The notes under the pieces: generated by a model
Told to the model about the DNA's origin: nothing
Seen by the model: the letters and a program-made list of their open reading frames with translations, nothing else
The model's database searches: none
Program-made: the position numbers and the translations under genes
Part shown: positions 1-64,000 of the stretch, one piece after another
Numbering within the stretch: the first letter of the stretch is position 1
How the letters are laid out: the number at the start of each line of letters is the position of its first letter
From: Saprospiraceae bacterium
GTDB taxonomy: Bacteria > Bacteroidota > Bacteroidia > Chitinophagales > Saprospiraceae
Assembly: GCA_958295895.1 (NCBI GenBank)
Contig: CATQHI010000005.1
Coordinates: 196,501-260,500, forward strand
DNA: 64,000 bases
Direction: 5' to 3'

Positions 1-10
1 ACATGATTTC

Positions 11-32
11 CACCGCACCCGCGCCCCCGCCC
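11..32 (-). repeat. Dispersed GC repeat, one core mismatch
   Basis: GGGCGGGGGCGCGGGTGC followed by GGTG on the minus strand, one substitution from the core. It begins immediately after the stop codon of the SEC-C mini-protein. Confidence 0.65.
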
Positions 33-161
33 CTACCCCCAGCACCGCTTATACTTCCGCCCACTGCCACACGAGTATGGCTCATTGCGCCCCACCTTGC
101 GCCCCGAACGACGCACCGGCTCCCCGGCGGAAAGCTCGGAAAATTGTAGGGTGGTAGCCAT
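33..161 (-). CDS. SEC-C motif mini-protein (42 aa), degenerate zinc site
   Basis: ATG at 161 and TAG at 33-35 give a 42-residue protein. Its C-terminal half reads [20 protein letters not shown], which is clearly a SEC-C motif; the family form is GRNEPCPCGSGKKYKKCHG, a small zinc-binding fold found at the end of SecA and alone in many short proteins. Two of the four usual zinc ligands are changed: the first Cys is Tyr, and the final His/Cys position is Trp. Only two Cys remain. It lies 126 bp downstream of the SWIM-SNF2 helicase on the same strand and could be co-transcribed with it. A copy of the dispersed GC repeat begins directly at its stop codon. Function is unknown; binding to nucleic acid or ribosome-associated partners is only an analogy. 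Confidence 0.7.
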
Positions 162-265
162 GGTGTGCGACTTTGAGCTGTAAAATTACGGGCGATGTTT
201 TTTCTCCATACACTCGCACTCGTAGAGTGCTTCCAACAGCGCTGCCAGAGGGCTTACATCAGGGG

Positions 266-288
266 CCCCGCACCCTGCGGCCCCGCCC
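266..288 (-). repeat. Dispersed GC repeat with one inserted base
   Basis: Minus-strand GGGCGGGGCCGCAGGGTGC (one extra G) overlaps the SNF2 stop codon. The flanking GGGGCCCC can pair with part of the repeat, so it may fold into a terminator-like hairpin. Confidence 0.6.
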
Positions 289-3200
289 TACCCCAGCCGC
301 ATCAGCTCCCCCAACTCCCGATTACTCATCCCCCCCAAACTAGTCTCCCCCTCCACCACACTCAGTTCCGCCAGGTCCCGCTTACTCTCGATCAGCTGGT
401 CGATCCGCTCCTCGAAGGTAGCCGCCGTCACCAGCCGGTGCACGAACACCGTGCGCTCCTGCCCGATGCGGTAGGCCCGGTCGGTAGCCTGGGCCTCCAC
501 GGCCGGGTTCCACCAGAGGTCGTAGTGGATGACGTGATTGGCCGCCGTAAGGTTAAGGCCCGTGCCGCCGGCCTTGATGCTCACAAGTAAGAGCGGCGTA
601 TCGCTATCCGTCTGAAAGCGGTCGACCATTTCATCCCGTTGCTTGGTAGAGCTGCCGCCGTGGAGGAAGGGTGTTTCCAGGCCGAATTCCTTACGGATCA
701 TCTGTTGTAGCAACTCGCCCATCTCGCGGTACTGGGTGAAAATGAGGGCCTTGTCGCCGTTCTCCAGGATACTGGTCAGCCGCTCCCGTAGCAGCTCCGC
801 CTTACCACTCTGCCTGAAGTCGGCCGCGCCCTGCTTGAGGAACTGCGCCGGGTGGTTGCACACTTGCTTGAGGGCGGTGATGAGCTTGAGGATCAGCCCC
901 TGCCGCCCGATGCCCTCGCTCTGCTCCACCCGCCGCATATTCTCCGCGATGACGCTCTGGTAGAGAGCCGTTTGCTCAGGAGTTAGCGCGCAGTGCTCGG
1001 TCTGTACCACCTTATCGGGTAGGTCGGTGATGATGTCCCGGTCGGTCTTGAGCCGCCTCAGTACGAAGGGGGCCGTGAGCCGCTGAAAGCGTGCGGCCAC
1101 CCGCCGGTCGTGCTCCCCCTGGATGGGCCGTCCGTACTGCTCGTTGAAGTACTTGCGTGAGCCCAGGAATTTGGGGAGGGTGTAGTCCAGTAGGCTCCAG
1201 TAGTCCAGCAGCCGGTTCTCGACCGGGGTACCGCTCATGGCGATGCGCACCGCCGCTTTGATCTTCTTCACCGCCCGTGTCTGCTTGGCGCTGGGATTCT
1301 TGATGGCCTGGGCTTCGTCGATCACCGCCACCCGCCAGGGCAGTTTGGCCAGTCCTTCTTCGCTGCGGACTACGCCGTAGGTAGTCAATAGTACGTGGTA
1401 ATCGCCGACATCGGGCAGACTACGCGCGGCACCGTGGTACAGGTGGACGGTCAGTGCGGGCGCAAAACGGGCAATCTCCCGCTGCCAGTTGCCGAGTAGG
1501 CTGGTGGGGACGATCACGATGGCCTTTTCCCGGTCCAGCAGCCCCTCCTCGGCGTACTTCAGTAGCAGGGTGATTACCTGGAGGGTCTTGCCCAGTCCCA
1601 TATCGTCGGCCAGTACGGAGCCGAAGCCGAGTGCCGCATTCGTGTGTAGCCAGGCATACCCGCGTTCCTGGTAGGGCCGTAGGGTGGCGTTCAATCCGGG
1701 CGGGGTCGCAGGTGCAGAGCCTTCGCGTAGGCGGGTAATGAGCCGGGTCAGCTCCGGACCTAAGCGCACCGGTCCCCCCTCGTACTCCTCGGTAAACAGG
1801 GCCTGTAGCCGTTCGTGGGCCTTGAGCTCCGGCTCCCCGGCCGCGAGCTTGTCGATCAGCCGGGCCACTTCAGCCTGGTCCAGCATCACGTACTGCTCCT
1901 TCCAGCGGACCAGCCCGCCGGCGCCCTCCGCCAGTTGCATAAACTCCTCCTTGCTCACAAACCGATCGCCCAGCGCCAACTGCCAGTTGAACTGTAAGAT
2001 GTTATCCAGCGAGACGATCCCCGATAGCTCGAAGACCTGGGTGCCCGGTTTGGTCTGGGCGCTGAGTCCCAGCTGCGGGCGCAGCAACTTCCGCAGGGGC
2101 GCCGGTAGTAGTACCCGGATGCCTAGTGCCTCCATGCTCGGCAGTACGGCGGTCAGCACCGGGGTGAAGTCGTGGACCGAAAAGTGCATCGCGCCGGCCC
2201 CCTGCGCGGCCAGGTAGTCGCTCAGTTGGGGAAAGTGGCCGGCCAGGAAGGACAGCGTTTTAATTAGGCGTAGGCGGTCGACCCGCTCCGCTTCGGCTAG
2301 CCATTCCGCTAGGGGTACCGGGGGCTGGCTTTTATCCGCTTGCTCGCGATCGTAGACGAGCACGTCAACGGAGAGCCCAGCGTCCACCTCCACGACCCGC
2401 ACCACCGGCGAGAACCGCTGGTCGGCCAGGTGCAGCTGCCCCAGGTAGCGGTGTACCGCCTCCCCGAAGCCCTCAGTGCCAACCAGGGTAAACCGCTGCC
2501 GGCCCCGGAGTAAGAACAGGCGGCGGGCCGGGTTATCTTCCTCCATTCCCGCCGTAGCTTCCCGGATCATACAGCCCATTAATGCCGCAAGCAGTTGCCG
2601 GCCCGCCTGCTCCGGCCGGAACTCGTAGAACTCCTCCCGCTCCACGTACAGTAGGGTAGGGGCTACCAGGCAGTCGAAGCGCTGCAGGGTGTCAATCAGT
2701 TCTTCCGTGGTCGCCACCGGGAGGTACTGAGTGAGGTAGCTACTATCTAGGGCGTCGTAGAGTAGGGCGGGGACCAGCGACTTGCGTTGCACCTGCGTCC
2801 GCGCCAACTGGAAGGCGAGGAGGAGGCTGCGGGCTTCCTTGTTGAGCAGGTGGCGCTCGAGCTGTTCGATCTGCTGGAGCCAGTCGAGTACGGCGGCGTC
2901 GGTGGTGAGGTCGAGGCGGACCTCGTCCCGCTCGTCGTAGGCGGCCAGGCGGGTCAGGCGGAGGTCCGCGTCAAGGTGTAGCTCCAGCTGGGTGGCGGGG
3001 GGCAGGAGCTCGGCGACGGGTGTCGCTGCTTCCTTCTGCCAGAGCTTACTGGCGTAGCGGGCCGATTGGGTGTAAATCTTATTCAGGAAGGACTGAAAGT
3101 CACCCCCCGCATCGAAGGCGGGTTGCTCCGGCAGACGGCGCACGGCCTCCCAACCCTGATCGGCGAAGCGGCTGAAGTCGATGCTGGTGGCCAGCGCCTC

Positions 3201-3857
3201 GTCCCAGGTGAAGATCGGCATACCCGCGACGGGCTGCAGCAGATCGGTCAGTTCGGGCACGGCGTCGGTGGCCTCCTCCTCGGGGGGCGTGAGGACCTGG
3301 CGCAGGTCGAGCCCCCGCATGCGGAAGAGCTCGAAGGGGTCGGCATCGATGGCCCCGGCCATGACGTAGAAGACGGCGGCCATGTGCTTGCAGGGCACCG
3401 CCCAGTCGGGGCAGCTACAGTCCGCGTTGAGCTCGGCAAAATCCTCGGGGAAAAGGGTGAGCCCCTGCGCCCGTACCACCTCCAGCAGTTCCGGTGGTAG
3501 GGTGCCGGTGAGGAGCTGGCCGTGCAGGGCGGGGTTGTCGCGGATAGCTTGGAGTACGCGGTCGGCCTGGGTCGTGGGCCAGGGAGTCCAGTCGAGCTGG
3601 ATGCGGTAGGGACGGGGTTCGCTACCCTGCACCTCGGCCGTCAACTTGCCGGGGCGGGGCTGCTGGATGTTTTCGACCAGTCCCTTGTTGGCGTAGGTTT
3701 GTCCGCGGCTCAGGCGGCCGGAGTAGTCCATGCGCTGCAGGGCGGCCAGGAACTCCTTGCCCCACCAGCTGGTGCCGTACTTGCGGCGGTAGCTGCCGGC
3801 CCGGGCCTGGGGGGCGGGGTTGGGGCGGTACCAGCCCCAGGTGTTTTTGCGTGGCAT
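288..3857 (-). CDS. SWIM zinc-finger SNF2-family helicase/ATPase
   Basis: A 1189-aa DEAD/SNF2 ATPase of the bacterial RapA/HepA-like group, expected to translocate on DNA or remodel nucleoprotein complexes. A SWIM finger lies near the N-terminus (Cys147, Cys149, Cys156, His158 in CSCPDWAVPCKH). A long middle region typical of bacterial SNF2 proteins follows. The helicase core starts near residue 750, with Walker A in DDMGLGKT, motif II DEAQ, motif III SGTPVENR, and motifs V/VI in KAGGTGLNLTAAN and QATDRAYRIGQ. The size and domain order are normal. A box TACCTTCC lies four bases upstream of the ATG at 3857, so the transcript may be nearly leaderless. The stop codon overlaps a degenerate copy of the GC repeat, and an exact copy lies inside the gene at 1698. 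Confidence 0.95.
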   Translation of the reverse strand: MPRKNTWGWYRPNPAPQARAGSYRRKYGTSWWGKEFLAALQRMDYSGRLSRGQTYANKGLVENIQQPRPGKLTAEVQGSEPRPYRIQLDWTPWPTTQADRVLQAIRDNPALHGQLLTGTLPPELLEVVRAQGLTLFPEDFAELNADCSCPDWAVPCKHMAAVFYVMAGAIDADPFELFRMRGLDLRQVLTPPEEEATDAVPELTDLLQPVAGMPIFTWDEALATSIDFSRFADQGWEAVRRLPEQPAFDAGGDFQSFLNKIYTQSARYASKLWQKEAATPVAELLPPATQLELHLDADLRLTRLAAYDERDEVRLDLTTDAAVLDWLQQIEQLERHLLNKEARSLLLAFQLARTQVQRKSLVPALLYDALDSSYLTQYLPVATTEELIDTLQRFDCLVAPTLLYVEREEFYEFRPEQAGRQLLAALMGCMIREATAGMEEDNPARRLFLLRGRQRFTLVGTEGFGEAVHRYLGQLHLADQRFSPVVRVVEVDAGLSVDVLVYDREQADKSQPPVPLAEWLAEAERVDRLRLIKTLSFLAGHFPQLSDYLAAQGAGAMHFSVHDFTPVLTAVLPSMEALGIRVLLPAPLRKLLRPQLGLSAQTKPGTQVFELSGIVSLDNILQFNWQLALGDRFVSKEEFMQLAEGAGGLVRWKEQYVMLDQAEVARLIDKLAAGEPELKAHERLQALFTEEYEGGPVRLGPELTRLITRLREGSAPATPPGLNATLRPYQERGYAWLHTNAALGFGSVLADDMGLGKTLQVITLLLKYAEEGLLDREKAIVIVPTSLLGNWQREIARFAPALTVHLYHGAARSLPDVGDYHVLLTTYGVVRSEEGLAKLPWRVAVIDEAQAIKNPSAKQTRAVKKIKAAVRIAMSGTPVENRLLDYWSLLDYTLPKFLGSRKYFNEQYGRPIQGEHDRRVAARFQRLTAPFVLRRLKTDRDIITDLPDKVVQTEHCALTPEQTALYQSVIAENMRRVEQSEGIGRQGLILKLITALKQVCNHPAQFLKQGAADFRQSGKAELLRERLTSILENGDKALIFTQYREMGELLQQMIRKEFGLETPFLHGGSSTKQRDEMVDRFQTDSDTPLLLVSIKAGGTGLNLTAANHVIHYDLWWNPAVEAQATDRAYRIGQERTVFVHRLVTAATFEERIDQLIESKRDLAELSVVEGETSLGGMSNRELGELMRLG
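1698..1719 (+). repeat. Dispersed GC repeat, exact core, inside SNF2 gene
   Basis: Exact GGGCGGGGNCGCAGGTGC core (N=T) followed by AGAG. On the coding strand it encodes Ala-Pro-Ala-Thr-Pro-Pro. Confidence 0.85.
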
Positions 3858-3871
3858 GGGGGGAAGGTACT

Positions 3872-5029
3872 CTACCCTGGTAACTCCTCGTTACTTGCCC
3901 CCTTCACCAACAGGAAGGCCTCAAAATTAGCGGGAGTGATTACTTTTCCCTCGCTCCGTTCGTAGGCATTAAGGAAGGCGCGCGGCACCCTGCCACTCCT
4001 GCGCGGGTTCCATTTGATTTCGTAGGCGAGATGACGACCGTCGTACACTTCGACGTAGTCGACCTCCGCCTGATCGTAGTTGCGCCAGAAGTAGGAGGAG
4101 CCATAGTGGTCGTGGTACTGTCGGGCCTTGAGCCGTTCGCTGACGATAAAATTTTCCCAGAGCGCCCCCCGGTCCGTACGGCGGGCCATGGGCTCGAAGT
4201 TGTTGAGCAGGGCATTGCGGATGCCATTATCCCAGAAGTATACCTTACGCCCTTTTGAAATTTCCTTGCGTGGGTTACGGGCCAGGGCGCGTAGGCGAAA
4301 GACCACGAAGGCTTGTTCCAGAAGCGCGACGTAGCGTTCTATGGTCTGTGCATCGACCCGTAGTAGCTTAGCCAACTCGTTATACGACACCTCGGAGCCC
4401 ACCTGCAGCGCCAGTGCTTGCAGCAGATTGGTCAGTAGATCGGGCTTGCGGATGTCCTCTAGCGCCAGGATATCCTTGTATAGGTAGCTTTCCGCGATTA
4501 GCTGTAGCGTGCTTCTTCCCGTGCCTTCCGCTAGGATGACCTCGGGGTAAAAGCCGTACACCAATCTATCGGGAAGATTTTGCCGGGCAATAGACCGACC
4601 TACTTCACCCGCGTATTCCGCATAGGAAATAGGGTAGAGGTAGTGCTGATATTTCCTTCCGGTGAGGGGTTCGTTTATACCCCTGGCCAGGTCGAGGGAG
4701 GATGATCCCGTAACGATGAATTGGATATCCGGGTAGTTGTCTACCAGAAGCTTTAGCCGTAGACCGATGTCGCGAATGCGCTGCGCTTCATCGACGAAAA
4801 CGATACGGTTACCGCGTGCCAATTCGCGCAGTTCTTCCCTGCCCTTATCCCGGAATAATCCATCGGCGGTAGGGTCATCACCGCTGTAGTAAGTGTACTC
4901 AATGCTTAAGTCATTTAGTATAGTTTCTACCAGCGTCGTCTTCCCTACCTGTCTCGGACCTAAGAGGATAATAACCTTGCCCCGCCCAATTTCCTGAGTT
5001 ATCCTTTGCTGTAGTACGCGTCTAATCAT
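3872..5029 (-). CDS. AAA_14/DUF4143 ATP-binding protein
   Basis: A P-loop ATPase of the AAA_14 plus DUF4143 family, common in Bacteroidota and archaea. Walker A is GPRQVGKT near residue 25, Walker B is VFVDEAQR, and sensor 1 is VTGSSSLD. The C-terminal DUF4143 region contains EVDYVE and YEIKWN, resembling a PD-(D/E)xK nuclease-type core. Cellular role is unknown; members are suspected in defence or mobile-element biology. The start is chosen at 5029 (MIRRVLQQ) because a perfect -7 box TAACTTTG lies only three bases upstream. A TTG six bases earlier would fall inside that box. The gene has its own promoter and follows the SNF2 gene's upstream end closely. Its codons look more AT-rich than its neighbours. 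Confidence 0.85.
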   Translation of the reverse strand: MIRRVLQQRITQEIGRGKVIILLGPRQVGKTTLVETILNDLSIEYTYYSGDDPTADGLFRDKGREELRELARGNRIVFVDEAQRIRDIGLRLKLLVDNYPDIQFIVTGSSSLDLARGINEPLTGRKYQHYLYPISYAEYAGEVGRSIARQNLPDRLVYGFYPEVILAEGTGRSTLQLIAESYLYKDILALEDIRKPDLLTNLLQALALQVGSEVSYNELAKLLRVDAQTIERYVALLEQAFVVFRLRALARNPRKEISKGRKVYFWDNGIRNALLNNFEPMARRTDRGALWENFIVSERLKARQYHDHYGSSYFWRNYDQAEVDYVEVYDGRHLAYEIKWNPRRSGRVPRAFLNAYERSEGKVITPANFEAFLLVKGASNEELPG

Positions 5030-5032
5030 AAC

Positions 5033-5040
5033 CAAAGTTA
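5033..5040 (-). promoter_or_regulatory. Perfect -7 box TAACTTTG next to start codon
   Basis: Matches the Bacteroidota -7 consensus TAnnTTTG at all fixed positions and ends 3 nt before ATG 5029, implying a leaderless or nearly leaderless transcript. Confidence 0.6.
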
Positions 5041-5116
5041 GCCCTAAACCTCAGACCTAATCGGAAAATTAGGGTAAATTCTAGGATTGGCTCTAAATTG
5101 TAGGGTTTGTAGCGTA

Positions 5117-5138
5117 CTCCGCACCTGCGGCCCCGCCC
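5117..5138 (-). repeat. Dispersed GC repeat, exact core, intergenic
   Basis: Exact core (N=C on the minus strand) followed by GGAG. It lies in the gap between the sulfatase stop (5162) and the promoter of the AAA ATPase gene. Confidence 0.85.
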
Positions 5139-5161
5139 CGGGTAATCCTACTTAAGTGCGC

Positions 5162-6601
5162 TTACTCCCCGCCGGTATAGGCAGGATTCGGAGAAGGAAA
5201 CTGAGCCTCCATCCGCTTCAGCGCACCGTCCAGTACCTGCCTCAACTCATTGACTCGTTCGGGTTGGGCAGTAGCCAGATCGTCGTGCTCCCCTAAGTCA
5301 TCAGCCAGATCATAAAGCTCGTAGGTATCCGTCTCGTAAAAGTGGATGAGCTTCCAGTCGCCCCGACGGATGGCGCTGCTGGGGTGGTGGCCCTGATGAT
5401 TGTAGTGGGGATTGTGCCAGACCATCGTGCGCTCGGGGTAGTCCTGCGGACCGGTGAGGGCTGGGACAATGCTGTTGCTGTAGGCCAGGTCGGTCGTATC
5501 GCCCACCGCATCCATCAGAGTAGCAAAGAGGTCGGTGCCGATCACGGGCTGATCCGTGACTACTCCCGCCGCGGCACCGGGCCAGCGTACGATGAAGGGT
5601 ACGCGCATGCCGCCCTCGTAGGTGTAGCCCTTGCCCTCCCGTAGCGGGTCGTTCTTCATCGGGGGCGTGTGCTTGTCGAAGCCGGGGATGGAGGGTACGT
5701 GCAGCCCGCCGTTGTCGCTGGTGAATAGCATGACGGTGTTATTGGCCAGCCCGAGGCTATCGACCGTAGTTAATAGCCGGCCGACGTTTTGGTCGATGCT
5801 TTCCACCATGGCCGCGTAATGAAAATTGGGGAGGGCGGAGGTATCCTGTCCGCTGGCGATACGCTTCTGGCGGTACTTCTCCACCAGATCCTCCGGTCCC
5901 TCGATCGGTACGTGGGGAGAGTAGTAGGCTAGGTAGAGTACAAAGCTGGTATCCTGCTCCGCCGTCACGTAGTCGATGGCCTTATCGGTCAGTACGTCGG
6001 TCAGGTAGTCGCCCTCTCCAGCACCGTCCTGAATCTCGGGCTTCGAGCCGGGGCGGAACCAGGGGTAGAAGTAGGTGTTGGGCAGCCCCTCGTAGCCGCC
6101 CGCAATATTTACGTCGAAGCCCTGGTGCTGGGGGGCGTACTCCCCACCGCCCAGGTGCCACTTGCCGATGAAGCCGGTGGCATAACCGTGTCCTTTCAGC
6201 GCCTCGGCAAAGGTGGTAAAGTGAAGTTGTAGTTTCTGATCGATAAAGGGGGTGGTAAGCCGCTGATCGGGCCGCGCCGGCTGGTTGCCGTGGATGTGCT
6301 CGGTGATGTTGGTCTGTACGGGGTTGAGGCCGGTCATCAGGCTGGACCGGGAGGCGCTACACAGGGGCGCGGCCGCGTAGGCGCTCGTAAAGCGTACACC
6401 CTGGCGGGCCAGCCGGTCGAGGTTGGGGGTCTCGGTGAAGGTGTTACCGTAGCTACTCAGGTCGTTCCAGCCGAGGTCGTCGGCTACGATTATAATGAAG
6501 TTGGGATTCTGGAGGGGGGTGGTTTCGGTAGTTTGCGTAGCCTCCCCGTTACCACAGGATAGTAACAGCGCAGTAAGCAGGGTATACAGCAGATACCGCA
6601 T
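5162..6601 (-). CDS. Sulfatase (arylsulfatase family S1), lipoprotein
   Basis: A 479-aa type I sulfatase that hydrolyses sulfate esters, here probably on a polysaccharide. The N-terminus is a lipoprotein signal (lipobox LLLSC), so it should be exported and membrane-anchored. Metal-binding Asp pair in VADDLGWND; formylglycine signature CSASRSSLMTG (C-x-A-x-R), the Cys being the residue oxidised by the maturase. GKWHLGG and TSDNGG are further family motifs. It begins 3 nt after the GH78 rhamnosidase stop on the same strand, so the two form an operon. This suggests desulfation and rhamnose release from ulvan- or rhamnan-sulfate-like glycans. The exact substrate cannot be read from sequence. Confidence 0.92.
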   Translation of the reverse strand: MRYLLYTLLTALLLSCGNGEATQTTETTPLQNPNFIIIVADDLGWNDLSSYGNTFTETPNLDRLARQGVRFTSAYAAAPLCSASRSSLMTGLNPVQTNITEHIHGNQPARPDQRLTTPFIDQKLQLHFTTFAEALKGHGYATGFIGKWHLGGGEYAPQHQGFDVNIAGGYEGLPNTYFYPWFRPGSKPEIQDGAGEGDYLTDVLTDKAIDYVTAEQDTSFVLYLAYYSPHVPIEGPEDLVEKYRQKRIASGQDTSALPNFHYAAMVESIDQNVGRLLTTVDSLGLANNTVMLFTSDNGGLHVPSIPGFDKHTPPMKNDPLREGKGYTYEGGMRVPFIVRWPGAAAGVVTDQPVIGTDLFATLMDAVGDTTDLAYSNSIVPALTGPQDYPERTMVWHNPHYNHQGHHPSSAIRRGDWKLIHFYETDTYELYDLADDLGEHDDLATAQPERVNELRQVLDGALKRMEAQFPSPNPAYTGGE

Positions 6602-6604
6602 ATG

Positions 6605-9397
6605 CTATAGGTTGAACGTGAAGGTATAACTTCCCGAAGCCACCCGGTAGCCCCCATCAATCAATTCCACGAAGGCACTCTCCTCCACTGCTGCCCCATC
6701 CACCAGCAGCTCGCCTACCCCCGCAGGCAGCTGTAGCCGTCCCGTAACGCCGGGCGGCAGCTTAACTGAATAGGTAACCGTATTCCCCTGCTTAGCCCAG
6801 TTACTCTCAATCTTACCCCGGGGACTATCGTGAGAAGTTTTGACCCACTCCAAATTCGTCTCCACCCCGGGCGTAAGCGTAATCTCACCGGAGCCGGCCG
6901 CCCCCACGAAGGGATTGATACCCCCCAGGTAAGTGTACAGCCAGAAGCCGATGTTAGTACTGAAGGGGTGGTGGCCCGTACCGTAGCCCTCCGCGTTTAG
7001 GTTTTCGCCCATCGTGCTGCGGTCGCTGCTGACGAAGTGCAGCCAGCCCGGACTCTCCACCTGAGTCACCATCCGGTAGGCCAGCGGCAGGTCGTGCGCG
7101 CTGAGGTAGTAGAGTAGCGGCTTCACCCCCAAAAAGCCGACTGAGGTGTGGTAGTCGTTGGCGCGGATGGCATCCATGAGACGGGCATGCACCTTTTCGC
7201 GGTACTCCTCCGGCACGAGGCCGTAGTACAGCGGTACCACCTGGGCCGTCTGGGAGTTAGGATTATACCAACCGGTCTCCGTATCTAGGAACTCCTCGTT
7301 GAAGCGGTCGCGGATGCGGCTGGCATGGGCGGCGTAGGTCTCGGCGTCCTCCGTTTTGCCGAGCATTCGGGCGTAGCCGGCCAGCAGATCGCTGAAGTGG
7401 TAGCTACCCGCCGTCGAGGTCTGGGGCACCGGCGTCAGTCCCGGACCGAAGCCATTAGAGTTATGCGTCAGGTCGAGCCAGTCGCCGAGCGACCAGTTGA
7501 TGATATCGTCCTCGGCCGTGGTATAGAGGTATTCAAGGTAATCGCGCATCGGCTGGTAGGCGTGGGCGACGATGGCCGTATCCCCGGTGTACTGATAGAG
7601 CTTGTCGGTGACATAGAAGATGGTGCCGCCCCACCAGGGGTCGTCCCAGGTAAAAGGCTCGCCGTCGACGTTGAAGCTCCAGCCATTGGTGGGTACGATG
7701 GCCGGCACGTGGCCGTTGGGCTCCTGGGCGTCGATGAGGTCCTGCAGGTACTTTTGGTAGGCGTTGATGGCCTCGTAGTTCATCAGGTACGACTCCATCG
7801 TTTCCATGCCGCCATCGAGCGTCCAGCCCATCTTTTCGCGGGTGGGCTCCTCGCCGGGCATACCGTGGATACTGTTTTCCAGGGTGCGCCGTACGGCGGC
7901 GTGCAGTTCGTTGAGCCGTTCGTCGGAGCAGTTGAATGCTCCGATTGTCGCCAGATCAGTGTGCACCCGTTTAGCCGTTAGGGCGGGGAGCGCAGGTGCG
8001 GTGGAAACTCCGGAAAGCTGTACGTAGCGGAACCCGTGGTAGGTAAAACGCGGTTCGTACACCTCCTCCGTACCCCCGGCGGATACCAATACCCCCCGCT
8101 GAAAACGCCCCCAGGTGTGGCCGGAACTATGCTGCACGTCGAGGGTGCTGTCGGCCCGGAGGGTTTCGTTAAAGTCGAGGGTCACGGTCTGCCCCTCTTC
8201 CAGTTCCTCGAAGCGGACCTCCACCCAACCCGTCAGGTTCTCGCCGAAGTCGTACACGAAGGTGTCCGGGGCGGGGCTCCACATCCGCTCGGCACGCAGC
8301 TCGCCGGTCACCCGCAGGGGCGGCATGTACTGAGCACGCAGCTCACCTACCGGAGCGGGCGCCTCCACGACGGACTGCCAGTGACTGTCGTCGAAGTCGA
8401 GCGTATTCCAGCCCGGCTGCCGCTGGTTGAGGTCGATGGTCTCCCCACCGCGCAGGCTGTTGTAGACGATCTCGCCGTAGCCCCACCGCCAGCTGGTATC
8501 GGAGACGATCTCGCGGGTGCTGCCGTCTGTATATTTCACGTAGAGATTGAAAAGAAGTTTATTAGGTGTCTTCCAGTTGGCGCGGTTCATCTGAAAGAGG
8601 TCCTGGGTGGGCAGGTTATAGAAACCATTGCCGAGGATGACCCCGATGGCGTTACTGTCCACCCGCAGCTGGTCGGTGACGTCGTAGGTCAGGTACTGGA
8701 CTGTACGCTGGTAGTCGGTGAAGGCGGGATCGAGCATGTGGTCGCCCACCTTTTCCCCGTTCAGGCTCAGCTCGTAGTAGCCCAGTCCGGATACACTTAC
8801 CGTGGCCCGCTCGATCGCTTTACCGCCCAGCCCGATCTTCTTACGCAAGTAGATGGCCGTAGAGTCGCTGTCGTCGAAGTCTTGCGGCTCACTCACGAAG
8901 GGGGTACGCAGGGTACTCACGGGAGCATACTTCGAGGAGATCCACCGGGCATGCCAGTCGGTGGTGTCGAGCAGCCCCATGGTCCACCGGGCGGGCGCAC
9001 TCCAGTCGGTGGGACTACCGGTCTCGTCCCACACGCGTACTTTCCAGTAGCAGCGGTCGCGGGAGCTCAAGTTTCTTCCCCGGTAAGTGACGTGTACGCT
9101 AGCGGGGCTTGTGACTTTACCGGAGTTCCAGCGGTCGGCCCCGGCCTCGGTAAGTTTTTCGGGGCTACTGGCCACCAGGACCTGGTAGGCCGTTTGCTGG
9201 ATGCCATTACGGTCGCTAATCATTTTCCACCCCAGGCGGGGGGCGGTGGCATCGATGCCTAGGGGATCGGTGCCGTACTCACAGCGGAGGTCAGCTACCG
9301 CGCTGGACTGCCGTTGCTGGCCGTATCCAAAGGCCGAGACCAAGAGGCAGAGGACTAGCACCAGCTTTGTCGGAACGTGGGCTGGGAAGTCGGTCAT
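6605..9397 (-). CDS. Alpha-L-rhamnosidase (GH78), secreted
   Basis: A 930-aa glycoside hydrolase family 78 enzyme that releases terminal alpha-L-rhamnose. The N-terminal signal peptide ends near AFGYGQ. An N-terminal rhamnosidase beta-sandwich domain (DLRCEYGTDPLGIDATAPRLGW) is followed by the concanavalin-like domain, and then the (alpha/alpha)6 catalytic barrel. The barrel holds the general-acid motif REKMGWTLDGG and the conserved W-rich DDPWWGGTIF. The C-terminal beta-sandwich carries the typical SPRGKIESNW. First gene of a two-gene operon with the sulfatase. A box TACCTTGT lies about 20 nt upstream of the ATG. A variant of the GC repeat (7981) lies inside the gene. No SusC/SusD pair accompanies it. 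Confidence 0.94.
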   Translation of the reverse strand: MTDFPAHVPTKLVLVLCLLVSAFGYGQQRQSSAVADLRCEYGTDPLGIDATAPRLGWKMISDRNGIQQTAYQVLVASSPEKLTEAGADRWNSGKVTSPASVHVTYRGRNLSSRDRCYWKVRVWDETGSPTDWSAPARWTMGLLDTTDWHARWISSKYAPVSTLRTPFVSEPQDFDDSDSTAIYLRKKIGLGGKAIERATVSVSGLGYYELSLNGEKVGDHMLDPAFTDYQRTVQYLTYDVTDQLRVDSNAIGVILGNGFYNLPTQDLFQMNRANWKTPNKLLFNLYVKYTDGSTREIVSDTSWRWGYGEIVYNSLRGGETIDLNQRQPGWNTLDFDDSHWQSVVEAPAPVGELRAQYMPPLRVTGELRAERMWSPAPDTFVYDFGENLTGWVEVRFEELEEGQTVTLDFNETLRADSTLDVQHSSGHTWGRFQRGVLVSAGGTEEVYEPRFTYHGFRYVQLSGVSTAPALPALTAKRVHTDLATIGAFNCSDERLNELHAAVRRTLENSIHGMPGEEPTREKMGWTLDGGMETMESYLMNYEAINAYQKYLQDLIDAQEPNGHVPAIVPTNGWSFNVDGEPFTWDDPWWGGTIFYVTDKLYQYTGDTAIVAHAYQPMRDYLEYLYTTAEDDIINWSLGDWLDLTHNSNGFGPGLTPVPQTSTAGSYHFSDLLAGYARMLGKTEDAETYAAHASRIRDRFNEEFLDTETGWYNPNSQTAQVVPLYYGLVPEEYREKVHARLMDAIRANDYHTSVGFLGVKPLLYYLSAHDLPLAYRMVTQVESPGWLHFVSSDRSTMGENLNAEGYGTGHHPFSTNIGFWLYTYLGGINPFVGAAGSGEITLTPGVETNLEWVKTSHDSPRGKIESNWAKQGNTVTYSVKLPPGVTGRLQLPAGVGELLVDGAAVEESAFVELIDGGYRVASGSYTFTFNL
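7981..8003 (+). repeat. Dispersed GC repeat variant inside GH78 gene
   Basis: GGGCGGGGAGCGCAGGTGC with one additional base relative to the core, then GGTG. On the coding strand it encodes Ala-Pro-Ala-Leu-Pro-Ala. Confidence 0.6.
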
Positions 9398-9544
9398 TGG
9401 TAGGGGTTGAACCTACAAGGTACGCGACGTTCATATTAACGCCCAGTCCCCTAGTACCTCGCGTCACCGGTCAGAGTTAAGATTCACGGCAGCAGAGGAA
9501 CCCCTCCCGCTCCTCTCCCGTTAACTGAAAAAAAGAAACCAAAG

Positions 9545-10159
9545 ATGCCCCGCCGCCGCTATGAGGTTCCCGATAAGCCCTTCATCACCACCGCCGACAT
9601 GCGGGTGCGGTATGGGCCGGATTTTGATCCGAATGTGTTTGGGCGGTGGGTGCGGGAGGGGAAGGTGCGGAAGTTGCGTAATGGGCTGTATTTGAGCTCA
9701 AATATGGATTTGACGTCTACGCTTAACCATTTTGCGGTAGCTAACCAACTCTACAGACCGTCCTACATATCGCTCGAAGCCGCGCTCAGGTACTATAACT
9801 TTATTCCGGAGACCGTGTACCACACTACATCGGTAACTCCCCTCAAAACACAGCAGTTTCGGATAGGGTATACCGTCCATTTCTATCGCACCATAGACTC
9901 AGCCCTGTTCTTTGGCTATCACTTACACCAGTGGAAAGACACTACCTACGCCATTGCTTCGCCCGAGAAAGCGTTGTTGGATTTTGCATACCTGGAACCT
10001 CAATTCGCCGACGCGGAATGGATAGAAGAAATGCGATTCGATGAATTTGAAATTGATGAACTAGTCGACTGGGAACTAATGAACTTATATGCCCAAAGGA
10101 TGGGCGGTAACGCCATCCTGCACCGCTTACATACACTCAAAAAAGTTGTCGCACTATGA
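9545..10159 (+). CDS. AbiEi-like antitoxin (type IV toxin-antitoxin)
   Basis: A 204-aa protein resembling AbiEi antitoxins. The N-terminal winged-helix segment (FITTADMRVRYG...VREGKVRKLRNGLY) is followed by the antitoxin C-terminal region, with SYISLEAALRYYNFIPE and the family-typical IASPEKALLDFAYL. AbiEi represses its own operon and counters the AbiEii nucleotidyltransferase. The stop overlaps the start of the toxin gene by 4 nt (ATGA), as is typical of the pair. The segment looks more AT-rich than the carbohydrate genes around it, consistent with horizontal acquisition. No clear -7 box near the ATG. Confidence 0.85.
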   Translation: MPRRRYEVPDKPFITTADMRVRYGPDFDPNVFGRWVREGKVRKLRNGLYLSSNMDLTSTLNHFAVANQLYRPSYISLEAALRYYNFIPETVYHTTSVTPLKTQQFRIGYTVHFYRTIDSALFFGYHLHQWKDTTYAIASPEKALLDFAYLEPQFADAEWIEEMRFDEFEIDELVDWELMNLYAQRMGGNAILHRLHTLKKVVAL

Positions 10160-10935
10160 TGGCCATAGACCAGATACAGAAGTGGTATCCTGATGGCTTG
10201 CACCGGAGGAAGCTGGATTTGCTCAGGGAATACATCCAGTACGAAATGCTGCAAGCACTCTACCGAAGCAAGCACGGCTATCGCTACGTCTTCCTAGAGG
10301 GTACCTGCCTGCGTATTGCTTACGGTACCGAACGCTTCTCCGAAGATCTAGACTTTGACAACAGAGACTTGACCCCAGCAGATTTTGAGGAGGCGGTAGC
10401 CATCATCCAGCGCTGGTTGGAGCGTAATGGGTATGAGGTCACCATCCGGTTGGTGCACAAGGGGGCTTACCACGCCCGCATCACCTTTCCGGGGCCGCTG
10501 TACAAATACGATCTATCTCCCCATAAGGAAGCCAAAATGCTGATCAAGATGGATACCGAAAAGCAGCACTACGATTACCAGCCGCGGGTGCATACGCTCA
10601 GTAAATTCGGTATACAGAACGATATCCTTGTCACCCCACCCGAACTGCTCTGTGCCCAAAAAATAGCCGCGGTGTTGGGTCGCAAGCGGCCCAAGGGGCG
10701 TGACTTTTACGACTTGCACTGGTTACTGCAGCAGTACCGACCGGATTTCGGCTACCTACGGCAACGGCTTGATATTAACGACGTAAAAGCCCTACGTGAG
10801 CGAGTAGCCGGGCACATCGAGCATTTTAATTTTGATGACTTAGCGCAGGGTGTAGCCGCATTCTTATTCAATCCAGATGACGTCGACCGTGTTCGCCACT
10901 TTCCTGCCTTCTGGGCGGAGACGCAGTTGACATAG
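10156..10935 (+). CDS. AbiEii-like nucleotidyltransferase toxin
   Basis: A 259-aa nucleotidyltransferase of the AbiEii/AbiGii/MenT-like group. The NTase core is visible as LEGTCLRIAYGTERFSEDLDFD (the GS/GT motif plus the DxD metal site), with the downstream Lys-rich motif RKRPKGRDFYDL conserved in the family. Characterised relatives inactivate tRNA by nucleotide transfer or act in phage abortive infection. Translationally coupled to the AbiEi antitoxin by the ATGA overlap. It ends 4 bp before the stop codon of a convergent Uma2 fragment, suggesting a defence-island style insertion junction. Confidence 0.87.
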   Translation: MMAIDQIQKWYPDGLHRRKLDLLREYIQYEMLQALYRSKHGYRYVFLEGTCLRIAYGTERFSEDLDFDNRDLTPADFEEAVAIIQRWLERNGYEVTIRLVHKGAYHARITFPGPLYKYDLSPHKEAKMLIKMDTEKQHYDYQPRVHTLSKFGIQNDILVTPPELLCAQKIAAVLGRKRPKGRDFYDLHWLLQQYRPDFGYLRQRLDINDVKALRERVAGHIEHFNFDDLAQGVAAFLFNPDDVDRVRHFPAFWAETQLT

Positions 10936-10939
10936 TTTA

Positions 10940-11320
10940 TCACCCCCCGGAAAGCTGAGCCAACTGAGCCGCGGAGACAAAGGCCGCATCCGCGCAGAAC
11001 GCACCGACCCATCCGGCAGCGTAAAACCCGTACTCGGACTGTAGGCGCGCCCGAGCCTTACGCGACTTGACGAATAGGTTGAGGTAAAATCCAACGTCCG
11101 ACTCCTGGCCACCGGAGAGTAAGTGTACGGGGGACATAACGGTGAGCTGACCGTCCGGCTCCCGCTCTACAATAAGCTCGGGATGACGGCTACAAAAGTC
11201 CTCGAACTCCGCCAGCGAAAGCTGCTCGTCGAAGCGGAGCTGGATGCTACGGTTCTCGGGAAGTTCGATTCGGCAGGACATACGGGGCATAACGTTCGGG
11301 GTGGAGGGTAAGTTACTCAT
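10940..11320 (-). pseudogene. Truncated, frameshifted Uma2-family nuclease fragment
   Basis: The N-terminal two-thirds of a Uma2 (DUF820, PD-(D/E)xK) protein: SLAEFEDFCSRHPELIVERE, DGQLTVMSPV and GGQESDVGFYLN are recognisable. The frame as read gives YAAGWVGAFC where the +1 frame reads TLPDGSVRS, the family sequence. The original frame then resumes with ADAAFVSAAQLAQL. This implies two compensating indels near 11000-11025. The protein stops after LSGG, whereas family members continue for another 60-90 residues, which carry the second catalytic acid and Lys. It is therefore a remnant or inactive. The true start may be ATG 11290 or 11320. Confidence 0.75.
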
Positions 11321-11351
11321 CGATCCGTGACATCGCAGCTCCTACCTGGCA

Positions 11352-11373
11352 CTTTGCACCTGCGGCCCCGCCC
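11352..11373 (-). repeat. Dispersed GC repeat, exact core, intergenic
   Basis: Exact minus-strand core followed by AAAG, between the Uma2 fragment and the trehalose synthase start. Confidence 0.85.
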
Positions 11374-11427
11374 TACAACTCCCCAACTCTTCCTACCTTC
11401 CGCCCTTCTATCCGCATACCCCACTAC

Positions 11428-14711
<3,284 letters not shown>

Positions 14712-14715
<4 letters not shown>

Positions 14716-15431
14716 CTCAGCAAGCGCCGGTAGATCGTGGTTAGATAGGATTGTCTAGCCCCCAGTCGGTACAGCGCGTACAGTAGTACGTAGGTAGCCT
14801 GCGTACGCACTAGACCATAGCGCAGGTACTTGCGCGGCGAGGTCGTCACGTGCCCGTCCAGCACTACAAACCCCCGGTACCGCCTGAGCCGGCGCACTAG
14901 CTCGTTATCCTCCAGTAGCCGCCAGTCGGGAAAGCCCCCCACGGCCTGAAAATCTTTGCGTAGTACCCACAGCGACTGGTCCCCAAAGCGGAAAGCCGGT
15001 AAATCATAGCGCGTAAAGGAGGCATACAGTCGCAGCAGGGGTACGCGCTCCTGACCGGTGAAGCACAGTCGAAAGCAGCAGGGTAGGGGACCGTGGTGGC
15101 GCAGCTGCTCTAGCCAATCTATAGGAGGTAGCGTATCGGCGTGTAGAAAATAAAGGCTCTTCCCCCGGGCCTGTTTAGCCCCCTCGTTCATCTGCCGGGC
15201 GCGGCCGCGGGTGCAGTGAATCAGGCGGACTCCCGAGCTCAGGGCAATGGCCTGGGTGCCATCCGTACTGCCCCCATCGACCACGATAATTTCATACGAA
15301 TCCCCCGTCTTCCCCCCGCTCGGGCTCTTTTCCCCCTCCTGCTGCCGTAGCCGTTGCAGGGTCGCGCTCAGGTGACTGGCTTCGTTTAAGGTGGGTAGGA
15401 TCACGGAGCACCAGGGTGTCTTCGGGCTCAT
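14712..15431 (-). CDS. Family 2 glycosyltransferase, TIGR04283-like
   Basis: A 239-aa GT-A fold glycosyltransferase. The N-terminal SVILPTLNEASHLSATL and the nucleotide-binding IIVVDGGSTDGTQ are typical. The sequence CTRGRARQMNEGAKQARG and FLHADTLPP contains the family RARQMN and metal-binding HAD motifs. GDQSLWVLRKDF and LLEDNELVRRLRR match the subfamily defined as TIGR04283 (often near lipid or arsenosugar genes). Acceptor unknown; probably acts at the inner membrane face. It overlaps the upstream small membrane-protein gene by 140 nt in another frame, which is unusual, and shares stop bases with the convergent treS gene. Confidence 0.85.
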
Positions 15432-15612
15432 CCGCGGGGTCGGGTTTGGCAGTGGGTAGGTAGTGGATCACGGCCGCGACGACGCCGATGACGAGCAGCC
15501 ACCAGTCCATGAGGCTAGTGTCGGTGCGGGTCAGCAGTACCTCGACGATCTTGGCACCTAGTAGCAGGCCGAAGGCGCCGTAGATGATGACGTGTTTGAG
15601 GTCGCGGGTCAT
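15292..15612 (-). CDS. Small two-helix membrane protein
   Basis: A 106-aa protein with two probable transmembrane helices (residues about 8-27, IIYGAFGLLLGAKIVEVLL; and 36-53, WWLLVIGVVAAVIHYLP) and a charged, Pro-rich cytoplasmic tail. No family recognised. The last 46 codons overlap the glycosyltransferase gene in a different frame. Either this is a real overlap, or an indel near 15430 has extended the frame past its natural end. It follows galM (18 nt gap) on the same strand and is probably part of the mutA-like/galM/glycosyltransferase transcription unit. Confidence 0.55.
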   Translation of the reverse strand: MTRDLKHVIIYGAFGLLLGAKIVEVLLTRTDTSLMDWWLLVIGVVAAVIHYLPTAKPDPADEPEDTLVLRDPTHLKRSQSPERDPATATAAGGGKEPERGEDGGFV

Positions 15613-15630
15613 ACGCGGGGGAGTGATTAG

Positions 15631-16665
15631 CTACTCAAAGCGATACACCGTGGTAGTGTTGTAGGTATCGCCCACTTTGAGCACGGGGGTGGCAAAATTT
15701 GGCTGGTTAGGGGAGTCCGGGAAGTGCTGGGTCTCCAGACAGATGCCGGTGTGGGGTTCGATTGGTGCACCGTCGTTTACGGTAAACTCCCCGGGCCGGA
15801 AGTTGGTGGTGAACAGCTGTACCCCGGGTTCGGTGGTGAAGCAGCGCAGCCTACGCCCGGAAACGGGGTCGGTCAACAAGGCGAACTCCCGCAGGCTACC
15901 GTCGTAGCCGTTGAGGACGAAGTTGTGGTCGTAGCCCCGGGCCAGTTGGATCTGGGGGTAATCGGCTTCGATGTCCTGCCCCACGGCCTTCGGTGTGCGA
16001 AAGTCGAAGGGGGTGCCGGCTACTGACTCGTTTTCTCCCGTAGGTATCTGCTGCTTATTAACTGGGGTATAGCGGTCCGCGTCGAGGTATAAGACTTGGT
16101 CCAGCACCGACCCACCGCCGCCGCCCAGGCTGAAGTAGCTGTGGTTGGTGAGGTTGACGATAGTGTCTCGGTTAGTGGTAGCTGTGTAGTGAATGTGCAG
16201 GGCGTCGTCGTTGGTCCAGCGGTAGGTACAGGTGACGGCGAGGGTGCCGGGAAAGCCCATCTCGCCGTCGGGACTGGTGTAGCTTAGGGTAAGGATGGCC
16301 GCATCGTCCGTGGTCGAGGGTTCCACCGTCCAGAGCTTGCGGTTGAAGCCTACGCTGCCGCCGTGTAGTTGGTTACCGTTTTCATTGGCGTCAAGCTGGT
16401 AGGTGGTGCCGTCGAGCGTGAAGCGGGCACCGGCGATACGGTTGCCGTAGCGACCCACGAGGGCTCCGTAATAGGGGTACTTACTGAGGTAGCCGTCGAT
16501 GCTGGTATAGCCTAGCACCATTTCCTGATCGTCGATGCGGATGCTCTGAATGGTGGCTCCATAGTTAAGCACGTGTATGCTATTACCCCGTTCGTTGGTG
16601 AGGGTATGGCGTTCGACGGGGCCGTCGGGGCTGGTACCCCAGGGGGCATGGGTGGCGGTAGGCAT
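15631..16665 (-). CDS. galM: Aldose 1-epimerase (mutarotase)
   Basis: A 344-aa galactose mutarotase family enzyme that interconverts alpha and beta anomers of hexoses. Characteristic motifs are NYGATIQSIRI, GRYGNRIAGARFTLDG (substrate-binding Arg-Ile), NLTNHSYFSLGG with the catalytic His, GYDHNFVLNG and the late GICLETQHFPDSPNQPNF carrying the catalytic Glu. Length is normal. No signal peptide, so it acts in the cytoplasm. It starts 22 nt after the mutase homologue gene and is probably in the same operon. Confidence 0.93.
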   Translation of the reverse strand: MPTATHAPWGTSPDGPVERHTLTNERGNSIHVLNYGATIQSIRIDDQEMVLGYTSIDGYLSKYPYYGALVGRYGNRIAGARFTLDGTTYQLDANENGNQLHGGSVGFNRKLWTVEPSTTDDAAILTLSYTSPDGEMGFPGTLAVTCTYRWTNDDALHIHYTATTNRDTIVNLTNHSYFSLGGGGGSVLDQVLYLDADRYTPVNKQQIPTGENESVAGTPFDFRTPKAVGQDIEADYPQIQLARGYDHNFVLNGYDGSLREFALLTDPVSGRRLRCFTTEPGVQLFTTNFRPGEFTVNDGAPIEPHTGICLETQHFPDSPNQPNFATPVLKVGDTYNTTTVYRFE

Positions 16666-16686
16666 GGGGGTTGAGTTAGGAGTAAA

Positions 16687-17856
16687 CTAGAAATCGGTGG
16701 CCTCGGCAAAGCCCCCCTGCGCCTCGATGGTACGGAAGCGGTCCCAGGCTGCATCGACGAGCTGGCCGGTGAGGGTATCGAGGTAACAACTACCGGCGGC
16801 GGGGTCGGCATACTCATCGAGGCCCGCTTCCAGCTTGAGCAGGTGCTGGATGTTGATGGCCAGTCGGTGGCCCAGCGGGGTGGGCGGGGTATCGCCGCCC
16901 TCGGCGGGGGCGAGGAAGAGCTCGTCGGCCCCACCGGTGATGGCCGACAGGGCCTGGGTGGTGAGGTACAGTAGGTTCTGATCGCGGTCGGCGGAGAGCG
17001 AAGCCACATCGGAGTGGGCGGCGATGCGCACTGGCGGGGCACTCTCGATCCCGAAGCTTTTCAGCACGTTGGCCCAGAGGATACGGAAGGCCCGTAGCTT
17101 GGCGATATCTACGTAGTAGGAGCTCCCTACCGTAAAGGCGAACTGGAGGTGCTGATTGACCACGGCGGGCTCGGCGCCGCGCTCGCGGAGTTGCTGGAGG
17201 TACTCAGCTCCCTTGGCCAGGGCCAGGGCCAGCTCGGCATCCGCCAGCGAAGGGCCGTTGTTGAAGCCGGCGGCATTGACCTGGAGCACCCGGAACTGGG
17301 GCATCCACTGATTGACGAAGCCCAGCAATCGGATCAGGGGGGGGAAGGGCGGCTCGCTCCAGTCGAGCAGGGGGTCGAAGTCGACCGATCCGCGGATGGT
17401 CGCCAGATCGTAGCCCTGCTGCCGGAGGTACTTCACCAGGTCGCGGAAGAGCTCGGCTGGGTCCTGGCCCGGGTAGCGAAGGGCACAGTGCAGGGAGATG
17501 AAGTCGAGCCGGATGTCCTGAAGTAGCTCCGTCACCTCCCCCGCACTCGGCTGCCGGAAGAGCCGAAACAGCAGTGCCTCCGCCCCCTGCCGGAGGGCAC
17601 GTAGCGCCGAGGCGTTAATTTCTTCATTGGTGCCCGAGTCGACGTAGGCTCCTACTTGCCAGCCGGCCGGCCGGTCCACGGGGGGCAGGGCCTCAACTTC
17701 CGTGCGGGTGTAGAGGGGGGCCAGACGGATACGCTCGTTGATCTCCCAGTCGAGGCTATCCAGGTCGCGGCCCTTCAGTTCCTTGCTGGCGCGTTGTAGC
17801 CAGTCGGCCTTGTCGTAGTCGGGAAAGGGAGCGCGTGCGAGATCGGCAGCGGGCAT
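16687..17856 (-). CDS. mutA: Methylmalonyl-CoA mutase small-subunit homologue
   Basis: A 389-aa homologue of the non-catalytic small subunit of methylmalonyl-CoA mutase, which links succinyl-CoA and methylmalonyl-CoA. Recognisable are ADWLQRASKELKGRDLDSLDWEI at the start, RGSVDFDPLLDW, and the late VDIAKLRAFRILWANV and YADPAAGSCYLDTLT of the TIM-barrel domain. It ends at the end of the barrel, so the B12-binding Rossmann domain of full-length mutases is absent. This is common for the small subunit in Bacteroidota. The next gene downstream is galM, not mutB, so the catalytic partner is missing from this locus. A -7-like box TACATTGG lies 24 nt upstream of the ATG. Confidence 0.83.
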   Translation of the reverse strand: MPAADLARAPFPDYDKADWLQRASKELKGRDLDSLDWEINERIRLAPLYTRTEVEALPPVDRPAGWQVGAYVDSGTNEEINASALRALRQGAEALLFRLFRQPSAGEVTELLQDIRLDFISLHCALRYPGQDPAELFRDLVKYLRQQGYDLATIRGSVDFDPLLDWSEPPFPPLIRLLGFVNQWMPQFRVLQVNAAGFNNGPSLADAELALALAKGAEYLQQLRERGAEPAVVNQHLQFAFTVGSSYYVDIAKLRAFRILWANVLKSFGIESAPPVRIAAHSDVASLSADRDQNLLYLTTQALSAITGGADELFLAPAEGGDTPPTPLGHRLAINIQHLLKLEAGLDEYADPAAGSCYLDTLTGQLVDAAWDRFRTIEAQGGFAEATDF

Positions 17857-17887
17857 AGGCAGCGGTTAGTGGTGCCCAATGTACGGC

Positions 17888-19162
17888 CTACCGCAGTTGC
17901 TTGCGCAGGCCCACCTGTAGCCCGCCCATCCAGTAGTGCTCCGAAAGGGCGGCGTCGGGGGCGGTGAACGAGCCGGTATACTGCTTGAAGAAGGGCTCCA
18001 CCAGGAGCTCCAGGCTGCGCTGCTTACCGATGGGGTAGGTGGTCGTCAGCGAGGTGGTCCAGCCCAGGCCGAGCTGACGGCGGTACTGCTCTGCGGTAGC
18101 CAGCTCACGGGGCCGGGCGGAGGCGGGGTCGAGGTAGTGACCGCTTACGCCGGCGGTGTAGTGCAGTAGCGGACCGGCGTTGATACCTACCCGTAGGCGG
18201 CGGCCGGGCAGTTCGTAGCTGGCCAGCAGCGGTACTTCGAGGAGGCGAAGGCGGTTGTTGCTACGCAGCAGCCGGTCGTTGCCCTGGAGCATAGACTCGT
18301 ACTCGAACTGGTTGCGGAGCTCGGTGTAGGTCAGACCGGTGACCAGTCGCCAGGCCCCTCCGAGGCGGTAGCGCAGGCGGGCACTAAGCTGGTAGCTGAC
18401 CTCGGGAAATTCACTTACTTCCCGCAGCTCGCGCTGGGCCTGGCTACCCTCGGCCTGTAGACCGAAGCGCTGGTGGGCGTAGGCGGCCCCCAGTACCAGT
18501 TCGCCCTGGAAGCGCTGGCGGCCGCTGGCGCGGAAGCCTCCTTCGGGCGTAGCGTTAATCGGGCCTAGGGTAAGGAGTAGGGGGGCAAGGAGTAGGGGCT
18601 CAGGGGGGAGGGTCGAAATCGCTACGGTGGCTAGCTGTTGCGGCCTGAAATCTGACCTCGGGGGTACGCTGTTTACTGATTCCTCTGTACTAGGTGAAGT
18701 GAATGACTGCACGGGAGCGGAAGCTGTGGCTGTTGTACCGGAGGTAGCACGTAGATCGGCGGTATCGGATAGAATGGCGCGATCCTGTGTGGGGGAGGCG
18801 GGTGGTACGATGGCTGCCGTTCCGTCGGTTTGCACCTGCGTAGCCCGCCCACCCTGTGTTGCTGCAGCGGTAAGGCTGTCGTACACCAGGTAGCTGCCGC
18901 CGGCAAGGGCAAACAGGAAGAGCAGGGCCACGGCGGCATACCGGCGCAGGGCAGCGGGTCTACGGGCAGCGACGATACGCGCCCACATGCCCCGGGGTAC
19001 GGCAGCCTGCCGGTTGGCCAGGGTGGTGGCGAAGAGCTGATCGAGGGCTTCTCCCTCGGGGATGGTGGCTTTGTTGGCCTTAATTTTTTTCCACAGATCG
19101 GCTGGTACCTCGGGCTTGCGGTTACCGAGGCCGTCGCGGAACAGTTGGTCGAGTTCACTCAT
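17888..19162 (-). CDS. Anti-sigma-like N-terminus fused to outer-membrane beta-barrel
   Basis: A 424-aa protein. Residues 1-70 hold two copies of a ~26-residue motif, LDQLFRDGLGNRKPEVPADL and LDQLFATTLANRQAAVPRGM, each followed by W-x-x-I. One transmembrane helix (about 75-95) follows, then a low-complexity Thr/Ser/Pro linker. A C-terminal PorT-like beta-barrel region has alternating strands such as ARLRYRLGGAWRLVTGLTYTEL and a terminal aromatic strand. It overlaps the ECF sigma gene by 4 nt, so the two are translationally coupled. In Bacteroidota such proteins are thought to act as membrane-linked regulators of the cognate sigma factor. How one chain could span both membranes is unclear. The motif duplication is unusual. 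Confidence 0.72.
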   Translation of the reverse strand: MSELDQLFRDGLGNRKPEVPADLWKKIKANKATIPEGEALDQLFATTLANRQAAVPRGMWARIVAARRPAALRRYAAVALLFLFALAGGSYLVYDSLTAAATQGGRATQVQTDGTAAIVPPASPTQDRAILSDTADLRATSGTTATASAPVQSFTSPSTEESVNSVPPRSDFRPQQLATVAISTLPPEPLLLAPLLLTLGPINATPEGGFRASGRQRFQGELVLGAAYAHQRFGLQAEGSQAQRELREVSEFPEVSYQLSARLRYRLGGAWRLVTGLTYTELRNQFEYESMLQGNDRLLRSNNRLRLLEVPLLASYELPGRRLRVGINAGPLLHYTAGVSGHYLDPASARPRELATAEQYRRQLGLGWTTSLTTTYPIGKQRSLELLVEPFFKQYTGSFTAPDAALSEHYWMGGLQVGLRKQLR

Positions 19163-19731
19163 ATGGCGATGCGTTGGCGGTGGGCGATTTGCTGCTGCAG
19201 CACCTTGCGGGCCTTGAGGAGCTGGGAGCGGGAGCTGGCCTCCTGGATGCCGAGCCGCTCGCCGATCTCCTTGTGGCTGTAGCCCTCGATGGCGTAGAGG
19301 TTGAACACGATGCGGTAGCCGTCGGGCAGGGCTTGGATAAGCTGCAGCAGTTCCTGCTCGCCCAGATCGGCGTAGGCCGTGGGGGCACCGCCGCGTTCGG
19401 GAGTGTTATCGAGGCCGGTCTGCTCCATGCTAAAGCGCTTGCGCTGGTAGGTCTTGAGGGCCACGTTGACGCACAGGCGGCGGGCCCAGCCGGCAAAGGA
19501 GCCCTGGAAGCCGTACTTCGGCAGCTTGGCGAACAGGCGCACGAAGGTGTCCTGCAGCACGTCCTCGGCCTCGGCCTGGGTACGGCAGTAGCGCTGGCAG
19601 ACGCCCATGAGCAGGGGGGCGTAGCGGTCGAAGAGCGCGCGCTGGCAGCGCTCGTCGTCGCGTAGGGCACCCTCGATCAGTTCTTTTTCCTTCATGCTCA
19701 GCATTGGGGGCTGGGGTTTAAAGGTAGACAC
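19159..19731 (-). CDS. ECF RNA polymerase sigma factor
   Basis: A ~190-aa sigma-70 family extracytoplasmic-function factor. Region 2 contains CQRALFDRYAPLLMGVCQRY and AEDVLQDTFVRLFAKL; region 4 contains LIQALPDGYRIVFNLYAIEGYSHKEIGERLGI, the helix-turn-helix that binds the -35. Translation probably begins at GTG 19731, because a near-consensus box TAACTTAG ends six bases upstream; ATG 19704 or 19695 are alternatives. The start codon lies inside a 25-bp inverted-repeat arm shared with the divergent gene. Coupled to the downstream anti-sigma/barrel gene, which likely controls it. Confidence 0.92.
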   Translation of the reverse strand: MSTFKPQPPMLSMKEKELIEGALRDDERCQRALFDRYAPLLMGVCQRYCRTQAEAEDVLQDTFVRLFAKLPKYGFQGSFAGWARRLCVNVALKTYQRKRFSMEQTGLDNTPERGGAPTAYADLGEQELLQLIQALPDGYRIVFNLYAIEGYSHKEIGERLGIQEASSRSQLLKARKVLQQQIAHRQRIAI

Positions 19732-19787
19732 TGCGCGCTAAGTTATAGTGGTCTGGCTCACCATAACTTAGCGCGCAGTGTCTACCT
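19722..19787. repeat. 25-bp perfect inverted repeat containing both divergent starts
   Basis: Arms 19722-19746 and 19763-19787 are perfect complements, separated by 16 nt. Each arm contains a TAACTTAG box, six bases, and the GTG start plus the next two codons (Ser-Thr) of one of the two divergent genes. The structure is a mirror-image divergent promoter and start region, and could also form a cruciform. Confidence 0.85.
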
Positions 19788-21073
19788 CCCGTCCGAACTA
19801 TCCGCTGCTAATTCTGGCCTACCTGCTGCTGTTTGTGGGCTGCGCAGCGGTGCTGTACTGGGAGGGGAGCGTGCGGGTACTGCCGGTAGAGGCGCGGCTG
19901 CTGCGCTTCGATGCCAACTTTTACCTGGGCATTCGGGATAGTGGCTACGGTTACAATCCGGGCAACCCCAGCACGGCAGGTTTTTTCCCGCTCTTTCCCT
20001 ACGTGTGGCGGTGGTCAGGACTGGGCATCGCCGGCATCTGCATTGCCAACGGTCTGCTCTACCTGGTGAGCCTCGGATTCCTCTGCCGGCTACTGCGGCC
20101 TAAGCCCATCGTGCTGGGGCTATTCATGTCGTTGCCCTTTTTATTCTTTGTGTGGACGCCCCTGACCGAGGCGCTCTACTTCGCCCTCACCACCCTGCTA
20201 CTGTACGGACTGGTGCGCAAGAACGGCTGGCTCATTTTCACCTCCCTCCTGCTGGCCGGCCTGACCCGGGCTAGTTTCATCTTCCTGGTGCCGGCCCTGG
20301 TGGGTATGGTGTGGATGACCAGGCCAAAGAAGGAGGCCTTTTCCTGGCCCAGCCTCCGCCGTATCCTACTGTGGTGCCTGCTACCGCTGGGTCTTTCCGT
20401 AGTGATCGTGGCGGTGATTCAGTACGTGCAGGTAGGTGACCCCTTCGCGTACTACAAGTTACAGACCGAGGTGTGGGGGCGTAAGTTCGGTCTGCCGGTA
20501 CTGCCCATGGGGGTCAACAAGCCGCGGTGGATCATCCGTACCACGCGTATGAGCCTGTGGATCGGGGGCCTGGTCTCGGTCATCGGCCTGCGCTACCTCG
20601 TGCAGTGGCTGTGGCGCGACCGGCTGCGGCCCACGCTGCGGCCCATCGAGCTGGTGGCCATCATCTACCTCTGCATGTGCGTGGTGAGCATCGTATTTTT
20701 CAATCCGACCTGGTTCTGGTGGTCACCGGGCGAGCGCAATGCCACCTATTTGGTGGGCATCAACCGCTACCTGCAGCCCAACCCCTTCATGCTGGTCTTT
20801 TTAGTGTACCTCTTCCGGCAGCGGCTGCGTTCGCCCTGGGCCCTGCTGGGCCTGGCCGTGGCTACCCACCTGCTCTGGTTCACCGTGGCTCTGGACTACC
20901 TCTGGAACCAGCCGGAGTACGAGGAGCTGCTCGTGGTGACGGCGGCGCTACTGGCCTACTGGCTGTACTACTACTTTCGCTGGCCCTGGCTGGGGTATGC
21001 CCTGATTGTGTTCGGGGCGGTGGTGCAGGCGGTGACCTTCGATCACTTTTTGTGGGGGCTGCATTTAGACTAG
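19778..21073 (+). CDS. PIG-V-like GT-C membrane glycosyltransferase
   Basis: A 431-aa polytopic inner-membrane protein with roughly ten hydrophobic helices. The first periplasmic loop has RFDANFYLGIRDSGYGYN and TAGFFPLFPYVWR, matching the R-x-D and AFFPLxP pattern of the PIG-V/GT-C mannosyltransferases, with TEALYF and LTRASFIFLVP further on. Such enzymes use polyprenyl-phosphate sugars to glycosylate lipids or proteins on the outer face of the membrane. Substrate unknown. The start is GTG 19778, set by the TAACTTAG box six bases upstream and the inverted repeat. The stop codon forms a CTAG shared with the convergent sulfatase gene. Confidence 0.75.
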   Translation: MSTSRPNYPLLILAYLLLFVGCAAVLYWEGSVRVLPVEARLLRFDANFYLGIRDSGYGYNPGNPSTAGFFPLFPYVWRWSGLGIAGICIANGLLYLVSLGFLCRLLRPKPIVLGLFMSLPFLFFVWTPLTEALYFALTTLLLYGLVRKNGWLIFTSLLLAGLTRASFIFLVPALVGMVWMTRPKKEAFSWPSLRRILLWCLLPLGLSVVIVAVIQYVQVGDPFAYYKLQTEVWGRKFGLPVLPMGVNKPRWIIRTTRMSLWIGGLVSVIGLRYLVQWLWRDRLRPTLRPIELVAIIYLCMCVVSIVFFNPTWFWWSPGERNATYLVGINRYLQPNPFMLVFLVYLFRQRLRSPWALLGLAVATHLLWFTVALDYLWNQPEYEELLVVTAALLAYWLYYYFRWPWLGYALIVFGAVVQAVTFDHFLWGLHLD

Positions 21074-22461
21074 TGTTCGTTGATACTCCGGGCTACCTCG
21101 CCGGCAAAGGCCCGCAACTCCTCCACCACCCCCGGATGCTCCGCCGCCACATCCGTCGTCTCCCCCGGATCGGTGCGCAGATCGAACAGCGATAGCCCGA
21201 TCGAATCCGTGTGGTAAGGTACCGGATAGCCCCCCGTAGCCAGGGGCTCCCCGGCCACGCTGCGATAGGTATGGGGAAAGTGTAGTTTATACCGCCCATC
21301 GGCGCTTACCACCGCCTCCAGGTCGTCGATCCAGTACACGGCGTAGGGGGTGGGGGCGTCGCCGGCAGTCTGCCCCAGGAAGTCACTGAGCCGGTCGTGA
21401 CCGTCGAGGGTACGGTCGGGGAGTGGGGCACCGACCAGGGCGGCCAGACTGGGCAGCAGGTCGATACTCATCAGGTTTGTGGCACTCACCCTGCCCGCCG
21501 CGGTGTGGCCCGGCCAGTAGGTGATCAGCGGCACCCGCACCCCGCCACCAAAGCTGGTCGCCTTACCCTCCCGGAAGGGGGTGCGCCCGGCATGTTCTCC
21601 GTAGCTGAGCCAGGGCCCGTTGTCGCTGGCAAAGACGATGAAGGTATTCTCGGCCATACCCTTCGCGGCCAGCGCACTGCGCAATTCACCTACCCCGGCA
21701 TCAATTTCGGCGATCACGTCGGCGTACAGCCCCTGCCCGGTGGGCCGTAGGTAGCTACTGTCTTCATAGAGCGGCACGTGGGGCAGGGAGTGGGCCAGGT
21801 AGAGGAACAGGGGGCCGGTAGCGGTATCGTGGGCCTCCACGATCCGTACGGCCTCCTCGTTGTACATCCGATTGAGGGTCGTAAAGTCACCCAGGCTATC
21901 GGCCACCTCGGTACCGCGCAGAAGGGGCACCCGCGCCGGAAACAGGCGCGCCATATTCGGCTCCGGGTGACCGCCCCACATATCGTGGCTGTAGGGAATG
22001 CCCAGGTAGCTCTCAAAGCCCTGCTCGGTGGGCAGGAACGGACTATGGTCCCCAAGGTGCCACTTACCCACCATAGCGGTACGGTAGCCTTGGTCGCGCA
22101 GCAGCTCGGCCAGGGTGGTCTCCTCCGGTCGCAGCCCATCCTCCACGCCCGGCATCAGGGCACCGCGTAGGCCCAGCCGGTTGGGGTAGCAGCCCGTCAG
22201 CAGGGCAGCACGACTAGCGGTACACACCGCCTGAGCCACCCGAAAGTCGGTGAAGCGTACTCCCTCCGCGGCTAGGCGGTCGAGTACGGGGGTGGTGACG
22301 TGGGTGCCGCCGTAGGCCCCAATGTCGGAGTAGCCCATGTCGTCGGTGAATACGAGCAGGATGTTAGGGGCAGTGGGCGGGGCCGCCGGTGCAGACTCGG
22401 TCGCGGGGGAGCAGGCGGCAAGTGTGGCCAGGAGTAAGGTGGCTAGCAGTAGATCGTGCAT
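21070..22461 (-). CDS. Sulfatase (type I), lipoprotein
   Basis: A ~463-aa arylsulfatase-type enzyme. MHDLLLATLLLATLAACSP is a lipoprotein signal with the lipobox LAAC, so it is exported and anchored. FTDDMGYSDIGAYGG carries the metal-binding Asp pair, AVCTASRAALLTGCYPNR the formylglycine signature (C-T-A-S-R), GKWHLGDHSPFLPTEQGF the Lys/His site, and FASDNGPW the second metal site. The start at 22461 is preferred over upstream codons because the signal peptide begins there and a box TACCTTCC lies four bases upstream. Probably desulfates an algal glycan together with nearby hydrolases. A one-mismatch GC repeat lies in the linker after the lipobox (22375). Confidence 0.92.
   Translation of the reverse strand: MHDLLLATLLLATLAACSPATESAPAAPPTAPNILLVFTDDMGYSDIGAYGGTHVTTPVLDRLAAEGVRFTDFRVAQAVCTASRAALLTGCYPNRLGLRGALMPGVEDGLRPEETTLAELLRDQGYRTAMVGKWHLGDHSPFLPTEQGFESYLGIPYSHDMWGGHPEPNMARLFPARVPLLRGTEVADSLGDFTTLNRMYNEEAVRIVEAHDTATGPLFLYLAHSLPHVPLYEDSSYLRPTGQGLYADVIAEIDAGVGELRSALAAKGMAENTFIVFASDNGPWLSYGEHAGRTPFREGKATSFGGGVRVPLITYWPGHTAAGRVSATNLMSIDLLPSLAALVGAPLPDRTLDGHDRLSDFLGQTAGDAPTPYAVYWIDDLEAVVSADGRYKLHFPHTYRSVAGEPLATGGYPVPYHTDSIGLSLFDLRTDPGETTDVAAEHPGVVEELRAFAGEVARSINEH
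22375..22396 (+). repeat. Dispersed GC repeat, one core mismatch, in sulfatase linker
   Basis: GGGCGGGGCCGCCGGTGC, one substitution from the core. On the coding strand it encodes the Ala/Pro-rich linker just after the lipobox Cys. Confidence 0.6.
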
Positions 22462-22559
22462 TACGGGAAGGTAGGGAATTGAACAGACCGGGCATTGCCG
22501 AATGACACGGCTAAAGCCACAACTATGGGAGCGCTTATCTTTCCCCAAATGTTAATCGT

Positions 22560-24311
22560 ATGCGCGTGGTTAGGATCAGTCTGCCCCTGTTGTTTTTGCT
22601 GTTGCTATTATCCTGTGGAGGGGAGTCATCTATGGCCCTACCGGGGTTTGCGGGGGAAACCACTCCGGCCATCCAGCTCAATCAGGTAGGCTACTATCCC
22701 GACCAGGCCATCCAGTTTACGGTAGCGGCGACCGGGACCAGCGCGCTCGACCGGCCGGACTCCAGCTACCAGATCACCAACCTGGCCGGTGACAGCCTGG
22801 TGCGGGAGGGCTACCTCGGGCAGCGGCAGGACTGGACCGCACTGGCCGGCGTACTCGCTCAGCCCACCCTGGCCGATCCGCTCCCCGTGGGTGAGTACCG
22901 CATCTACGTGCCGGGAGTGGGGTATTCCGAAGCAGTGCACGTGATGGAAGATGCCCTACAGGCTCCCTTCATCGGCTCACTCCGTGGACTGTACTACCAA
23001 CGCGCGAGTCAGGCCCTGCCGGAGCAGTACGCTGGAGAGTACGCCCGCGCCGCCGGTCACCCGGATACGGAGGTGCTGTATCATCCCTCCAGCGGTCATT
23101 CGGGCGGTAGCATCAGCAGTCCCGGCGGCTGGTACGATGCCGGCGACTACAACAAGTACATCGTCAACGGAGCTTTCCCCATGGGGCAGTACCTGGCGCT
23201 CTACGAAGACGTAGGCGACCCCGCTCCCGACGGCAGCCTCAACCTCCCCGAAAGCGGCAACGGGCAGAGCGACTACCTCGATGAGATGAAGTACGAGCTG
23301 GACTGGATGCTTACCATGCAGGACGAAGATGGTGGGCTGTTCCATAAGCTTACGACCCTGAGGTTCGAGGGAATGGTCATGCCGAACGTAGCGACCAGCC
23401 AGCGGTACATCGTGGGGAAGAGTACCACCGCGACGCTGGACTTTGCCGCCGCCACGGCCCAGGCATCCCGCGTGTACCGCCCCCTGGATGCCGCCTACGC
23501 CGATCGTCTGCTTGCCGCCGCCCGCCGTGCCTACACCTGGGGGACCGCCAATCCAAATGCCGTATTCCGTAATCCGGACGATGTAAGCACCGGCGAGTAC
23601 GGTGACGACAATGCCGACGACGAACGTACCTGGGCCGCCGCCGAGCTCTTCGCCACGACCGGTGAGCAGGAGTACTACAACGAGCTACAGGCCCGCCCGC
23701 CACGTATGCGCTTCAACGCCGGAGAGAGCTGGACCGGCTACATGGGTAACCTGGCCGCCTACACCCTGCTCCGCTTCCCCGACCGTGTACCGCAGGAGAT
23801 GCACCAGGAGCTCCGGCAGCTCGTGATTACCCTGGCCGATAGCCTCGTGATGGACGTAGACCAAAATCCGTACCGCCAACCCATTACGGACTTCGAGTGG
23901 GGCAGCAACTCCGACGTGCTCAACGCCGCGATGCTCCTAGCCGCCGCCCACCGCCAGGAGCCGAAGGAAGACTACGTAGCCGCCATACGCAGTAGCGTCG
24001 ACTACGTGCTGGGCAATAACCCTAATAACGTCTGCTACCTCACCGGCTACGGCGACCGCGCGCCGATGAATATCCACCACCGACCCAGCATTGCCGACGG
24101 TATTGCCGCTCCCGTACCCGGACTGCTCTCCGGCGGCCCCAACAGCAAGCAGCAGGATAAGCAGTACACCACCTACGAAGCCGGAGCAGCCCCGATGCAG
24201 AGCTGGGCCGACCAGGAGCCTAGTTTTGCCAGCAATGAGATCTGTCTGAACTGGAATGCTCCCTTCACCTACGTAACCGGCTACCTGGAGCACGTAGCTA
24301 CCGCAAAGTGA
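22560..24311 (+). CDS. GH9 endoglucanase/cellulase, lipoprotein
   Basis: A 583-aa family 9 glycoside hydrolase. Lipobox LLSC with Cys19. The N-terminal Ig-like CelD_N domain begins IQLNQVGYYPDQAIQFTV. The catalytic (alpha/alpha)6 barrel carries the DAGDYNKY motif (Asp193 and Asp196, nucleophilic-water base), the His motif DRAPMNIHHRPS, and the C-terminal acid in SNEICLNWNAPF. All key residues are present, so activity on beta-1,4-glucan or related glucans is likely. A box TATCTTTC lies 16 nt before the ATG. A short hairpin with a T-run follows the gene at about 24337-24366 and may terminate it. Confidence 0.94.
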   Translation: MRVVRISLPLLFLLLLLSCGGESSMALPGFAGETTPAIQLNQVGYYPDQAIQFTVAATGTSALDRPDSSYQITNLAGDSLVREGYLGQRQDWTALAGVLAQPTLADPLPVGEYRIYVPGVGYSEAVHVMEDALQAPFIGSLRGLYYQRASQALPEQYAGEYARAAGHPDTEVLYHPSSGHSGGSISSPGGWYDAGDYNKYIVNGAFPMGQYLALYEDVGDPAPDGSLNLPESGNGQSDYLDEMKYELDWMLTMQDEDGGLFHKLTTLRFEGMVMPNVATSQRYIVGKSTTATLDFAAATAQASRVYRPLDAAYADRLLAAARRAYTWGTANPNAVFRNPDDVSTGEYGDDNADDERTWAAAELFATTGEQEYYNELQARPPRMRFNAGESWTGYMGNLAAYTLLRFPDRVPQEMHQELRQLVITLADSLVMDVDQNPYRQPITDFEWGSNSDVLNAAMLLAAAHRQEPKEDYVAAIRSSVDYVLGNNPNNVCYLTGYGDRAPMNIHHRPSIADGIAAPVPGLLSGGPNSKQQDKQYTTYEAGAAPMQSWADQEPSFASNEICLNWNAPFTYVTGYLEHVATAK

Positions 24312-24431
24312 GCCGTTCACAAGAAGTAAAGGCATAACACTACGTTTCCAAAAGTGTGTTTTTTATGAACAGTATTTTGCAGTTTGCTGTAATAGCAGAA
24401 CAATTACTAACCTATTAAAACACCCAAAACC

Positions 24432-24929
24432 ATGGATAGCGACCAGCTAACCCAACTTATTAAACAGGGACTCTCGGCCATGAAGTCGGGCAGTAAAACT
24501 GCTTCCCAGTCCGCTAGCGAAGTTCAGAGCGACGCTAGTAACGACCAGCTCAAAAAACTCCTGCAGAAGGGCACCGAAACCTCCAAGCAATGGCAGCAGC
24601 GCGTAGACCGTGCCCTCGAGCAAGCCGGCGGAAGTCAGCAGGAACAGGAGAACGAGATCATGCAGGCCATGGACCGAGTCGGCAAGCAAATCCGCCAGGA
24701 AGCCCCGAACGAGCGTGTACGTGACCTGGGCATCATCGCCAACGGACAGTTGATCCTGCACTACTGGATCGGTGCCTTCGGTACCATGGAAGCCTACTGC
24801 AAGCAGGCGGGCATGGACCAGGCCGCCCAGGAAATGAAGTCCTGCGTCAGCGAGGCCAAGCAGGCTGACGAGAAGTACACCGACATTGCCATGCAGATCA
24901 TGCAACAGCAGCAAATGGCTTCTGCCTAG
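24432..24929 (+). CDS. Ferritin-like DUF892 (YciF-type) protein, copy 1
   Basis: A 165-aa helical protein resembling the DUF892/YciE-YciF ferritin-like family. QLKKLLQKGTETSKQWQQRV and LGIIANGQLILHYWIGAFGT, then DQAAQEMKSCVSEAKQADEK, follow the family's four-helix pattern with the HYxIxxFGT signature. Characterised relatives are stress-induced proteins of uncertain metal-dependent function. No signal peptide. A 59% or so identical paralogue (estimated by eye) follows 158 bp downstream, and a strong hairpin lies between them. The leader is AT-rich, unlike the coding regions, suggesting an independently controlled promoter. Confidence 0.72.
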   Translation: MDSDQLTQLIKQGLSAMKSGSKTASQSASEVQSDASNDQLKKLLQKGTETSKQWQQRVDRALEQAGGSQQEQENEIMQAMDRVGKQIRQEAPNERVRDLGIIANGQLILHYWIGAFGTMEAYCKQAGMDQAAQEMKSCVSEAKQADEKYTDIAMQIMQQQQMASA

Positions 24930-24953
24930 CCTGTAGGGTAAAGTACTGACCGT

Positions 24954-24986
24954 ACCGGCCCACTCCCAACTCGGGGGTGGGCCGGT
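24954..24986 (+). terminator. Strong intergenic hairpin between ferritin-like paralogues
   Basis: A 14-bp stem (ACCGGCCCACTCCC pairing with GGGGGTGGGCCGGT, one G-U) with a 5-nt loop, 24 nt after the first DUF892 gene. No T-run follows, so it may be an attenuator or RNA-stabilising hairpin rather than a classic terminator. Confidence 0.65.
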
Positions 24987-25087
24987 TGCGTTGCTGGCAG
25001 GATCAATCGTAAGGCTAAATGAAAATAATTACAACAATGCCGACGGTTTTGGAGTAGTGAAAGCACCATCACGCAAAACCCATTACC

Positions 25088-25570
25088 ATGGCCAACGACC
25101 AACTCACCTACCTCATCCAGGAAAGCCTCGCCTCCATGCAGGCCGGCGGCAAGATCGCTGAAGACGCTACCGCCGAGATTAACAACGCCGCCACCAACGA
25201 AAAACTGAAGGCCGCCCTAGAGGAGGGCAACAAGACCGCCGAGCAGTGGCGGCAGCGCGTCGACCGGGCCCTCCAGGAAGCCGGCGGCAGCAGCGAGCCC
25301 GGCAATCGCATCATCGAGGCGCTCTACGACGTGAGCAAATCAGTCATCACCAAGTACGGGGACGACTACTCCCGCGACCTGGCCATCATCGAATCCGGCC
25401 AACTCGCCCTCCACTACTGGATCGCCGCCTTCGGTACCATGGATGCCTACGCCAAGCGTGCCGGACTGAGTCAGACCTCCCAGGACATGGAGAAGTGCCG
25501 TAAGGAGGCCGAGCAAGCAGATAAGGAGCATACCGACATCGCTCTTGAGATTATCGAATCACACAGTTAG
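25088..25570 (+). CDS. Ferritin-like DUF892 (YciF-type) protein, copy 2
   Basis: A 160-aa paralogue of the preceding gene: ALEEGNKTAEQWRQRVDRAL aligns with GTETSKQWQQRVDRALEQAG, and LAIIESGQLALHYWIAAFGT with the corresponding HYWIGAFGT segment. The two are a tandem duplication that has diverged at the N-terminus and in the interhelix loop (DDYSRDLAII versus NERVRDLGII). The stop codon is shared by a 4-bp overlap (TTAG) with the convergent lyase gene. Confidence 0.72.
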   Translation: MANDQLTYLIQESLASMQAGGKIAEDATAEINNAATNEKLKAALEEGNKTAEQWRQRVDRALQEAGGSSEPGNRIIEALYDVSKSVITKYGDDYSRDLAIIESGQLALHYWIAAFGTMDAYAKRAGLSQTSQDMEKCRKEAEQADKEHTDIALEIIESHS

Positions 25571-26769
25571 TCGGCATCTACCCATAGGCTTGACCGCCGG
25601 ATTGGAAAGTTTCGTTCGATCTCCTGCGATTTTCGCTCCGGACGAAGTTGCTCCCAGGCAGCAAGTAACTGCCGATCCCCGTACGCCCGGGCTGCTAGTA
25701 GCAGCCCGGGCGATTGGATGGGTACCTCATCGTAGTGCATCACGTCGGGCGGATAGGGCCAATCCGCTTTGTCGGTCAGGTAGGGCGTCATGAAGGCAAA
25801 GGCCTCGTGCAGAGTGCCGTCACCGTCGGCGGTAGGATACGTCCAGAGTGATTCCCCAGCTTGGGAGCCGTAGTCGGCAAGCACGGCAAACCCCTCCAGA
25901 TTGAATAGGGTGTAGATATACGGTTTGGTACGCTCCAGCTCTTCGGGAAACCCACCCGTGCTGTCCATCTGTAGGGTAAGCATTGTCTTAAAGGCTTCGC
26001 GTGCTGCTGCTAGTTCCGCTTCCCGCCCGGCCACGCTCGCAAAGGCTGCAACCTGCGCGGCCCACCAGGTACTGTGATTGTTGCCGTTATCGCGCTCAGC
26101 GAGGCCGTATTCGTGGGTCGTCATCCAGGTCAGGTACTGGTCGAACCAGCCGGTCAGCTTGCCGTCATCTTCACCATTCAGGTAGCTGAGCGCCCGTAGC
26201 TCCTCGATACTCTTAGCCACCTCGATAAGGTGAATAGTGTCGATGATACCAATGCCCCGGCCCGTCACGCGGCCACTGATGGCCTGGGCGTACAGCAGGT
26301 TGGGCATCATACTCGTCTTGTCGCTGATGAACCAGGCCCGCAGGTGTTCTAGGGCTTTGGCGGCATACTTTTTGTTGCCGGTCAGCTTATAGGCGGCGGT
26401 CAGGGTGGCTACTTTTTTGCTCATATCCACCATCGCCAGCCGGTGGGCCACGAAGTTGTCGGGGTTGCTCTGCCCGTCCTTGCGAATGTAGGGGCCGCCG
26501 GGGTTGTCGGGGTCCGGCCACCAGTAATCACCCTCGGAGTAGAAGTCGCGGGGCCCACCGGCACTGCGCTCGCTCACTGCGGCGGTCAGGGGCACGGGCG
26601 CAGCGTCGAAGTATTCATTGGCGGTGGCGAGCAGTCCGTCACGGTCGTAATGTGCGGGCGGTTCTTCAGCGGCAAGGGGGGGCGCGGACGCGGGTGCGGC
26701 GGAATCGCGGCAAGCGGCCGGACCGCATAGGCAAAGGGCGGTGAGCCAGGTGTAGAAGAGGGTTTTCAT
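25567..26769 (-). CDS. Alginate-lyase-superfamily polysaccharide lyase, secreted
   Basis: About 400 aa. Translation should begin at ATG 26769 (MKTLFYTWLTALCLCGPAAC), giving a lipoprotein signal with Cys after GPAA. A -7-like box TAAGTTTC ends five bases upstream, so the upstream in-frame ATG is not used. The mature part is an alginate_lyase (PF05426-type) alpha/alpha barrel: GDYWWPDPDNPGGPYIRKDG, AKALEHLRAWF and the NNHSTWW motif with the catalytic Asn/His. PL5/PL38-like enzymes cleave uronate-containing polysaccharides such as alginate or glucuronan; which one cannot be told. It lies 117 bp downstream of the GH2 gene on the same strand. Confidence 0.85.
   Translation of the reverse strand: MKTLFYTWLTALCLCGPAACRDSAAPASAPPLAAEEPPAHYDRDGLLATANEYFDAAPVPLTAAVSERSAGGPRDFYSEGDYWWPDPDNPGGPYIRKDGQSNPDNFVAHRLAMVDMSKKVATLTAAYKLTGNKKYAAKALEHLRAWFISDKTSMMPNLLYAQAISGRVTGRGIGIIDTIHLIEVAKSIEELRALSYLNGEDDGKLTGWFDQYLTWMTTHEYGLAERDNGNNHSTWWAAQVAAFASVAGREAELAAAREAFKTMLTLQMDSTGGFPEELERTKPYIYTLFNLEGFAVLADYGSQAGESLWTYPTADGDGTLHEAFAFMTPYLTDKADWPYPPDVMHYDEVPIQSPGLLLAARAYGDRQLLAAWEQLRPERKSQEIERNFPIRRSSLWVDAD
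26680..26701 (+). repeat. Degenerate GC repeat in lyase lipoprotein linker
   Basis: GGGCGCGGACGCGGGTGC, two substitutions from the core. It encodes the Ala/Pro-rich linker after the lipobox on the minus strand. Confidence 0.45.
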
Positions 26770-26885
26770 AAAGGGAAACTTAGTGCGAGCGTTGGGATAC
26801 AAGGTTCTGTGGGTGCGAGCCACGAAATTTATGTATTGGACTGCCGTGAGTGGCGGGGGGGGGGGACGGCCGGCGGGGTGCAGAC

Positions 26886-29290
26886 TTAGTTGTTAATCAC
26901 CAGGTAACTGCCCTTAAAATCCTGGTTGCGGGCCTCAATCACCGTGCGACCGGGGGCGGGAACGAGCTCGATGGCGGCGCGGCCGTTGGCCATTTCGATG
27001 ACCTGGCTGCGGGTGGGTAGACCCCAGTCCACGAGCAGCTCCCCGGCCCCGTTGTGGTCGAAGTAGACGCGGCCTTCGTAGTCGAGTGCGCGGCGGCCCT
27101 CGGAATCCTGCATCACGGCCTCGATCAGCTGGTTGCCGTTGGGAAGATCGCGGTAGCTAAGCACGATCTTGGCGGGTGTGCCGGCCCTTTCGAAGGTGTA
27201 ATTGACGATGAGGGTGTCGCGGGCTACTTCGCTGCCCTCGCGGTAAGCGACGGCTTCAAGTGCGTTCGCTCCTGCCGTAAAGTCGACCGGCCAGTGCAGC
27301 CCGGAGGCGGGAAACTCGTTAATGTCCTTCGTCTTCCTACCTAGCGATTCACCGTTATGGAAAAATTCGACTTCGGTCCCATTACTAAATACGGACACCT
27401 CGCGCGACTTGCCCTCGGGACCGCTGCGCTCCTTCCAGGTATGGGATTCGATGTAGGCAAAGGGGTCATCCGACCAGTAGCTTTTGAATACGTAGTAGGC
27501 GTCCTTGGGCTTCCCCTCGCGGTCTACCAGCCCCTTCTGGTTGAGGTAGGGGATGGCGTTCTCGGGGCGTAGCGGGGTGCCGAAATCCTTAAAGGCCCAC
27601 TGGGCGTTGCCGGCGAACCAGTCGGTGGTCTCCGCTACACGCAGATGCCAGTCGAAGAGATCGACGATATAGTTCTCGGTCCAGTCGCCGGTCCGGGCAA
27701 TGTTGGCGACCCCGACCTGGCTGACGGCCTCGGCCCAGTCATCGGCGGCAATAGTGCCCTCGCCCGTGATGGGGTTCTCGGTGTGGCGACCGACGTGGCT
27801 GGAGCCTCCGTACTCCATGTGCAGGAAGCGGGAATACTTCTGGCGGCTATCCTCCAGGGCAGCGGCGTAGTTGCTGTAGACTCCGGCGTACCAGCCCGAC
27901 CAGATAGAGGGGGAAAACACGTCTGGAATACCGGCCCCGTCGTAATACTTGCGCAGGGCGGTGAGCCGGTAGGGGTCGAGCCGGTGGGCGACGGTATTCA
28001 GGCGTTCCAGGTAGGCGTTGAGTGCGGTGGGGTCGTCACCCCCCTCGAAGTCGGGTAACCAGTAGAGCTCGTTGCCCAGCGACCAGAAAAATATACTGGG
28101 ATGGTTGAAGTTCTGGACGATCTGCTCCCGCAGCAGGCGTTCGGTGTTGGATTCCCACGCGGCGCCGCCCTTGCCACCGCGGCACCAGGGCAGCTCATCC
28201 CAGACGATCAGTCCCAGCGCGTCGCAGGCGCGGTACACTTCGGGGTCCTGGGGGTAGTGGCCGAGGCGCACGAAGTTGCCCCCCATCGCTTTGATCATTT
28301 CCATATCGCGGCGGTGCAGGCTATCGGGCATGGCCGCGCCGAGGCCGGCGTGCTCTTCGTGGCGGTGGGTGCCGCGCAGGAGCAGCCGCTCCCCATTGAG
28401 GTAGAATGCCCCGCTGGGTTCGAAGCGGTAGAACCGGTAGCCGTAAGTGACGTCGCGTACGTCCACCAGGCTGTCACCGGCGTAGAGCTCGACCCGCATG
28501 GTGTAGAGCTCGGGAGTATCGACCGACCACAGCCGGGGGGTCTGGATCGGCGGCAGATCGATCTGGTAGGCGATGGAATCTCCGGTACTCTCGTAGCGGG
28601 CATCGAGGATGGTGACTGGCTCACCGTCGGGGTCAATGATACCGGCCCGGAGTAGGTACTGACCCCGCGGTCCGGCTTCGGGGCGGAAGTGGCCCTGCAC
28701 CCGCGTCCCCGCCACCTGTGCCGTCACCTCAGGCGTACTGACGTGCACGTCGACAAGACGGTTGGGGGGTACGATCTCGAGCCACAGGTCGCGTGTGATG
28801 CCGCCGTAGATAAAGAAATCAGATTTCTGGGAAGGGATCACGTCGGGGTCGTAGCCGTTGTCGACGCGGATGGCGATCTCGTTGTCCGCCCCGGCTCGAC
28901 CAGTTCGGTGACATCGATACGAAAACCCACGTAGCCCCCTACGTGCTCACCCGCGCGCCGGCCATTGACGTAGACCTGCGTCCGGATATTGGCGCCCTCA
29001 AAGTAAAGGAGGTAGCGCGCCGCCCCGTAGTCGGCCACCGGCAGGGTTTTGCGGTACCAGCTGGCATCGCGGCGGTAGCCGGCCGCGTTGTCGACAGCGT
29101 CCCACTGGTTCCAGGTGTGGGGGAGGCTGACGGCTTGCCAAACGGTTGCACTGGCAAGCTCGGCGATGTCGGTGAGGGGCCGGGCAAGGTATTCCCAATT
29201 AGCGTTGAGGTTAAGCTGCCGGCGGGTCACTTCCTGGGCGGAAGCGCCAAGGGTAAATAGAAAAAGATAGGCCAGGAGGTAATGGTGCAT
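26886..29290 (-). CDS. GH2 beta-galactosidase-type hydrolase, one frameshift
   Basis: About 800 aa if one base is restored. The first 140 residues start with a signal peptide (MHHYLLAYLFLFTLGASAQ) and the sugar-binding jelly roll (LNANWEYLARPL...SLPHTWN, RTQVYVNGRRAGEHVGGY). The second frame continues with DNEIAIRVDN and the Ig-like domain, then the TIM barrel with NHPSIFFWSLGNE (acid/base Glu) and LHMEYGGSS (nucleophile Glu). The two frames join at a C4 run at 28889-28892, where one base is missing: GGG-CGG should read through to ADNEIA. Either a sequence error or a recent inactivating deletion. Probably degrades the same glycan as the adjacent lyase. Confidence 0.88.
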
Positions 29291-29343
29291 TGCGTAACGG
29301 TGAGGAGCATCAAGTTACGCTGTTCTGCGTACTTATGACACAG

Positions 29344-30552
29344 TTAGCCGAGAACGGTCGTCACTTTAACGGTCTCGTGCAGCGTACGGTGTACCGGACA
29401 GCGGTCGGCGATCTCCAGCAGGCGTGCCCGCTGTTCGTCGTTTAGCTTCCCCCGTAGCACCACCACCCGCTCGAAGTGGTCGATCTTAGTGGGCCGCTCG
29501 TCGGAAGCTTCCATATCGGCGGCATAGTCCTTTTTGTGATTGAGGTGTACCTGCACTTCGTCCACCACCCACCCCTTGCGGCGGGCGTACATCTGTATGG
29601 TCATGGCCGTACAGGCTCCGAGCCCGGCACTCACTAGCTCGTAGGGGCCGGGACCGAAGTCATTACCCCCCACACTCTCCGGCTCGTCTGCCGTCAGGTG
29701 GTGCTGGCGTACCATCACCTCCGTTGTGTACCCCTCCCGCCCCAGACGTACGGCTACTTTGTGGTCACTTTCCAATGATTCACCCTGCGGCTGCGGTAGA
29801 TAGCGGCTCGACCAGCCCGCGATGACCTGCCCGGCGTAGTGGCTATCGGCGTTGTCCGACAGGAGGTGGTCCGCCCCGTCCAGACTCACGAAGCTCTTCG
29901 GGTGGCGGGCGGCGGTGTACAGTTTGGCCGCCTCGTCGATGGAGACGGTTTTATCCTGCGGTGAGTGTAAAATCAGTAGCCCCGCCTCTAGCTCTCGAAT
30001 ATTCTTATCCAGCTCATGGGCCCCTAGATCGTCCACGAACTGCTTAGCGATCTGAAAGGGGCGCCCCCCGATATTGACCGTCGCCCGCCCGGACTCCGCA
30101 ATCTGCTCCAGCTTCTCGGCGAAGTGCCGTGAAACGTGGTCCGGAGCAAAGGGTGCCCCGATGGTCACCACCGCCTTCACCGAGGGGAGTTGATTGGCTG
30201 CGCACAGCACGGCCGCTCCTCCCAGGCTGTGCCCCACTAGTAGTGCCGGAGCGAGATGGTGCGCTGCGAGCCACTCACCCGCCGCTACCAGATCCGAGAT
30301 ATTAGTAGTAAAGCTGGTATCCACAAAATCCCCCTCACTCTCCCCAATCCCCGTAAAGTCGAAGCGCAGTACCCCGATGCCCACCAGGTTGAGCTCCCGA
30401 CTGATGTTGTGTGAGGCCGTCAGGTCCGACCCGCAGGTAAAGCAGTGGGCAAAAATGGCAAAGGCATGCGGATGGCGGTCCACGGGCAGCTCCAATCGAG
30501 CCGAGAGTTGCACCCCGGAAGCATTAGGAAAAGAAACTTTTGCTGCGTTCAC
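29344..30552 (-). CDS. Alpha/beta hydrolase-OsmC fusion protein
   Basis: A 402-aa fusion. Residues 1-255 are an alpha/beta hydrolase (nucleophile elbow VGHSLGG; acid region LDGADHLL). Residues 270-402 are an OsmC/Ohr domain with two conserved redox Cys, in [17 protein letters not shown] and [11 protein letters not shown]. OsmC domains reduce organic hydroperoxides. The fused architecture is known across many bacteria, but its physiological substrate is not established. The start is GTG 30552. A 27-bp AT-rich palindrome lies immediately upstream (30560-30586) and is a good candidate for a repressor site. A second palindrome of the same type occurs at 53004. Confidence 0.92.
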
Positions 30553-30559
30553 ACCGTTT

Positions 30560-30586
30560 ATTTTAAAACAAATTGTTTGTTAAAAT
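30560..30586. promoter_or_regulatory. AT-rich palindrome upstream of hydrolase-OsmC gene
   Basis: ATTTTAA and TTAAAAT flank an imperfectly symmetric AACAAATTGTTTG core, beginning 8 nt before the GTG start. Such a palindrome is a plausible dimeric regulator site. Confidence 0.5.
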
Positions 30587-30599
30587 GCCCCCCATCCCC

Positions 30600-30607
30600 T
30601 AAATTTG
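30600..30607 (+). promoter_or_regulatory. Perfect -7 box TAAATTTG
   Basis: Matches TAnnTTTG and lies 40 nt upstream of ATG 30648 of the small membrane-protein gene, divergent from the OsmC-fusion gene. Confidence 0.5.
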
Positions 30608-30647
30608 TAGCGCCACCTGGGGAAATCACCTAGCCAAAACTCATGAC

Positions 30648-30894
30648 ATGTCCCAATCTAACACCCCCTCCCCGGCCAAATCCGCTCCCCAAGCCGACGC
30701 TCCCGGTAAAGTACCCCCATCCCCCCGAACGCGATCGCCTCCGCGATATGATCGTAGTTATTGTCACCTACCCCCTCACCCCTACCGAGAAAACGAACAA
30801 ACTTGCGGCTAAGAAGCCGTGGCTGGAGTTTGTGAGTTTGCTGCTGAAGGTGTTGCTGGCGGTGTATGCTATTTACGAAGCCGCGAATAAGTAG
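30648..30894 (+). CDS. Small single-helix membrane protein, likely one frameshift
   Basis: About 82 aa. The ATG at 30648 gives MSQSNTPSPAKSAPQADAPG, a plausible disordered start. The second half, ERDRLRDMIVVIVTYPL to the C-terminal helix EFVSLLLKVLLAVYAIYEAA, is in a frame one base away. Removing one C from the C6 run near 30722-30727 joins them (PSPERDRLRD). The ATG at 30643 leads directly into the second frame but gives an implausible Pro-rich start. No family recognised. The end is followed after 24 bp by the convergent receiver-flavoprotein gene. Confidence 0.5.
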
Positions 30895-30918
30895 ACCTGG
30901 CTTTGCTAGGGTAAGCGC

Positions 30919-32592
30919 CTAATGCTCCGCCAGATAAGCATGCACAAACTTAATCGCCATCGCCCCCTCACCCACCGCGCTAGCCACCCGGTTCATCGCC
31001 CCGCTACGCACGTCGCCGGCGGCGAAGATGCCCGGCTGGCAGGTTTCTAGAAGGAAAGGATTGCGCTCAAGCGGCCAGCCCTTGCGGCGCTCGGCAGTAG
31101 CTAATAGATCGGGACCGGTGATGATGAAGCCGCGCTTGTCGGTCATGATCTGTCCACTCTCGAGCCACTCGGTACGGGGGCGGGCGCCGATAAAGATGAA
31201 TAGGGCGTCGGCCTCGACCTCGTAGGTGCTCTCATCCTCGGTGTTTTTCAGGACCAGGCGCTGCACGTGGTCGTCATCGCCGCATACCTTGATCACCTCC
31301 CGGAAGCCCTGCACCGTGATGTTGTCGATGGCGTCGATCTGGTCGATGAGGTAGCTCGACATGCTGCTGGTGAGGTCGGGCTTGCGCACCAGAATGGTGA
31401 CCTGGCTGGCAAATTTGGAGAGGTACACCGCGCCCTGTCCGGCACTGTTGCCGCCTCCTACGATGAAGACGTTTTGGTTCTCGCAGCCCTTGGCCTCGGT
31501 CATCGCCGCGCCGTAGTACACGCCGGCCCCGTTAAATTTGTCGGCGCCCTCTGCGGGCAGCTTGCGGTATTCCACGCCGGTAGTGAGGATGACCGATTTG
31601 GTCTTCACCTGGCTGTCGTCGTCGAGGGTAAGGATTTTATAGTCGTCCTGGATCTTGATGTGGGTCACCTCGCGGGGGCTCACCACCTCCACGCCGAAGC
31701 GCAGGGTCTGGGCCATGGCCCGCCGCGTCAGCTCCGAGCCGGATAGGCCACTGGGGAAGCCCAGGTAATTCTCGATGCGGCTGCTGCTGCCGGCCTGCCC
31801 GCCCGGTGCCCGCTTTTCGACCACTAGGGTATGCAGGCCTTCGGAGCCACCGTACACCGCCGCGGCCATCCCCGAGGGGCCGGAGCCGATGATGATCACG
31901 TCGTAAAGCTCCTCGCTCGCCGTAGCACTCATTCCGAGCTTTTCGGCGATGGCATCCAGTTTGGGGTTCGCCAGGCTGCTACCATCCTCGAAGACCACCA
32001 GCGGCAGGTCCTTAGCCTCGCAATTGTGTAACTGCATCACTTCCTCACCCTGGGGGCTGCGTGCATCTACCCAGCGGTAATGGAGCAGGTTAGCGGCCAT
32101 CCAGTCCTTGATGTTGTGCGACTTAGGCGAGTACTGGTAGCCCACCACGCGGATGCCCTGAAACTCGGGGCGGTAGCTGAGTTTCCAGTCCTCGAGCAGC
32201 TCGTCCAGTACGGGGAAGAGCTTCTCCTCCGGCGGGTCCCAGGGCTTCATCAGGTAGTAGTCGAGCTGCACGTCGTTGATGGCCTTGATGGCGGCATCGG
32301 TATCGCTGTAGGCGGTCAGCAGCACCCGTTTGGCGAGTGGGAAGTAGGGCTTGGCCCGTTCCAGGAAGTCTACCCCCAGCATCTCGGGCATCCGCTGATC
32401 GGAGAGGTAAAGCGCTACGACTTCCCCCTTTTTCTTCAGTTCCTTGACGGCCTCCAGCGCCTCCTTCGCACTATCGGTACTGATGATGCGGTAATCATCT
32501 TTGTACTGGTTACGCAGGTCACGCTTGAGCGAGCGCAGCACCTGCTGATCGTCGTCGACGGAAAGGATGATGGGTTTGCGGTCGTTGGCCAT
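30919..32592 (-). CDS. Response-regulator receiver fused to thioredoxin-reductase-like flavoprotein
   Basis: A 557-aa three-part protein. Residues 1-130 are a CheY-like receiver (acidic pocket VDDD, phospho-acceptor Asp65 in LSDQRMP, Thr93, Lys116 in MKPW). Residues 140-215 are a glutaredoxin-like segment without CxxC (YQYSPKSH). Residues 228-557 are a TrxR-like FAD/NAD(P)H domain with GSGPSG and GGGNSAG Rossmann motifs. The redox-active CxxC of true thioredoxin reductases is replaced by GAAMTEAKGC, with a single Cys at 360. The architecture recurs in Bacteroidota and other phyla, usually beside a cNMP-binding histidine kinase, as here (kinase gene 129 bp upstream). It is probably a redox- or pyridine-nucleotide-responsive signalling output; this is inference. 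Confidence 0.9.
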   Translation of the reverse strand: MANDRKPIILSVDDDQQVLRSLKRDLRNQYKDDYRIISTDSAKEALEAVKELKKKGEVVALYLSDQRMPEMLGVDFLERAKPYFPLAKRVLLTAYSDTDAAIKAINDVQLDYYLMKPWDPPEEKLFPVLDELLEDWKLSYRPEFQGIRVVGYQYSPKSHNIKDWMAANLLHYRWVDARSPQGEEVMQLHNCEAKDLPLVVFEDGSSLANPKLDAIAEKLGMSATASEELYDVIIIGSGPSGMAAAVYGGSEGLHTLVVEKRAPGGQAGSSSRIENYLGFPSGLSGSELTRRAMAQTLRFGVEVVSPREVTHIKIQDDYKILTLDDDSQVKTKSVILTTGVEYRKLPAEGADKFNGAGVYYGAAMTEAKGCENQNVFIVGGGNSAGQGAVYLSKFASQVTILVRKPDLTSSMSSYLIDQIDAIDNITVQGFREVIKVCGDDDHVQRLVLKNTEDESTYEVEADALFIFIGARPRTEWLESGQIMTDKRGFIITGPDLLATAERRKGWPLERNPFLLETCQPGIFAAGDVRSGAMNRVASAVGEGAMAIKFVHAYLAEH

Positions 32593-32668
32593 GGAGGAGG
32601 TAGTTCTGTAGGGGGTAGTTCGGTAGGCGGGTGGGGGAGGTGTTACGTGCGGCCTGAGGGGGAGTAAG

Positions 32669-32690
32669 GGGCGGGGTCGCAGGTGCGGTG
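32669..32690 (+). repeat. Dispersed GC repeat, exact core, intergenic
   Basis: Exact core (N=T) followed by GGTG, in the gap between the kinase stop and the flavoprotein start. Confidence 0.85.
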
Positions 32691-32720
32691 TAGGTGGAAC
32701 AACCCCAAACCGCGAATCGC

Positions 32721-34134
32721 CTACTGGATCGGGAAGCAGACCCGAAATACCGTCCGCCCGGGCTCGCTTTCTAGCTTTACCGATCCGTTGTGGTGGTCGA
32801 GGACGCGGCGCACGATGTCCAGTCCCATACCGGTACCCTCTCCGATGCCCTTAGTGGTGAAGAAGGGCTCGAAGACGCGGCTCTGAATTGCTTCGGGGAT
32901 GCCGGGACCGTTATCTTCGATCTCTACGCAGACGCAGTCGCGCTCCTGAAAAGTACGGATGATGAGGTCACCGCCCTGGTCGGGCAGGGCATCCACGGCA
33001 TTGGAGATCAGGTTGGTCCACACCTGGTTGAGCTCACCGGCCAAAGCCTTGACGCGCGGCAGGTCGTGGGCCAGGTCCTTACAGAGCGTGACGTTCTTCT
33101 TCTTCATCATGTGGGTGAGCATCGTCACGGTCGACTTCAGGCCCTCGTGCACGTCGACCATCTCCAGGCTGGGCTCCTGGTCCATGTGGCTGTAGGTCTT
33201 GATCGACTTGACGAGCTCGGCGATGCGGCCGCTGGCGGTCTGGATCTCGCCCACGAGCGTCTCGGTGGTCAGATTGGTCTCGATCCACCACATGACGGGC
33301 TCGACGGCCTCCGCGGGGATGGCCGCCGCAATGGCCTCGAAGTGCTGCTCTTCAAAGCCGTAGTCGACGAAGGTATCGACGATGCGGTCCAGCTCCGTGA
33401 CGCCGTGGTCCTCCAGCCAGTCGGTGAGCTCGTCGCTGCGCTCCTCGCGCTCCATCAGGCTGAGCTCCTCGCCTTCCTTGGCGTAGTCGATGCGGTCGAA
33501 GAGCACGGCGTTCACCTCATCCACCGATTCCGGGGTCACCCGCATCGTCACCACCGATTTGAAGCGCTCGGGCGTTTGTACGAGGTGCTTGTGCAGTTCC
33601 TGGCTGGCGCGTACCATGGCGGAGGCCGGGTTATTGAGCTCGTGGGCCAGGCCGGCGCTCATTTTGCCCAGAGCCATGAGCTTCTCGTCCATGAGTCGCA
33701 TCTGCTGGAAGTCACGTACGCGGTTGGTCATCACCGCCACCAGGGCCTGGGTGAGGTCGTAGCTGGTGTTGACCATTTCCACGAAGCAGTCCTTGTGTAG
33801 GAGGAGCACGTAGGTATCGGCGATACACACCCCCTCGGAGAGCGTTTCCTTCATGCGGCTGAAGGGTAAGACACCGGATACGTAAGGTGCCTTCCAGATA
33901 CCGAGCTCCTGCTTACGGCCGTCGCTATCGCGGCGGATCACGTAGCCCCCCCCGCAGCATCACTTGCATGTGGTCGACCTTCTCCCCGTTGCGGAAGATC
34001 ATACTGTCCCTGGGGTACATCACGTAGGTCGACTGGTCGATGAGCCACTGCAGGGCCGCGTCGTCTACCCCCTCGAAGATATCGAAGGTGCGGAGTTGTT
34101 GGAGGAGGTCGGCGGGTTTATCGAGTTGTTTCAC
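32721..34134 (-). CDS. cNMP-binding sensor histidine kinase, frameshift in C8 run
   Basis: About 470 aa when one base is removed. The N-terminus (LRTFDIFEGVDDAALQWLID and DSMIFRNGEKVDHMQVMLRG) is a cyclic-nucleotide-binding (CAP_ED) domain. After the break it continues with GRKQELGIWKAPYVSGVLPF. The phospho-acceptor His lies in SAGLAHELNNPASAM. The HATPase domain has NLISNAVDALPDQGG, DNGPGIPEAI and GEGTGMGLDIVRRV. It starts at GTG 34134. The two frames meet at a run of eight C (33946-33953); seven would give continuous LRGGYVIRRDS. It is the likely phosphodonor for the adjacent receiver-flavoprotein. The 8-base homopolymer could be a sequence error or a slippage switch. Confidence 0.88.
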
Positions 34135-34146
34135 GGCGGGAAGATG

Positions 34147-34522
34147 TTACCACGAGAACGTGGTATACCACCCCTTAGTTAGTCGAGCCCAAAGACGAAT
34201 TCCAGCCCCCCGCACGGCCAGGGCCATCTGCTCGTCGGTAGCCTGGCCGATCTTCTGGATCATGCGCTTTTCACTGATGCTGCGCGTCTGGAAACAGTCG
34301 GCGGAGCTTTCCTTGTCCAGGTGGGTAGTCTCGTCACTTGGCAGGTGTACCATCCAGGGCACGACCCGGTAGTGGGGCTTCCAGTTGGTGATGGGGGGCA
34401 ATGATGCGCAGGGGTAGGCGGCCTACGCCGTCCTCGTTGATGATGAGGGCGGGGCGTTTTTTGGCGATTTCGGCGCCTATGGTAGGATCGAGGTTGATCA
34501 GCCAGATTTCTCCGCGCTTCAT
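34147..34522 (-). CDS. MazF/PemK-family mRNA interferase toxin, one frameshift
   Basis: About 120 aa after correcting one base. KRGEIWLINLDPTIGAEIAK and KRPALIINED are the classic MazF N-terminus. The second frame continues with ITNWKPHYRVVPWMVHLP, then DCFQTRSISEKRMIQKIGQA with the conserved Gln-Thr-Arg active-site and Lys-Ile-Gly motif. The frames meet at a G6 run (34393-34398); five would restore RIIAPITNW. MazF toxins are sequence-specific endoribonucleases. The start overlaps the stop of the preceding small gene by 4 nt, so the pair is coupled. A 7-bp hairpin (34148-34165) overlaps the stop. Confidence 0.85.
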
Positions 34523-34728
34523 TCTTCTTCGTATTGATTATCAAGACAGTTAAAGCAGAGCAGGTCGTCGTCCTCCTGATATTCCAGCAGCATCAGGTCG
34601 CTAGCAATATTCATCATGGTCTTAGTGCTCACCGCTCCGCTGCGGTGCAGGTCGTTGAGTAGTAGGTGCAGTAGCTCCAGTTTGGCCGTGGGGTCCAGGC
34701 CGTCGAGGGTTACGTCCGTTGGTTGCAT
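34519..34728 (-). CDS. Putative antitoxin for MazF, non-MazE type
   Basis: A 69-aa acidic protein directly upstream of and overlapping the MazF gene by 4 nt (ATGA), the usual antitoxin position. It lacks the SpoVT/AbrB beta-barrel motif of MazE. Instead it is mainly helical (TAKLELLHLLLNDLHRSG, KTMMNIASDLMLLEYQ) with an acidic, Cys-containing tail (DDDLLCFNCLDNQYEEE). Its antitoxin role is inferred only from position and size. Confidence 0.6.
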   Translation of the reverse strand: MQPTDVTLDGLDPTAKLELLHLLLNDLHRSGAVSTKTMMNIASDLMLLEYQEDDDLLCFNCLDNQYEEE

Positions 34729-34890
34729 GCAGGCTCAACGCGCGATGGAGCGAATAGTGCAAATTGGTCGACAATCCCCCCTGGCTGATCGTATAACCGT
34801 TGCCCCATGCAACGCCGCCCCCCACCTTGCCGTCATTCTAAGCAACCACCCCGACCGGCTGGTTTATCAATCACCTTTAAATCATTAACC

Positions 34891-35238
34891 ATGAAATCCC
34901 TATTCGTATTCCTCGTCCTTTGCACCTGCGTCCCCGCCCTGGTTACTGCTACGAGTAGCGACCCCCTACTGACCCACACGACGATCACCGACCAGTACAT
35001 CGGTCTGACCCTGGCTAATCTGGAGCAGGAACGCACCGTGGTGACAATCACCAACCTGGTCACCGAGGAAGAAGTGTACCGGGAGATGATCAAACGCCAC
35101 AACGGCTTTGCCGCTCAGTTCGACTGCGCCGCGCTGCCCGACGGCCGCTACGTGATCACGGTGGTAAAGGGAGAAATCACTCGCCGGCAGATCATCCTCA
35201 AACAGGCCGGCACGGTACTGTGCAGCGACTGGAGCTAA
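34891..35238 (+). CDS. Small secreted protein, paralogue A
   Basis: A 115-aa exported protein. The signal peptide MKSLFVFLVLCTCVPALVTA includes an exact copy of the GC repeat that encodes CTCVPA. The mature ~95 residues look all-beta: LTLANLEQERTVVTITNLVT, then GRYVITVVKGEITRRQIIL, ending in CSDWS. The layout resembles DUF3244-type periplasmic beta-sandwich proteins of Bacteroidota, but I cannot assign it firmly. Two Cys in the mature part (FDC and LCSDW) may form a disulfide. The next gene is a paralogue. Confidence 0.65.
   Translation: MKSLFVFLVLCTCVPALVTATSSDPLLTHTTITDQYIGLTLANLEQERTVVTITNLVTEEEVYREMIKRHNGFAAQFDCAALPDGRYVITVVKGEITRRQIILKQAGTVLCSDWS
34918..34939 (-). repeat. Dispersed GC repeat, exact core, in signal peptide
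   Basis: Exact core read on the minus strand (N=A) followed by AAAG. On the plus coding strand it specifies Cys-Thr-Cys-Val-Pro-Ala of the signal peptide. Confidence 0.85.
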
Positions 35239-35350
35239 AACTCGTCGAAGGACGCGGCCGGTTAATCGGTAAAATTTGGCTGTTTCGCTGTGAGAGTTGA
35301 CTTTCGCGGTATTACTCAAAATGCTCCAGGAGCAATTAAATTTATATACC

Positions 35351-35710
35351 GTGAAATCATTACTATTCCTCACCTTCTTTTGTATTGCATTTATACCCGC
35401 TACTGCTAGCTCTACGGCTGCCGACGGACTGGCCGACCCGCTGGTGACCCGCACCCAAGTCAGAGAGTTTCAGCTCGATCTCAAACTCATTAATTTACAG
35501 CAGCAGCGTACCGTGATTACCCTCAAGCAGCTCGACGGCGCGACCCACCACCAAACCCGCATCAAGGAGCACAACGGTTACGCCCTGAGTATGCAACTGT
35601 GTGACGTACCCGCCGGCCGCTACCTGCTGACGGTCAAGCAGGGCAAACGTCTACGCCAGCAGGTCATCGTGAAGTCCGCCACCGGCATTATGTGCAGCGA
35701 CTGGAAGTAA
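35351..35710 (+). CDS. Small secreted protein, paralogue B
   Basis: A ~119-aa exported protein beginning at GTG 35351, chosen because the signal peptide (KSLLFLTFFCIAFIPATA) starts there and a box TAAATTTA lies six bases upstream. It is related to the preceding gene: LKLINLQQQRTVITLKQLDG aligns with LTLANLEQERTVVTITNLVT, IKEHNGYA with IKRHNGFA, PAGRYLLTVKQGK with PDGRYVITVVKGE, and the C-terminus is CSDWK. Function unknown. It precedes gldD on the same strand. Confidence 0.65.
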   Translation: MKSLLFLTFFCIAFIPATASSTAADGLADPLVTRTQVREFQLDLKLINLQQQRTVITLKQLDGATHHQTRIKEHNGYALSMQLCDVPAGRYLLTVKQGKRLRQQVIVKSATGIMCSDWK

Positions 35711-35757
35711 AACGATAACCCCACAATCCTTATCCAGGCCCCGAGCGTTAGCCACCC

Positions 35758-36351
35758 ATGCGGACGCTGCTGCTCGTGGGCCTTTTTGTTTTCCTGACTG
35801 CTTGTGGTGACGACGCCCCGCCGGTGCCCAAGCCACGGTCCTACCCCCGGGTCGAGTACCCCACTCGGGAGTACACCGCTCTGGGAGCCGATTACTGCCA
35901 CTTTACCTTCGAGCGTCCGGCTTCGACCACCCTGGTGCAGGAGACGAGCTACTTCGACGAGGCCCCGGCCGATCCCTGCTGGTTCAACCTCAAACTAGCG
36001 CCCCAACTCAACGGCACGCTGCACTTTTCGTATTACCCTATATCCAGCCCGGAGCAGTGGGAGGAGCTGCGCGACGAGGCCTTTCAACTGGTGGGCGTAC
36101 ACAACCAGCGGGCCAGCGACATTCAGGAAATTGTAATCCACCGTGATTCAGCACGCGTACACGGCGTGGCCTTCGATATTGCCGGGCCGGCGGCGAGCCC
36201 CTTTCAGTTCTTCCTCACCGATAGTACCCGAAATTTCCTGCGCGGGGCACTCTACTTCGAGACCCAGCCGAATCCCGACTCGCTCGGCCCGGTCATCGCC
36301 TACGTGAAGGAGGACATCTTTCGCATCGTGGAGACGCTGGAGTGGGAATAA
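35758..36351 (+). CDS. gldD: Gliding motility lipoprotein GldD
   Basis: A 197-aa lipoprotein (lipobox LTAC, then GDDAPPVPKPRSYPRVEYP) matching GldD. The GldD family opens with a PKPRxYPRI/VxYP motif after the lipid-modified Cys and contains DPCWFNLKLAPQLNGTLHFSYY. GldD is essential for gliding and/or type IX secretion in Flavobacterium johnsoniae, and in other Bacteroidota it often follows gldE. Here gldE is not adjacent; two small secreted paralogues precede it. Supports assignment of the window to the Bacteroidota. Confidence 0.9.
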   Translation: MRTLLLVGLFVFLTACGDDAPPVPKPRSYPRVEYPTREYTALGADYCHFTFERPASTTLVQETSYFDEAPADPCWFNLKLAPQLNGTLHFSYYPISSPEQWEELRDEAFQLVGVHNQRASDIQEIVIHRDSARVHGVAFDIAGPAASPFQFFLTDSTRNFLRGALYFETQPNPDSLGPVIAYVKEDIFRIVETLEWE

Positions 36352-36389
36352 GCGAAAATTCGCTGCACATAGTGTAAATTGCCCCGACG

Positions 36390-37871
36390 ATGAGGGCAAA
36401 GACCGCCAACGAGCGCATCATTTTCGGACTGAAGGTCAAGCAACTGCGCCAGCAGCGGGGCTACAGTTTTGACCAGCTCTCGAAGGCTACGGGCATCTCG
36501 CTCTCCTACCTCAATGAGATTGAGAAGGGCAAGAAGTTTCCCAAACTGGAGAAGGTCAATAGCCTGGCCGGGGCCCTGGGTACCACTACCGCCGAGCTGA
36601 CCGACGGCGAGCTAGGCCGCGAGCTCGCCCCCGTGAGCCAGCTCCTACAGAGCAACTTCCTCAATGAACTCCCCCTAGAACTTTTCGGCATCGAGCTGAG
36701 CAAGGTCGCCGAGATCATTGCCGCCGCCCCGCTACAGGTGGGTGCCTTCATTAGTACATTGCTGGAAATCAGCCGCAGCTACGCGCTACGGGAAGAGAAC
36801 TTCTACTTCGCCGCCCTGCGCTCCTACCTTGAGCTCAACGCCAACTACTTCCCCGAGCTGGAGCAGGCCGTGGTCAGCTTTGCCGGGCGGTATGAGCTTC
36901 CCGCCATCCGTCCGCTACCTCCCCGCATCCTGGGCGAGCTACTCGAGGACCGCTTCGGCTACGAGATCGTGCCCGACGGACTCGACCGCCAGCCCGCCCT
37001 GGCCGGCCTACGCTCCGTCTACCAACCCGCCACCGGGCGGCTACTCCTCAACGGCAAACTCACCCCCGTACAGCGCGGCTTTCAGTTTGGTAAGGAACTG
37101 GCCTTCAACCACCTCAAGCTACAGGAGCGCGCCAACACCAGTAGTATTCTTAAGGGCCGCGTCTTCGAGGAGGTGCTCAACCACAGCAAGGCTACCTACT
37201 TCAGCGTTGCCCTCCACCTGCCCCTGGAGCCCTTCACGCGGGAGCTGCGCGGCTTTTTTGCCCTGCGCGACTGGGATCCGGCGGCTTTTTTAGGGCTTAT
37301 GCAGCGCTTCAACGCCACGCCGGAAATGTTCTACCACCGGCTCACGAACGTCATTCCGCAATTCTTCGGGCTGCCGGAACTCTTCTTCCTCCGCTTCGTC
37401 CACGACCGCGGCACCGACCACTTCGTCATCGACAAGGAGCTACACCTCAACCGCCGCCACCACCCCCACGAAAATGGCCTGGCCGAGCACTACTGCCGCC
37501 GCTGGGTAAGTCTGCACCTGCTGCGCGAACTCAGCGCCGACCCCCGCGAAAACCTCCGCATCGAGGCCCAGCGCAGCCACTACTACGGTACCGACGACGA
37601 GTACCTCTGCGTCACCCTGGCTCGCACCGATTACCCCCGCGAGGGCAAGAATGTAAGCGTCACCCTGGGGCTTCTAATCACCGATGCGCTAAGGGAAACG
37701 GTTGCCTTTCTCGACGACCCCGCCATCCCTCGCGTCGTGGTCAACACTACCTGCGAGCGCTGCCCCATTACCGACTGCCGCGTACGGGCCGCCGCCCCCG
37801 TGGTCGTAGAGAAGCGGGAGCGCTACCGGGCCACCAAGGCCGCCCTGCGCGAGCTAGAACAAAGTAGCTAG
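36390..37871 (+). CDS. XRE regulator, short-chain acyl (ScfR/RamB-like) type
   Basis: A 493-aa regulator. Residues 8-70 form a Cro/C1 helix-turn-helix (RQQRGYSFDQLSKATGISLSYLNEIEKGKKFP). The middle is an ImmA/IrrE-like region in which the zinc motif HExxH is degenerate (FGKELAFNHLKLQ). The C-terminus has the family's Cys cluster TTCERCPITDCR. Related proteins (RamB, MccR, PrpC activators) sense acyl-CoA or acetate-derived ligands and control glyoxylate or methylcitrate genes. A link to the aconitase 6 kb away is only a suggestion. The stop forms a CTAG shared with the convergent glycosyltransferase. Confidence 0.85.
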   Translation: MRAKTANERIIFGLKVKQLRQQRGYSFDQLSKATGISLSYLNEIEKGKKFPKLEKVNSLAGALGTTTAELTDGELGRELAPVSQLLQSNFLNELPLELFGIELSKVAEIIAAAPLQVGAFISTLLEISRSYALREENFYFAALRSYLELNANYFPELEQAVVSFAGRYELPAIRPLPPRILGELLEDRFGYEIVPDGLDRQPALAGLRSVYQPATGRLLLNGKLTPVQRGFQFGKELAFNHLKLQERANTSSILKGRVFEEVLNHSKATYFSVALHLPLEPFTRELRGFFALRDWDPAAFLGLMQRFNATPEMFYHRLTNVIPQFFGLPELFFLRFVHDRGTDHFVIDKELHLNRRHHPHENGLAEHYCRRWVSLHLLRELSADPRENLRIEAQRSHYYGTDDEYLCVTLARTDYPREGKNVSVTLGLLITDALRETVAFLDDPAIPRVVVNTTCERCPITDCRVRAAAPVVVEKRERYRATKAALRELEQSS

Positions 37872-38845
37872 AGCAATTGCCGCACCCGCGCCACCGCCGC
37901 CGGCAGGTTCAGTTTTTCCTGGTCCATCACCGCCACGGCCCAGCCCTGTAGTTGGGCCCGTTGCGCTAGGTAGGCCTGCTCGGTCTGCCCCGGTGTAGGA
38001 ATCAAGATGGCCGGTTTGCCCAGGGCCCGCAGGTCCATCAGTGTCGAGTAGCCCGGTCGGGCGATCACGAAGCGGGCGGCCGTCAGCAGCCGCGATAGGG
38101 TAGGGGTGTCGGCGTAGGGTAGGGTATGGGTACTTGTCTTTAACGCCGGCGTACCGGGGTGGGGCAGGCCACGGACCAGCCGTATATCTAGTGCCGACTC
38201 ACCCAACTGCGGTAGCAGAATATCCTCCAGTCGCGTCCGCATCGGCTCCGGACCAGAAAGCAGCGCCAGTAAATCGTAGGGAGTTTCCCCTTCCGTGCCG
38301 TGGATGTGTGGCAGCGGCCCGATATACACCACCTTCTTATATCCCCGCGCCGCCGAAAGCTTCCCACTCAACCGGTCATGCCCTCCGTGATCCGGCACCC
38401 AGTACGTATCGAAATGCCGCAGCTGCCACCGATACGCCGCGGTCGCAGGTGCGAAGTGGGTGACGGGGTGCAACTGGTGCGTCACGAACACCGATTCCAC
38501 CCGCGGGTCGTAGCAGCCAAACCGACTGTCCGAAACTATCCGCTCTACGCCCAACCGAGTCACCAGCTCGGCCGTGGCTCGACGTTCGGCCCGAATGATA
38601 CCCTGCCAGCGCCAGAGCTGTCGGGCTACGTTCCATACCATCGACTTGCTCTTGTAATGCACCCGGTAGGAAGGTAGCTCGTGTATGATGGTATCTGTGG
38701 GCAGCTCCCGGTGCAGCATCTCGGCGGCCGGCCCGCTACTGGCCCAGCTGATGCGGTGCCCCTCGGCCTCCAGGCGGCGGGCCAGGGCGAGGCTGCGGGC
38801 GGCGTGCCCGAGCCCCCAGTCTAGTGGGGCTAGGAGGGTGTGCAT
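37868..38845 (-). CDS. MurG-like (GT28-fold) glycosyltransferase
   Basis: About 325 aa. The start at 38845 (MHTLLAPLDWGLGHAARSLAL) is preferred, because the upstream in-frame extension is Ser/Asp-rich and runs through an inverted repeat. The N-terminal glycine-rich loop (GLGHAARSLALARRLEAEGH) and C-terminal FVIARPGYSTLMDLRALGKPAILIPTPGQTEQ define a GT-B fold. The P-T-P-G-Q-T-E-Q motif is typical of the MurG-like C-terminal nucleotide-sugar-binding domain. Acceptor unknown. A degenerate GC repeat lies at 38435. Confidence 0.82.
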   Translation of the reverse strand: MHTLLAPLDWGLGHAARSLALARRLEAEGHRISWASSGPAAEMLHRELPTDTIIHELPSYRVHYKSKSMVWNVARQLWRWQGIIRAERRATAELVTRLGVERIVSDSRFGCYDPRVESVFVTHQLHPVTHFAPATAAYRWQLRHFDTYWVPDHGGHDRLSGKLSAARGYKKVVYIGPLPHIHGTEGETPYDLLALLSGPEPMRTRLEDILLPQLGESALDIRLVRGLPHPGTPALKTSTHTLPYADTPTLSRLLTAARFVIARPGYSTLMDLRALGKPAILIPTPGQTEQAYLAQRAQLQGWAVAVMDQEKLNLPAAVARVRQLL

Positions 38846-38890
38846 GTGGATTGAAAACGGGGATGTGGGAAGAGTAGTATTATGTGCACT

Positions 38891-38951
38891 GTCGTCAGCC
38901 GAATCCTTTTTACTTCGCTCCGGGCGAACCAAAAAGGATTCGGCTGACGAC
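38891..38951. repeat. 21-bp perfect inverted repeat between divergent genes
   Basis: GTCGTCAGCCGAATCCTTTT plus one T (38891-38911) is perfectly complementary to 38931-38951, with a 19-nt loop. A related but imperfect arm occurs near 52974-52990, downstream of the DegT gene. It does not contain start codons, unlike the other two large inverted repeats. Confidence 0.8.
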
Positions 38952-39036
38952 CATAAAACAAGAAAACGTTTTTGAAGACGTTATCCCCCCACGATAGGTC
39001 TATTGACCCCCGTCTCTCAAAGTGAAAAATCGACCC

Positions 39037-39906
39037 ATGCGCACCATCACCCTGGTCTGCCTCCCCGTACTGTTCCTGCTACTCAATGCCTGTAAGGTCA
39101 CCAAGCACGAGGCCATCGAGCACGATGCCGCCCTGACCGCTACGGGCTATCCCTTCGCCTACGCCGATACTGGCGGTAACACCTATTTACGGGAACTGCG
39201 TGACGAATACGACCTAACCGGGGTAATAGCCGATGCTACCTCCGACCGCGAGCGCGCCTTGCGCGTACTCGACTGGACCAACCGACAGTGGAAGGGGCAC
39301 GGCAAGAAGTTGCCCACTAACAACGATGCATTGACCATTCTGGAAGAGGCCGACAGTGGGCGCAAATTTCGCTGCGTTGAATACGCCACGGTAGCCTCTG
39401 CCGCGCTGAGCTCCCTGGGTATGCCCTCCCGCCGCCTCGGACTGAAGAAGAAAACTGTGGAGACCGCCGTAGCCGGGGGCGGACACATGGTGACCGAAGT
39501 ATGGTTGGCCGACGAGGGCAAGTGGGCCGTGCTCGACGGGGAGTATAACCTGATGCCCGTAGCAAACGGGAAGGCCCTCAATGCGGTAGAATTCAAACGC
39601 GCCCTACAGTCCGACCGGCCCGTCGCCTTCGTCAGCGGAGCCGGCCCGGTAAAACCCGCTCAGCAAAAGCGCTACCTGGACTTCATCGAGCGCTACCTCT
39701 ACTACTTCAACGTACGTTTTGATGAGCGCAAACTGCCGGAGCCCTACGAGCGGATTGCCTTTCAAGCAAAGACTCAGTTGATGCTCGTACCTAAGGGTGC
39801 CGCGGAGCCCACCCGCTTTCAGCGCAAACGGGCGATGGATAAATTTATCTACACCCGCTCAGTAGCCGATTTCTACGAAGCACCACGGCTAGCGGTAAAG
39901 AAGTAG
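39037..39906 (+). CDS. Transglutaminase-like lipoprotein
   Basis: About 289 aa. The ATG at 39037 (MRTITLVCLPVLFLLLNAC) gives a lipoprotein signal; an in-frame GTG at 39022 is an alternative start. The mature part has a transglutaminase-core triad: Cys in GRKFRCVEYATVASAALSSL, His in GGGHMVTEVWL, Asp in WAVLDGEYNLMP. Such periplasmic domains may be cysteine proteases or crosslinkers. Target unknown. It ends 2 bp before the convergent TonB-receptor stop. Confidence 0.8.
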   Translation: MRTITLVCLPVLFLLLNACKVTKHEAIEHDAALTATGYPFAYADTGGNTYLRELRDEYDLTGVIADATSDRERALRVLDWTNRQWKGHGKKLPTNNDALTILEEADSGRKFRCVEYATVASAALSSLGMPSRRLGLKKKTVETAVAGGGHMVTEVWLADEGKWAVLDGEYNLMPVANGKALNAVEFKRALQSDRPVAFVSGAGPVKPAQQKRYLDFIERYLYYFNVRFDERKLPEPYERIAFQAKTQLMLVPKGAAEPTRFQRKRAMDKFIYTRSVADFYEAPRLAVKK

Positions 39907-39908
39907 CA

Positions 39909-42128
39909 CTAAAACTGGTACCTCACCGTGCCCCGCACCGCAAACGGCGCACCGGGTGTGAAGTGAATCTCCTCCACCGGCTGGGCCTCATCGCGCAGCC
40001 GCGAGGTAGTGGCGAATTGCGTTTCCTCCCACTCGGTATCCAGCGCGTTTTCGATGACCACTCCCAGGGTTAGCGGACCGAGGCGATAATTGGCGTTGGC
40101 ATCCACGACCAGGTAGCCGGCGGCTACGATCGAGTTGTCCTCGTTAGCCGGCCGGTCGCGCACGTAGCGGTAGCGCAGACCGCCACTGAGCCGCTGGCGT
40201 AGGACCGTGAGCCCCCCGGTAGCGGTGAGGTTAGGCGCAAGGGGAATGTAATCCGCCCCCTCGGGCTCATTGATGCTCCGGGCCAGGGCGTAGTTCACGT
40301 CGGCGTCAGCGAAGAGCCAGTCCGTGAGTTGGTAGCGCAGTCCCAAATCCACCCCCAGCCGACGGGTCTCTCCACTGGGCTCTACAATACCGGCGTCGCC
40401 CACGTAGACGAATTCCTGCTGTAGGTACAGGTACCAGAGCGCGGCATTGAGAAACAGCCGGTCGGTAGGCCGGTGAATAGCCCCCAGGTCCGCCCCCAGA
40501 GCCAGCGGGAGGATGTCCGCCGCGCCTTGGTCCAGTACCACCCGCGTGTCATTGGCGTGAAAACCAATGCCCGTTTTTAGGTACAACTGGGTGCGGGGGT
40601 TGGCGGTATAGAGGAAGTTAAGCTTCGGACTCACCGCCGCCTTCCGTTGCTCCTGCCGGTCGTAGGTCGGCTGCAACTTATCCACGTACTGGAACACGAA
40701 CTGGTCTACCCGCACCCCCGGATGAATGAGCCAGCGACCGAGCTTGAAGTCCGCCCCGGCGTAGGCAAATACATTAGTCTCGTCAATATCACCGTACTGT
40801 AGCCGTTCCAGTAGCTCCTCCCGGTTCCGGGTACGACTGAGCTGATTGTCGTTGCTGTCGTCGTAGCGCAGGCCCACGCCGGCCTTCAACCGCCCCTCCA
40901 GCCCCGCGGCGCTGAAGGTGTGGGTAAGCTCTGACTGCAGCCCGTAGAGGTTGCGGTCCTCCGCCTGGCGGATCTGATCGCCGTTCACGGGGTCCTCCAG
41001 AAAGAAGGTGAAGTTGGAGTAGAGCTCGAAGGCGTAGCGGCTGTAGTAGGCCGTGGTCTTGACGAAGGTGCTGCGGTCCACCACGCTGGTAAAGGTGCCC
41101 AGCAGGTTAGAGCGGCTGGTGTAGCCCCCCTCGGTATCGTCGATGGCCCCGAAGCGGCCGATCAGCCCCTGCTCCACGGCCCGCACGGGAATCTGCCCCG
41201 AGGCATCCCACTTACTACCAAAGTGGGAGGCAAGTAGCGAAAGCCGGTTACCGTTTTCGAGCTCGGCGGTGTAGCGGCCCATCACGTTGAGGCGGCTGAA
41301 GCGCTGGCTGGAGACGAAGGGCCCGTCGGTGAGCATGTACTCCGTCGCCAGGTAGGCGTTGCTGCGTTCGCGGCTTACTAGGTCGAAAAGTCCCACGCCG
41401 CGGAGTAGGCCAAAGGAGCCCCGTTCGACGCTTACCGAAGAGCGGTCCAGCGCATCCCGCAGCGCGAAGTCGACATAGCCGGCCGTTGCGAAGTTGCCCC
41501 GATCGTCATAGTAGGGCCCCTTGCCGTAGTCAATCTTCTGGATCGTCTCCGGAATCAGAAAGTGCAGGTCGGCGTACCCCTGCCCGTGGGCGTGGCTGAC
41601 CATATTGACCGGCATGCCCTCCACGGAGATCGCCACGTCCGTGCCGTGGTCGATGTCGAAGCCCCGCAGAAAAAGTTGCTCCGCCTTCCCCCCGCCGGCG
41701 TGCTGACCGATCACCATACCGGGCACCCGCCGTAGGACGTCCTGAGCAGAATTCACCGGCCGCAATTGGGCGTCGATGTCGGCCACTACGCTGAGGGCGG
41801 CTACGCTGGGCCGTACCGTGACCGTACGCAGGTCGATGAAGGACTCCTCGAGGCGTACCCGCAGTAATTTATTATCTGACGGGGCCAGGAGTACCGCCGT
41901 GCGGTACCCCAGATAGGAAATTTGCAGTGAGTCACCCGGTTGTACCCCATCTAGTGCGAACTTACCGAGCGCATCGGTGTGGGTGTGTTCGTCGGCGTGC
42001 AGGTGTAGCACGTAGGCCCCCTCGGCCGGACTACCATCCTGGACATTTACCTGACCGCGTAGCGGGCCGGTCTGAGCGTAAACGGTGGCCTGTAGGCAGG
42101 CGAAGAGCAGTACAATTCGGTAAAGCAT
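39909..42128 (-). CDS. TonB-dependent outer-membrane receptor
   Basis: A 739-aa receptor. A signal peptide (LLFACLQATVYA) is followed by a carboxypeptidase-like regulatory beta-sandwich (GQVNVQDGSPAEGAYVLHLHADEHTHTDALGKFAL). Next come the plug (RRVPGMVIGQHAGGGKAEQLFLRGFDIDHGTDVAISVEGMPVN) and the 22-strand barrel ending in VRGTVRYQF with terminal Phe. The HLHADEHTHTD stretch in the regulatory domain is His-rich, but no metal specificity can be claimed. No SusD partner. Probably imports a siderophore, metal complex or small organic ligand. It follows the small membrane-protein gene by 42 bp. Confidence 0.92.
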   Translation of the reverse strand: MLYRIVLLFACLQATVYAQTGPLRGQVNVQDGSPAEGAYVLHLHADEHTHTDALGKFALDGVQPGDSLQISYLGYRTAVLLAPSDNKLLRVRLEESFIDLRTVTVRPSVAALSVVADIDAQLRPVNSAQDVLRRVPGMVIGQHAGGGKAEQLFLRGFDIDHGTDVAISVEGMPVNMVSHAHGQGYADLHFLIPETIQKIDYGKGPYYDDRGNFATAGYVDFALRDALDRSSVSVERGSFGLLRGVGLFDLVSRERSNAYLATEYMLTDGPFVSSQRFSRLNVMGRYTAELENGNRLSLLASHFGSKWDASGQIPVRAVEQGLIGRFGAIDDTEGGYTSRSNLLGTFTSVVDRSTFVKTTAYYSRYAFELYSNFTFFLEDPVNGDQIRQAEDRNLYGLQSELTHTFSAAGLEGRLKAGVGLRYDDSNDNQLSRTRNREELLERLQYGDIDETNVFAYAGADFKLGRWLIHPGVRVDQFVFQYVDKLQPTYDRQEQRKAAVSPKLNFLYTANPRTQLYLKTGIGFHANDTRVVLDQGAADILPLALGADLGAIHRPTDRLFLNAALWYLYLQQEFVYVGDAGIVEPSGETRRLGVDLGLRYQLTDWLFADADVNYALARSINEPEGADYIPLAPNLTATGGLTVLRQRLSGGLRYRYVRDRPANEDNSIVAAGYLVVDANANYRLGPLTLGVVIENALDTEWEETQFATTSRLRDEAQPVEEIHFTPGAPFAVRGTVRYQF

Positions 42129-42170
42129 ACATCACCATACGAGAGCCATCGGCATCCGGTTGGCCTTCGG

Positions 42171-42761
42171 CTACTGAAAAAGTATTTCGTCAACCTCCCT
42201 GCTCCGCCGGGGCCACCAGAGGCTATAGGCCGCCGCAGCAACTAGTACTACAGCCACCAGAGAGGGCAGGGCGGGGACGCTGGTGCCCCCCCAGTTGAAA
42301 ATAGCCAGTTGCGTCGCTAGTTCCTCACCACTGCTCGTGGTCAGGGCCGTCTGGTAGGACATCCAGAACAACCCCCCCAGCATGGCGATCAGGGCCAGCT
42401 GGCGGGCACTGTGCCGGAGCATCGGCGTGGTGTGGGTAGCCGAGGTCCACACCGCCGGGTGGTCACCCAGGTACTCGATCAGTTGATTGCGGTCCTGGAC
42501 CGAGCGCAGTTGCAGCCGGCGGGTCTTACCCTTGTGTAAGCGTACGGTCACGGCGGCCGAGCCCTGGTGGGAGCGTACGCGCAGCAGCTGGTGATTGGGA
42601 AAGAGCACGGCTCCCTCGGGCAGTGCTCCGGCCTGCAGCGCGCGCATGGCGTTCAGGGCCCGGGGGCGGTCTATGTGGAGCGTGCCGAGCCCGCGTTCAT
42701 CGAGGAAAAGGTAGGCGCGTTTTAGGGAGTCTTTACGGGTGCGGAGGGGCCAGTATTTCAT
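42171..42761 (-). CDS. Membrane protein with N-terminal PH-like soluble part
   Basis: About 196 aa from ATG 42761 (MKYWPLRTRKDSLKRAYLFL). The N-terminal ~120 residues are soluble and beta-rich (VLFPNHQLLRVRSHQGSAAVTVRLHKGKTRRLQLRSV). Two transmembrane helices follow, about 127-146 and 168-188. No family recognised. It is the first gene of a likely two-gene unit with the TonB receptor. A one-mismatch GC repeat at 42269-42286 encodes the loop between the helices. Confidence 0.55.
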   Translation of the reverse strand: MKYWPLRTRKDSLKRAYLFLDERGLGTLHIDRPRALNAMRALQAGALPEGAVLFPNHQLLRVRSHQGSAAVTVRLHKGKTRRLQLRSVQDRNQLIEYLGDHPAVWTSATHTTPMLRHSARQLALIAMLGGLFWMSYQTALTTSSGEELATQLAIFNWGGTSVPALPSLVAVVLVAAAAYSLWWPRRSREVDEILFQ

Positions 42762-42948
42762 TGCTAGGTAGGGTAGGACAAAAGCCGGTGCTTCGGGGGC
42801 CAAAAAGCGGTCGAAGCGGTAGCAATGGAACGGCGGGGGTGGGGGTGTAGTATGACGTTAAGATAGCCGCGGCCGTAAGGGGCCCAATAAAGGTTGCCGG
42901 CAGCCATGATTGGGCGGTTTGTAACTAGTTGCGGAGTACTGGTACGCG

Positions 42949-43539
42949 TTACCCCTGGTATAGAAACTGAATCACTACCGTAAACAGAAGGCGCAACACT
43001 AGCCCGAAGATCGTCACACCCACGGCGGTCGAGCGACGTACTCCGAAGGCTGTACGGACGGTGCGACGCCAGCAGAGTAACAGCGGTAGACAAGCTGCAA
43101 AGAGAGCGGTTACAACTTCTAAAATAAACTCGGCGTGGAGGAAATTTTCCGCTAGATCCGTTAGTGAGAATGGTTCTCCAAAAAAAAGATACCGGTTACC
43201 GAGTAGCAGAACGAAACTACCCTCAAAAGTGAGGAAGCCTACTGCTAAGTACCAGCCTGAGGACTTCCATCCGTAAAGTAGGGGGATACTCAGCACGCCT
43301 ATCACGATGGTCGTAATGATTGTACCAATAACGACCAAGGGTAAGCCTGAGGGGGCCGCTGTGATGAACGCTAGGTTAGTAAAGACCGAATAGCCTATTT
43401 GCGTAATCACTAAAGCTACACAGCATATCGCGAAATTCCGGATCGCCTTCGCTGCCTGACTTGGTGGGTGATCACCCCCTATCAGGGACTCATCAAGTAG
43501 AGATGTAAAGTGGGGGCGGGTAGGTTCCGTACGGGCCAT
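42949..43539 (-). CDS. Polytopic membrane protein of unknown function
   Basis: About 196 aa with four to five predicted transmembrane helices (NFAICCVALVITQIGYSVF, PLVVIGTIITTIVIGVLSI, GWYLAVGFLTFEGSFVLLLG, FILEVVTALFAACLPLLLC, VGVTIFGLVLRLLFTVVIQ). The start is placed at ATG 43539 because a -7-like box TACTTTAG ends seven bases upstream. The longer in-frame extension to 43767 would run over the divergent 30-aa lipoprotein gene. Family not recognised. Confidence 0.65.
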   Translation of the reverse strand: MARTEPTRPHFTSLLDESLIGGDHPPSQAAKAIRNFAICCVALVITQIGYSVFTNLAFITAAPSGLPLVVIGTIITTIVIGVLSIPLLYGWKSSGWYLAVGFLTFEGSFVLLLGNRYLFFGEPFSLTDLAENFLHAEFILEVVTALFAACLPLLLCWRRTVRTAFGVRRSTAVGVTIFGLVLRLLFTVVIQFLYQG

Positions 43540-43595
43540 AAGCAGGCTAAAGTACGCCACCAACTTTCTTCGCCCCAGGCTTACATTAGGGGGCC

Positions 43596-43603
43596 TACCT
43601 TTG
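43596..43603 (+). promoter_or_regulatory. Perfect -7 box TACCTTTG of the 30-aa lipoprotein
   Basis: All fixed TAnnTTTG positions match and the ATG follows after four bases (TCGC). The same box and spacing occur at 48030 and 48089. Confidence 0.6.
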
Positions 43604-43607
43604 TCGC

Positions 43608-43700
43608 ATGCCCCGCCCGCTGTACGTCCTGCTGGTAATTTTATGCCTCGTGCTGCTCGAGAGCTGCCGGGCCGGAGGCTGTGGCTGCCCCATGTACTAG
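43608..43700 (+). CDS. 30-aa Cys-rich mini-lipoprotein
   Basis: A very short gene: ATG 43608 to TAG 43700. Residues 1-17 are a hydrophobic signal (MPRPLYVLLVILCLVLL), the lipobox is LLESC with Cys20, and the mature tail is only CRAGGCGCPMY. A perfect -7 box lies four bases upstream, the same arrangement as at the 48-kb divergent promoters, supporting that it is expressed. If processed, the product is an 11-residue lipopeptide with three Cys. Similar tiny lipoproteins ending in a GCPxx motif occur in Bacteroidota, as I recall, without known function. It precedes the aconitase gene on the same strand. Confidence 0.6.
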   Translation: MPRPLYVLLVILCLVLLESCRAGGCGCPMY

Positions 43701-43712
43701 GCGGGAATGCGG

Positions 43713-43720
43713 TACATTTG
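43713..43720 (+). promoter_or_regulatory. Perfect -7 box TACATTTG upstream of aconitase
   Basis: Matches TAnnTTTG, 13 bp after the mini-lipoprotein stop, and leaves a ~74-nt leader before the aconitase ATG. Confidence 0.5.
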
Positions 43721-43794
43721 TTGACTTTTTTGGGGCTGACGGCGTTCTCCGGGTACACCCTATGCATTAAAGTCGATAAAAACTACAGCAAGCT

Positions 43795-46065
43795 ATGGCC
43801 TTCGATATTGATCTGATCCGGCGCGTGTACGACGCCCTGCCCGCTAAAGTGGCCGAGGCGCGGCAGAGACTGGGCCGCCCCCTCAGCCTGACCGAAAAGA
43901 TCCTCTATACCCATCTGCACCCCGAGAGTCCGCTACAAACTTACGGGCGCGGCAAAGATTACGTTTTCTTCCAACCCGACCGCGTGGCCATGCAGGATGC
44001 CACCGCCCAGATGGCCCTGTTGCAGTTCATGATGGCCGGCCGCGATAAGGTAGCCGTGCCCTCGACCGTGCACTGCGATCACCTGATCCTGGCCGAGACC
44101 GGTGCCGATGAAGACCTGGCGCGCGCCAACGACGAAAACAGCGAGGTATACGATTTCCTCTCTACGGTGAGCGATAAGTACGGCATCGGCTTCTGGAGGC
44201 CGGGCGCGGGAATTATCCACCAGATCGTGCTGGAGAACTACGCCTTCCCCGGCGGTATGATGATCGGTACCGATAGCCACACGCCCAACGGCGGCGGACT
44301 GGCTATGGTCGCCATCGGTGTCGGCGGCGCGGATGCCGTAGACGTGATGGCCGGTATGCCCTGGGAGCTCAAAATGCCCAAGGTGATCGGCGTAAAGCTG
44401 ACCGGCAAACTCAGCGGCTGGACGACCCCTAAGGATGTGATCCTCAAAGTAGCCGGTATCCTCACCGTAAAGGGCGGTACCGGAGCCATTGTGGAATACT
44501 TCGGTGAGGGCGCGCAGAGCATGAGCTGTACGGGTAAGGGTACCATCTGCAACATGGGAGCCGAGATCGGAGCCACTACCTCCACCTTCGGCTACGACGA
44601 TAGCATGAGCCGCTACCTGAAGGCCACTGACCGGGCCGATGTAGCCGCCCTGGCCGACGGTGTGGCCGAGCACCTGACGGGCGATTCGGAGGTATACGCC
44701 GACCCCGATAAGTACTTCGACCGGGTCATCGAGATCGACCTCAGTACGCTGGAGCCGCACATCAACGGGCCCTACACGCCGGACCGGGCCTTCCCGATCT
44801 CGCAGTTTGCCGCCGCGGTGGAGAAATTCGAGTTCCCGCCCGTACTGGAGGTGGGTCTGATCGGTAGCTGCACCAACTCCAGCTACGAGGACCTGGACCG
44901 TTCGGCTAACATCGCCAAGGACGCCAAGGCGAAGGGACTGCGCTTTAAAAGTGAGTTTACCGTGACGCCGGGCTCGGAGCAGATCCGCTACACCGTGGAG
45001 CGCGACGGTATTCTGGAGGCCTTCGAGGAAACCGGGGCTACCGTACTGGCTAATGCCTGCGGACCCTGCATCGGGCAGTGGGCGCGGCACACCGACGATC
45101 CCGACCGGGCCAACTCCATCCTCACGAGCTTCAACCGCAACTTCGCTAAGCGCAACGACGGTAATCCGCAGACGCGCGGCTTCGTGGCCAGTCCGGAGCT
45201 GGTCACCGCCATGGCCCTGAGCGGTAGTATGAAATTTAACCCGCTGACCGATACGCTGACCAATGACAAGGGTGAGCAGGTAAAGCTCTCACCCCCCACC
45301 GGCTACGAGCTGCCCCCGAATGGGTTTGCCGTGGAGGATGCCGGCTTCCAGTCACCGGCCGAGGACGGTAGCGGCATCGAAGTACGGGTGGATGAGAGTA
45401 GCGACCGTCTCCAACTCCTAGAACCCTTCCAGCCCATCACCTCCGAGCAGGTGCAGGACATGCGGGTGCTGATCAAGGCCAAGGGCAAGTGTACCACCGA
45501 CCATATTTCGATGGCCGGACCGTGGCTCACCTACCGCGGCCACCTCGAGAACATCTCGCAGAACTGCCTCATCGGCGCCGTAAACGCCTACAGCGAGAAG
45601 ACCAATACGGTACTGAACTACGTCACCGGTGAGTACATGGCCGTACCCGACAGTGCCACCACCTACCGCGACAACGGCATCGGCCAGATCGTAGTGGGCG
45701 AGGAAAACTACGGGGAAGGATCTAGCCGCGAGCACGCCGCCATGGAGCCCCGCTTCCTGGGCGTACACGCCGTGCTGGTGAAGTCCTTCGCCCGTATCCA
45801 CGAAACCAACCTGAAGAAACAGGGGATGTTGGCACTGACCTTCGTCGACCCGGACGACTACGATAAAGTGCGGCAGGACGACAAGGTGAGCATCGTGGAC
45901 TTCGAAGCCATGGCACCGGACCGCCACGTGACCGTACAGCTCGACCACGCCGATGGCACCCACGAGTCCTTTCAGGTAGCGCACACCTACAACCTGGCCC
46001 AGATCGACTGGGTACGGGCGGGCAGCGCGCTGAATAAGATCCGCGAGGAACTGGCGCACGCCTAG
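43795..46065 (+). CDS. acnA: Aconitate hydratase
   Basis: A 756-aa aconitase of the mitochondrial-like type that isomerises citrate and isocitrate in the TCA cycle. Cluster Cys are in [13 protein letters not shown] and [11 protein letters not shown], giving the three [4Fe-4S] ligands. Also visible are [18 protein letters not shown] and the swivel-domain [17 protein letters not shown]. Length is normal. Cytoplasmic, no signal. The reading frame is intact and the gene is followed by a strong rho-independent terminator. Confidence 0.97.
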
Positions 46066-46089
46066 TGGCTTGCAAAAATCGATTCTTGA

Positions 46090-46132
46090 AGGCCGTTTCC
46101 GCACAAGTAGTGGGGGAACGGCTTTATTTTGT
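46090..46132 (+). terminator. Rho-independent terminator after aconitase
   Basis: A 13-bp stem (GCCGTTTCCGCAC with GTGGGGGAACGGC, including G-U and one mismatch), AAGTA loop, then TTTATTTT. Confidence 0.8.
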
Positions 46133-46146
46133 TAGAAATACTGTGT

Positions 46147-46689
46147 ATGTCTAAACTGTTGCCCCTTGCGCTATTTTTCGGTTTGCTGTTGTTTGCGGGC
46201 TGCCCTAGTCCCGGTGAGCCCCAGGATGATTTTCTGACCGAGTCGGACTTTTACGGTACTTGGGCGGTCGACCGCTTTGATAGCGAGTTTACTACTACGG
46301 GCACCTTTTTGGGACAGGACCTGGACCAGGAGGGCAGTAGTAGCATCAGCAATTCCGTCCTGGAGTTGAGTCTGCGGCAGGATGGTAGCTGGAGTTCCAG
46401 CGGCGACTACGACCTGAACATCACCACCGAAGACGGCACCGAAGTGACCCGGCAGCGGGGCATCGGGCAGGGGAATTGGTCGTACCGCCTCGATACGCTC
46501 TTTATGGATGGCCTGCAAAACTACAATGGCTCGGGTACCTTCCGTATGGCCCAGCCCTGCGCGGTCGGCGACTTCGAGCGGGATATCTTCACCGAGCTTA
46601 GTACCCAGACGCTGGACGTGGACCGCAACGACGAATTTGAAACGGAGATCGTGACCCGGGGCAGTTGGGAAATTCTCATTAAGCGGTAG
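46147..46689 (+). CDS. Lipocalin-like lipoprotein
   Basis: About 180 aa from ATG 46147 (MSKLLPLALFFGLLLFAGC), a lipoprotein signal with lipobox FAGC. The mature part starts with an acidic linker and then FYGTWAVDRFDSEF. It continues as a beta-rich domain with repeated strand-turn pattern (LELSLRQDGSWSSSGDYDLN, GNWSYRLDTLFMDG). The GTWxVD opening recalls lipocalin-like domains, but the assignment is weak. The stop overlaps the convergent mtaB gene by 11 bp. Confidence 0.65.
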   Translation: MSKLLPLALFFGLLLFAGCPSPGEPQDDFLTESDFYGTWAVDRFDSEFTTTGTFLGQDLDQEGSSSISNSVLELSLRQDGSWSSSGDYDLNITTEDGTEVTRQRGIGQGNWSYRLDTLFMDGLQNYNGSGTFRMAQPCAVGDFERDIFTELSTQTLDVDRNDEFETEIVTRGSWEILIKR

Positions 46690-48025
46690 GAACCGCCGCC
46701 GGCTCGGCGACCACTAGTCCGTCCTCCGTCAGCTCCTGCAGCTCCATATCCACCAGGTGATTAACCCAACTATCCGGGGCCGGGAAGGTGACCTTAATAT
46801 AGTTGTCGGTAAAGCCGTGCAGCACACCCTTCTTCTTACTTTGTTCCAGTAGTACGGGGCGGACCTCCCCCAGGTGCCGTGCGGCAAAGGTATGCCGCTT
46901 ACGTTCGCTAAGGATGCTGAGTTGCTTATTGCGGCGGCGACGCTCGCTCAGGGGCACCACGCTCTCCATTGCGGCGGCCGGCGTATTGGCCCGCTCGCTG
47001 TAGGTGAATACGTGGAGGTAGCTCACGTCGAGCGCCTCCACGAAGCGGTAGGTCTCCCGGAAGTCCTCCTCGGTCTCGCCGGGAAAGCCGACGATCAAAT
47101 CGACCCCGATGCAGCAGTGCGGCATCACGCGGAGAATGTGGGCTACCCGCTCGGCGTAGAGCTCCCGGCGGTAGCGGCGGCGCATCTTGGCCAGCTGCTT
47201 GTTATTGCCGCTCTGTAGGGGCATATGGAAGTGGGGGGCAAAGCGCTCGCTACCGGCTACGAAGTCGATCACCTCATCCGTACACAGGTTGGGCTCGATA
47301 CTCGAGATACGGAAGCGCCGGATGCCGGCCACCCGGTCGAGGGCCCTAGCCAGGTCCACGAAGAGCGCCTCCTTACGCGGCCGCTGCCCCTCGATCACCG
47401 CCGTACCGTTTCCAAAATCCCCGATGTTGACGCCGGTGAGTACGATCTCCTTCACCCCCCGGGCGGCAATGGCCTCGGCGTCGCGCACGATCTGCTCCAC
47501 GGTGCTACTCCGGCTCGCCCCCCGCGCCAGGGGTATCGTGCAGAAGCTACAGCTGTAGTCGCAGCCGTCCTGTACCTTCAGAAAGGAGCGCGTGCGGTCC
47601 CCAAAACTGAAGGATGACACGAAGGTGTCCGCCTCCCGCACCTCCCCGGCCCGCACCATTCCCTTGCCGGAGCCGGAAGCGATGCCGTCGATATAGTCCA
47701 GGATGCGGAACTTCTCCGCCGCCCCCAGTACCAGGTCTACGCCGTCGATAGCGGCGATCTCTTCGGGCTTAAGTTGGGCATAGCAGCCCACCACCACGAC
47801 CTTCGCACCTGCGTTCGCGCCCAGTGCCTTGCGCACTACGTTGCGGCACTTGCGGTCGGCAAACTCAGTGACGGAGCAGGTATTGATCACGACCACGTCC
47901 GCCCCCTCCCGGAAGGGCACCTCCTGGTAGCCCGCGGCGGTGAACTGGCGCCCGATGGCGGAGGTCTCTGAGTAGTTGAGCTTGCAGCCGAGGGTGTAGA
48001 AGGCTACGGTACCGAGGGTTGACAT
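46679..48025 (-). CDS. mtaB: tRNA t6A37 methylthiotransferase MtaB
   Basis: A 448-aa radical-SAM methylthiotransferase. The N-terminal UPF0004 domain carries three cluster Cys (TLGCKLN, VINTCSVTEFADRKCR, VVGCYAQL). The radical-SAM motif is CDYSCSFCTIPLARG (CxxxCxxC), and a TRAM-like RNA-binding tail ends the protein. TLGCKLN at the start is characteristic of MtaB as opposed to MiaB or RimO. It converts t6A37 to ms2t6A in tRNA. The ATG at 48025 is preceded by a perfect TACCTTTG box at four bases, within a mirror-image inverted repeat shared with the divergent GT2 gene. A degenerate GC repeat lies at 47801. Confidence 0.95.
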   Translation of the reverse strand: MSTLGTVAFYTLGCKLNYSETSAIGRQFTAAGYQEVPFREGADVVVINTCSVTEFADRKCRNVVRKALGANAGAKVVVVGCYAQLKPEEIAAIDGVDLVLGAAEKFRILDYIDGIASGSGKGMVRAGEVREADTFVSSFSFGDRTRSFLKVQDGCDYSCSFCTIPLARGASRSSTVEQIVRDAEAIAARGVKEIVLTGVNIGDFGNGTAVIEGQRPRKEALFVDLARALDRVAGIRRFRISSIEPNLCTDEVIDFVAGSERFAPHFHMPLQSGNNKQLAKMRRRYRRELYAERVAHILRVMPHCCIGVDLIVGFPGETEEDFRETYRFVEALDVSYLHVFTYSERANTPAAAMESVVPLSERRRRNKQLSILSERKRHTFAARHLGEVRPVLLEQSKKKGVLHGFTDNYIKVTFPAPDSWVNHLVDMELQELTEDGLVVAEPAAVPTA

Positions 48026-48029
48026 ACTA

Positions 48030-48037
48030 CAAAGGTA
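48030..48037 (-). promoter_or_regulatory. Perfect -7 box TACCTTTG of mtaB
   Basis: Four bases (TAGT) separate it from ATG 48025 on the minus strand. Confidence 0.6.
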
Positions 48038-48088
48038 AATAGATCGCTACGCTCGTTAGACGGCCTAACGAGGCGAAGGTGATCTACT

Positions 48089-48096
48089 TACCTTTG
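48089..48096 (+). promoter_or_regulatory. Perfect -7 box TACCTTTG of GT2 gene
   Basis: Four bases (TAGT) separate it from ATG 48101 on the plus strand; mirror image of the mtaB box. Confidence 0.6.
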
Positions 48097-48100
48097 TAGT

Positions 48101-48862
48101 ATGTACAAGGATAAGAAAGTCGTAGTCGTCATGCCCGCCTACAACGCCGCCCGCACCCTGGAGAAAACTTACCGCGAGGTGCCGCGCGAGCTGGTCGACG
48201 AGGTGGTGCTCTGTGACGATGCCAGTAAGGACGAGACCACGGCCCTGGCCACCCAGCTCGGAGTCGATCACGTGATCACCCACCCCAGCAACCGGGGCTA
48301 CGGGGGCAACCAGAAGAGCCTGTACAATAAAGCACTCGATATTGGGGCGGATATCGTGATCATGGTGCACCCCGATTACCAGTACACGCCGAAGCTGATC
48401 CCTACGATGTGCAATATCATCGGGGAGGGACTGTATCCGGTGGTGCTGGCCTCACGCATCCTCGGCAAGGGGGCGCTCAGGGGGGGGATGCCGCCGTACA
48501 AGTACGTGGCTAACCGGTTTCTGACCGCCGTGCAAAACCTACTGGTCAACTACAAGCTCAGCGAGTACCATACGGGCTACCGGGCCTTTAGCCGGGAGGT
48601 GCTGGAGACGATTGCCTTCGATGCCAACGACGATGATTTTGTGTTCGACAACGAGATGCTCTCGCAGATCATTTACCACGGCTTCGACATTGCGGAGGTG
48701 ACCTGCCCGACGAAGTACTTCGAGGAGGCCAGCAGCATCAACTTCGCGCGGAGTAGCAAGTACGGCCTGGGGGTACTGCGCGTCTCCCTCCAGCACCGCC
48801 TGGCCAAGTGGGGCCTGATCGAAGAACCTAAAATCTACGCCCGTGCGTCCTATTTCGTTTAA
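48101..48862 (+). CDS. Family 2 glycosyltransferase, dolichyl-phosphate-mannose-synthase-like
   Basis: A 253-aa GT-A glycosyltransferase. VVVMPAYNAARTLEKTYREV is followed by VLCDDASKDETTALATQLG (nucleotide-binding Asp pair), then IVIMVHPDYQYTPKLIPTM with the metal-binding region. ARHTGYRAF-like EYHTGYRAFSREV and FDNEMLSQIIYHG fit the polyprenyl-phosphate hexose synthase group. The C-terminus lacks transmembrane helices. Probably makes a lipid-linked sugar used by GT-C enzymes such as the one at 19.8 kb; that link is inference. Overlaps the following HAD gene by 20 nt. Confidence 0.88.
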   Translation: MYKDKKVVVVMPAYNAARTLEKTYREVPRELVDEVVLCDDASKDETTALATQLGVDHVITHPSNRGYGGNQKSLYNKALDIGADIVIMVHPDYQYTPKLIPTMCNIIGEGLYPVVLASRILGKGALRGGMPPYKYVANRFLTAVQNLLVNYKLSEYHTGYRAFSREVLETIAFDANDDDFVFDNEMLSQIIYHGFDIAEVTCPTKYFEEASSINFARSSKYGLGVLRVSLQHRLAKWGLIEEPKIYARASYFV

Positions 48863-49529
48863 GGGGATTCTGTTCGACCTCGACGGTACCCTGGTCGATA
48901 ATATGATGGTACACCACCGCGCCTGGCAGCGTAAGCTCAGCGAGCTCGGCCTGGAGTACAGCCTGGAGCGGGTCAAGGAGGAGATCCACGGCGTGAACCT
49001 GGAGATCCTGGAGCGGCTCTTCGGCGACAAATACACCCCCGAGGACCGCGTCAGGATCGCCGGCGAAAAGGAGGCTGCCTACCGCGACATCTTCGCCCCC
49101 GAACTGGCGGAGAAGACCGTGGGCGGGGCACTCGACTTCATCCGGGCGGCCTACGCTCAGGACGTGCCCATGGCCATCGCTACGGCCGGGCCGGAGGACA
49201 ACGCCTTTTTCGTAATCGACCGGTTGGGGATTCGTGAGCTGCTGGGCCACGTTGTCCATTCCGGTATGGTGACGAGCGGGAAACCCGATCCGGAGGTGTT
49301 CCGACTGGCGGCCGAGGGGATCGGCGTAGCGCTCGAAAACTGTCTCATTTTCGAGGACAGCGTGACCGGTGCCCGGGCGGCCAACAACGCCGGCTGCCCC
49401 GTGGTGGTGATGACGACTACCCACCAACGCGAGGAGTTCGCGGGGCTGGAGGTGGCTGCCTTCCGGGAGGATTTCCGGGGGTTGATCGTCGAACGGCAGG
49501 AGGGAGAAGGGTTTATGCTGGCGTTATGA
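48843..49529 (+). CDS. HAD-superfamily hydrolase, beta-phosphoglucomutase-like
   Basis: A 228-aa HAD enzyme starting at GTG 48843 inside the end of the GT2 gene. Motif I FDLDGTLVDNMM has the nucleophile Asp, motif II is AIATAGPEDN, motif III Lys is in SGKPDPEVFRLA, and motif IV is IFEDSVTGARAANNAG. The cap domain and GKPDPE signature place it with beta-phosphoglucomutase or sugar-phosphate phosphatases; a precise substrate cannot be read. It overlaps the xerD start by 4 nt (ATGA), so GT2, HAD and xerD form one transcription unit. Confidence 0.88.
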   Translation: MRPISFKGILFDLDGTLVDNMMVHHRAWQRKLSELGLEYSLERVKEEIHGVNLEILERLFGDKYTPEDRVRIAGEKEAAYRDIFAPELAEKTVGGALDFIRAAYAQDVPMAIATAGPEDNAFFVIDRLGIRELLGHVVHSGMVTSGKPDPEVFRLAAEGIGVALENCLIFEDSVTGARAANNAGCPVVVMTTTHQREEFAGLEVAAFREDFRGLIVERQEGEGFMLAL

Positions 49530-50431
49530 GTGCGTGGAATTCCTACTTCCGCTCCTTCGAGGCTTATCTGAAACTCACCCGCGGCTACAGTCCCCACACC
49601 CTCAAAGCTTACCGAAGTGACCTGGAAAAGCTGCCCGCTTACCTCGAGCTTCGGGGATGGGAGGTGGGCATCCGCGGCGTGGAGCGCATGCACCTCGATA
49701 GCTTCGTGCAGCAGCTTGCGGAACTGGGCCTGGCCCCCCGCTCGCAGGCTCGGCTGGTATCCGCCCTCAAGACCTTTTTCGCCTACCTGCTCGATGAGCG
49801 CGTGATCGACACGGACCCGACCGAGCTACTCCGTGCTCCGAAGCTCGGGCGCAAAATTCCTGAGGTGCTCACCTACGGGGAAATCCGTGCCCTGCTTGGT
49901 GCCATCGACCTAAGTACCGACCACGGCCTGCGCGACCGGGCCCTGCTCGAAATGCTCTACGCCTGCGGGCTACGCGTGAGTGAGGCCACGGGACTACGGC
50001 TCTCCGATCTCTACCTGGACCAGGAATTTATTCGCGTAACGGGCAAGGGAAATAAAGAACGGATCGTGCCCGTCGGTGGGGGCGCGATCCGACACGTGGA
50101 GATTTATCTGGAATATGTACGTAAGGCCCTACCGAAGATCGTCGATGAAAACACCGTGTTTCTCAATCGGCGGGGCGGGGCACTGAGCCGGGTGTCAGTC
50201 TTTACGGCGGTCAAAAAGTACGCCGCGGTGGCCGGTATCGAGAAAATGGTAAGCCCGCACACCTTTCGTCATTCCTTCGCTACCCATCTGATCGAGGGCG
50301 GCGCGGACCTACGGGGCGGTACAGGAAATGCTCGGCCACGAGTCCATACTGACCACCGAAATCTATACCCACGTGATACGGATTTCCTGCGCGAGACCAT
50401 CCTCAGCTACCACCCGGCCAACCAGGGCTAA
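49526..50431 (+). CDS. xerD: Tyrosine recombinase XerD, two compensating indels near C-terminus
   Basis: A 301-aa site-specific recombinase that resolves chromosome dimers at dif. The N-terminal SAM-like domain (LKLTRGYSPHTLKAYRSDLE) and the catalytic domain are intact: Arg150 in YACGLRVSEATGLR, Lys174 in TGKGNKERIVPV, His245 and Arg248 in SPHTFRHSFATHL. After residue 262 the frame reads an aberrant GGTGNARPRVHTDHRNLYPR. Dropping one G at the GGGG run (50313-50316) gives LRAVQEMLGHESILTTEIYTHV, with the conserved His and the nucleophile Tyr. Adding one G at 50375 restores the final TDFLRETILSYHPANQG. As written, the product would lack the catalytic tyrosine. Sequence error is likely. Confidence 0.9.
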   Translation: MSAWNSYFRSFEAYLKLTRGYSPHTLKAYRSDLEKLPAYLELRGWEVGIRGVERMHLDSFVQQLAELGLAPRSQARLVSALKTFFAYLLDERVIDTDPTELLRAPKLGRKIPEVLTYGEIRALLGAIDLSTDHGLRDRALLEMLYACGLRVSEATGLRLSDLYLDQEFIRVTGKGNKERIVPVGGGAIRHVEIYLEYVRKALPKIVDENTVFLNRRGGALSRVSVFTAVKKYAAVAGIEKMVSPHTFRHSFATHLIEGGADLRGGTGNARPRVHTDHRNLYPRDTDFLRETILSYHPANQG

Positions 50432-50541
50432 AGCAGTTTCGCCAGACTAGAGATGAAGAACAGCGAAAGAAGGATCAGGGCAAGGAAGACCATAAAGAGG
50501 ATGCGGGCCAGATCGCCACGCACTTCTGCGGAACGTTTCAT
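50428..50541 (-). CDS. 37-aa single-pass membrane protein, overlaps xerD stop
   Basis: ATG 50541 to TAG 50428-50430. A short charged N-terminus (MKRSAEVRGDLA) is followed by one hydrophobic helix (RILFMVFLALILLSLFFISS) and a short tail LAKLL. The stop codon and the xerD stop share the sequence CTAA, the same 4-bp convergent overlap seen at four other junctions in this window, which supports it being a real gene. No family recognised. Confidence 0.5.
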   Translation of the reverse strand: MKRSAEVRGDLARILFMVFLALILLSLFFISSLAKLL

Positions 50542-50675
50542 AATGTCGTGAATTTTAGGGGAAAAACCGATGTAGATACAAGTAATCCAATAACGGTCCG
50601 AAATACCACTCAGTTGGCTCCCTCTCCGACTTTAACTAAAGCAGTCCGGGGCAATAAACTTCCACCAGGGCGTAA

Positions 50676-50697
50676 CGCCGGGGCCGCAGGTGCAATG
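50676..50697 (+). repeat. Dispersed GC repeat, two core mismatches, intergenic
   Basis: CGCCGGGGCCGCAGGTGC then AATG, 30 bp upstream of the DUF4412-like gene start. Confidence 0.55.
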
Positions 50698-50726
50698 AAG
50701 GTGGTGAACCAACACTACCACGCAGC

Positions 50727-51720
50727 ATGTCTGTTCGCTACTGCAGTCTTCTCCTCACTCTCCTCGTATCCCTCACGCTGACCGCCCAGCAGCCCGTCAA
50801 GCGCGCCAAGAAGCGCGCCAAGGCGCGCACCGAGCAAAGCGCTAACCAGCGCATAGACCAGAAAGGTGGACGCCGGGGTCGACAAAGCCTTTGGTGCCAT
50901 TGAGAGCCTATTCAAAAAGAAAAAGCAACTCCCCGATACCACTGCACCGACGAACCGTACCGAGCGCGTCGAGGACGGCGGCCTCAGGGCTAACGACAGC
51001 GAGGCCTACGCAGACGAGGAAGAGGCCAACCAGGCCGTTATGAATGCCCTTGGACTCGGCGGCGGCAACTGGGAACCCTACACCAACACCCGTCACCTTC
51101 AGCCTCACCATGCAGGTCACCGAAACCAAGAAGAACGGGCGACAGGAAGTAACGCCATCCGCCTCGGCGCCACCGACACCCAGTTCGCCATGGATATACA
51201 GGATGAAGACGGCAAGCGCAGCCGCATGGTCCTCAACACCCAGGACGGCTATACCACCACGGTCACCACCGATAAGAGCGGTCAGACTCAGGCCTTCCGT
51301 AATGCGCATGCCCAACTTCCGGTCCCTCGCCGCCGAGGCCGCTACCGAGACCACCGACTACATTACCTACACCGAGACCGACCAGCACCGCACGATCGAC
51401 GGCTACGCCTGCACCCTGGTAATCGTCGAAGACAACAAGCACGGCACCACCACCGAAAGCTGGGTCACTCAGGACCTCGGCCTCACCGCCCTGGATGTCT
51501 TCGGCGGCATGGCCGGCCTGGTGGGGCGCGGGCAAGCAGGCCGCCGCTGGAGCTCCCGAACTGCCGGCTGCTTTTCAGGGTTTTTCCCATCGATTCCACC
51601 ACGACGAATGGCAAAACGGTCACCACCACAAAAATGCAGCACATCCAAATCGGGTCGGATGCTGTAGATCGCAGCTTGTTCGACGTGAGTGGGGTAGAAA
51701 TACAAGAGCTGGGGTTCTAA
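50727..51720 (+). pseudogene. DUF4412-like secreted protein, multiply frameshifted
   Basis: One gene seen through at least five frame changes. Order of pieces: a signal peptide (MSVRYCSLLLTLLVSLTLTA) with a Lys/Ala/Arg-rich start, then VDAGVDKAFGAIESLFKKKK, VTFSLTMQVTETKKNGRQEV, and FAMDIQDEDGKRSRMVLNTQ. These are followed by MRMPNFRSLAAEAATETTDY, HRTIDGYACTLVIVEDNKHG, LGLTALDVFGGMAG, and finally TTTNGKTVTTTKMQHIQIGS. The pattern MRMPN...DG-C...D is like DUF4412 periplasmic proteins. Breaks lie near 50864, 51085, 51145, 51300, 51530 and 51590. Each intact piece keeps sensible sequence, so read-level error is as likely as decay. Either way no continuous product exists in this sequence. Confidence 0.65.
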
Positions 51721-51764
51721 CGAGCCGAAGGCGATCTACCCGCGCAGCGGTCTATCTTCGCCCC

Positions 51765-52943
51765 ATGGCAACCCCCACCGCACCCGACGGCCGCGCCCAG
51801 CTCCCGCCCGTACAGTCCATCCAGATGGTCGACCTCAAGACGCAGTACGAGCAAATGCAGGAGGAAGTGGACCGGGGTCGGTGCTCGACGTGGTGCGCAG
51901 CGGCGCCTTCATCAACGGACCGGCGGTGAAGGAGTTTCAAGCGGGCCTGGAGCGGTACCTCGACTGCACCCACGTGATCCCCTGCGCCAACGGCACGGAC
52001 GCCCTACAGATCGCCCTTATGGCACTGGACCTGAAGCCAGGCGATGAAGTAATTGTACCCGCCTTCACCTACGTAGCCTCCGCCGAGGTGATCGCGCTAC
52101 TGGGCTTGAGTCCGGTGCTGGTCGATGTCGATCCTTACACCTTTAATGTGACCGCTGCCGAGATCGAGCCGGCCCATTACCGAGCGGACGAAGGCCATCA
52201 TCCCCGTCCATCTCTTCGGGCAGAGTTGCGACATGGAACCCATCGTGGCCCTGGCTAAGCAGCACGGACTGCACATCGTAGAGGACAACGCCCAGGCGAT
52301 CGGTGCGGAGTACACCTTTTCCGATGGCCGCACGGGCCGCACCGGCACCCTCGGTACTATCGGCTGCACCAGCTTCTACCCCAGCAAGAACCTCGGGGCC
52401 TACGGAGACGGCGGAGCCATCAATACCGACAACAACGACCTGGCTGCTCGCCTCCCGCATGGTCGCCAACCACGGTCAGAATCGACAGTACTACCACGAC
52501 GTGGTGGGCTGCAATAGCCGACTTGATTCTATCCAGGCTGCGATTCTCAATTGCAAGCTTTCCCGGCTCGACGGTTACAACGCCCGCCGTCAGGCAGCTG
52601 CCCGGTACTACGACGAGCACCTGGCGGGCATCGATGACCTTATTACCCCCGCTCGCCTACCCGCCAGCACCCACGTCTACCACCAGTACACCCTACGCAT
52701 CGCCGATGGCCGGCGGGAGGAACTTCTGCAACACCTGAAGGACGCTGGCATTCCGAGTATGATCTACTATCCGGTACCTCTCTACGACCAGGCGGCCTTC
52801 CGGGCACGGCGGCTAATGCGGTAGACTTTTTGCCGGTGACGGATGCGCTATGCAGGGAGGTGCTATCGCTGCCGATGCATAGTGAGCTGGATGAGGCTAC
52901 GCTGGGATATATCTGTAGCACTATCCGAGAGTTCTTCTCCTAA
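51765..52943 (+). pseudogene. DegT/DnrJ/EryC1 sugar aminotransferase, multiply frameshifted
   Basis: About 390 aa when repaired. Pieces in order: IQMVDLKTQYEQMQEEVD, VLDVVRSGAFINGPAVKEFQ, HVIPCANGTDALQIALMALD and DEVIVPAFTYVASAEVIALL, then IVEDNAQAIGAEYTF, TSFYPSKNLGAYGDGGAI with the PLP-binding Lys, MVANHGQNRQYYHDVVGCNS, and IPSMIYYPVPLYDQAAF. The C-terminal VLSLPMHSELDEATLGYI and IREFF close the protein. These enzymes add an amino group to nucleotide-linked keto-sugars for surface glycans. Breaks near 51880, 52175, 52450 and 52810. A -7-like box TATCTTCG lies four bases upstream of ATG 51765. Confidence 0.85.
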
Positions 52944-53003
52944 GTGAGTCGGCGGACGAGCCGGCCTGAGGCCAGAATTCGGACGACGACCACATTCGAA
53001 CCT

Positions 53004-53028
53004 ATTTAACACAAAAAGTTTGTTAAAT
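53004..53028. promoter_or_regulatory. AT-rich palindrome upstream of KTSC gene
   Basis: ATTTAACA and TGTTAAAT flank nine bases. It shares the TTTAACA...TTAAA layout with the palindrome before the hydrolase-OsmC gene at 30560 and lies 64 nt upstream of ATG 53092. Confidence 0.5.
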
Positions 53029-53091
53029 CCAAACTAAGAGAGTGGCAAGGATGTTTTCAACCTACACCAGTACGCTGAAAATCATTTCCTT

Positions 53092-53365
53092 ATGGCACTT
53101 CCGATCGTGATGCAAAAGGTCAACTCCCAGATGCTGTCCGAGATGGGGGTACCTGCGGGCAGCCAACACGTTGTTTGTAAAGTTCCGCAATAATGGGGCA
53201 GTGTATGCCTACTTCGGAGTGCCGAGCGAGCACTGGCAGCGGCTGCGGGCGGTGGCTAGTGTGGGGCGGTATATGCAGCGGCATATTTTTAAGAAGTATG
53301 CGGCGGCGCGGATCTCGGAGGGGGAGGGTGGGAGAACCACAGAGGCAACTGCTGAAGCTGCTTAG
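53092..53365 (+). CDS. KTSC-domain protein, one frameshift
   Basis: About 90 aa when one G is dropped from the G5 run at about 53145-53149. MALPIVMQKVNSQMLSEMGY then joins ANTLFVKFRNNGAVYAYFGV and PSEHWQRLRAVASVGRYMQR. This matches the KTSC domain, a small fold found alone or fused to enzymes, named for a Lys-Thr-Ser-Cys-like signature and thought to bind nucleic acid or proteins. The last 20 residues are a charged Gly/Ala/Thr tail. A regulatory palindrome lies 64 nt upstream; the convergent GH5 gene ends 32 bp downstream. Confidence 0.75.
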
Positions 53366-53397
53366 GGTGGGTGCGGAGCTGCGCTACGTGACGCGGG

Positions 53398-54425
53398 TTA
53401 CTCGCAGGGGGCAGGCAACTCAGCGTTCACTTCACGAAAATGTGCTCGGTTCCACTGCCCCTCCGGGGTAAGGTCCTCAGACGACCACCCGCCGGTGGGG
53501 GGAGGCGGTGGGTAGGAGGGAAGAACTGCGTTCGTCCTTGGTACTGAGCGACCACTTGGTGTAACTGAGGTGACGCTCGTCCATCCAGGCTTCCCAGCGA
53601 TCCCACTCGGCGGGGGTCGAGGGAATTGTCGGGGCCGTAGTCGGTGCCGACGCGGCCGCTCTCGGTGACCATTAGGGGTAGGCCCATGTCGTAGGCGCGG
53701 GTGGCGCGCTCCCGGAGGCTATCGCGGTGGGCCCCGGCGTAGAAATGGAGGGGTGTAGGCGATGTTACTGACGGGCTGGCCGAGGGAGTCCTGGGTGATG
53801 GGGTCGGCGGCGGCTACGTCTACTAGCTGACTGTAGAAGGGCGTACCCACTACGATGATATTATCGGGGTCGTCGTACTCGCGGATGACGGCGATCAGGT
53901 CCTCGGGCGTAGCGCTTGATCTCGGCCCACTTTTCCTCGCCGGCGTCGGGCTCGCCGATGGGCTCGTTCCAGAGCTCGTAAATGATGTTTGGGTACTGCC
54001 CGTACTCGCGGGCCATCGTGCGGAAGAACTCACGGGCATCGTCCTGGTAATTGCCGTGGGCGTGCCAGTCGATGAGTACGTACAGACCGTATTCAATGGC
54101 GCCGTCTACCACCGGGCGGAGTTGGGCCAGGGTGGCGGCAGTATCGGCGCGGTAGTCTTCCCCATAGCCTACTCCGACCGGAGTACGGACGAGGGTAACG
54201 TGCCAGTCGTCGCGTAGCCACTTGACCGCCTCTTCCGTCCAGTACTCCCTTGCCCTGAAACTGCGACCAGAAGTAGCTCATGCCCTTGAGCTGGGTGGGA
54301 CGGCCGCATTCATCTACAATTTGGTTGCCCTGTACGGAGAGGGCACCGTGGCGTTCTACGACGGTCTGAGCAGTAAGGAAATTAGTTAGGAACAAAAGCG
54401 TAACGAGCGAGAGGAAAATCTTCAT
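53398..54425 (-). pseudogene. GH5 endoglucanase, secreted, multiply frameshifted
   Basis: About 340 aa when repaired. It begins with a signal peptide (MKIFLSLVTLLFLTNFLTAQ) at ATG 54425, then VERHGALSVQGNQIVDECGR and LKGMSYFWSQFQGKG. Further pieces are VTLVRTPVGVGYGEDY-like sequence, GLYVLIDWHAHGNYQDDARE and YPNIIYELWNEPIGE with the acid/base Glu of GH5. IREYDDPDNIIVVGTPFYSQ and LPLMVTESG with the nucleophile Glu follow. The tail EWDRWEAWMDERHLSYTKW and a final LTPEGQWNRAHFRE complete the barrel. Breaks near 54250, 53915, 53755, 53620 and 53500. The divergent promoter has a perfect TAGCTTTG box (54452-54459). Confidence 0.82.
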
Positions 54426-54451
54426 GGCGGGGAAGTAAACACCGGGCCAAC

Positions 54452-54459
54452 CAAAGCTA
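54452..54459 (-). promoter_or_regulatory. Perfect -7 box TAGCTTTG upstream of GH5 gene
   Basis: Matches TAnnTTTG and lies 26 nt before ATG 54425. Confidence 0.5.
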
Positions 54460-54496
54460 GGAGTTAGCCGTAAGTGGGTTAGCAAACTAGTTGATT

Positions 54497-55199
54497 ATGC
54501 CGACCAATGTAGCGCTTTGCCTGCTTCTTATCGCCCTGCTTTGCACCTGCGTCCCCGCCCCCGGAGATACGCTGGATGGCACCGTCCATACTTACTGGGT
54601 CAACAGTAGTAAGGTGCCGTGTACCGGCGTAGGCCCCGCAAACCTGCCTGCAAATTAGGCGGGGAGCGGATCCGGAGGTGGGTGAGTGGGAGTACTTTTA
54701 CAGTAGCATCGACGGCTTCGACTACGAGCCCGGCTACCTGTACCGGCTGAGCGTGCGGGAGACGCCGCGTGGTGAGGCCGCTACACCCGCTGATGCCAGT
54801 ACTATCGTATATACCCTTGTGAACGTAGAAGAAAAACGACCCGATCCCACGCTGCGGCTCAACGACATCTGGGCACTGGAGACCATCGCCGGGGAGGCAG
54901 TCGAGCTGGGGGACGATGCGATGCTACAGCAGCCTACCATCGAATTTCAGCTGGCCGAACGGCGGGTCGGGGGGCCGAACGGCTGTAACAACTTCAGTGG
55001 TATGCTGGAAAAGGTGGGAGCCGGTACGCTACGATTCGGTCCGCTAGCCATGACGCGTAAGATGTGCCGGAACAATACTATCCCGGACCGGGTCACCGCG
55101 GCGCTGGACCGGGTAGCCGGCTACCGGCTCGATGGGCTTACCTTGCAGCTCCTTGACGCGGCCGGGGAACCGCTGCTGGGCTACCGGAAGGTGGACTAA
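54497..55199 (+). CDS. DUF4377-META domain lipoprotein, one frameshift
   Basis: About 234 aa when one C is dropped from the C4 run at 54634-54637. The ATG at 54497 starts a lipoprotein signal (ALCLLLIALLCTC); the lipobox region is encoded by an exact GC-repeat copy. DUF4377 follows (VHTYWVNSSKVPCTGVGP, then EWEYFYSSIDGFDYEPGYLY). The C-terminal META (HslJ-type) domain has LNDIWALETIAG, GPNGCNNFSGML, LRFGPLAMTRKMC and LLDAAGEPLLGY. Such lipoproteins are periplasmic and of unclear role; META proteins are linked to heat or novobiocin resistance in E. coli. Confidence 0.82.
54539..54560 (-). repeat. Dispersed GC repeat, exact core, in lipoprotein signal
   Basis: Exact minus-strand core followed by AAAG. 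On the plus coding strand it encodes Cys-Thr-Cys-Val-Pro-Ala, the same frame as at 34918. Confidence 0.85.
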
Positions 55200-55227
55200 G
55201 GTCGCCCACCCCAAAAACCTACCTACC

Positions 55228-56217
55228 ATGCGCCTCTTACTTCTGCTGTTCCTGCCCGGCTTCCTGGTGGCTCAGGCCGATGCGATCCGCCCCCTCGACG
55301 CCCGGCTGAGCGACTATGACTATCCCTATCCCACTGACACCTTCACCTTCGAGACGCAACTGCAGTCGCTCGAGATGGTGTACATGGACGTGCGGGCCGA
55401 TAAACCCAACGGCAAGACCGTGGTGCTGCTACACGGTAAGAATTTCAACGGGGCGTACTGGGCAGAGACGATGGAGTGGCTGCTTCGCTTCGGCTACCGG
55501 GTGATCGTGCCGGACCAGATCGGCTTCGGAAAATCGAGTAAGCCGGAGCGGTACCAGTTTACCTTCCAGCAACTGGCCGATAATACCCACTGGTTGCTGA
55601 CGACGCTGGGGCTTAATGAGGTAACCGTACTCGGCCACAGTATGGGGGGTATGCTGGCCGCCCGCTACGCCCTGATGTACCCCAGGGAGGTGGAACGACT
55701 TATCCTGCTCAACCCCATCGGACTGGAGGACTGGAAGCTCAAGGTACCCTACCGGACCGTCGATCAGTGGTACCTGTCCGAAATGAGTAAGACCTACGAA
55801 AACGTCCGCGCCTACCAGCAGGAGAACTACTACGCCGGCGAGTGGGATGACAGCTACGACCCCTGGGTCAATATCCTGGCCGGTTGGGCGCAGAGCGAGG
55901 ACTACGGACTGGTTGCCTACAACGCTGCGCTGACCTACGACATGATCTTCACCCAGCCCGTGGTGTACGAACTGCCTACCCTACAGGTGCCTACGGTGCT
56001 CATCATCGGCACCCGCGACCGCACGGCGTTGGGGAAGAACTCGGTGAGCACGGCCGTAGCCGAAACCATGGGCCGCTACGACCGGCTGGGGCGCACGGTG
56101 ACCGACAAGATACCGGGGGGGCGGTTGCTGGAGCTCAGTGATCTGGGCCACCTGCCGCACATCGAGGACTTCGAGCGCTTCACGGGGGCGCTAGAGCAGG
56201 CGCTAAGCGGGGACTAG
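55228..56217 (+). CDS. Secreted alpha/beta hydrolase
   Basis: About 329 aa from ATG 55228, which begins the signal peptide MRLLLLLFLPGFLVAQADA. Alpha/beta-hydrolase features are VVLLHGKNFNGAYWAETMEW (oxyanion region), DQIGFGKSSKP, the nucleophile elbow VLGHSMGGMLAARYAL, LIIGTRDRTALGK with the acid, and LSDLGHLPHIEDFERF with the His. Substrate unknown; similar to epoxide-hydrolase or haloperoxidase-type esterases. It overlaps the convergent NIPSNAP gene by 15 bp. Confidence 0.87.
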   Translation: MRLLLLLFLPGFLVAQADAIRPLDARLSDYDYPYPTDTFTFETQLQSLEMVYMDVRADKPNGKTVVLLHGKNFNGAYWAETMEWLLRFGYRVIVPDQIGFGKSSKPERYQFTFQQLADNTHWLLTTLGLNEVTVLGHSMGGMLAARYALMYPREVERLILLNPIGLEDWKLKVPYRTVDQWYLSEMSKTYENVRAYQQENYYAGEWDDSYDPWVNILAGWAQSEDYGLVAYNAALTYDMIFTQPVVYELPTLQVPTVLIIGTRDRTALGKNSVSTAVAETMGRYDRLGRTVTDKIPGGRLLELSDLGHLPHIEDFERFTGALEQALSGD

Positions 56218-56967
56218 GAAGGTGCGGCGGATATTGGAGACGGAGTCAGCATACTTGTCCATGCCCTTGATTTCGTTCCAGGTGGCGTCGGCACCGAACT
56301 TGCCCCAGTTCTCGTCGCGGGTCGCCATATCGGGAAACTGCAACAGATACACTAGGGCCGGACGGTAGGGGCCGGCGATCATATCTCCGAAGAAGACGGG
56401 CTTGAGGCCGGTGTTGTCGAAGATGGTCAGCTCGTGGTCGTTGAACATGCCGATCTTGCGGCGCACGGCGTCTTCGGAGTAGCCCTCGTAGATGCGAAGT
56501 TCCAATACGCCCGATTCAGCGTCGGGGGCAACGGACTGCGGCATACCGGAAAAGGCCTTCAGTAGCCAGGAGGAGTAGCGGGTGAAGATGGGCTTCTCGG
56601 CCTTGAGGGCGTCGTAGTCGGCAGCGGCGGTGGTAAATTCCTGATCTTCGGTCAGGTCCTGGGCCGCGAGGTAGGTCGCCGCATCCGGGTAGCTGATCAT
56701 CACGTGCAGTTTGGCCGGATTGGGATCGCCGTACTCCTTGAACTGGACGAACTGGGTAGCCCCCTTACGATCCAGAGCGGGTTCGAGGGCATCGGTGAGG
56801 TAGCGTGTGAGTAGTCCCTGATCGCCGCCGAAGTTCATCTCGTAGACGCGCCACTCGATCACCTCCTGCTCGGGAGCGATCGTGTGGGTGGCGGCCAGGC
56901 CTACTTTGCTTCCTGCTAGGGCCACCGCACCTGCGACCCCGCCCTGTATGAACTTTCTGCGTTCCAT
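56203..56967 (-). CDS. NIPSNAP-family protein with Tat-like signal
   Basis: A 254-aa protein with two tandem NIPSNAP (dimeric alpha-beta barrel) repeats: EWRVYEMNFGGDQGLLTRYL to ISYPDAATYLAA, and VLELRIYEGYSEDAVRRKIG to LVYLLQFPDMATRDENWGKF. The N-terminus MERRKFIQGGVAGAVALAGS carries a twin-arginine-like motif RRKFIQ, so the folded protein is probably exported by Tat. The Gly/Ala core of that signal is encoded by an exact GC repeat. The biochemical role of secreted NIPSNAP proteins is not established. Confidence 0.87.
   Translation of the reverse strand: MERRKFIQGGVAGAVALAGSKVGLAATHTIAPEQEVIEWRVYEMNFGGDQGLLTRYLTDALEPALDRKGATQFVQFKEYGDPNPAKLHVMISYPDAATYLAAQDLTEDQEFTTAAADYDALKAEKPIFTRYSSWLLKAFSGMPQSVAPDAESGVLELRIYEGYSEDAVRRKIGMFNDHELTIFDNTGLKPVFFGDMIAGPYRPALVYLLQFPDMATRDENWGKFGADATWNEIKGMDKYADSVSNIRRTFLVPA
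56923..56944 (-). repeat. Dispersed GC repeat, exact core, in Tat signal region
   Basis: Exact core on the minus (coding) strand followed by GGTG. It encodes Gly-Gly-Val-Ala-Gly-Ala of the signal peptide, a different frame from the lipoprotein copies. Confidence 0.85.
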
Positions 56968-56974
56968 TTACCTC

Positions 56975-56982
56975 TAGTTTTG
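56975..56982 (+). promoter_or_regulatory. Perfect -7 box TAGTTTTG upstream of GH13 gene
   Basis: Matches TAnnTTTG and ends 15 nt before ATG 56998, in the 30-bp gap between divergent genes. Confidence 0.5.
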
Positions 56983-56997
56983 CCGCAAGATACACCT

Positions 56998-58266
56998 ATG
57001 CAACATCCGGAATGGGCCAAAGACGCCACCGTTTATCAGATTAATACCCGCCAGTTCACCCCTGAAGGCACCTTCAGCGCCGCGCTGGAGCAACTGCCCC
57101 GCCTACAGCAGCTCGGCGTGCGCATCCTCTGGGTCATGCCCGTGCACCCCATTGGCGAAGAGAACCGCAAGGGGGAACTAGGCAGCCCGTACTCGATCCG
57201 TAACTACTACGGCGTGAATGAGGAGTTCGGGACCCTGGATGATCTGAAGGCCTTCGTGCAGCGCGCCCACGAGCTCGGGCTCTACGTCATCCTGGACTGG
57301 GTCGCCAACCACACCGCCTGGGACAACGTGCTCGTAGAGGAGCACCCCGATTGGTACGCCCGCGACTACAAGGGCGACTTCCGGCCCACGCCCTGGTGGG
57401 ACTGGACGGACATCATCGACCTCGACTATGGCCAGCCTGACCTACGCACCTACATGCGCGAGGCCATGGAATACTGGGTGCGTGAGGTGGACGTAGACGG
57501 CTACCGCTGCGACGTGGCCGGCTATGTACCGGTCGACTTCTGGGAGGAGGTGCGGCAGGCGCTCGACGCCATCAAGCCCGTCTTCATGCTCGCCGAGTGG
57601 GAGGCGCGCGATCTGCACCGGGCGGCCTTCGACGCGACCTACGCCTGGAGCTGGCACGAGGCGCTGCACCGCATCACCCACGGCAGGGAGACCGTCGCGG
57701 CCCTGTACGTCTACTATTCCTGGAACGAGCGCGCCTGGCCGGAAGACGCCATGCGCATGACCTTCACCGACAACCACGATAAGAACGCCTGGGAGGGCAC
57801 CATGCAGGAGCTGCTGGGTGATGGGCTGGAGACATCCATTGCTCTTTCCTTCATTGGTGAGGGCATCCCTTTGATTTATAACGGACAAGAGGCGGGGCTC
57901 GACCGGCGGCTGGCCTTTTTCTCACGCGATCCGATTGAGTGGCGGGAGCACCCGTTCGCTGAACTCTTCCAGCAGCTGATCCGATTGAAGCATCAAAACG
58001 AGGTCCTCTGGAATGCCCCCTGGGGAGCCACCATGATCCGCGTGCCGAACAACTACGAGTCGCAGGTCCTCAGCTTCGTGCGGCAGGACGACGGCGGTAA
58101 GGTCTTTGCCGTGTTCAACTTCGGGGCGGGGACGCGGGTGCTACGCTTCGGGCAGGCGCTGTGGCAGGGTACGTACCGCGATGGGCTCTCCGGCGAGGAG
58201 GTCGTGCTGGGGGAGGGGGATGGGCTGACGTTGGGGCCCTGGGCTTGGCGGGTGTTGATGGAATAG
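56998..58266 (+). CDS. Alpha-amylase family (GH13) glycosidase
   Basis: About 422 aa from ATG 56998 (MQHPEWAKDATVYQINTRQF), without signal peptide, so probably cytoplasmic. GH13 regions: LDWVANHTAWDN (region I), VDGYRCDVAGYVPVDFW (region II, nucleophile Asp), MLAEWEARDLH (region III, Glu) and FTDNHDKNAWEG (region IV). The C-terminal beta-sandwich ends WAWRVLME. The short length and unusual W-E-A-R after the acid/base suggest a maltodextrin- or oligosaccharide-specific enzyme. It may work with the TreS-maltokinase fusion in alpha-glucan metabolism; this is inference. A one-mismatch GC repeat lies at 58124-58141. Confidence 0.9.
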   Translation: MQHPEWAKDATVYQINTRQFTPEGTFSAALEQLPRLQQLGVRILWVMPVHPIGEENRKGELGSPYSIRNYYGVNEEFGTLDDLKAFVQRAHELGLYVILDWVANHTAWDNVLVEEHPDWYARDYKGDFRPTPWWDWTDIIDLDYGQPDLRTYMREAMEYWVREVDVDGYRCDVAGYVPVDFWEEVRQALDAIKPVFMLAEWEARDLHRAAFDATYAWSWHEALHRITHGRETVAALYVYYSWNERAWPEDAMRMTFTDNHDKNAWEGTMQELLGDGLETSIALSFIGEGIPLIYNGQEAGLDRRLAFFSRDPIEWREHPFAELFQQLIRLKHQNEVLWNAPWGATMIRVPNNYESQVLSFVRQDDGGKVFAVFNFGAGTRVLRFGQALWQGTYRDGLSGEEVVLGEGDGLTLGPWAWRVLME

Positions 58267-58270
58267 TGAA

Positions 58271-59131
58271 CTACAATTCCTCCAATTGCTCCAGATCCTC
58301 CTCCTCCAGCTCAATCGCCGCAGCCCGCGTATTCTCCCGTAGATGCTCCACCGAGCTCGTGCCGGGGATGGGTAGGATGTTCTCGCTGTGCGCCAGGAGC
58401 CAGGCCAGAGCGATTTGGTAGACAGTAGCGTCGTGCTTCTTGGCGATCTGCTTGAGGGTGTCGTTATCTACTGCGCCGGCGTCGAGGGGGTACCAGGGAA
58501 TGAAGCCGATATTGTTGTCGCGGGTCCATTCGACCTCGTCTTCCCACTTGCGGTCGGTGAGGCTGTAGCGGTTCTGTACGCTGACGACCTCGAAGTGCTG
58601 CTGGGCCTGCTCGATCTGGTCTACGCTCACTTCCGAAAGCCCGAGGTGACGGATGTAGCCCTGCTGCTGTAGCTCGGCGAGCTTACTAAGGAACTCATCG
58701 GCCGGCACCTTTTCGTCGAAGCGGTGGAGTTGGTAGAGGTCTACGCGGTCGATTTTGAGGCGCTTGAGGCTCCCCTTCAGGGCTTCTTCGAGGTGCTCCG
58801 GCCGGCCGTTGACGGGCCACTGGTTGGGACCGGTGCGTTCGAGCCCGCCCTTGGTGGCGATGAGGAGCCCGGCGGGGTAGGGGTAGAGGGCCTCGGCGAT
58901 GAGCTCCTCGGAGACGTAGGGGCCGTAGCTATCGGCGGTATCGATGAAGTTGATGCCGAGATCCTGCGTGGCCTGGAGGACGCGGATAGCTTCGGCCTTG
59001 TCCTTGGGTGGGCCCCAGATGCCCTGGCCGGTGATGCGCATGGCGCCGTAGCCTAGGCGGTGGATTTCTAGGTCGCCGCCTAGGGTGTAGGTGCCGGATT
59101 GTTCGGCTACTTGGGAGTTGGTGGTGGGCAT
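58271..59131 (-). CDS. Aldo/keto reductase
   Basis: A 286-aa NADPH-dependent aldo/keto reductase. The catalytic tetrad is visible: Asp and Tyr in FIDTADSYGPYVSEELIAEAL, Lys in LIATKGGLER, and His in LYQLHRFDEKVP. The C-terminal cofactor-binding segment is ILPIPGTSSVEHLRENTRAA. Related enzymes reduce aldehydes or keto-sugars; the substrate is not evident. It ends 4 bp from the convergent GH13 stop. A 31-bp imperfect inverted repeat lies upstream. Confidence 0.93.
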   Translation of the reverse strand: MPTTNSQVAEQSGTYTLGGDLEIHRLGYGAMRITGQGIWGPPKDKAEAIRVLQATQDLGINFIDTADSYGPYVSEELIAEALYPYPAGLLIATKGGLERTGPNQWPVNGRPEHLEEALKGSLKRLKIDRVDLYQLHRFDEKVPADEFLSKLAELQQQGYIRHLGLSEVSVDQIEQAQQHFEVVSVQNRYSLTDRKWEDEVEWTRDNNIGFIPWYPLDAGAVDNDTLKQIAKKHDATVYQIALAWLLAHSENILPIPGTSSVEHLRENTRAAAIELEEEDLEQLEEL

Positions 59132-59221
59132 GGGAGTTGGTTTTTGTTTAGTACCTCACCGGGTGATGATTCGTTCGCTGGGTGTTGTCAGGCGGCTAGC
59201 GCCGCAGTCAGCGCATAGGAA

Positions 59222-59306
59222 TCAACCACAGAGGACGCAGAGGGCCGCAGAGCCGTGTCACATATGCGACCACACCTCTGCGTCTCTCTGCGCCCTACGC
59301 GGTTGA
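59222..59306. repeat. 31-bp imperfect inverted repeat upstream of aldo/keto reductase
   Basis: Arms 59222-59252 and 59276-59306 (six mismatches) separated by 23 nt, built from CGCAGAG-type units. Similar AACCACAGAG...CTCTGCG palindromes occur in many unrelated bacterial genomes, as I recall. It occupies most of the 219-bp gap. Confidence 0.7.
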
Positions 59307-59349
59307 TAAATAATTCACACCAAGTCGCGCAGCGGCCTCACAATCAATC

Positions 59350-62300
59350 TCACCGAGCCTCCTCCCCACCCAAACTAGCCAGAAACGCCACCACATCCCG
59401 GATCTCCCGCCGCGAAAGCTTCTCCTCCATCGAAGGCATACTCGACGGTAGGGTCTCCTCCTCCTTGATGTCGCTGCGGGCGATGGTCTGGATATCTTCC
59501 TTACCGATCTTCAGCGTTAGGGCCTCCGGGGTGCGCTCCATGACCACGCCGGCTACGACGCTCTCATCGTTGAGCGTAAGCAAAACGGTCTCGTAGCCGG
59601 GGGCCATGCGGGCGCTGGGCCGGATCAGGGCCTCCAGAAGTTGTTGATGACTGAGCCGGTCAGCCACGCCTTCCAGTCCCGGACCGACGTTACCACCGTA
59701 CTCGAATACGGCATGACAGCGCACGCACTGCGCCGACTCGTTATTGTAAAAAATACGCTGTCCCTGCCGCGCATCACCTCCTTCTAGGGCCATGGCGTAG
59801 AGGCCGTAGTCGGCGTTTAGTTTTCCGGCGTAGTCGGTGAGTAGAGCGTTGAGCTCGGGGTCGCCGTGCTGCTCGACGGCGTCGGCTAGGTCCAGGCGGA
59901 CGTCGGCGGGGACCTTATCCTCTTCCAGATTAGTGAGCATGCGTTGCAGAAGCTCGGTGGCGGCTACATCATGGATTTCGGCCAGTCCCTGTAGGGCGGC
60001 CTGCTGCTCGACCACGGAGCCCTTCTGTAATATCTCATCGTACAGATCGACCGAGCGGGCCGCACTGATGCCCGAGCTGGGTAGGATCTCGAGGGCCCGG
60101 GCCCGTACCTCGCTGGCGCGGTCGGCCAGGGCGGTCTGTAGGTCGCGGTCGAGCTCGGGGGTTTCTAGCATGGCGAGGGCGTTGAGGGCCTCGATGCGTA
60201 CGGCTGGGTCACGGTCCTTGCTGAGGAGTGAGGTCAACTGGGGGATGGTCTGGTCCAGCTGCAATTTCCCGGCGGCCTGGATGGCAGCGCGGCGTACGGG
60301 TGCACTTCGCTCGTTGATGAGTTGGGCGATGGCCGGTTCCAGAAGGCGTGCCGCTTCCGTAGAGTCGCGCTCAAGCTCCCCGCGGTACCGTCCGTCCACC
60401 CGGTCGAACAGGGAGGGGCTGCCCCAGTTGGCGAGGGTCGCCATTGCCTCGCCGCGCATGGCTTCGGGAGCTCCGGTGCGGTTGACATAGTCGACGAGCC
60501 GCTGGATACTCGCCCGATCGCCCACCCGTAGGTTCGCGTTAATCGCCCGCCGCAGTAAGGGCTCACTCGTGAAACGGGTATCCGCTAGGGTAGCGGCGAG
60601 CGCCGGTAGGGCGTCCTCGATCTGGTAGTCGTCGTTGATGCCCCGGGCGGCCTCGGCCACCAAGTACTCATCTGCGTCGGTGAGGAACTCGGCGATGGCC
60701 GGCGATTCCATCCGCCGTAGGGCCACTACGGCTACGGTGCGCAGAGCGCGGGAGGGACTGTTCTTTAGCGCCACCATAGCATCCGCATCGCCGATCCGGC
60801 CCAGGGCAATCATGGCCCCCATACGCAGGTAGGTATCCTTATCGTCGTTGGCCTCCACCACGCGGAGGATGCCCGGTACGGCGTTCTGATCCTCGGTGCG
60901 ACCGAGTGCCTCCATGGCCATGTACTTTACCCGGGGTGAGTCGTGGTCCAGGGTGCGGATGAGCTCCTGACTCGCTCCGCCGAAACGTACGTCACCGATC
61001 ATCTTAGCTGCCTGGGCTACGATCTCCGGATCGTCATCGTCCAGAAAGTCAACCAGTACGTCGATGGCCTTTCCCCCATGGCGGTGCATCTGCGCCAGGC
61101 CCCAGATCGCGTGGATACGGGCGAGCTGATTGGTATTACTTTCGGCCGTAGCGCGGAGCACATCGTAGCCTTGCGCCCCGCGGTTGTCGGCTAGTTCGAA
61201 CTGCGCGTTACGCCGCACCCTTTGATCCTGGTGGGCCAAGAGCAACTCCAGCGAATCCAGCGATACGGTAGTGAAGTCCGTAGTCAGCAGCCGCTGCGTT
61301 TCTCTGCGAACCTGCGACCCCGCCCCCCCGGGCACGTCTAGCTTCCAGATGCGGCCCTCGTCCTTTATGTTCCAGCCGTTGATCCAGTCGGCGAAGTAGA
61401 GCGCTCCGTCGGCCCCGAAGTCGACACCGGTGGGTAGCAGTCCGGAGACTACGATGTGGGTGCTATCCAGGGCAAAGCCCGCCCCATCTGGTTTGAGCGT
61501 GAAGGCGTGCAACGGCGAATTCCCCGGATTACCGCGAAACTCGGCCACGAAGAAATGCTTGTAGTAGTCCGGTCCCAGTGCGGTGCCCGGGTTATAGACC
61601 AGTCCCGTCGGACCGTTCACGTAGTTCTGCAGCGGCGGCAGGAAGTAGGCGGCCTGGCCCTCCTCGCGGGGTAGGTACATGCGCTCGTCCATCCACACCT
61701 TGTAGTCGTTGTTGCTGGGGTCGGTGTACTTGCCGAACTGCCAGTTGATGCGCCAGCCGGAGTCGGAGCCGTCCACCAGGTACACCAGCCGCTCGCTCTC
61801 GCCGGCGTGGTCGCCGTCGTTGTCTACGCTGATCAGGTTGCCGTAATCATCGAAGGCAAATTCGTGGGTATTGCGCACCCCGTGGGCGTAGACCTCGAAG
61901 TTGCTGCCGTCGCGATCGCAGCGTACCACCGTGCCCTCATTGGGGTACTTCCAGTGCTTGCCCTCCTTGTCGACTACGTTCATGCCCACGTCGCCGGCAC
62001 CCCACCAGATGCGGCCCTGGGGCCCTACGGTTACACCCGACATGCCGTGGCCCGAGAAGCCCACGTGTACGATCCAGCCGTGGCTGATGGAGGTGGTCTC
62101 GTCGGCCCGCCCGTCGCCGTCCGTATCCTCAGTGCGCCAGAGGTCGGGGCCGGTGGAGATGTAGACCTCGCCGTTGAGGTACTCTATGCCGTTAGCTACG
62201 TCGGTGTTTTCCTCATTGAAGTCTTCTAGGTACAGTTGTGCCCGGTCGGCTACCTCGTCCCCGTCCATATCGGTCACGAACCAGACTTGTTCCTTCTGCA

Positions 62301-62763
62301 CGGTGAGGTCACGCCAGTCGAGTACGCCGTCTTCATTCAAATCCTTCAGGTGGCGCTGCGACTGCTCACTGTCCTCGGTGAAGGTTTCGTGCAGGAATTT
62401 TGCCCGGTCCTCCACGGTTTCGAAGCGTAGCGAGGCGGTCATCCAGTCGCGGTGCCCCCGGATATCGAATTCGGAATCGCCCATTCGCACGGCCTTGTTG
62501 TAGAACAGGCGTCCGTCCGGCGCTACGCTGATTGCGATCGGGTCGGTAACCAGCGTATCGGAGGCCCAGAGGGAAAGCTCCAGCCCGTCGTCGACCTGTA
62601 CGTTGGCCTCGGCGCGGATCTTTTCGGCCAGGGCGGCGGCGCGGTCGGGGGCCAGGGTGATGCTGCGGTCGGGGTAGCGGGGTTCGGCGGGGGTGTCTTC
62701 CGGGGCGGGGCCGCAGGTGCAGAGGAATAGAAGGGGGAGTAAGGCGGGTAGGAGGCGTAGCAT
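59350..62763 (-). CDS. PVC-type dehydrogenase-HEAT-cytochrome c lipoprotein
   Basis: About 1137 aa from ATG 62763 (MLRLLPALLPLLFLCTCGPA), a lipoprotein signal whose lipobox is encoded by an exact GC repeat. The N-terminal half is the beta-propeller-like putative membrane-bound dehydrogenase domain of planctomycete (PVC) type: LELSLWASDTLVTDPIAISV, GHGMSGVTVGPQGRIWWGAG, GVRNTHEFAFDDYGNLISVD. The middle is a series of HEAT repeats (VRRNAQFELADNRG to AVRIEALNALAMLE). The C-terminus is a cytochrome c domain with CVRCHAVFEYGGNVGPGLEG (CxxCH heme site). It is thus a periplasmic electron-transfer enzyme, probably for sugar oxidation. Intact frame throughout. Confidence 0.9.
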   Translation of the reverse strand: MLRLLPALLPLLFLCTCGPAPEDTPAEPRYPDRSITLAPDRAAALAEKIRAEANVQVDDGLELSLWASDTLVTDPIAISVAPDGRLFYNKAVRMGDSEFDIRGHRDWMTASLRFETVEDRAKFLHETFTEDSEQSQRHLKDLNEDGVLDWRDLTVQKEQVWFVTDMDGDEVADRAQLYLEDFNEENTDVANGIEYLNGEVYISTGPDLWRTEDTDGDGRADETTSISHGWIVHVGFSGHGMSGVTVGPQGRIWWGAGDVGMNVVDKEGKHWKYPNEGTVVRCDRDGSNFEVYAHGVRNTHEFAFDDYGNLISVDNDGDHAGESERLVYLVDGSDSGWRINWQFGKYTDPSNNDYKVWMDERMYLPREEGQAAYFLPPLQNYVNGPTGLVYNPGTALGPDYYKHFFVAEFRGNPGNSPLHAFTLKPDGAGFALDSTHIVVSGLLPTGVDFGADGALYFADWINGWNIKDEGRIWKLDVPGGAGSQVRRETQRLLTTDFTTVSLDSLELLLAHQDQRVRRNAQFELADNRGAQGYDVLRATAESNTNQLARIHAIWGLAQMHRHGGKAIDVLVDFLDDDDPEIVAQAAKMIGDVRFGGASQELIRTLDHDSPRVKYMAMEALGRTEDQNAVPGILRVVEANDDKDTYLRMGAMIALGRIGDADAMVALKNSPSRALRTVAVVALRRMESPAIAEFLTDADEYLVAEAARGINDDYQIEDALPALAATLADTRFTSEPLLRRAINANLRVGDRASIQRLVDYVNRTGAPEAMRGEAMATLANWGSPSLFDRVDGRYRGELERDSTEAARLLEPAIAQLINERSAPVRRAAIQAAGKLQLDQTIPQLTSLLSKDRDPAVRIEALNALAMLETPELDRDLQTALADRASEVRARALEILPSSGISAARSVDLYDEILQKGSVVEQQAALQGLAEIHDVAATELLQRMLTNLEEDKVPADVRLDLADAVEQHGDPELNALLTDYAGKLNADYGLYAMALEGGDARQGQRIFYNNESAQCVRCHAVFEYGGNVGPGLEGVADRLSHQQLLEALIRPSARMAPGYETVLLTLNDESVVAGVVMERTPEALTLKIGKEDIQTIARSDIKEEETLPSSMPSMEEKLSRREIRDVVAFLASLGGEEAR
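61304..61325 (-). repeat. Dispersed GC repeat, one core mismatch, inside PVC gene
   Basis: Minus-strand core with one substitution (GGTTC instead of GGTGC). It encodes Gly-Ala-Gly-Ser-Gln-Val. Confidence 0.6.
62703..62724 (+). repeat. Dispersed GC repeat, exact core, in lipoprotein signal
   Basis: Exact core (N=C) followed by AGAG. The minus-strand coding sequence specifies Cys-Thr-Cys-Gly-Pro-Ala, same frame as at 34918 and 54539. Confidence 0.85.
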
Positions 62764-62851
62764 GATCTTGGGGATAAGGCCTATAAAGGTACGGTTTGTG
62801 GAGACTATTCTGGCTATACCACAATCCACTCCCTACGGGCGGGACGCTTTT

Positions 62852-63527
62852 TTACTCCAGCAACATTTGCCGCGCCGCCGCATCCCGCGCCACTGGATCG
62901 AAAAAGGCTCGCACGGGTACGGAAAACCCCGGGAGGAGCAGACTGCGAAAGTCCTGTTCGATGCCGTAGGTCTCCCGCAGGTGGAAGACCAGGCGCCCGT
63001 GTTTGTCTTTCGCTAGTTCGTAGAGCTCAAACGGTGTGGGCGCGCGCATCGATGATCCAGTATACCCGCACGCCGTCGGCTTCGTAGGCATCCTTTTTCT
63101 CTCCGCGGTCGCGACCCTGCGTTGATTTAGCGAGCACCTCGGCGACTAGGTTGGGGGGCGGATAGACGTTCATGTCGTCGGTAAAGCCATCGGCCGTTTC
63201 TTGTTTCCAAAAACAGACGTCGGGTGCTACATCACTACGCTTGAGTTCGACCAGTGCTTTTTCTACTGAGACTTCTCCAAGTTTATTGGTTGAGGCATAA
63301 ATTCCCAAGATGGAGTTGATGCAGTGAGTGGCTTGATTGTGCCAACGCTTTGCCGGAGATTGCATGATGACCTCCCCGTTGATTAACTCGGCCTTTACCT
63401 CTGGTTTGAGCCACTTGCGAAATGCCATTCGCGCTTTCTTTTCTTCCGCCAGCGTAGCAGCTACTTCCTCCCACACGCGCTCCGGCGTGGGGTGGTCGAG
63501 AAGTTGGTGGACGAGATCATACTGCAT
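62852..63527 (-). CDS. Uma2-family (DUF820) nuclease-fold protein, one frameshift
   Basis: About 225 aa. The first 165 residues hold the N-terminal helix (PERVWEEVAATLAEEKKARM), then KPEVKAELINGEVIMQSPAK, EVSVEKALVELKRSDVAPDV with the first catalytic Asp, and PPPNLVAEVLAKSTQGRDRG. YEADGVRVYWIIDA is the conserved G-V-x-x-Y-W-I-I-D segment. The frame then breaks near 63030; one base removed gives FELYELAKDKHGRLVFHLRE to the end. Uma2 proteins have a PD-(D/E)xK nuclease fold; their role is unknown. A divergent paralogue starts 176 bp away. Confidence 0.82.
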
Positions 63528-63702
63528 GAGAATAATTTACGGAAAAGCGGTATAGCAACGTGGGTTGAATGATGAGTGGCCCGTGTGGGGCTGGAGTCCT
63601 AGTATAGTTCAACCTGCCGGTAGCTTTCCGGTAAGTCAAAGCGACTCACCCATCTGTTCATCCTAGGCGTTACCTTGGTAAATAAATAAACAACCGTCCA
63701 AA

Positions 63703-64000
63703 GTGAAAACGCGTGCCCTTGTCGCTCAACTCCTCGACCACCACGATCCCCGCGCCGTGTACGCCGAGGTAGAGCGGACGCTGGAACGAGAGCAGCGGGA
63801 ACGCGCCAAGTTTCGTCAGTGGCTGAAGCCCGACGTGAAGGCTGAGTTTATCTTAGGTGATATAGTCGTACACTCGCCGGCTCTAGAGGGCCATAATGGT
63901 GCCGTACTACGGATATCTACCTTACTCGCAACTTACTGTGCGTTCCGATCGATGGGAGAGGTCCGTGTAGAAAAAGCGCTCGTAGCCACTCAGCGCAATG
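63703..64000 (+). CDS. Uma2-family nuclease-fold protein, cut by window end
   Basis: A partial gene from GTG 63703, open to the right edge (99 codons seen). VAQLLDHHDPRAVYAEVERT, then KFRQWLKPDVKAEFILGDIV and EVRVEKALVATQRN align closely with the divergent Uma2 gene (VHQLLDHPTPERVWEEVAAT, KPEVKAELINGEVI, EVSVEKALVELKRS), so the two are paralogues from an inverted duplication. A box TACCTTGG lies 26 nt upstream. Only the N-terminal half is visible. Confidence 0.75.
   Translation, partial: MKTRALVAQLLDHHDPRAVYAEVERTLEREQRERAKFRQWLKPDVKAEFILGDIVVHSPALEGHNGAVLRISTLLATYCAFRSMGEVRVEKALVATQRN

What the first reader, a model, noticed from the sequence alone, without database searches (positions are those of the whole stretch)
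1698..62724. Undescribed dispersed 22-bp GC-rich repeat, in and between genes
GGGCGGGGNCGCAGGTGC followed by RRWG occurs with a perfect core at 1698, 5117, 11352, 32669, 34918, 54539, 56923 and 62703. Variants with one substitution lie at 11, 22375, 42269, 58124 and 61304; with one or two extra bases at 266, 7981 and 18832; with two or three substitutions at 2785, 26680, 28697, 38435, 47801 and 50676. A 17-fixed-base word is not expected even once in 64 kb by chance. Copies lie on both strands, in intergenic gaps and inside unrelated genes in several reading frames (APATPP, CTCVPA, GGVAGA, GAGSQV), so selection acts on DNA rather than protein. Possible roles: a DNA-uptake or recombination signal, a chromosome-organising or nucleoid-protein site, a modification target, or a mobile REP-like unit. 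Roughly one copy per 3 kb rules out a classic IS.
Basis: seen in the sequence. Interest (0 to 1): 0.85.

Follow-up and report, generated by a model that had tools for sequence, protein, structure and literature searches.

The report
Self-DNA tag repeated across a genome
A marine bacterium and its relatives each carry hundreds of copies of their own version of a short DNA word, laid out so that each DNA strand is tagged every few thousand letters, most likely as a label by which they recognise and take up DNA of their own kind.

Summary
The repeat is real. The 18-bp core has 25 matches (up to 3 mismatches) in the window against 1.1 expected, and 710 in the genome (up to 1 mismatch) against 0 for the reversed pattern. 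The host is a Neolewinella-like Bacteroidota. Copies arose by substitution, not insertion. About half lie between genes, and in-gene copies favour gene starts. Twenty of 31 mappable copies keep place and orientation in a relative. Sister species carry other abundant words: G011 GRCTN{1,2}CAAAGTAGCA (1066 copies), G001 GGCGGCGGAGCGCAGGTA (422), G013 GGGCGCTGCCGCNGGTGC (910). These are dialects.

New here: neighbouring copies alternate in orientation (240 opposite, 105 same). Same-orientation copies repel each other within about 4.5 kb; opposite ones are independent. Escherichia coli Chi does not do this. A simulated drive by strand-specific reading of 4.5-kb pieces reproduces the pattern.

Best explanation: an uptake-sequence (DUS/USS-like) self-DNA tag read on one strand. 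ComEC is found in all 21 genus genomes, DprA in 20, a type IV pilus platform protein in none. Uptake itself is untested. Rivals: a Chi-like recombination signal or an oriented chromosome-organising site.

The parts
15..32 (-). core copy, 1 mismatch (at loose position 12)
271..288 (-). core copy with one extra G near its 3' end
1698..1715 (+). perfect core, antisense inside the SNF2-helicase gene 288-3857(-)
2789..2806 (-). core copy, 2 mismatches, sense inside the same helicase gene
5121..5138 (-). perfect core in an intergenic gap
7982..7999 (+). core copy with one extra base (GGGCGGGGAGCGCAGGTGC from 7981), antisense in the rhamnosidase gene
11356..11373 (-). perfect core, intergenic by the gene calls, upstream of the amylase-domain gene 11428-14715(+)
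15197..15214 (+). core copy (GGGCGCGGCCGCGGGTGC), inside 14712-15404(-); identical in G009
18832..18850 (-). core copy with an extra base (GGGCGGGCTACGCAGGTGC)
22375..22392 (+). core copy, 1 mismatch, antisense inside 21070-22461(-)
26680..26697 (+). core copy, 2 mismatches, near the start of 25567-26769(-); a variant lies at the matching place in G009
28697..28714 (-). core copy, 2 mismatches, in-gene; G009 keeps a variant, ungapped
32669..32686 (+). perfect core, intergenic; conserved in G009 while the flanks diverged
34922..34939 (-). perfect core inside an apparent signal peptide (MKSLFVFLVLCTCVPAL) of 34891-35238(+); not conserved in G009
38435..38452 (+). core copy, 3 mismatches, in-gene; the G009 orthologue has a better match, ungapped
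42269..42286 (+). core copy, 1 mismatch, in-gene; not matched in G009, ungapped protein-guided alignment
47805..47822 (-). core copy, 2 mismatches, in-gene; identical 18-mer in G009
50676..50693 (+). core copy, 2 mismatches, intergenic by the gene calls; motif kept in G009 amid diverged flanks
54543..54560 (-). perfect core, intergenic by the gene calls; no orthologous stretch found in G009
56927..56944 (-). perfect core inside the apparent N-terminal signal sequence (MERRKFIQGGVAGAVALAGS) of 56203-56967(-); identical in G009
58124..58141 (+). core copy, 1 mismatch, in-gene; G009 keeps a variant though the protein changed (GAGTRV to SARPQV)
61308..61325 (-). core copy, 1 mismatch, in-gene; absent from G009 without any gap (substitution origin)
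62703..62720 (+). perfect core inside the apparent lipoprotein signal peptide (LCTCGPAP) of 59350-62763(-); identical in G009

Best explanation
The repeat is an uptake-sequence-type self-DNA tag. A cell-surface or periplasmic receptor of the natural-transformation machinery prefers DNA that carries the word on one particular strand. DNA of the same species is therefore taken up and recombined more often, and a chance mutation that makes the word in an untagged stretch is copied into the population (molecular drive). Because a piece of about 4-5 kb needs only one word per strand, a second copy in the same orientation nearby gains nothing, whereas a copy on the other strand still does. That gives even, strand-by-strand tagging with alternating orientation. 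Each species keeps its own dialect because receptor and word change together, and newly acquired islands are not yet tagged. Shown here: abundance, dialects, substitution origin, positional conservation, permissive locations, same-strand repulsion with a range of about 4.5 kb, lack of strand polarity within contigs, and presence of ComEC and DprA.
For: Abundance far above chance: 710 vs 0 reversed. Sequence information is about 27-30 bits while about 13 bits would locate the sites (the sites were picked by similarity, so the figure is inflated). Dialects within one genus, hundreds of copies each: own word up to 884 per genome; G011 1066, mirror control 1; G001 422, control 0; G013 910, control 0 (this pattern overlaps a variant of the own word, so other genus genomes score up to 725). 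Ungapped origin: of 28 in-gene copies examined, 23 had an orthologue in G009 and 12 of these align without gaps, 10 with a motif of at most 2 mismatches in the orthologue and 2 without one. Positional conservation: 20 of 31 mappable sites kept in G009 in the same orientation, none flipped, against 0-3 of 29-31 in the same orientation (and 0-4 in the opposite only) at shifted control positions; differences at fixed bases 17 of 300, at degenerate bases 24 of 60. Intergenic 78 of 154 vs 14.4% expected in G000, 48 of 99 vs 12.0% in G011, 29 of 63 vs 16.9% in G009. Orientation alternates, 240 opposite vs 105 same neighbours, P about 3e-13. Same-orientation pairs below 3 kb: 40 seen vs 113 expected; opposite 130 vs 114; a fourth genome, G013: 1 vs 13.3 and 13 vs 14.0. 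Repulsion fits d/L with L = 4.5 kb best (lnL 1614.7 vs 1611.5 exponential, 1606.8 step, 1564.8 flat). A strand-specific drive simulation with L = 4.5 kb gives a similar profile, a strand-blind one does not. ComEC in 21 of 21 genus genomes, DprA in 20 of 21 (the miss, G010, is 55% complete). Natural transformation is proven in other Bacteroidota with ComEC, DprA, ComF, RecA and four proteins unlike known machinery (PMC8459023, abstract and sections 19-20), and Riemerella columbina was reported to prefer its own DNA (PMC7965970, passages).
Against: No uptake experiment was found for these bacteria. The type IV pilus/type II secretion platform family PF00482 is absent from all 21 genus genomes, so the known DUS receptor route (pilin ComP in Neisseria) is probably not available. 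DUF5689, found in one Riemerella transformation protein, is present in only 1 of 21 genus genomes (G011). ComEC and DprA also occur in 16 and 17 of the 19 more distant genomes, where none of the words tried is abundant, so they do not single out this genus. In Haemophilus, uptake was reported not to depend on the orientation of the strongest word (PMC1939737, passages), unlike what is inferred here. Overall spacing is not more even than random in G009 (CV 1.07 vs 1.04), though its neighbours still alternate (42 vs 20). The simulation gives 61% opposite neighbours against 70% seen.
Confidence: 0.55

Rival explanations
1. Chi-like recombination signal: a helicase-nuclease (AddAB/RecBCD type) travelling from a DNA end reads the word on one strand and switches to recombination, so one copy per orientation every few kb is needed.
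For: It too is read on one strand and in one orientation, so same-orientation redundancy is plausible. A PD-(D/E)XK (PF12705) match is in all 40 genomes searched, and in G000 the gene is a UvrD-helicase/nuclease fusion 5 kb from comEC. Density resembles Chi.
Against: E. coli Chi, measured in 250 kb of MG1655 (47 sites), is strongly polar (5/1, 12/0, 7/1, 1/7, 1/12) and shows no same-orientation repulsion (26 pairs below 3 kb vs 21.4 expected). The word here is balanced within each contig (44/43, 37/30, 20/24, 39/50, 31/32). Chi is 8 bp (recalled; its sequence seen in a reference of PMC1939737), against about 27-30 bits here. Dialect change inside one genus would be unusual for Chi (recalled).
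Confidence: 0.17
2. Chromosome-organising site: an oriented protein (or SMC barrier) binds the word to define loops of a few kb; convergent or alternating orientation marks loop ends.
For: Even spacing in four of five contigs and alternation in all five. A slight excess of convergent over divergent pairs below 3 kb (78 vs 52, summed). Copies absent from an accessory-looking stretch.
Against: Opposite-orientation pairs occur at near-random distances, with no preferred loop size. The word differs between species and only 22 copies of one dialect and 33 of another were found in G007. The information excess over what is needed argues for drive (inference).
Confidence: 0.13
3. The same-strand repulsion reflects only purifying selection against deletions between direct repeats; the word itself could have any role.
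For: Direct repeats can recombine and delete the DNA between them while inverted ones cannot; same-orientation pairs below 1 kb are almost absent (3 seen, about 46 expected).
Against: The effect reaches 4 kb and rises in proportion to distance, further than expected for 18-bp repeats (inference). Control 9-mers of similar number show no such lack: 15 of 16 have a same-orientation fraction of at least 0.44, and the sixteenth overlaps the motif's end; but these are shorter repeats.
Confidence: 0.08
4. Mobile REP/RAYT- or MITE-like unit that inserts copies of itself.
For: Hundreds of near-identical short copies in both orientations.
Against: No hairpin beyond chance (z from -1.24 to 0.06 in five folds). 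Twelve of 23 in-gene copies align to orthologues without gaps, two of them where the orthologue lacks the word. Sites are shared at homologous positions.
Confidence: 0.02

Closest known systems
DNA uptake sequence (DUS) of Neisseriaceae, with dialects
   Same: Non-palindromic word, thousands of copies there and hundreds to a thousand here, permissive positions, dialects between related species (eight described; one dialect differs by an inserted base), no obvious DUS in some relatives (PMC3630211, passages).
   Different: 10-12 bp there, about 18-25 bp here; receptor is a type IV pilin there, and no pilus platform gene is found here; inverted pairs are associated with terminators there, while convergent gaps are depleted here (8 vs 13, 1 vs 6.9, 0 vs 8.2 expected); same-strand repulsion is not mentioned in the passages I read.
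Uptake signal sequence (USS) of Pasteurellaceae
   Same: Over-represented uptake word, bias towards gene ends (abstract of PMC2346458), molecular drive model (PMC1939737, passages). Conserved core with weaker flanks: recalled.
   Different: Uptake there was reported not to depend on orientation; here the genome pattern implies strand-specific reading. Uptake there uses type IV pili (stated in PMC7965970).
Chi sites
   Same: Strand-specific word, a few kb apart.
   Different: Short, polar, no same-orientation repulsion when measured here in E. coli.
HIP1 of cyanobacteria
   Same: Very abundant chromosomal word.
   Different: An octameric palindrome (title of a reference seen); the word here is not a palindrome and keeps an orientation.
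Natural transformation system of Riemerella (Bacteroidota)
   Same: Same phylum; ComEC, DprA; reported preference for own DNA in R. columbina.
   Different: The words tabulated there as putative uptake sequences are simple AT-rich 10-mers in the rows I saw; one of the new proteins carries DUF5689, missing from 20 of 21 genomes here.

Membership tests
DUS/USS (uptake sequences) | non-palindromic short word hugely over-represented against a matched control | tested here: met
   710 vs 0; 1066 vs 1
DUS/USS (uptake sequences) | both orientations, no chromosome-scale polarity | tested here: met
   within five contigs or contig parts of 187-400 kb; whole replichores not resolved
DUS/USS (uptake sequences) | dialects among related species | tested here: met
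DUS/USS (uptake sequences) | arises by substitution in permissive places, kept at homologous positions | tested here: met
DUS/USS (uptake sequences) | competence genes comEC and dprA present | tested here: met
   21 of 21; 20 of 21
DUS/USS (uptake sequences) | type IV pilus machinery and pilin receptor | tested here: not met
   PF00482 in 0 of 21 genus genomes; the same search rings in 13 of 14 control genomes. Pilins themselves were not searched for.
DUS/USS (uptake sequences) | word raises uptake or transformation of DNA | not testable with these tools
   needs an experiment
Chi sites | short word with strand polarity | tested here: not met
Chi sites | changes a RecBCD/AddAB enzyme | not testable with these tools
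   needs biochemistry
REP/RAYT elements | imperfect palindrome, mostly outside genes, inserted copies | tested here: not met
   a RAYT gene was not searched for
Rfam RNA families | match to a curated RNA family | tested here: not met
   0 matches in the window at gathering score

The most novel reading that the evidence does not exclude
An independently evolved uptake-sequence system in Bacteroidota that works without type IV pili and reads one DNA strand. Each species writes its own dialect along both strands at a spacing set by the length (about 4.5 kb) of the single-stranded pieces it takes in, so the fragment length of natural gene exchange can be read straight from the genome. The pilus-independent receptor is unknown.
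Probability: 0.4. Interest if true: 0.9.

Novelty: new variant of a known kind. Interest (0 to 1): 0.8.

Why it matters
Self-DNA tags were, as far as I recall, established only in Neisseriaceae and Pasteurellaceae, where they depend on type IV pili. My searches (open-licence papers only, mostly seen as listings) showed none described for Bacteroidota beyond the untested 10-mers tabulated for Riemerella and Flavobacterium. A third, pilus-free case in a distant phylum, with radical dialect changes inside one genus, would show that such drive systems evolve repeatedly. The same-strand repulsion is a quantitative signature that can be looked for in any genome to separate uptake drive from Chi-like or architectural sites. 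The dialects also give a direct way to find the receptor, by looking for the protein that changes with the word.

Tried and rejected
Terminator role: rejected, because gaps between converging genes are depleted of copies and no hairpin forms. Promoter or regulatory site: rejected, because about half the copies lie inside genes, many far from the start. Mobile element: rejected. Chi: weakened by the E. coli yardstick. Outgroup samples (G021 94 kb, G022 31 kb, G023 84 kb; G024 only 3.7 kb, alone) showed no comparable dispersed word. These samples are small, and the same scans also miss the word in 80-kb samples of G004, G007 and G016, so absence is not proven. A plasmid search with one intergenic copy gave one chance-level hit. 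No word-specific binding protein was identified, and whole-genome gene profiling was not possible. Evenness of overall spacing is not universal (G009). In one search the list for contig C14 of G013 shows only plus-strand hits, apparently because the listing was cut, so I used only C11 and C12. My gene calls come from a simple codon-usage script; gene starts are approximate and signal peptides were judged by eye.

Rows dropped before counts: 5 of 28 in-gene copies had no orthologue; of the other 23, five fell in N-terminal stretches missing from the orthologue's called gene (all 18 columns gapped, uninformative) and six sat in gapped, poorly conserved or low-complexity stretches with 3-33 gap columns, one of them (C5 21237) lacking 9 bases within the word in G009; these eleven neither support nor exclude insertion. 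In one search, 13 of 44 sites had no orthologous stretch. There the orthologous copies were accepted at up to 2 mismatches, so the low difference at fixed bases is partly by selection; the fair comparison is 20 of 31 against the shifted controls. In one search G011 was represented by exact CAAAGTAGCA on one contig only.
Full report
What is there. The window belongs to a 4.77-Mb genome in 35 contigs whose nearest named relatives in the search are Neolewinella (polynucleotide phosphorylase 85-87% identical to N. xylanilytica, N. persica and N. antarctica). The reported word is in the window at the reported places: 25 matches with up to 3 mismatches against 1.08 expected. In the whole genome the word with up to 1 mismatch occurs 376 times on one strand and 334 on the other, and its mirror image never. 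In 864 kb of the genome 131 copies with up to 1 mismatch define an 18-bp core, with positions 5, 8 and 12 (first base 0) loose, followed by a weak purine-rich tail.

Dialects. Twenty other genomes of the genus hold the same word in 1 to 884 copies; 19 more distant genomes of the family and order hold 0 or 1. Three genomes low in this word were found to have a word of their own. G011 carries TTTTGRCT, one or two spacer bases, CAAAGTAGCA and then RtGTT (logo of 99 copies in 400 kb): 534+532 copies of GRCTN{1,2}CAAAGTAGCA with 0+1 in the mirror control, 1 copy in one other genus genome (G013), none in the other 19, and 1 in one distant genome (G035). G001 carries GGCGGCGGAGCGCAGGTA (218+204, mirror 0; other genus genomes 0-33). 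G013 carries GGGCGCTGCCGCNGGTGC (451+459, mirror 0; this pattern overlaps the C-variant of the own word, so other genus genomes score up to 725, and mirror controls reach 4+2 in G019). In the listed places and a sample, G002 and G019 mainly show GGGCGCGGNCGCAGGTGC (G002). G007, whose contig C2 has the length of a published N. xylanilytica contig, has only 22 and 33 copies of two dialects; it may be losing the tag, or have a word that I did not find.

Origin and maintenance. Gene calls were made with a codon-usage script. Between genes lie 78 of 154 copies in G000 (14.4% expected), 48 of 99 in G011 (12.0%) and 29 of 63 in G009 (16.9%). In-gene copies are over-represented in the first 100 bases (15 vs 7.2; 11 vs 4.2; 8 vs 3.0) but not in the last 100 (8 vs 6.7; 3 vs 4.1; 2 vs 2.9), with no clear preference for sense or antisense (42/34, 28/23, 14/20). 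In the window several sit in what look like signal peptides, read in different frames. Compared with G009 (91 reciprocal best hits at a median 83% amino-acid identity), 28 in-gene copies were examined: 5 had no orthologue, 12 aligned without gaps, 6 lay in gapped stretches, and 5 in N-termini that the orthologue's gene call lacks. Ten of the 12 ungapped orthologues hold a motif with at most 2 mismatches and two do not; in none of the 11 informative or gapped cases with a readable alignment did I see a clean insertion of the word alone, but the 11 gapped or missing cases cannot exclude it. Counting intergenic copies too, 20 of 31 mappable copies are kept within 200 bp in the same orientation and none is found only flipped; shifting the positions by 1.5-3.5 kb gives 0-3 of 29-31 in the same orientation and 0-4 in the opposite only. 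So copies can arise by point substitution and are then held in place, as DNA.

Alternation and same-strand repulsion. In five contigs or contig parts of three genomes (G000, G009, G011; 350 copies), neighbouring copies face opposite ways 240 times and the same way 105 times (P about 3e-13); all five go the same way (53/33, 51/15, 32/11, 62/26, 42/20). The pair counts show why. Same-orientation pairs are missing at short range (0, 0.27, 0, 0.36, 0.60 and 0.79 of expectation at 0-250, 250-500, 500-1000, 1000-2000, 2000-3000 and 3000-4000 bp) and near expectation from 4 kb, whereas opposite pairs stay at 0.90-1.36 of expectation at all distances. A fourth genome, G013, on 67 listed copies, gives neighbours 42 opposite to 23 same (P 0.025), with pairs below 3 kb 1 same (13.3 expected) and 13 opposite (14.0 expected). 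Of 16 other 9-mers with similar numbers, only one, which overlaps the motif's end, shows the effect. The rise is best fitted by d/L with L = 4.5 kb, which is the share of 4.5-kb pieces carrying one copy but not the other. A simple simulation in which a new copy is favoured only on pieces that lack one on the same strand gives a similar profile (same-orientation 0.08, 0.24, 0.39, 0.67, 0.77, 1.06; opposite 0.92-1.10; 61% opposite neighbours against 70% seen). If strand is ignored, both kinds of pair are depleted and there is no alternation. The simulation has one fixed length, taken from the data, and no fitness; it shows sufficiency only.

Which mechanism. The word forms no hairpin beyond chance, is not placed like a terminator and the window matches no Rfam family. 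Its information, about 27-30 bits, is twice the 13.3 bits needed to mark that many places, as in drive-maintained tags and unlike ordinary binding sites (inference; selection of sites by similarity inflates it). E. coli Chi, the best-known strand-specific word of similar density, is strongly polar and shows no repulsion in 250 kb (47 sites). An accessory-looking part of contig C3 (samples 235-255 and 265-285 kb: type I methylase, a DDE-family fragment just under its cut-off, an AraC-type regulator) holds no copy with up to 1 mismatch, and the next sample (295-315 kb) one, as expected if newly acquired DNA is untagged; that it is acquired was not tested by synteny. These features fit uptake-sequence drive. 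ComEC is present in all 21 genus genomes and DprA in 20. The family PF00482, central to type IV pili and type II secretion, is in none of the 21, so the receptor is unlikely to be of the Neisseria kind. Transformation in Bacteroidota is known to use other proteins: in Riemerella anatipestifer ComEC, DprA, ComF, RecA and four proteins without known counterparts were essential (PMC8459023, abstract and sections 19-20 read), and R. columbina was reported to prefer its own DNA (PMC7965970, passages). DUF5689, part of one of those proteins, occurs in 15 of 19 more distant genomes but in only one of 21 genus genomes, G011, the one with the most divergent word. That may be a clue to a receptor change, or chance.

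Limits. The study is sequence-only. Contigs are 187-400 kb in the tests, so replichore-scale polarity is not excluded. G009 shows alternation but not overall evenness. C2 alone is weak (53/33, P 0.04). The slight excess of convergent over divergent close pairs (78 vs 52 below 3 kb) is unexplained.

Literature. Searches that showed no uptake sequence described for these bacteria, and none beyond the Riemerella and Flavobacterium 10-mers for this phylum. PMC3630211, PMC1939737, PMC2346458, PMC5771137 and PMC7965970 were read as passages; other papers only as listings. The library holds only open-licence papers.

Noticed in passing
G011 contig C115:8691-10592; not found in the 20 other genus genomes: A protein with three DUF5689 domains, a domain of a protein needed for transformation in Riemerella, is present in the genus only in the species with the most divergent word, and in 15 of 19 more distant genomes.
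   Followed up: partly
L013 (Saprospira grandis), nine places in 22 kb: A different dispersed repeat, AGGGCCGAGC within longer conserved flanks, apparently between genes.
   Followed up: partly
L221, L222 (G000 contig C3:235-255 and 265-285 kb): Copy-poor stretch with a type I methylase, a DDE-family fragment, a possible second transposase by eye, and several regulators and dehydrogenases; possibly an acquired island.
   Followed up: partly
L092:6084-16326 (G000 contig C2): comEC lies 5 kb from a UvrD-helicase/PD-(D/E)XK nuclease gene, with frr, serS and rho among the genes between; matching coordinates suggest the same neighbourhood in several relatives.
   Followed up: no
   Followed up: no
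window 10156-10935 (+): AbiEii-family nucleotidyltransferase (type IV toxin-antitoxin type).
   Followed up: no
five contigs, pairs below 3 kb: Convergent (+-) close pairs outnumber divergent (-+) ones, 78 to 52; unexplained.
   Followed up: no
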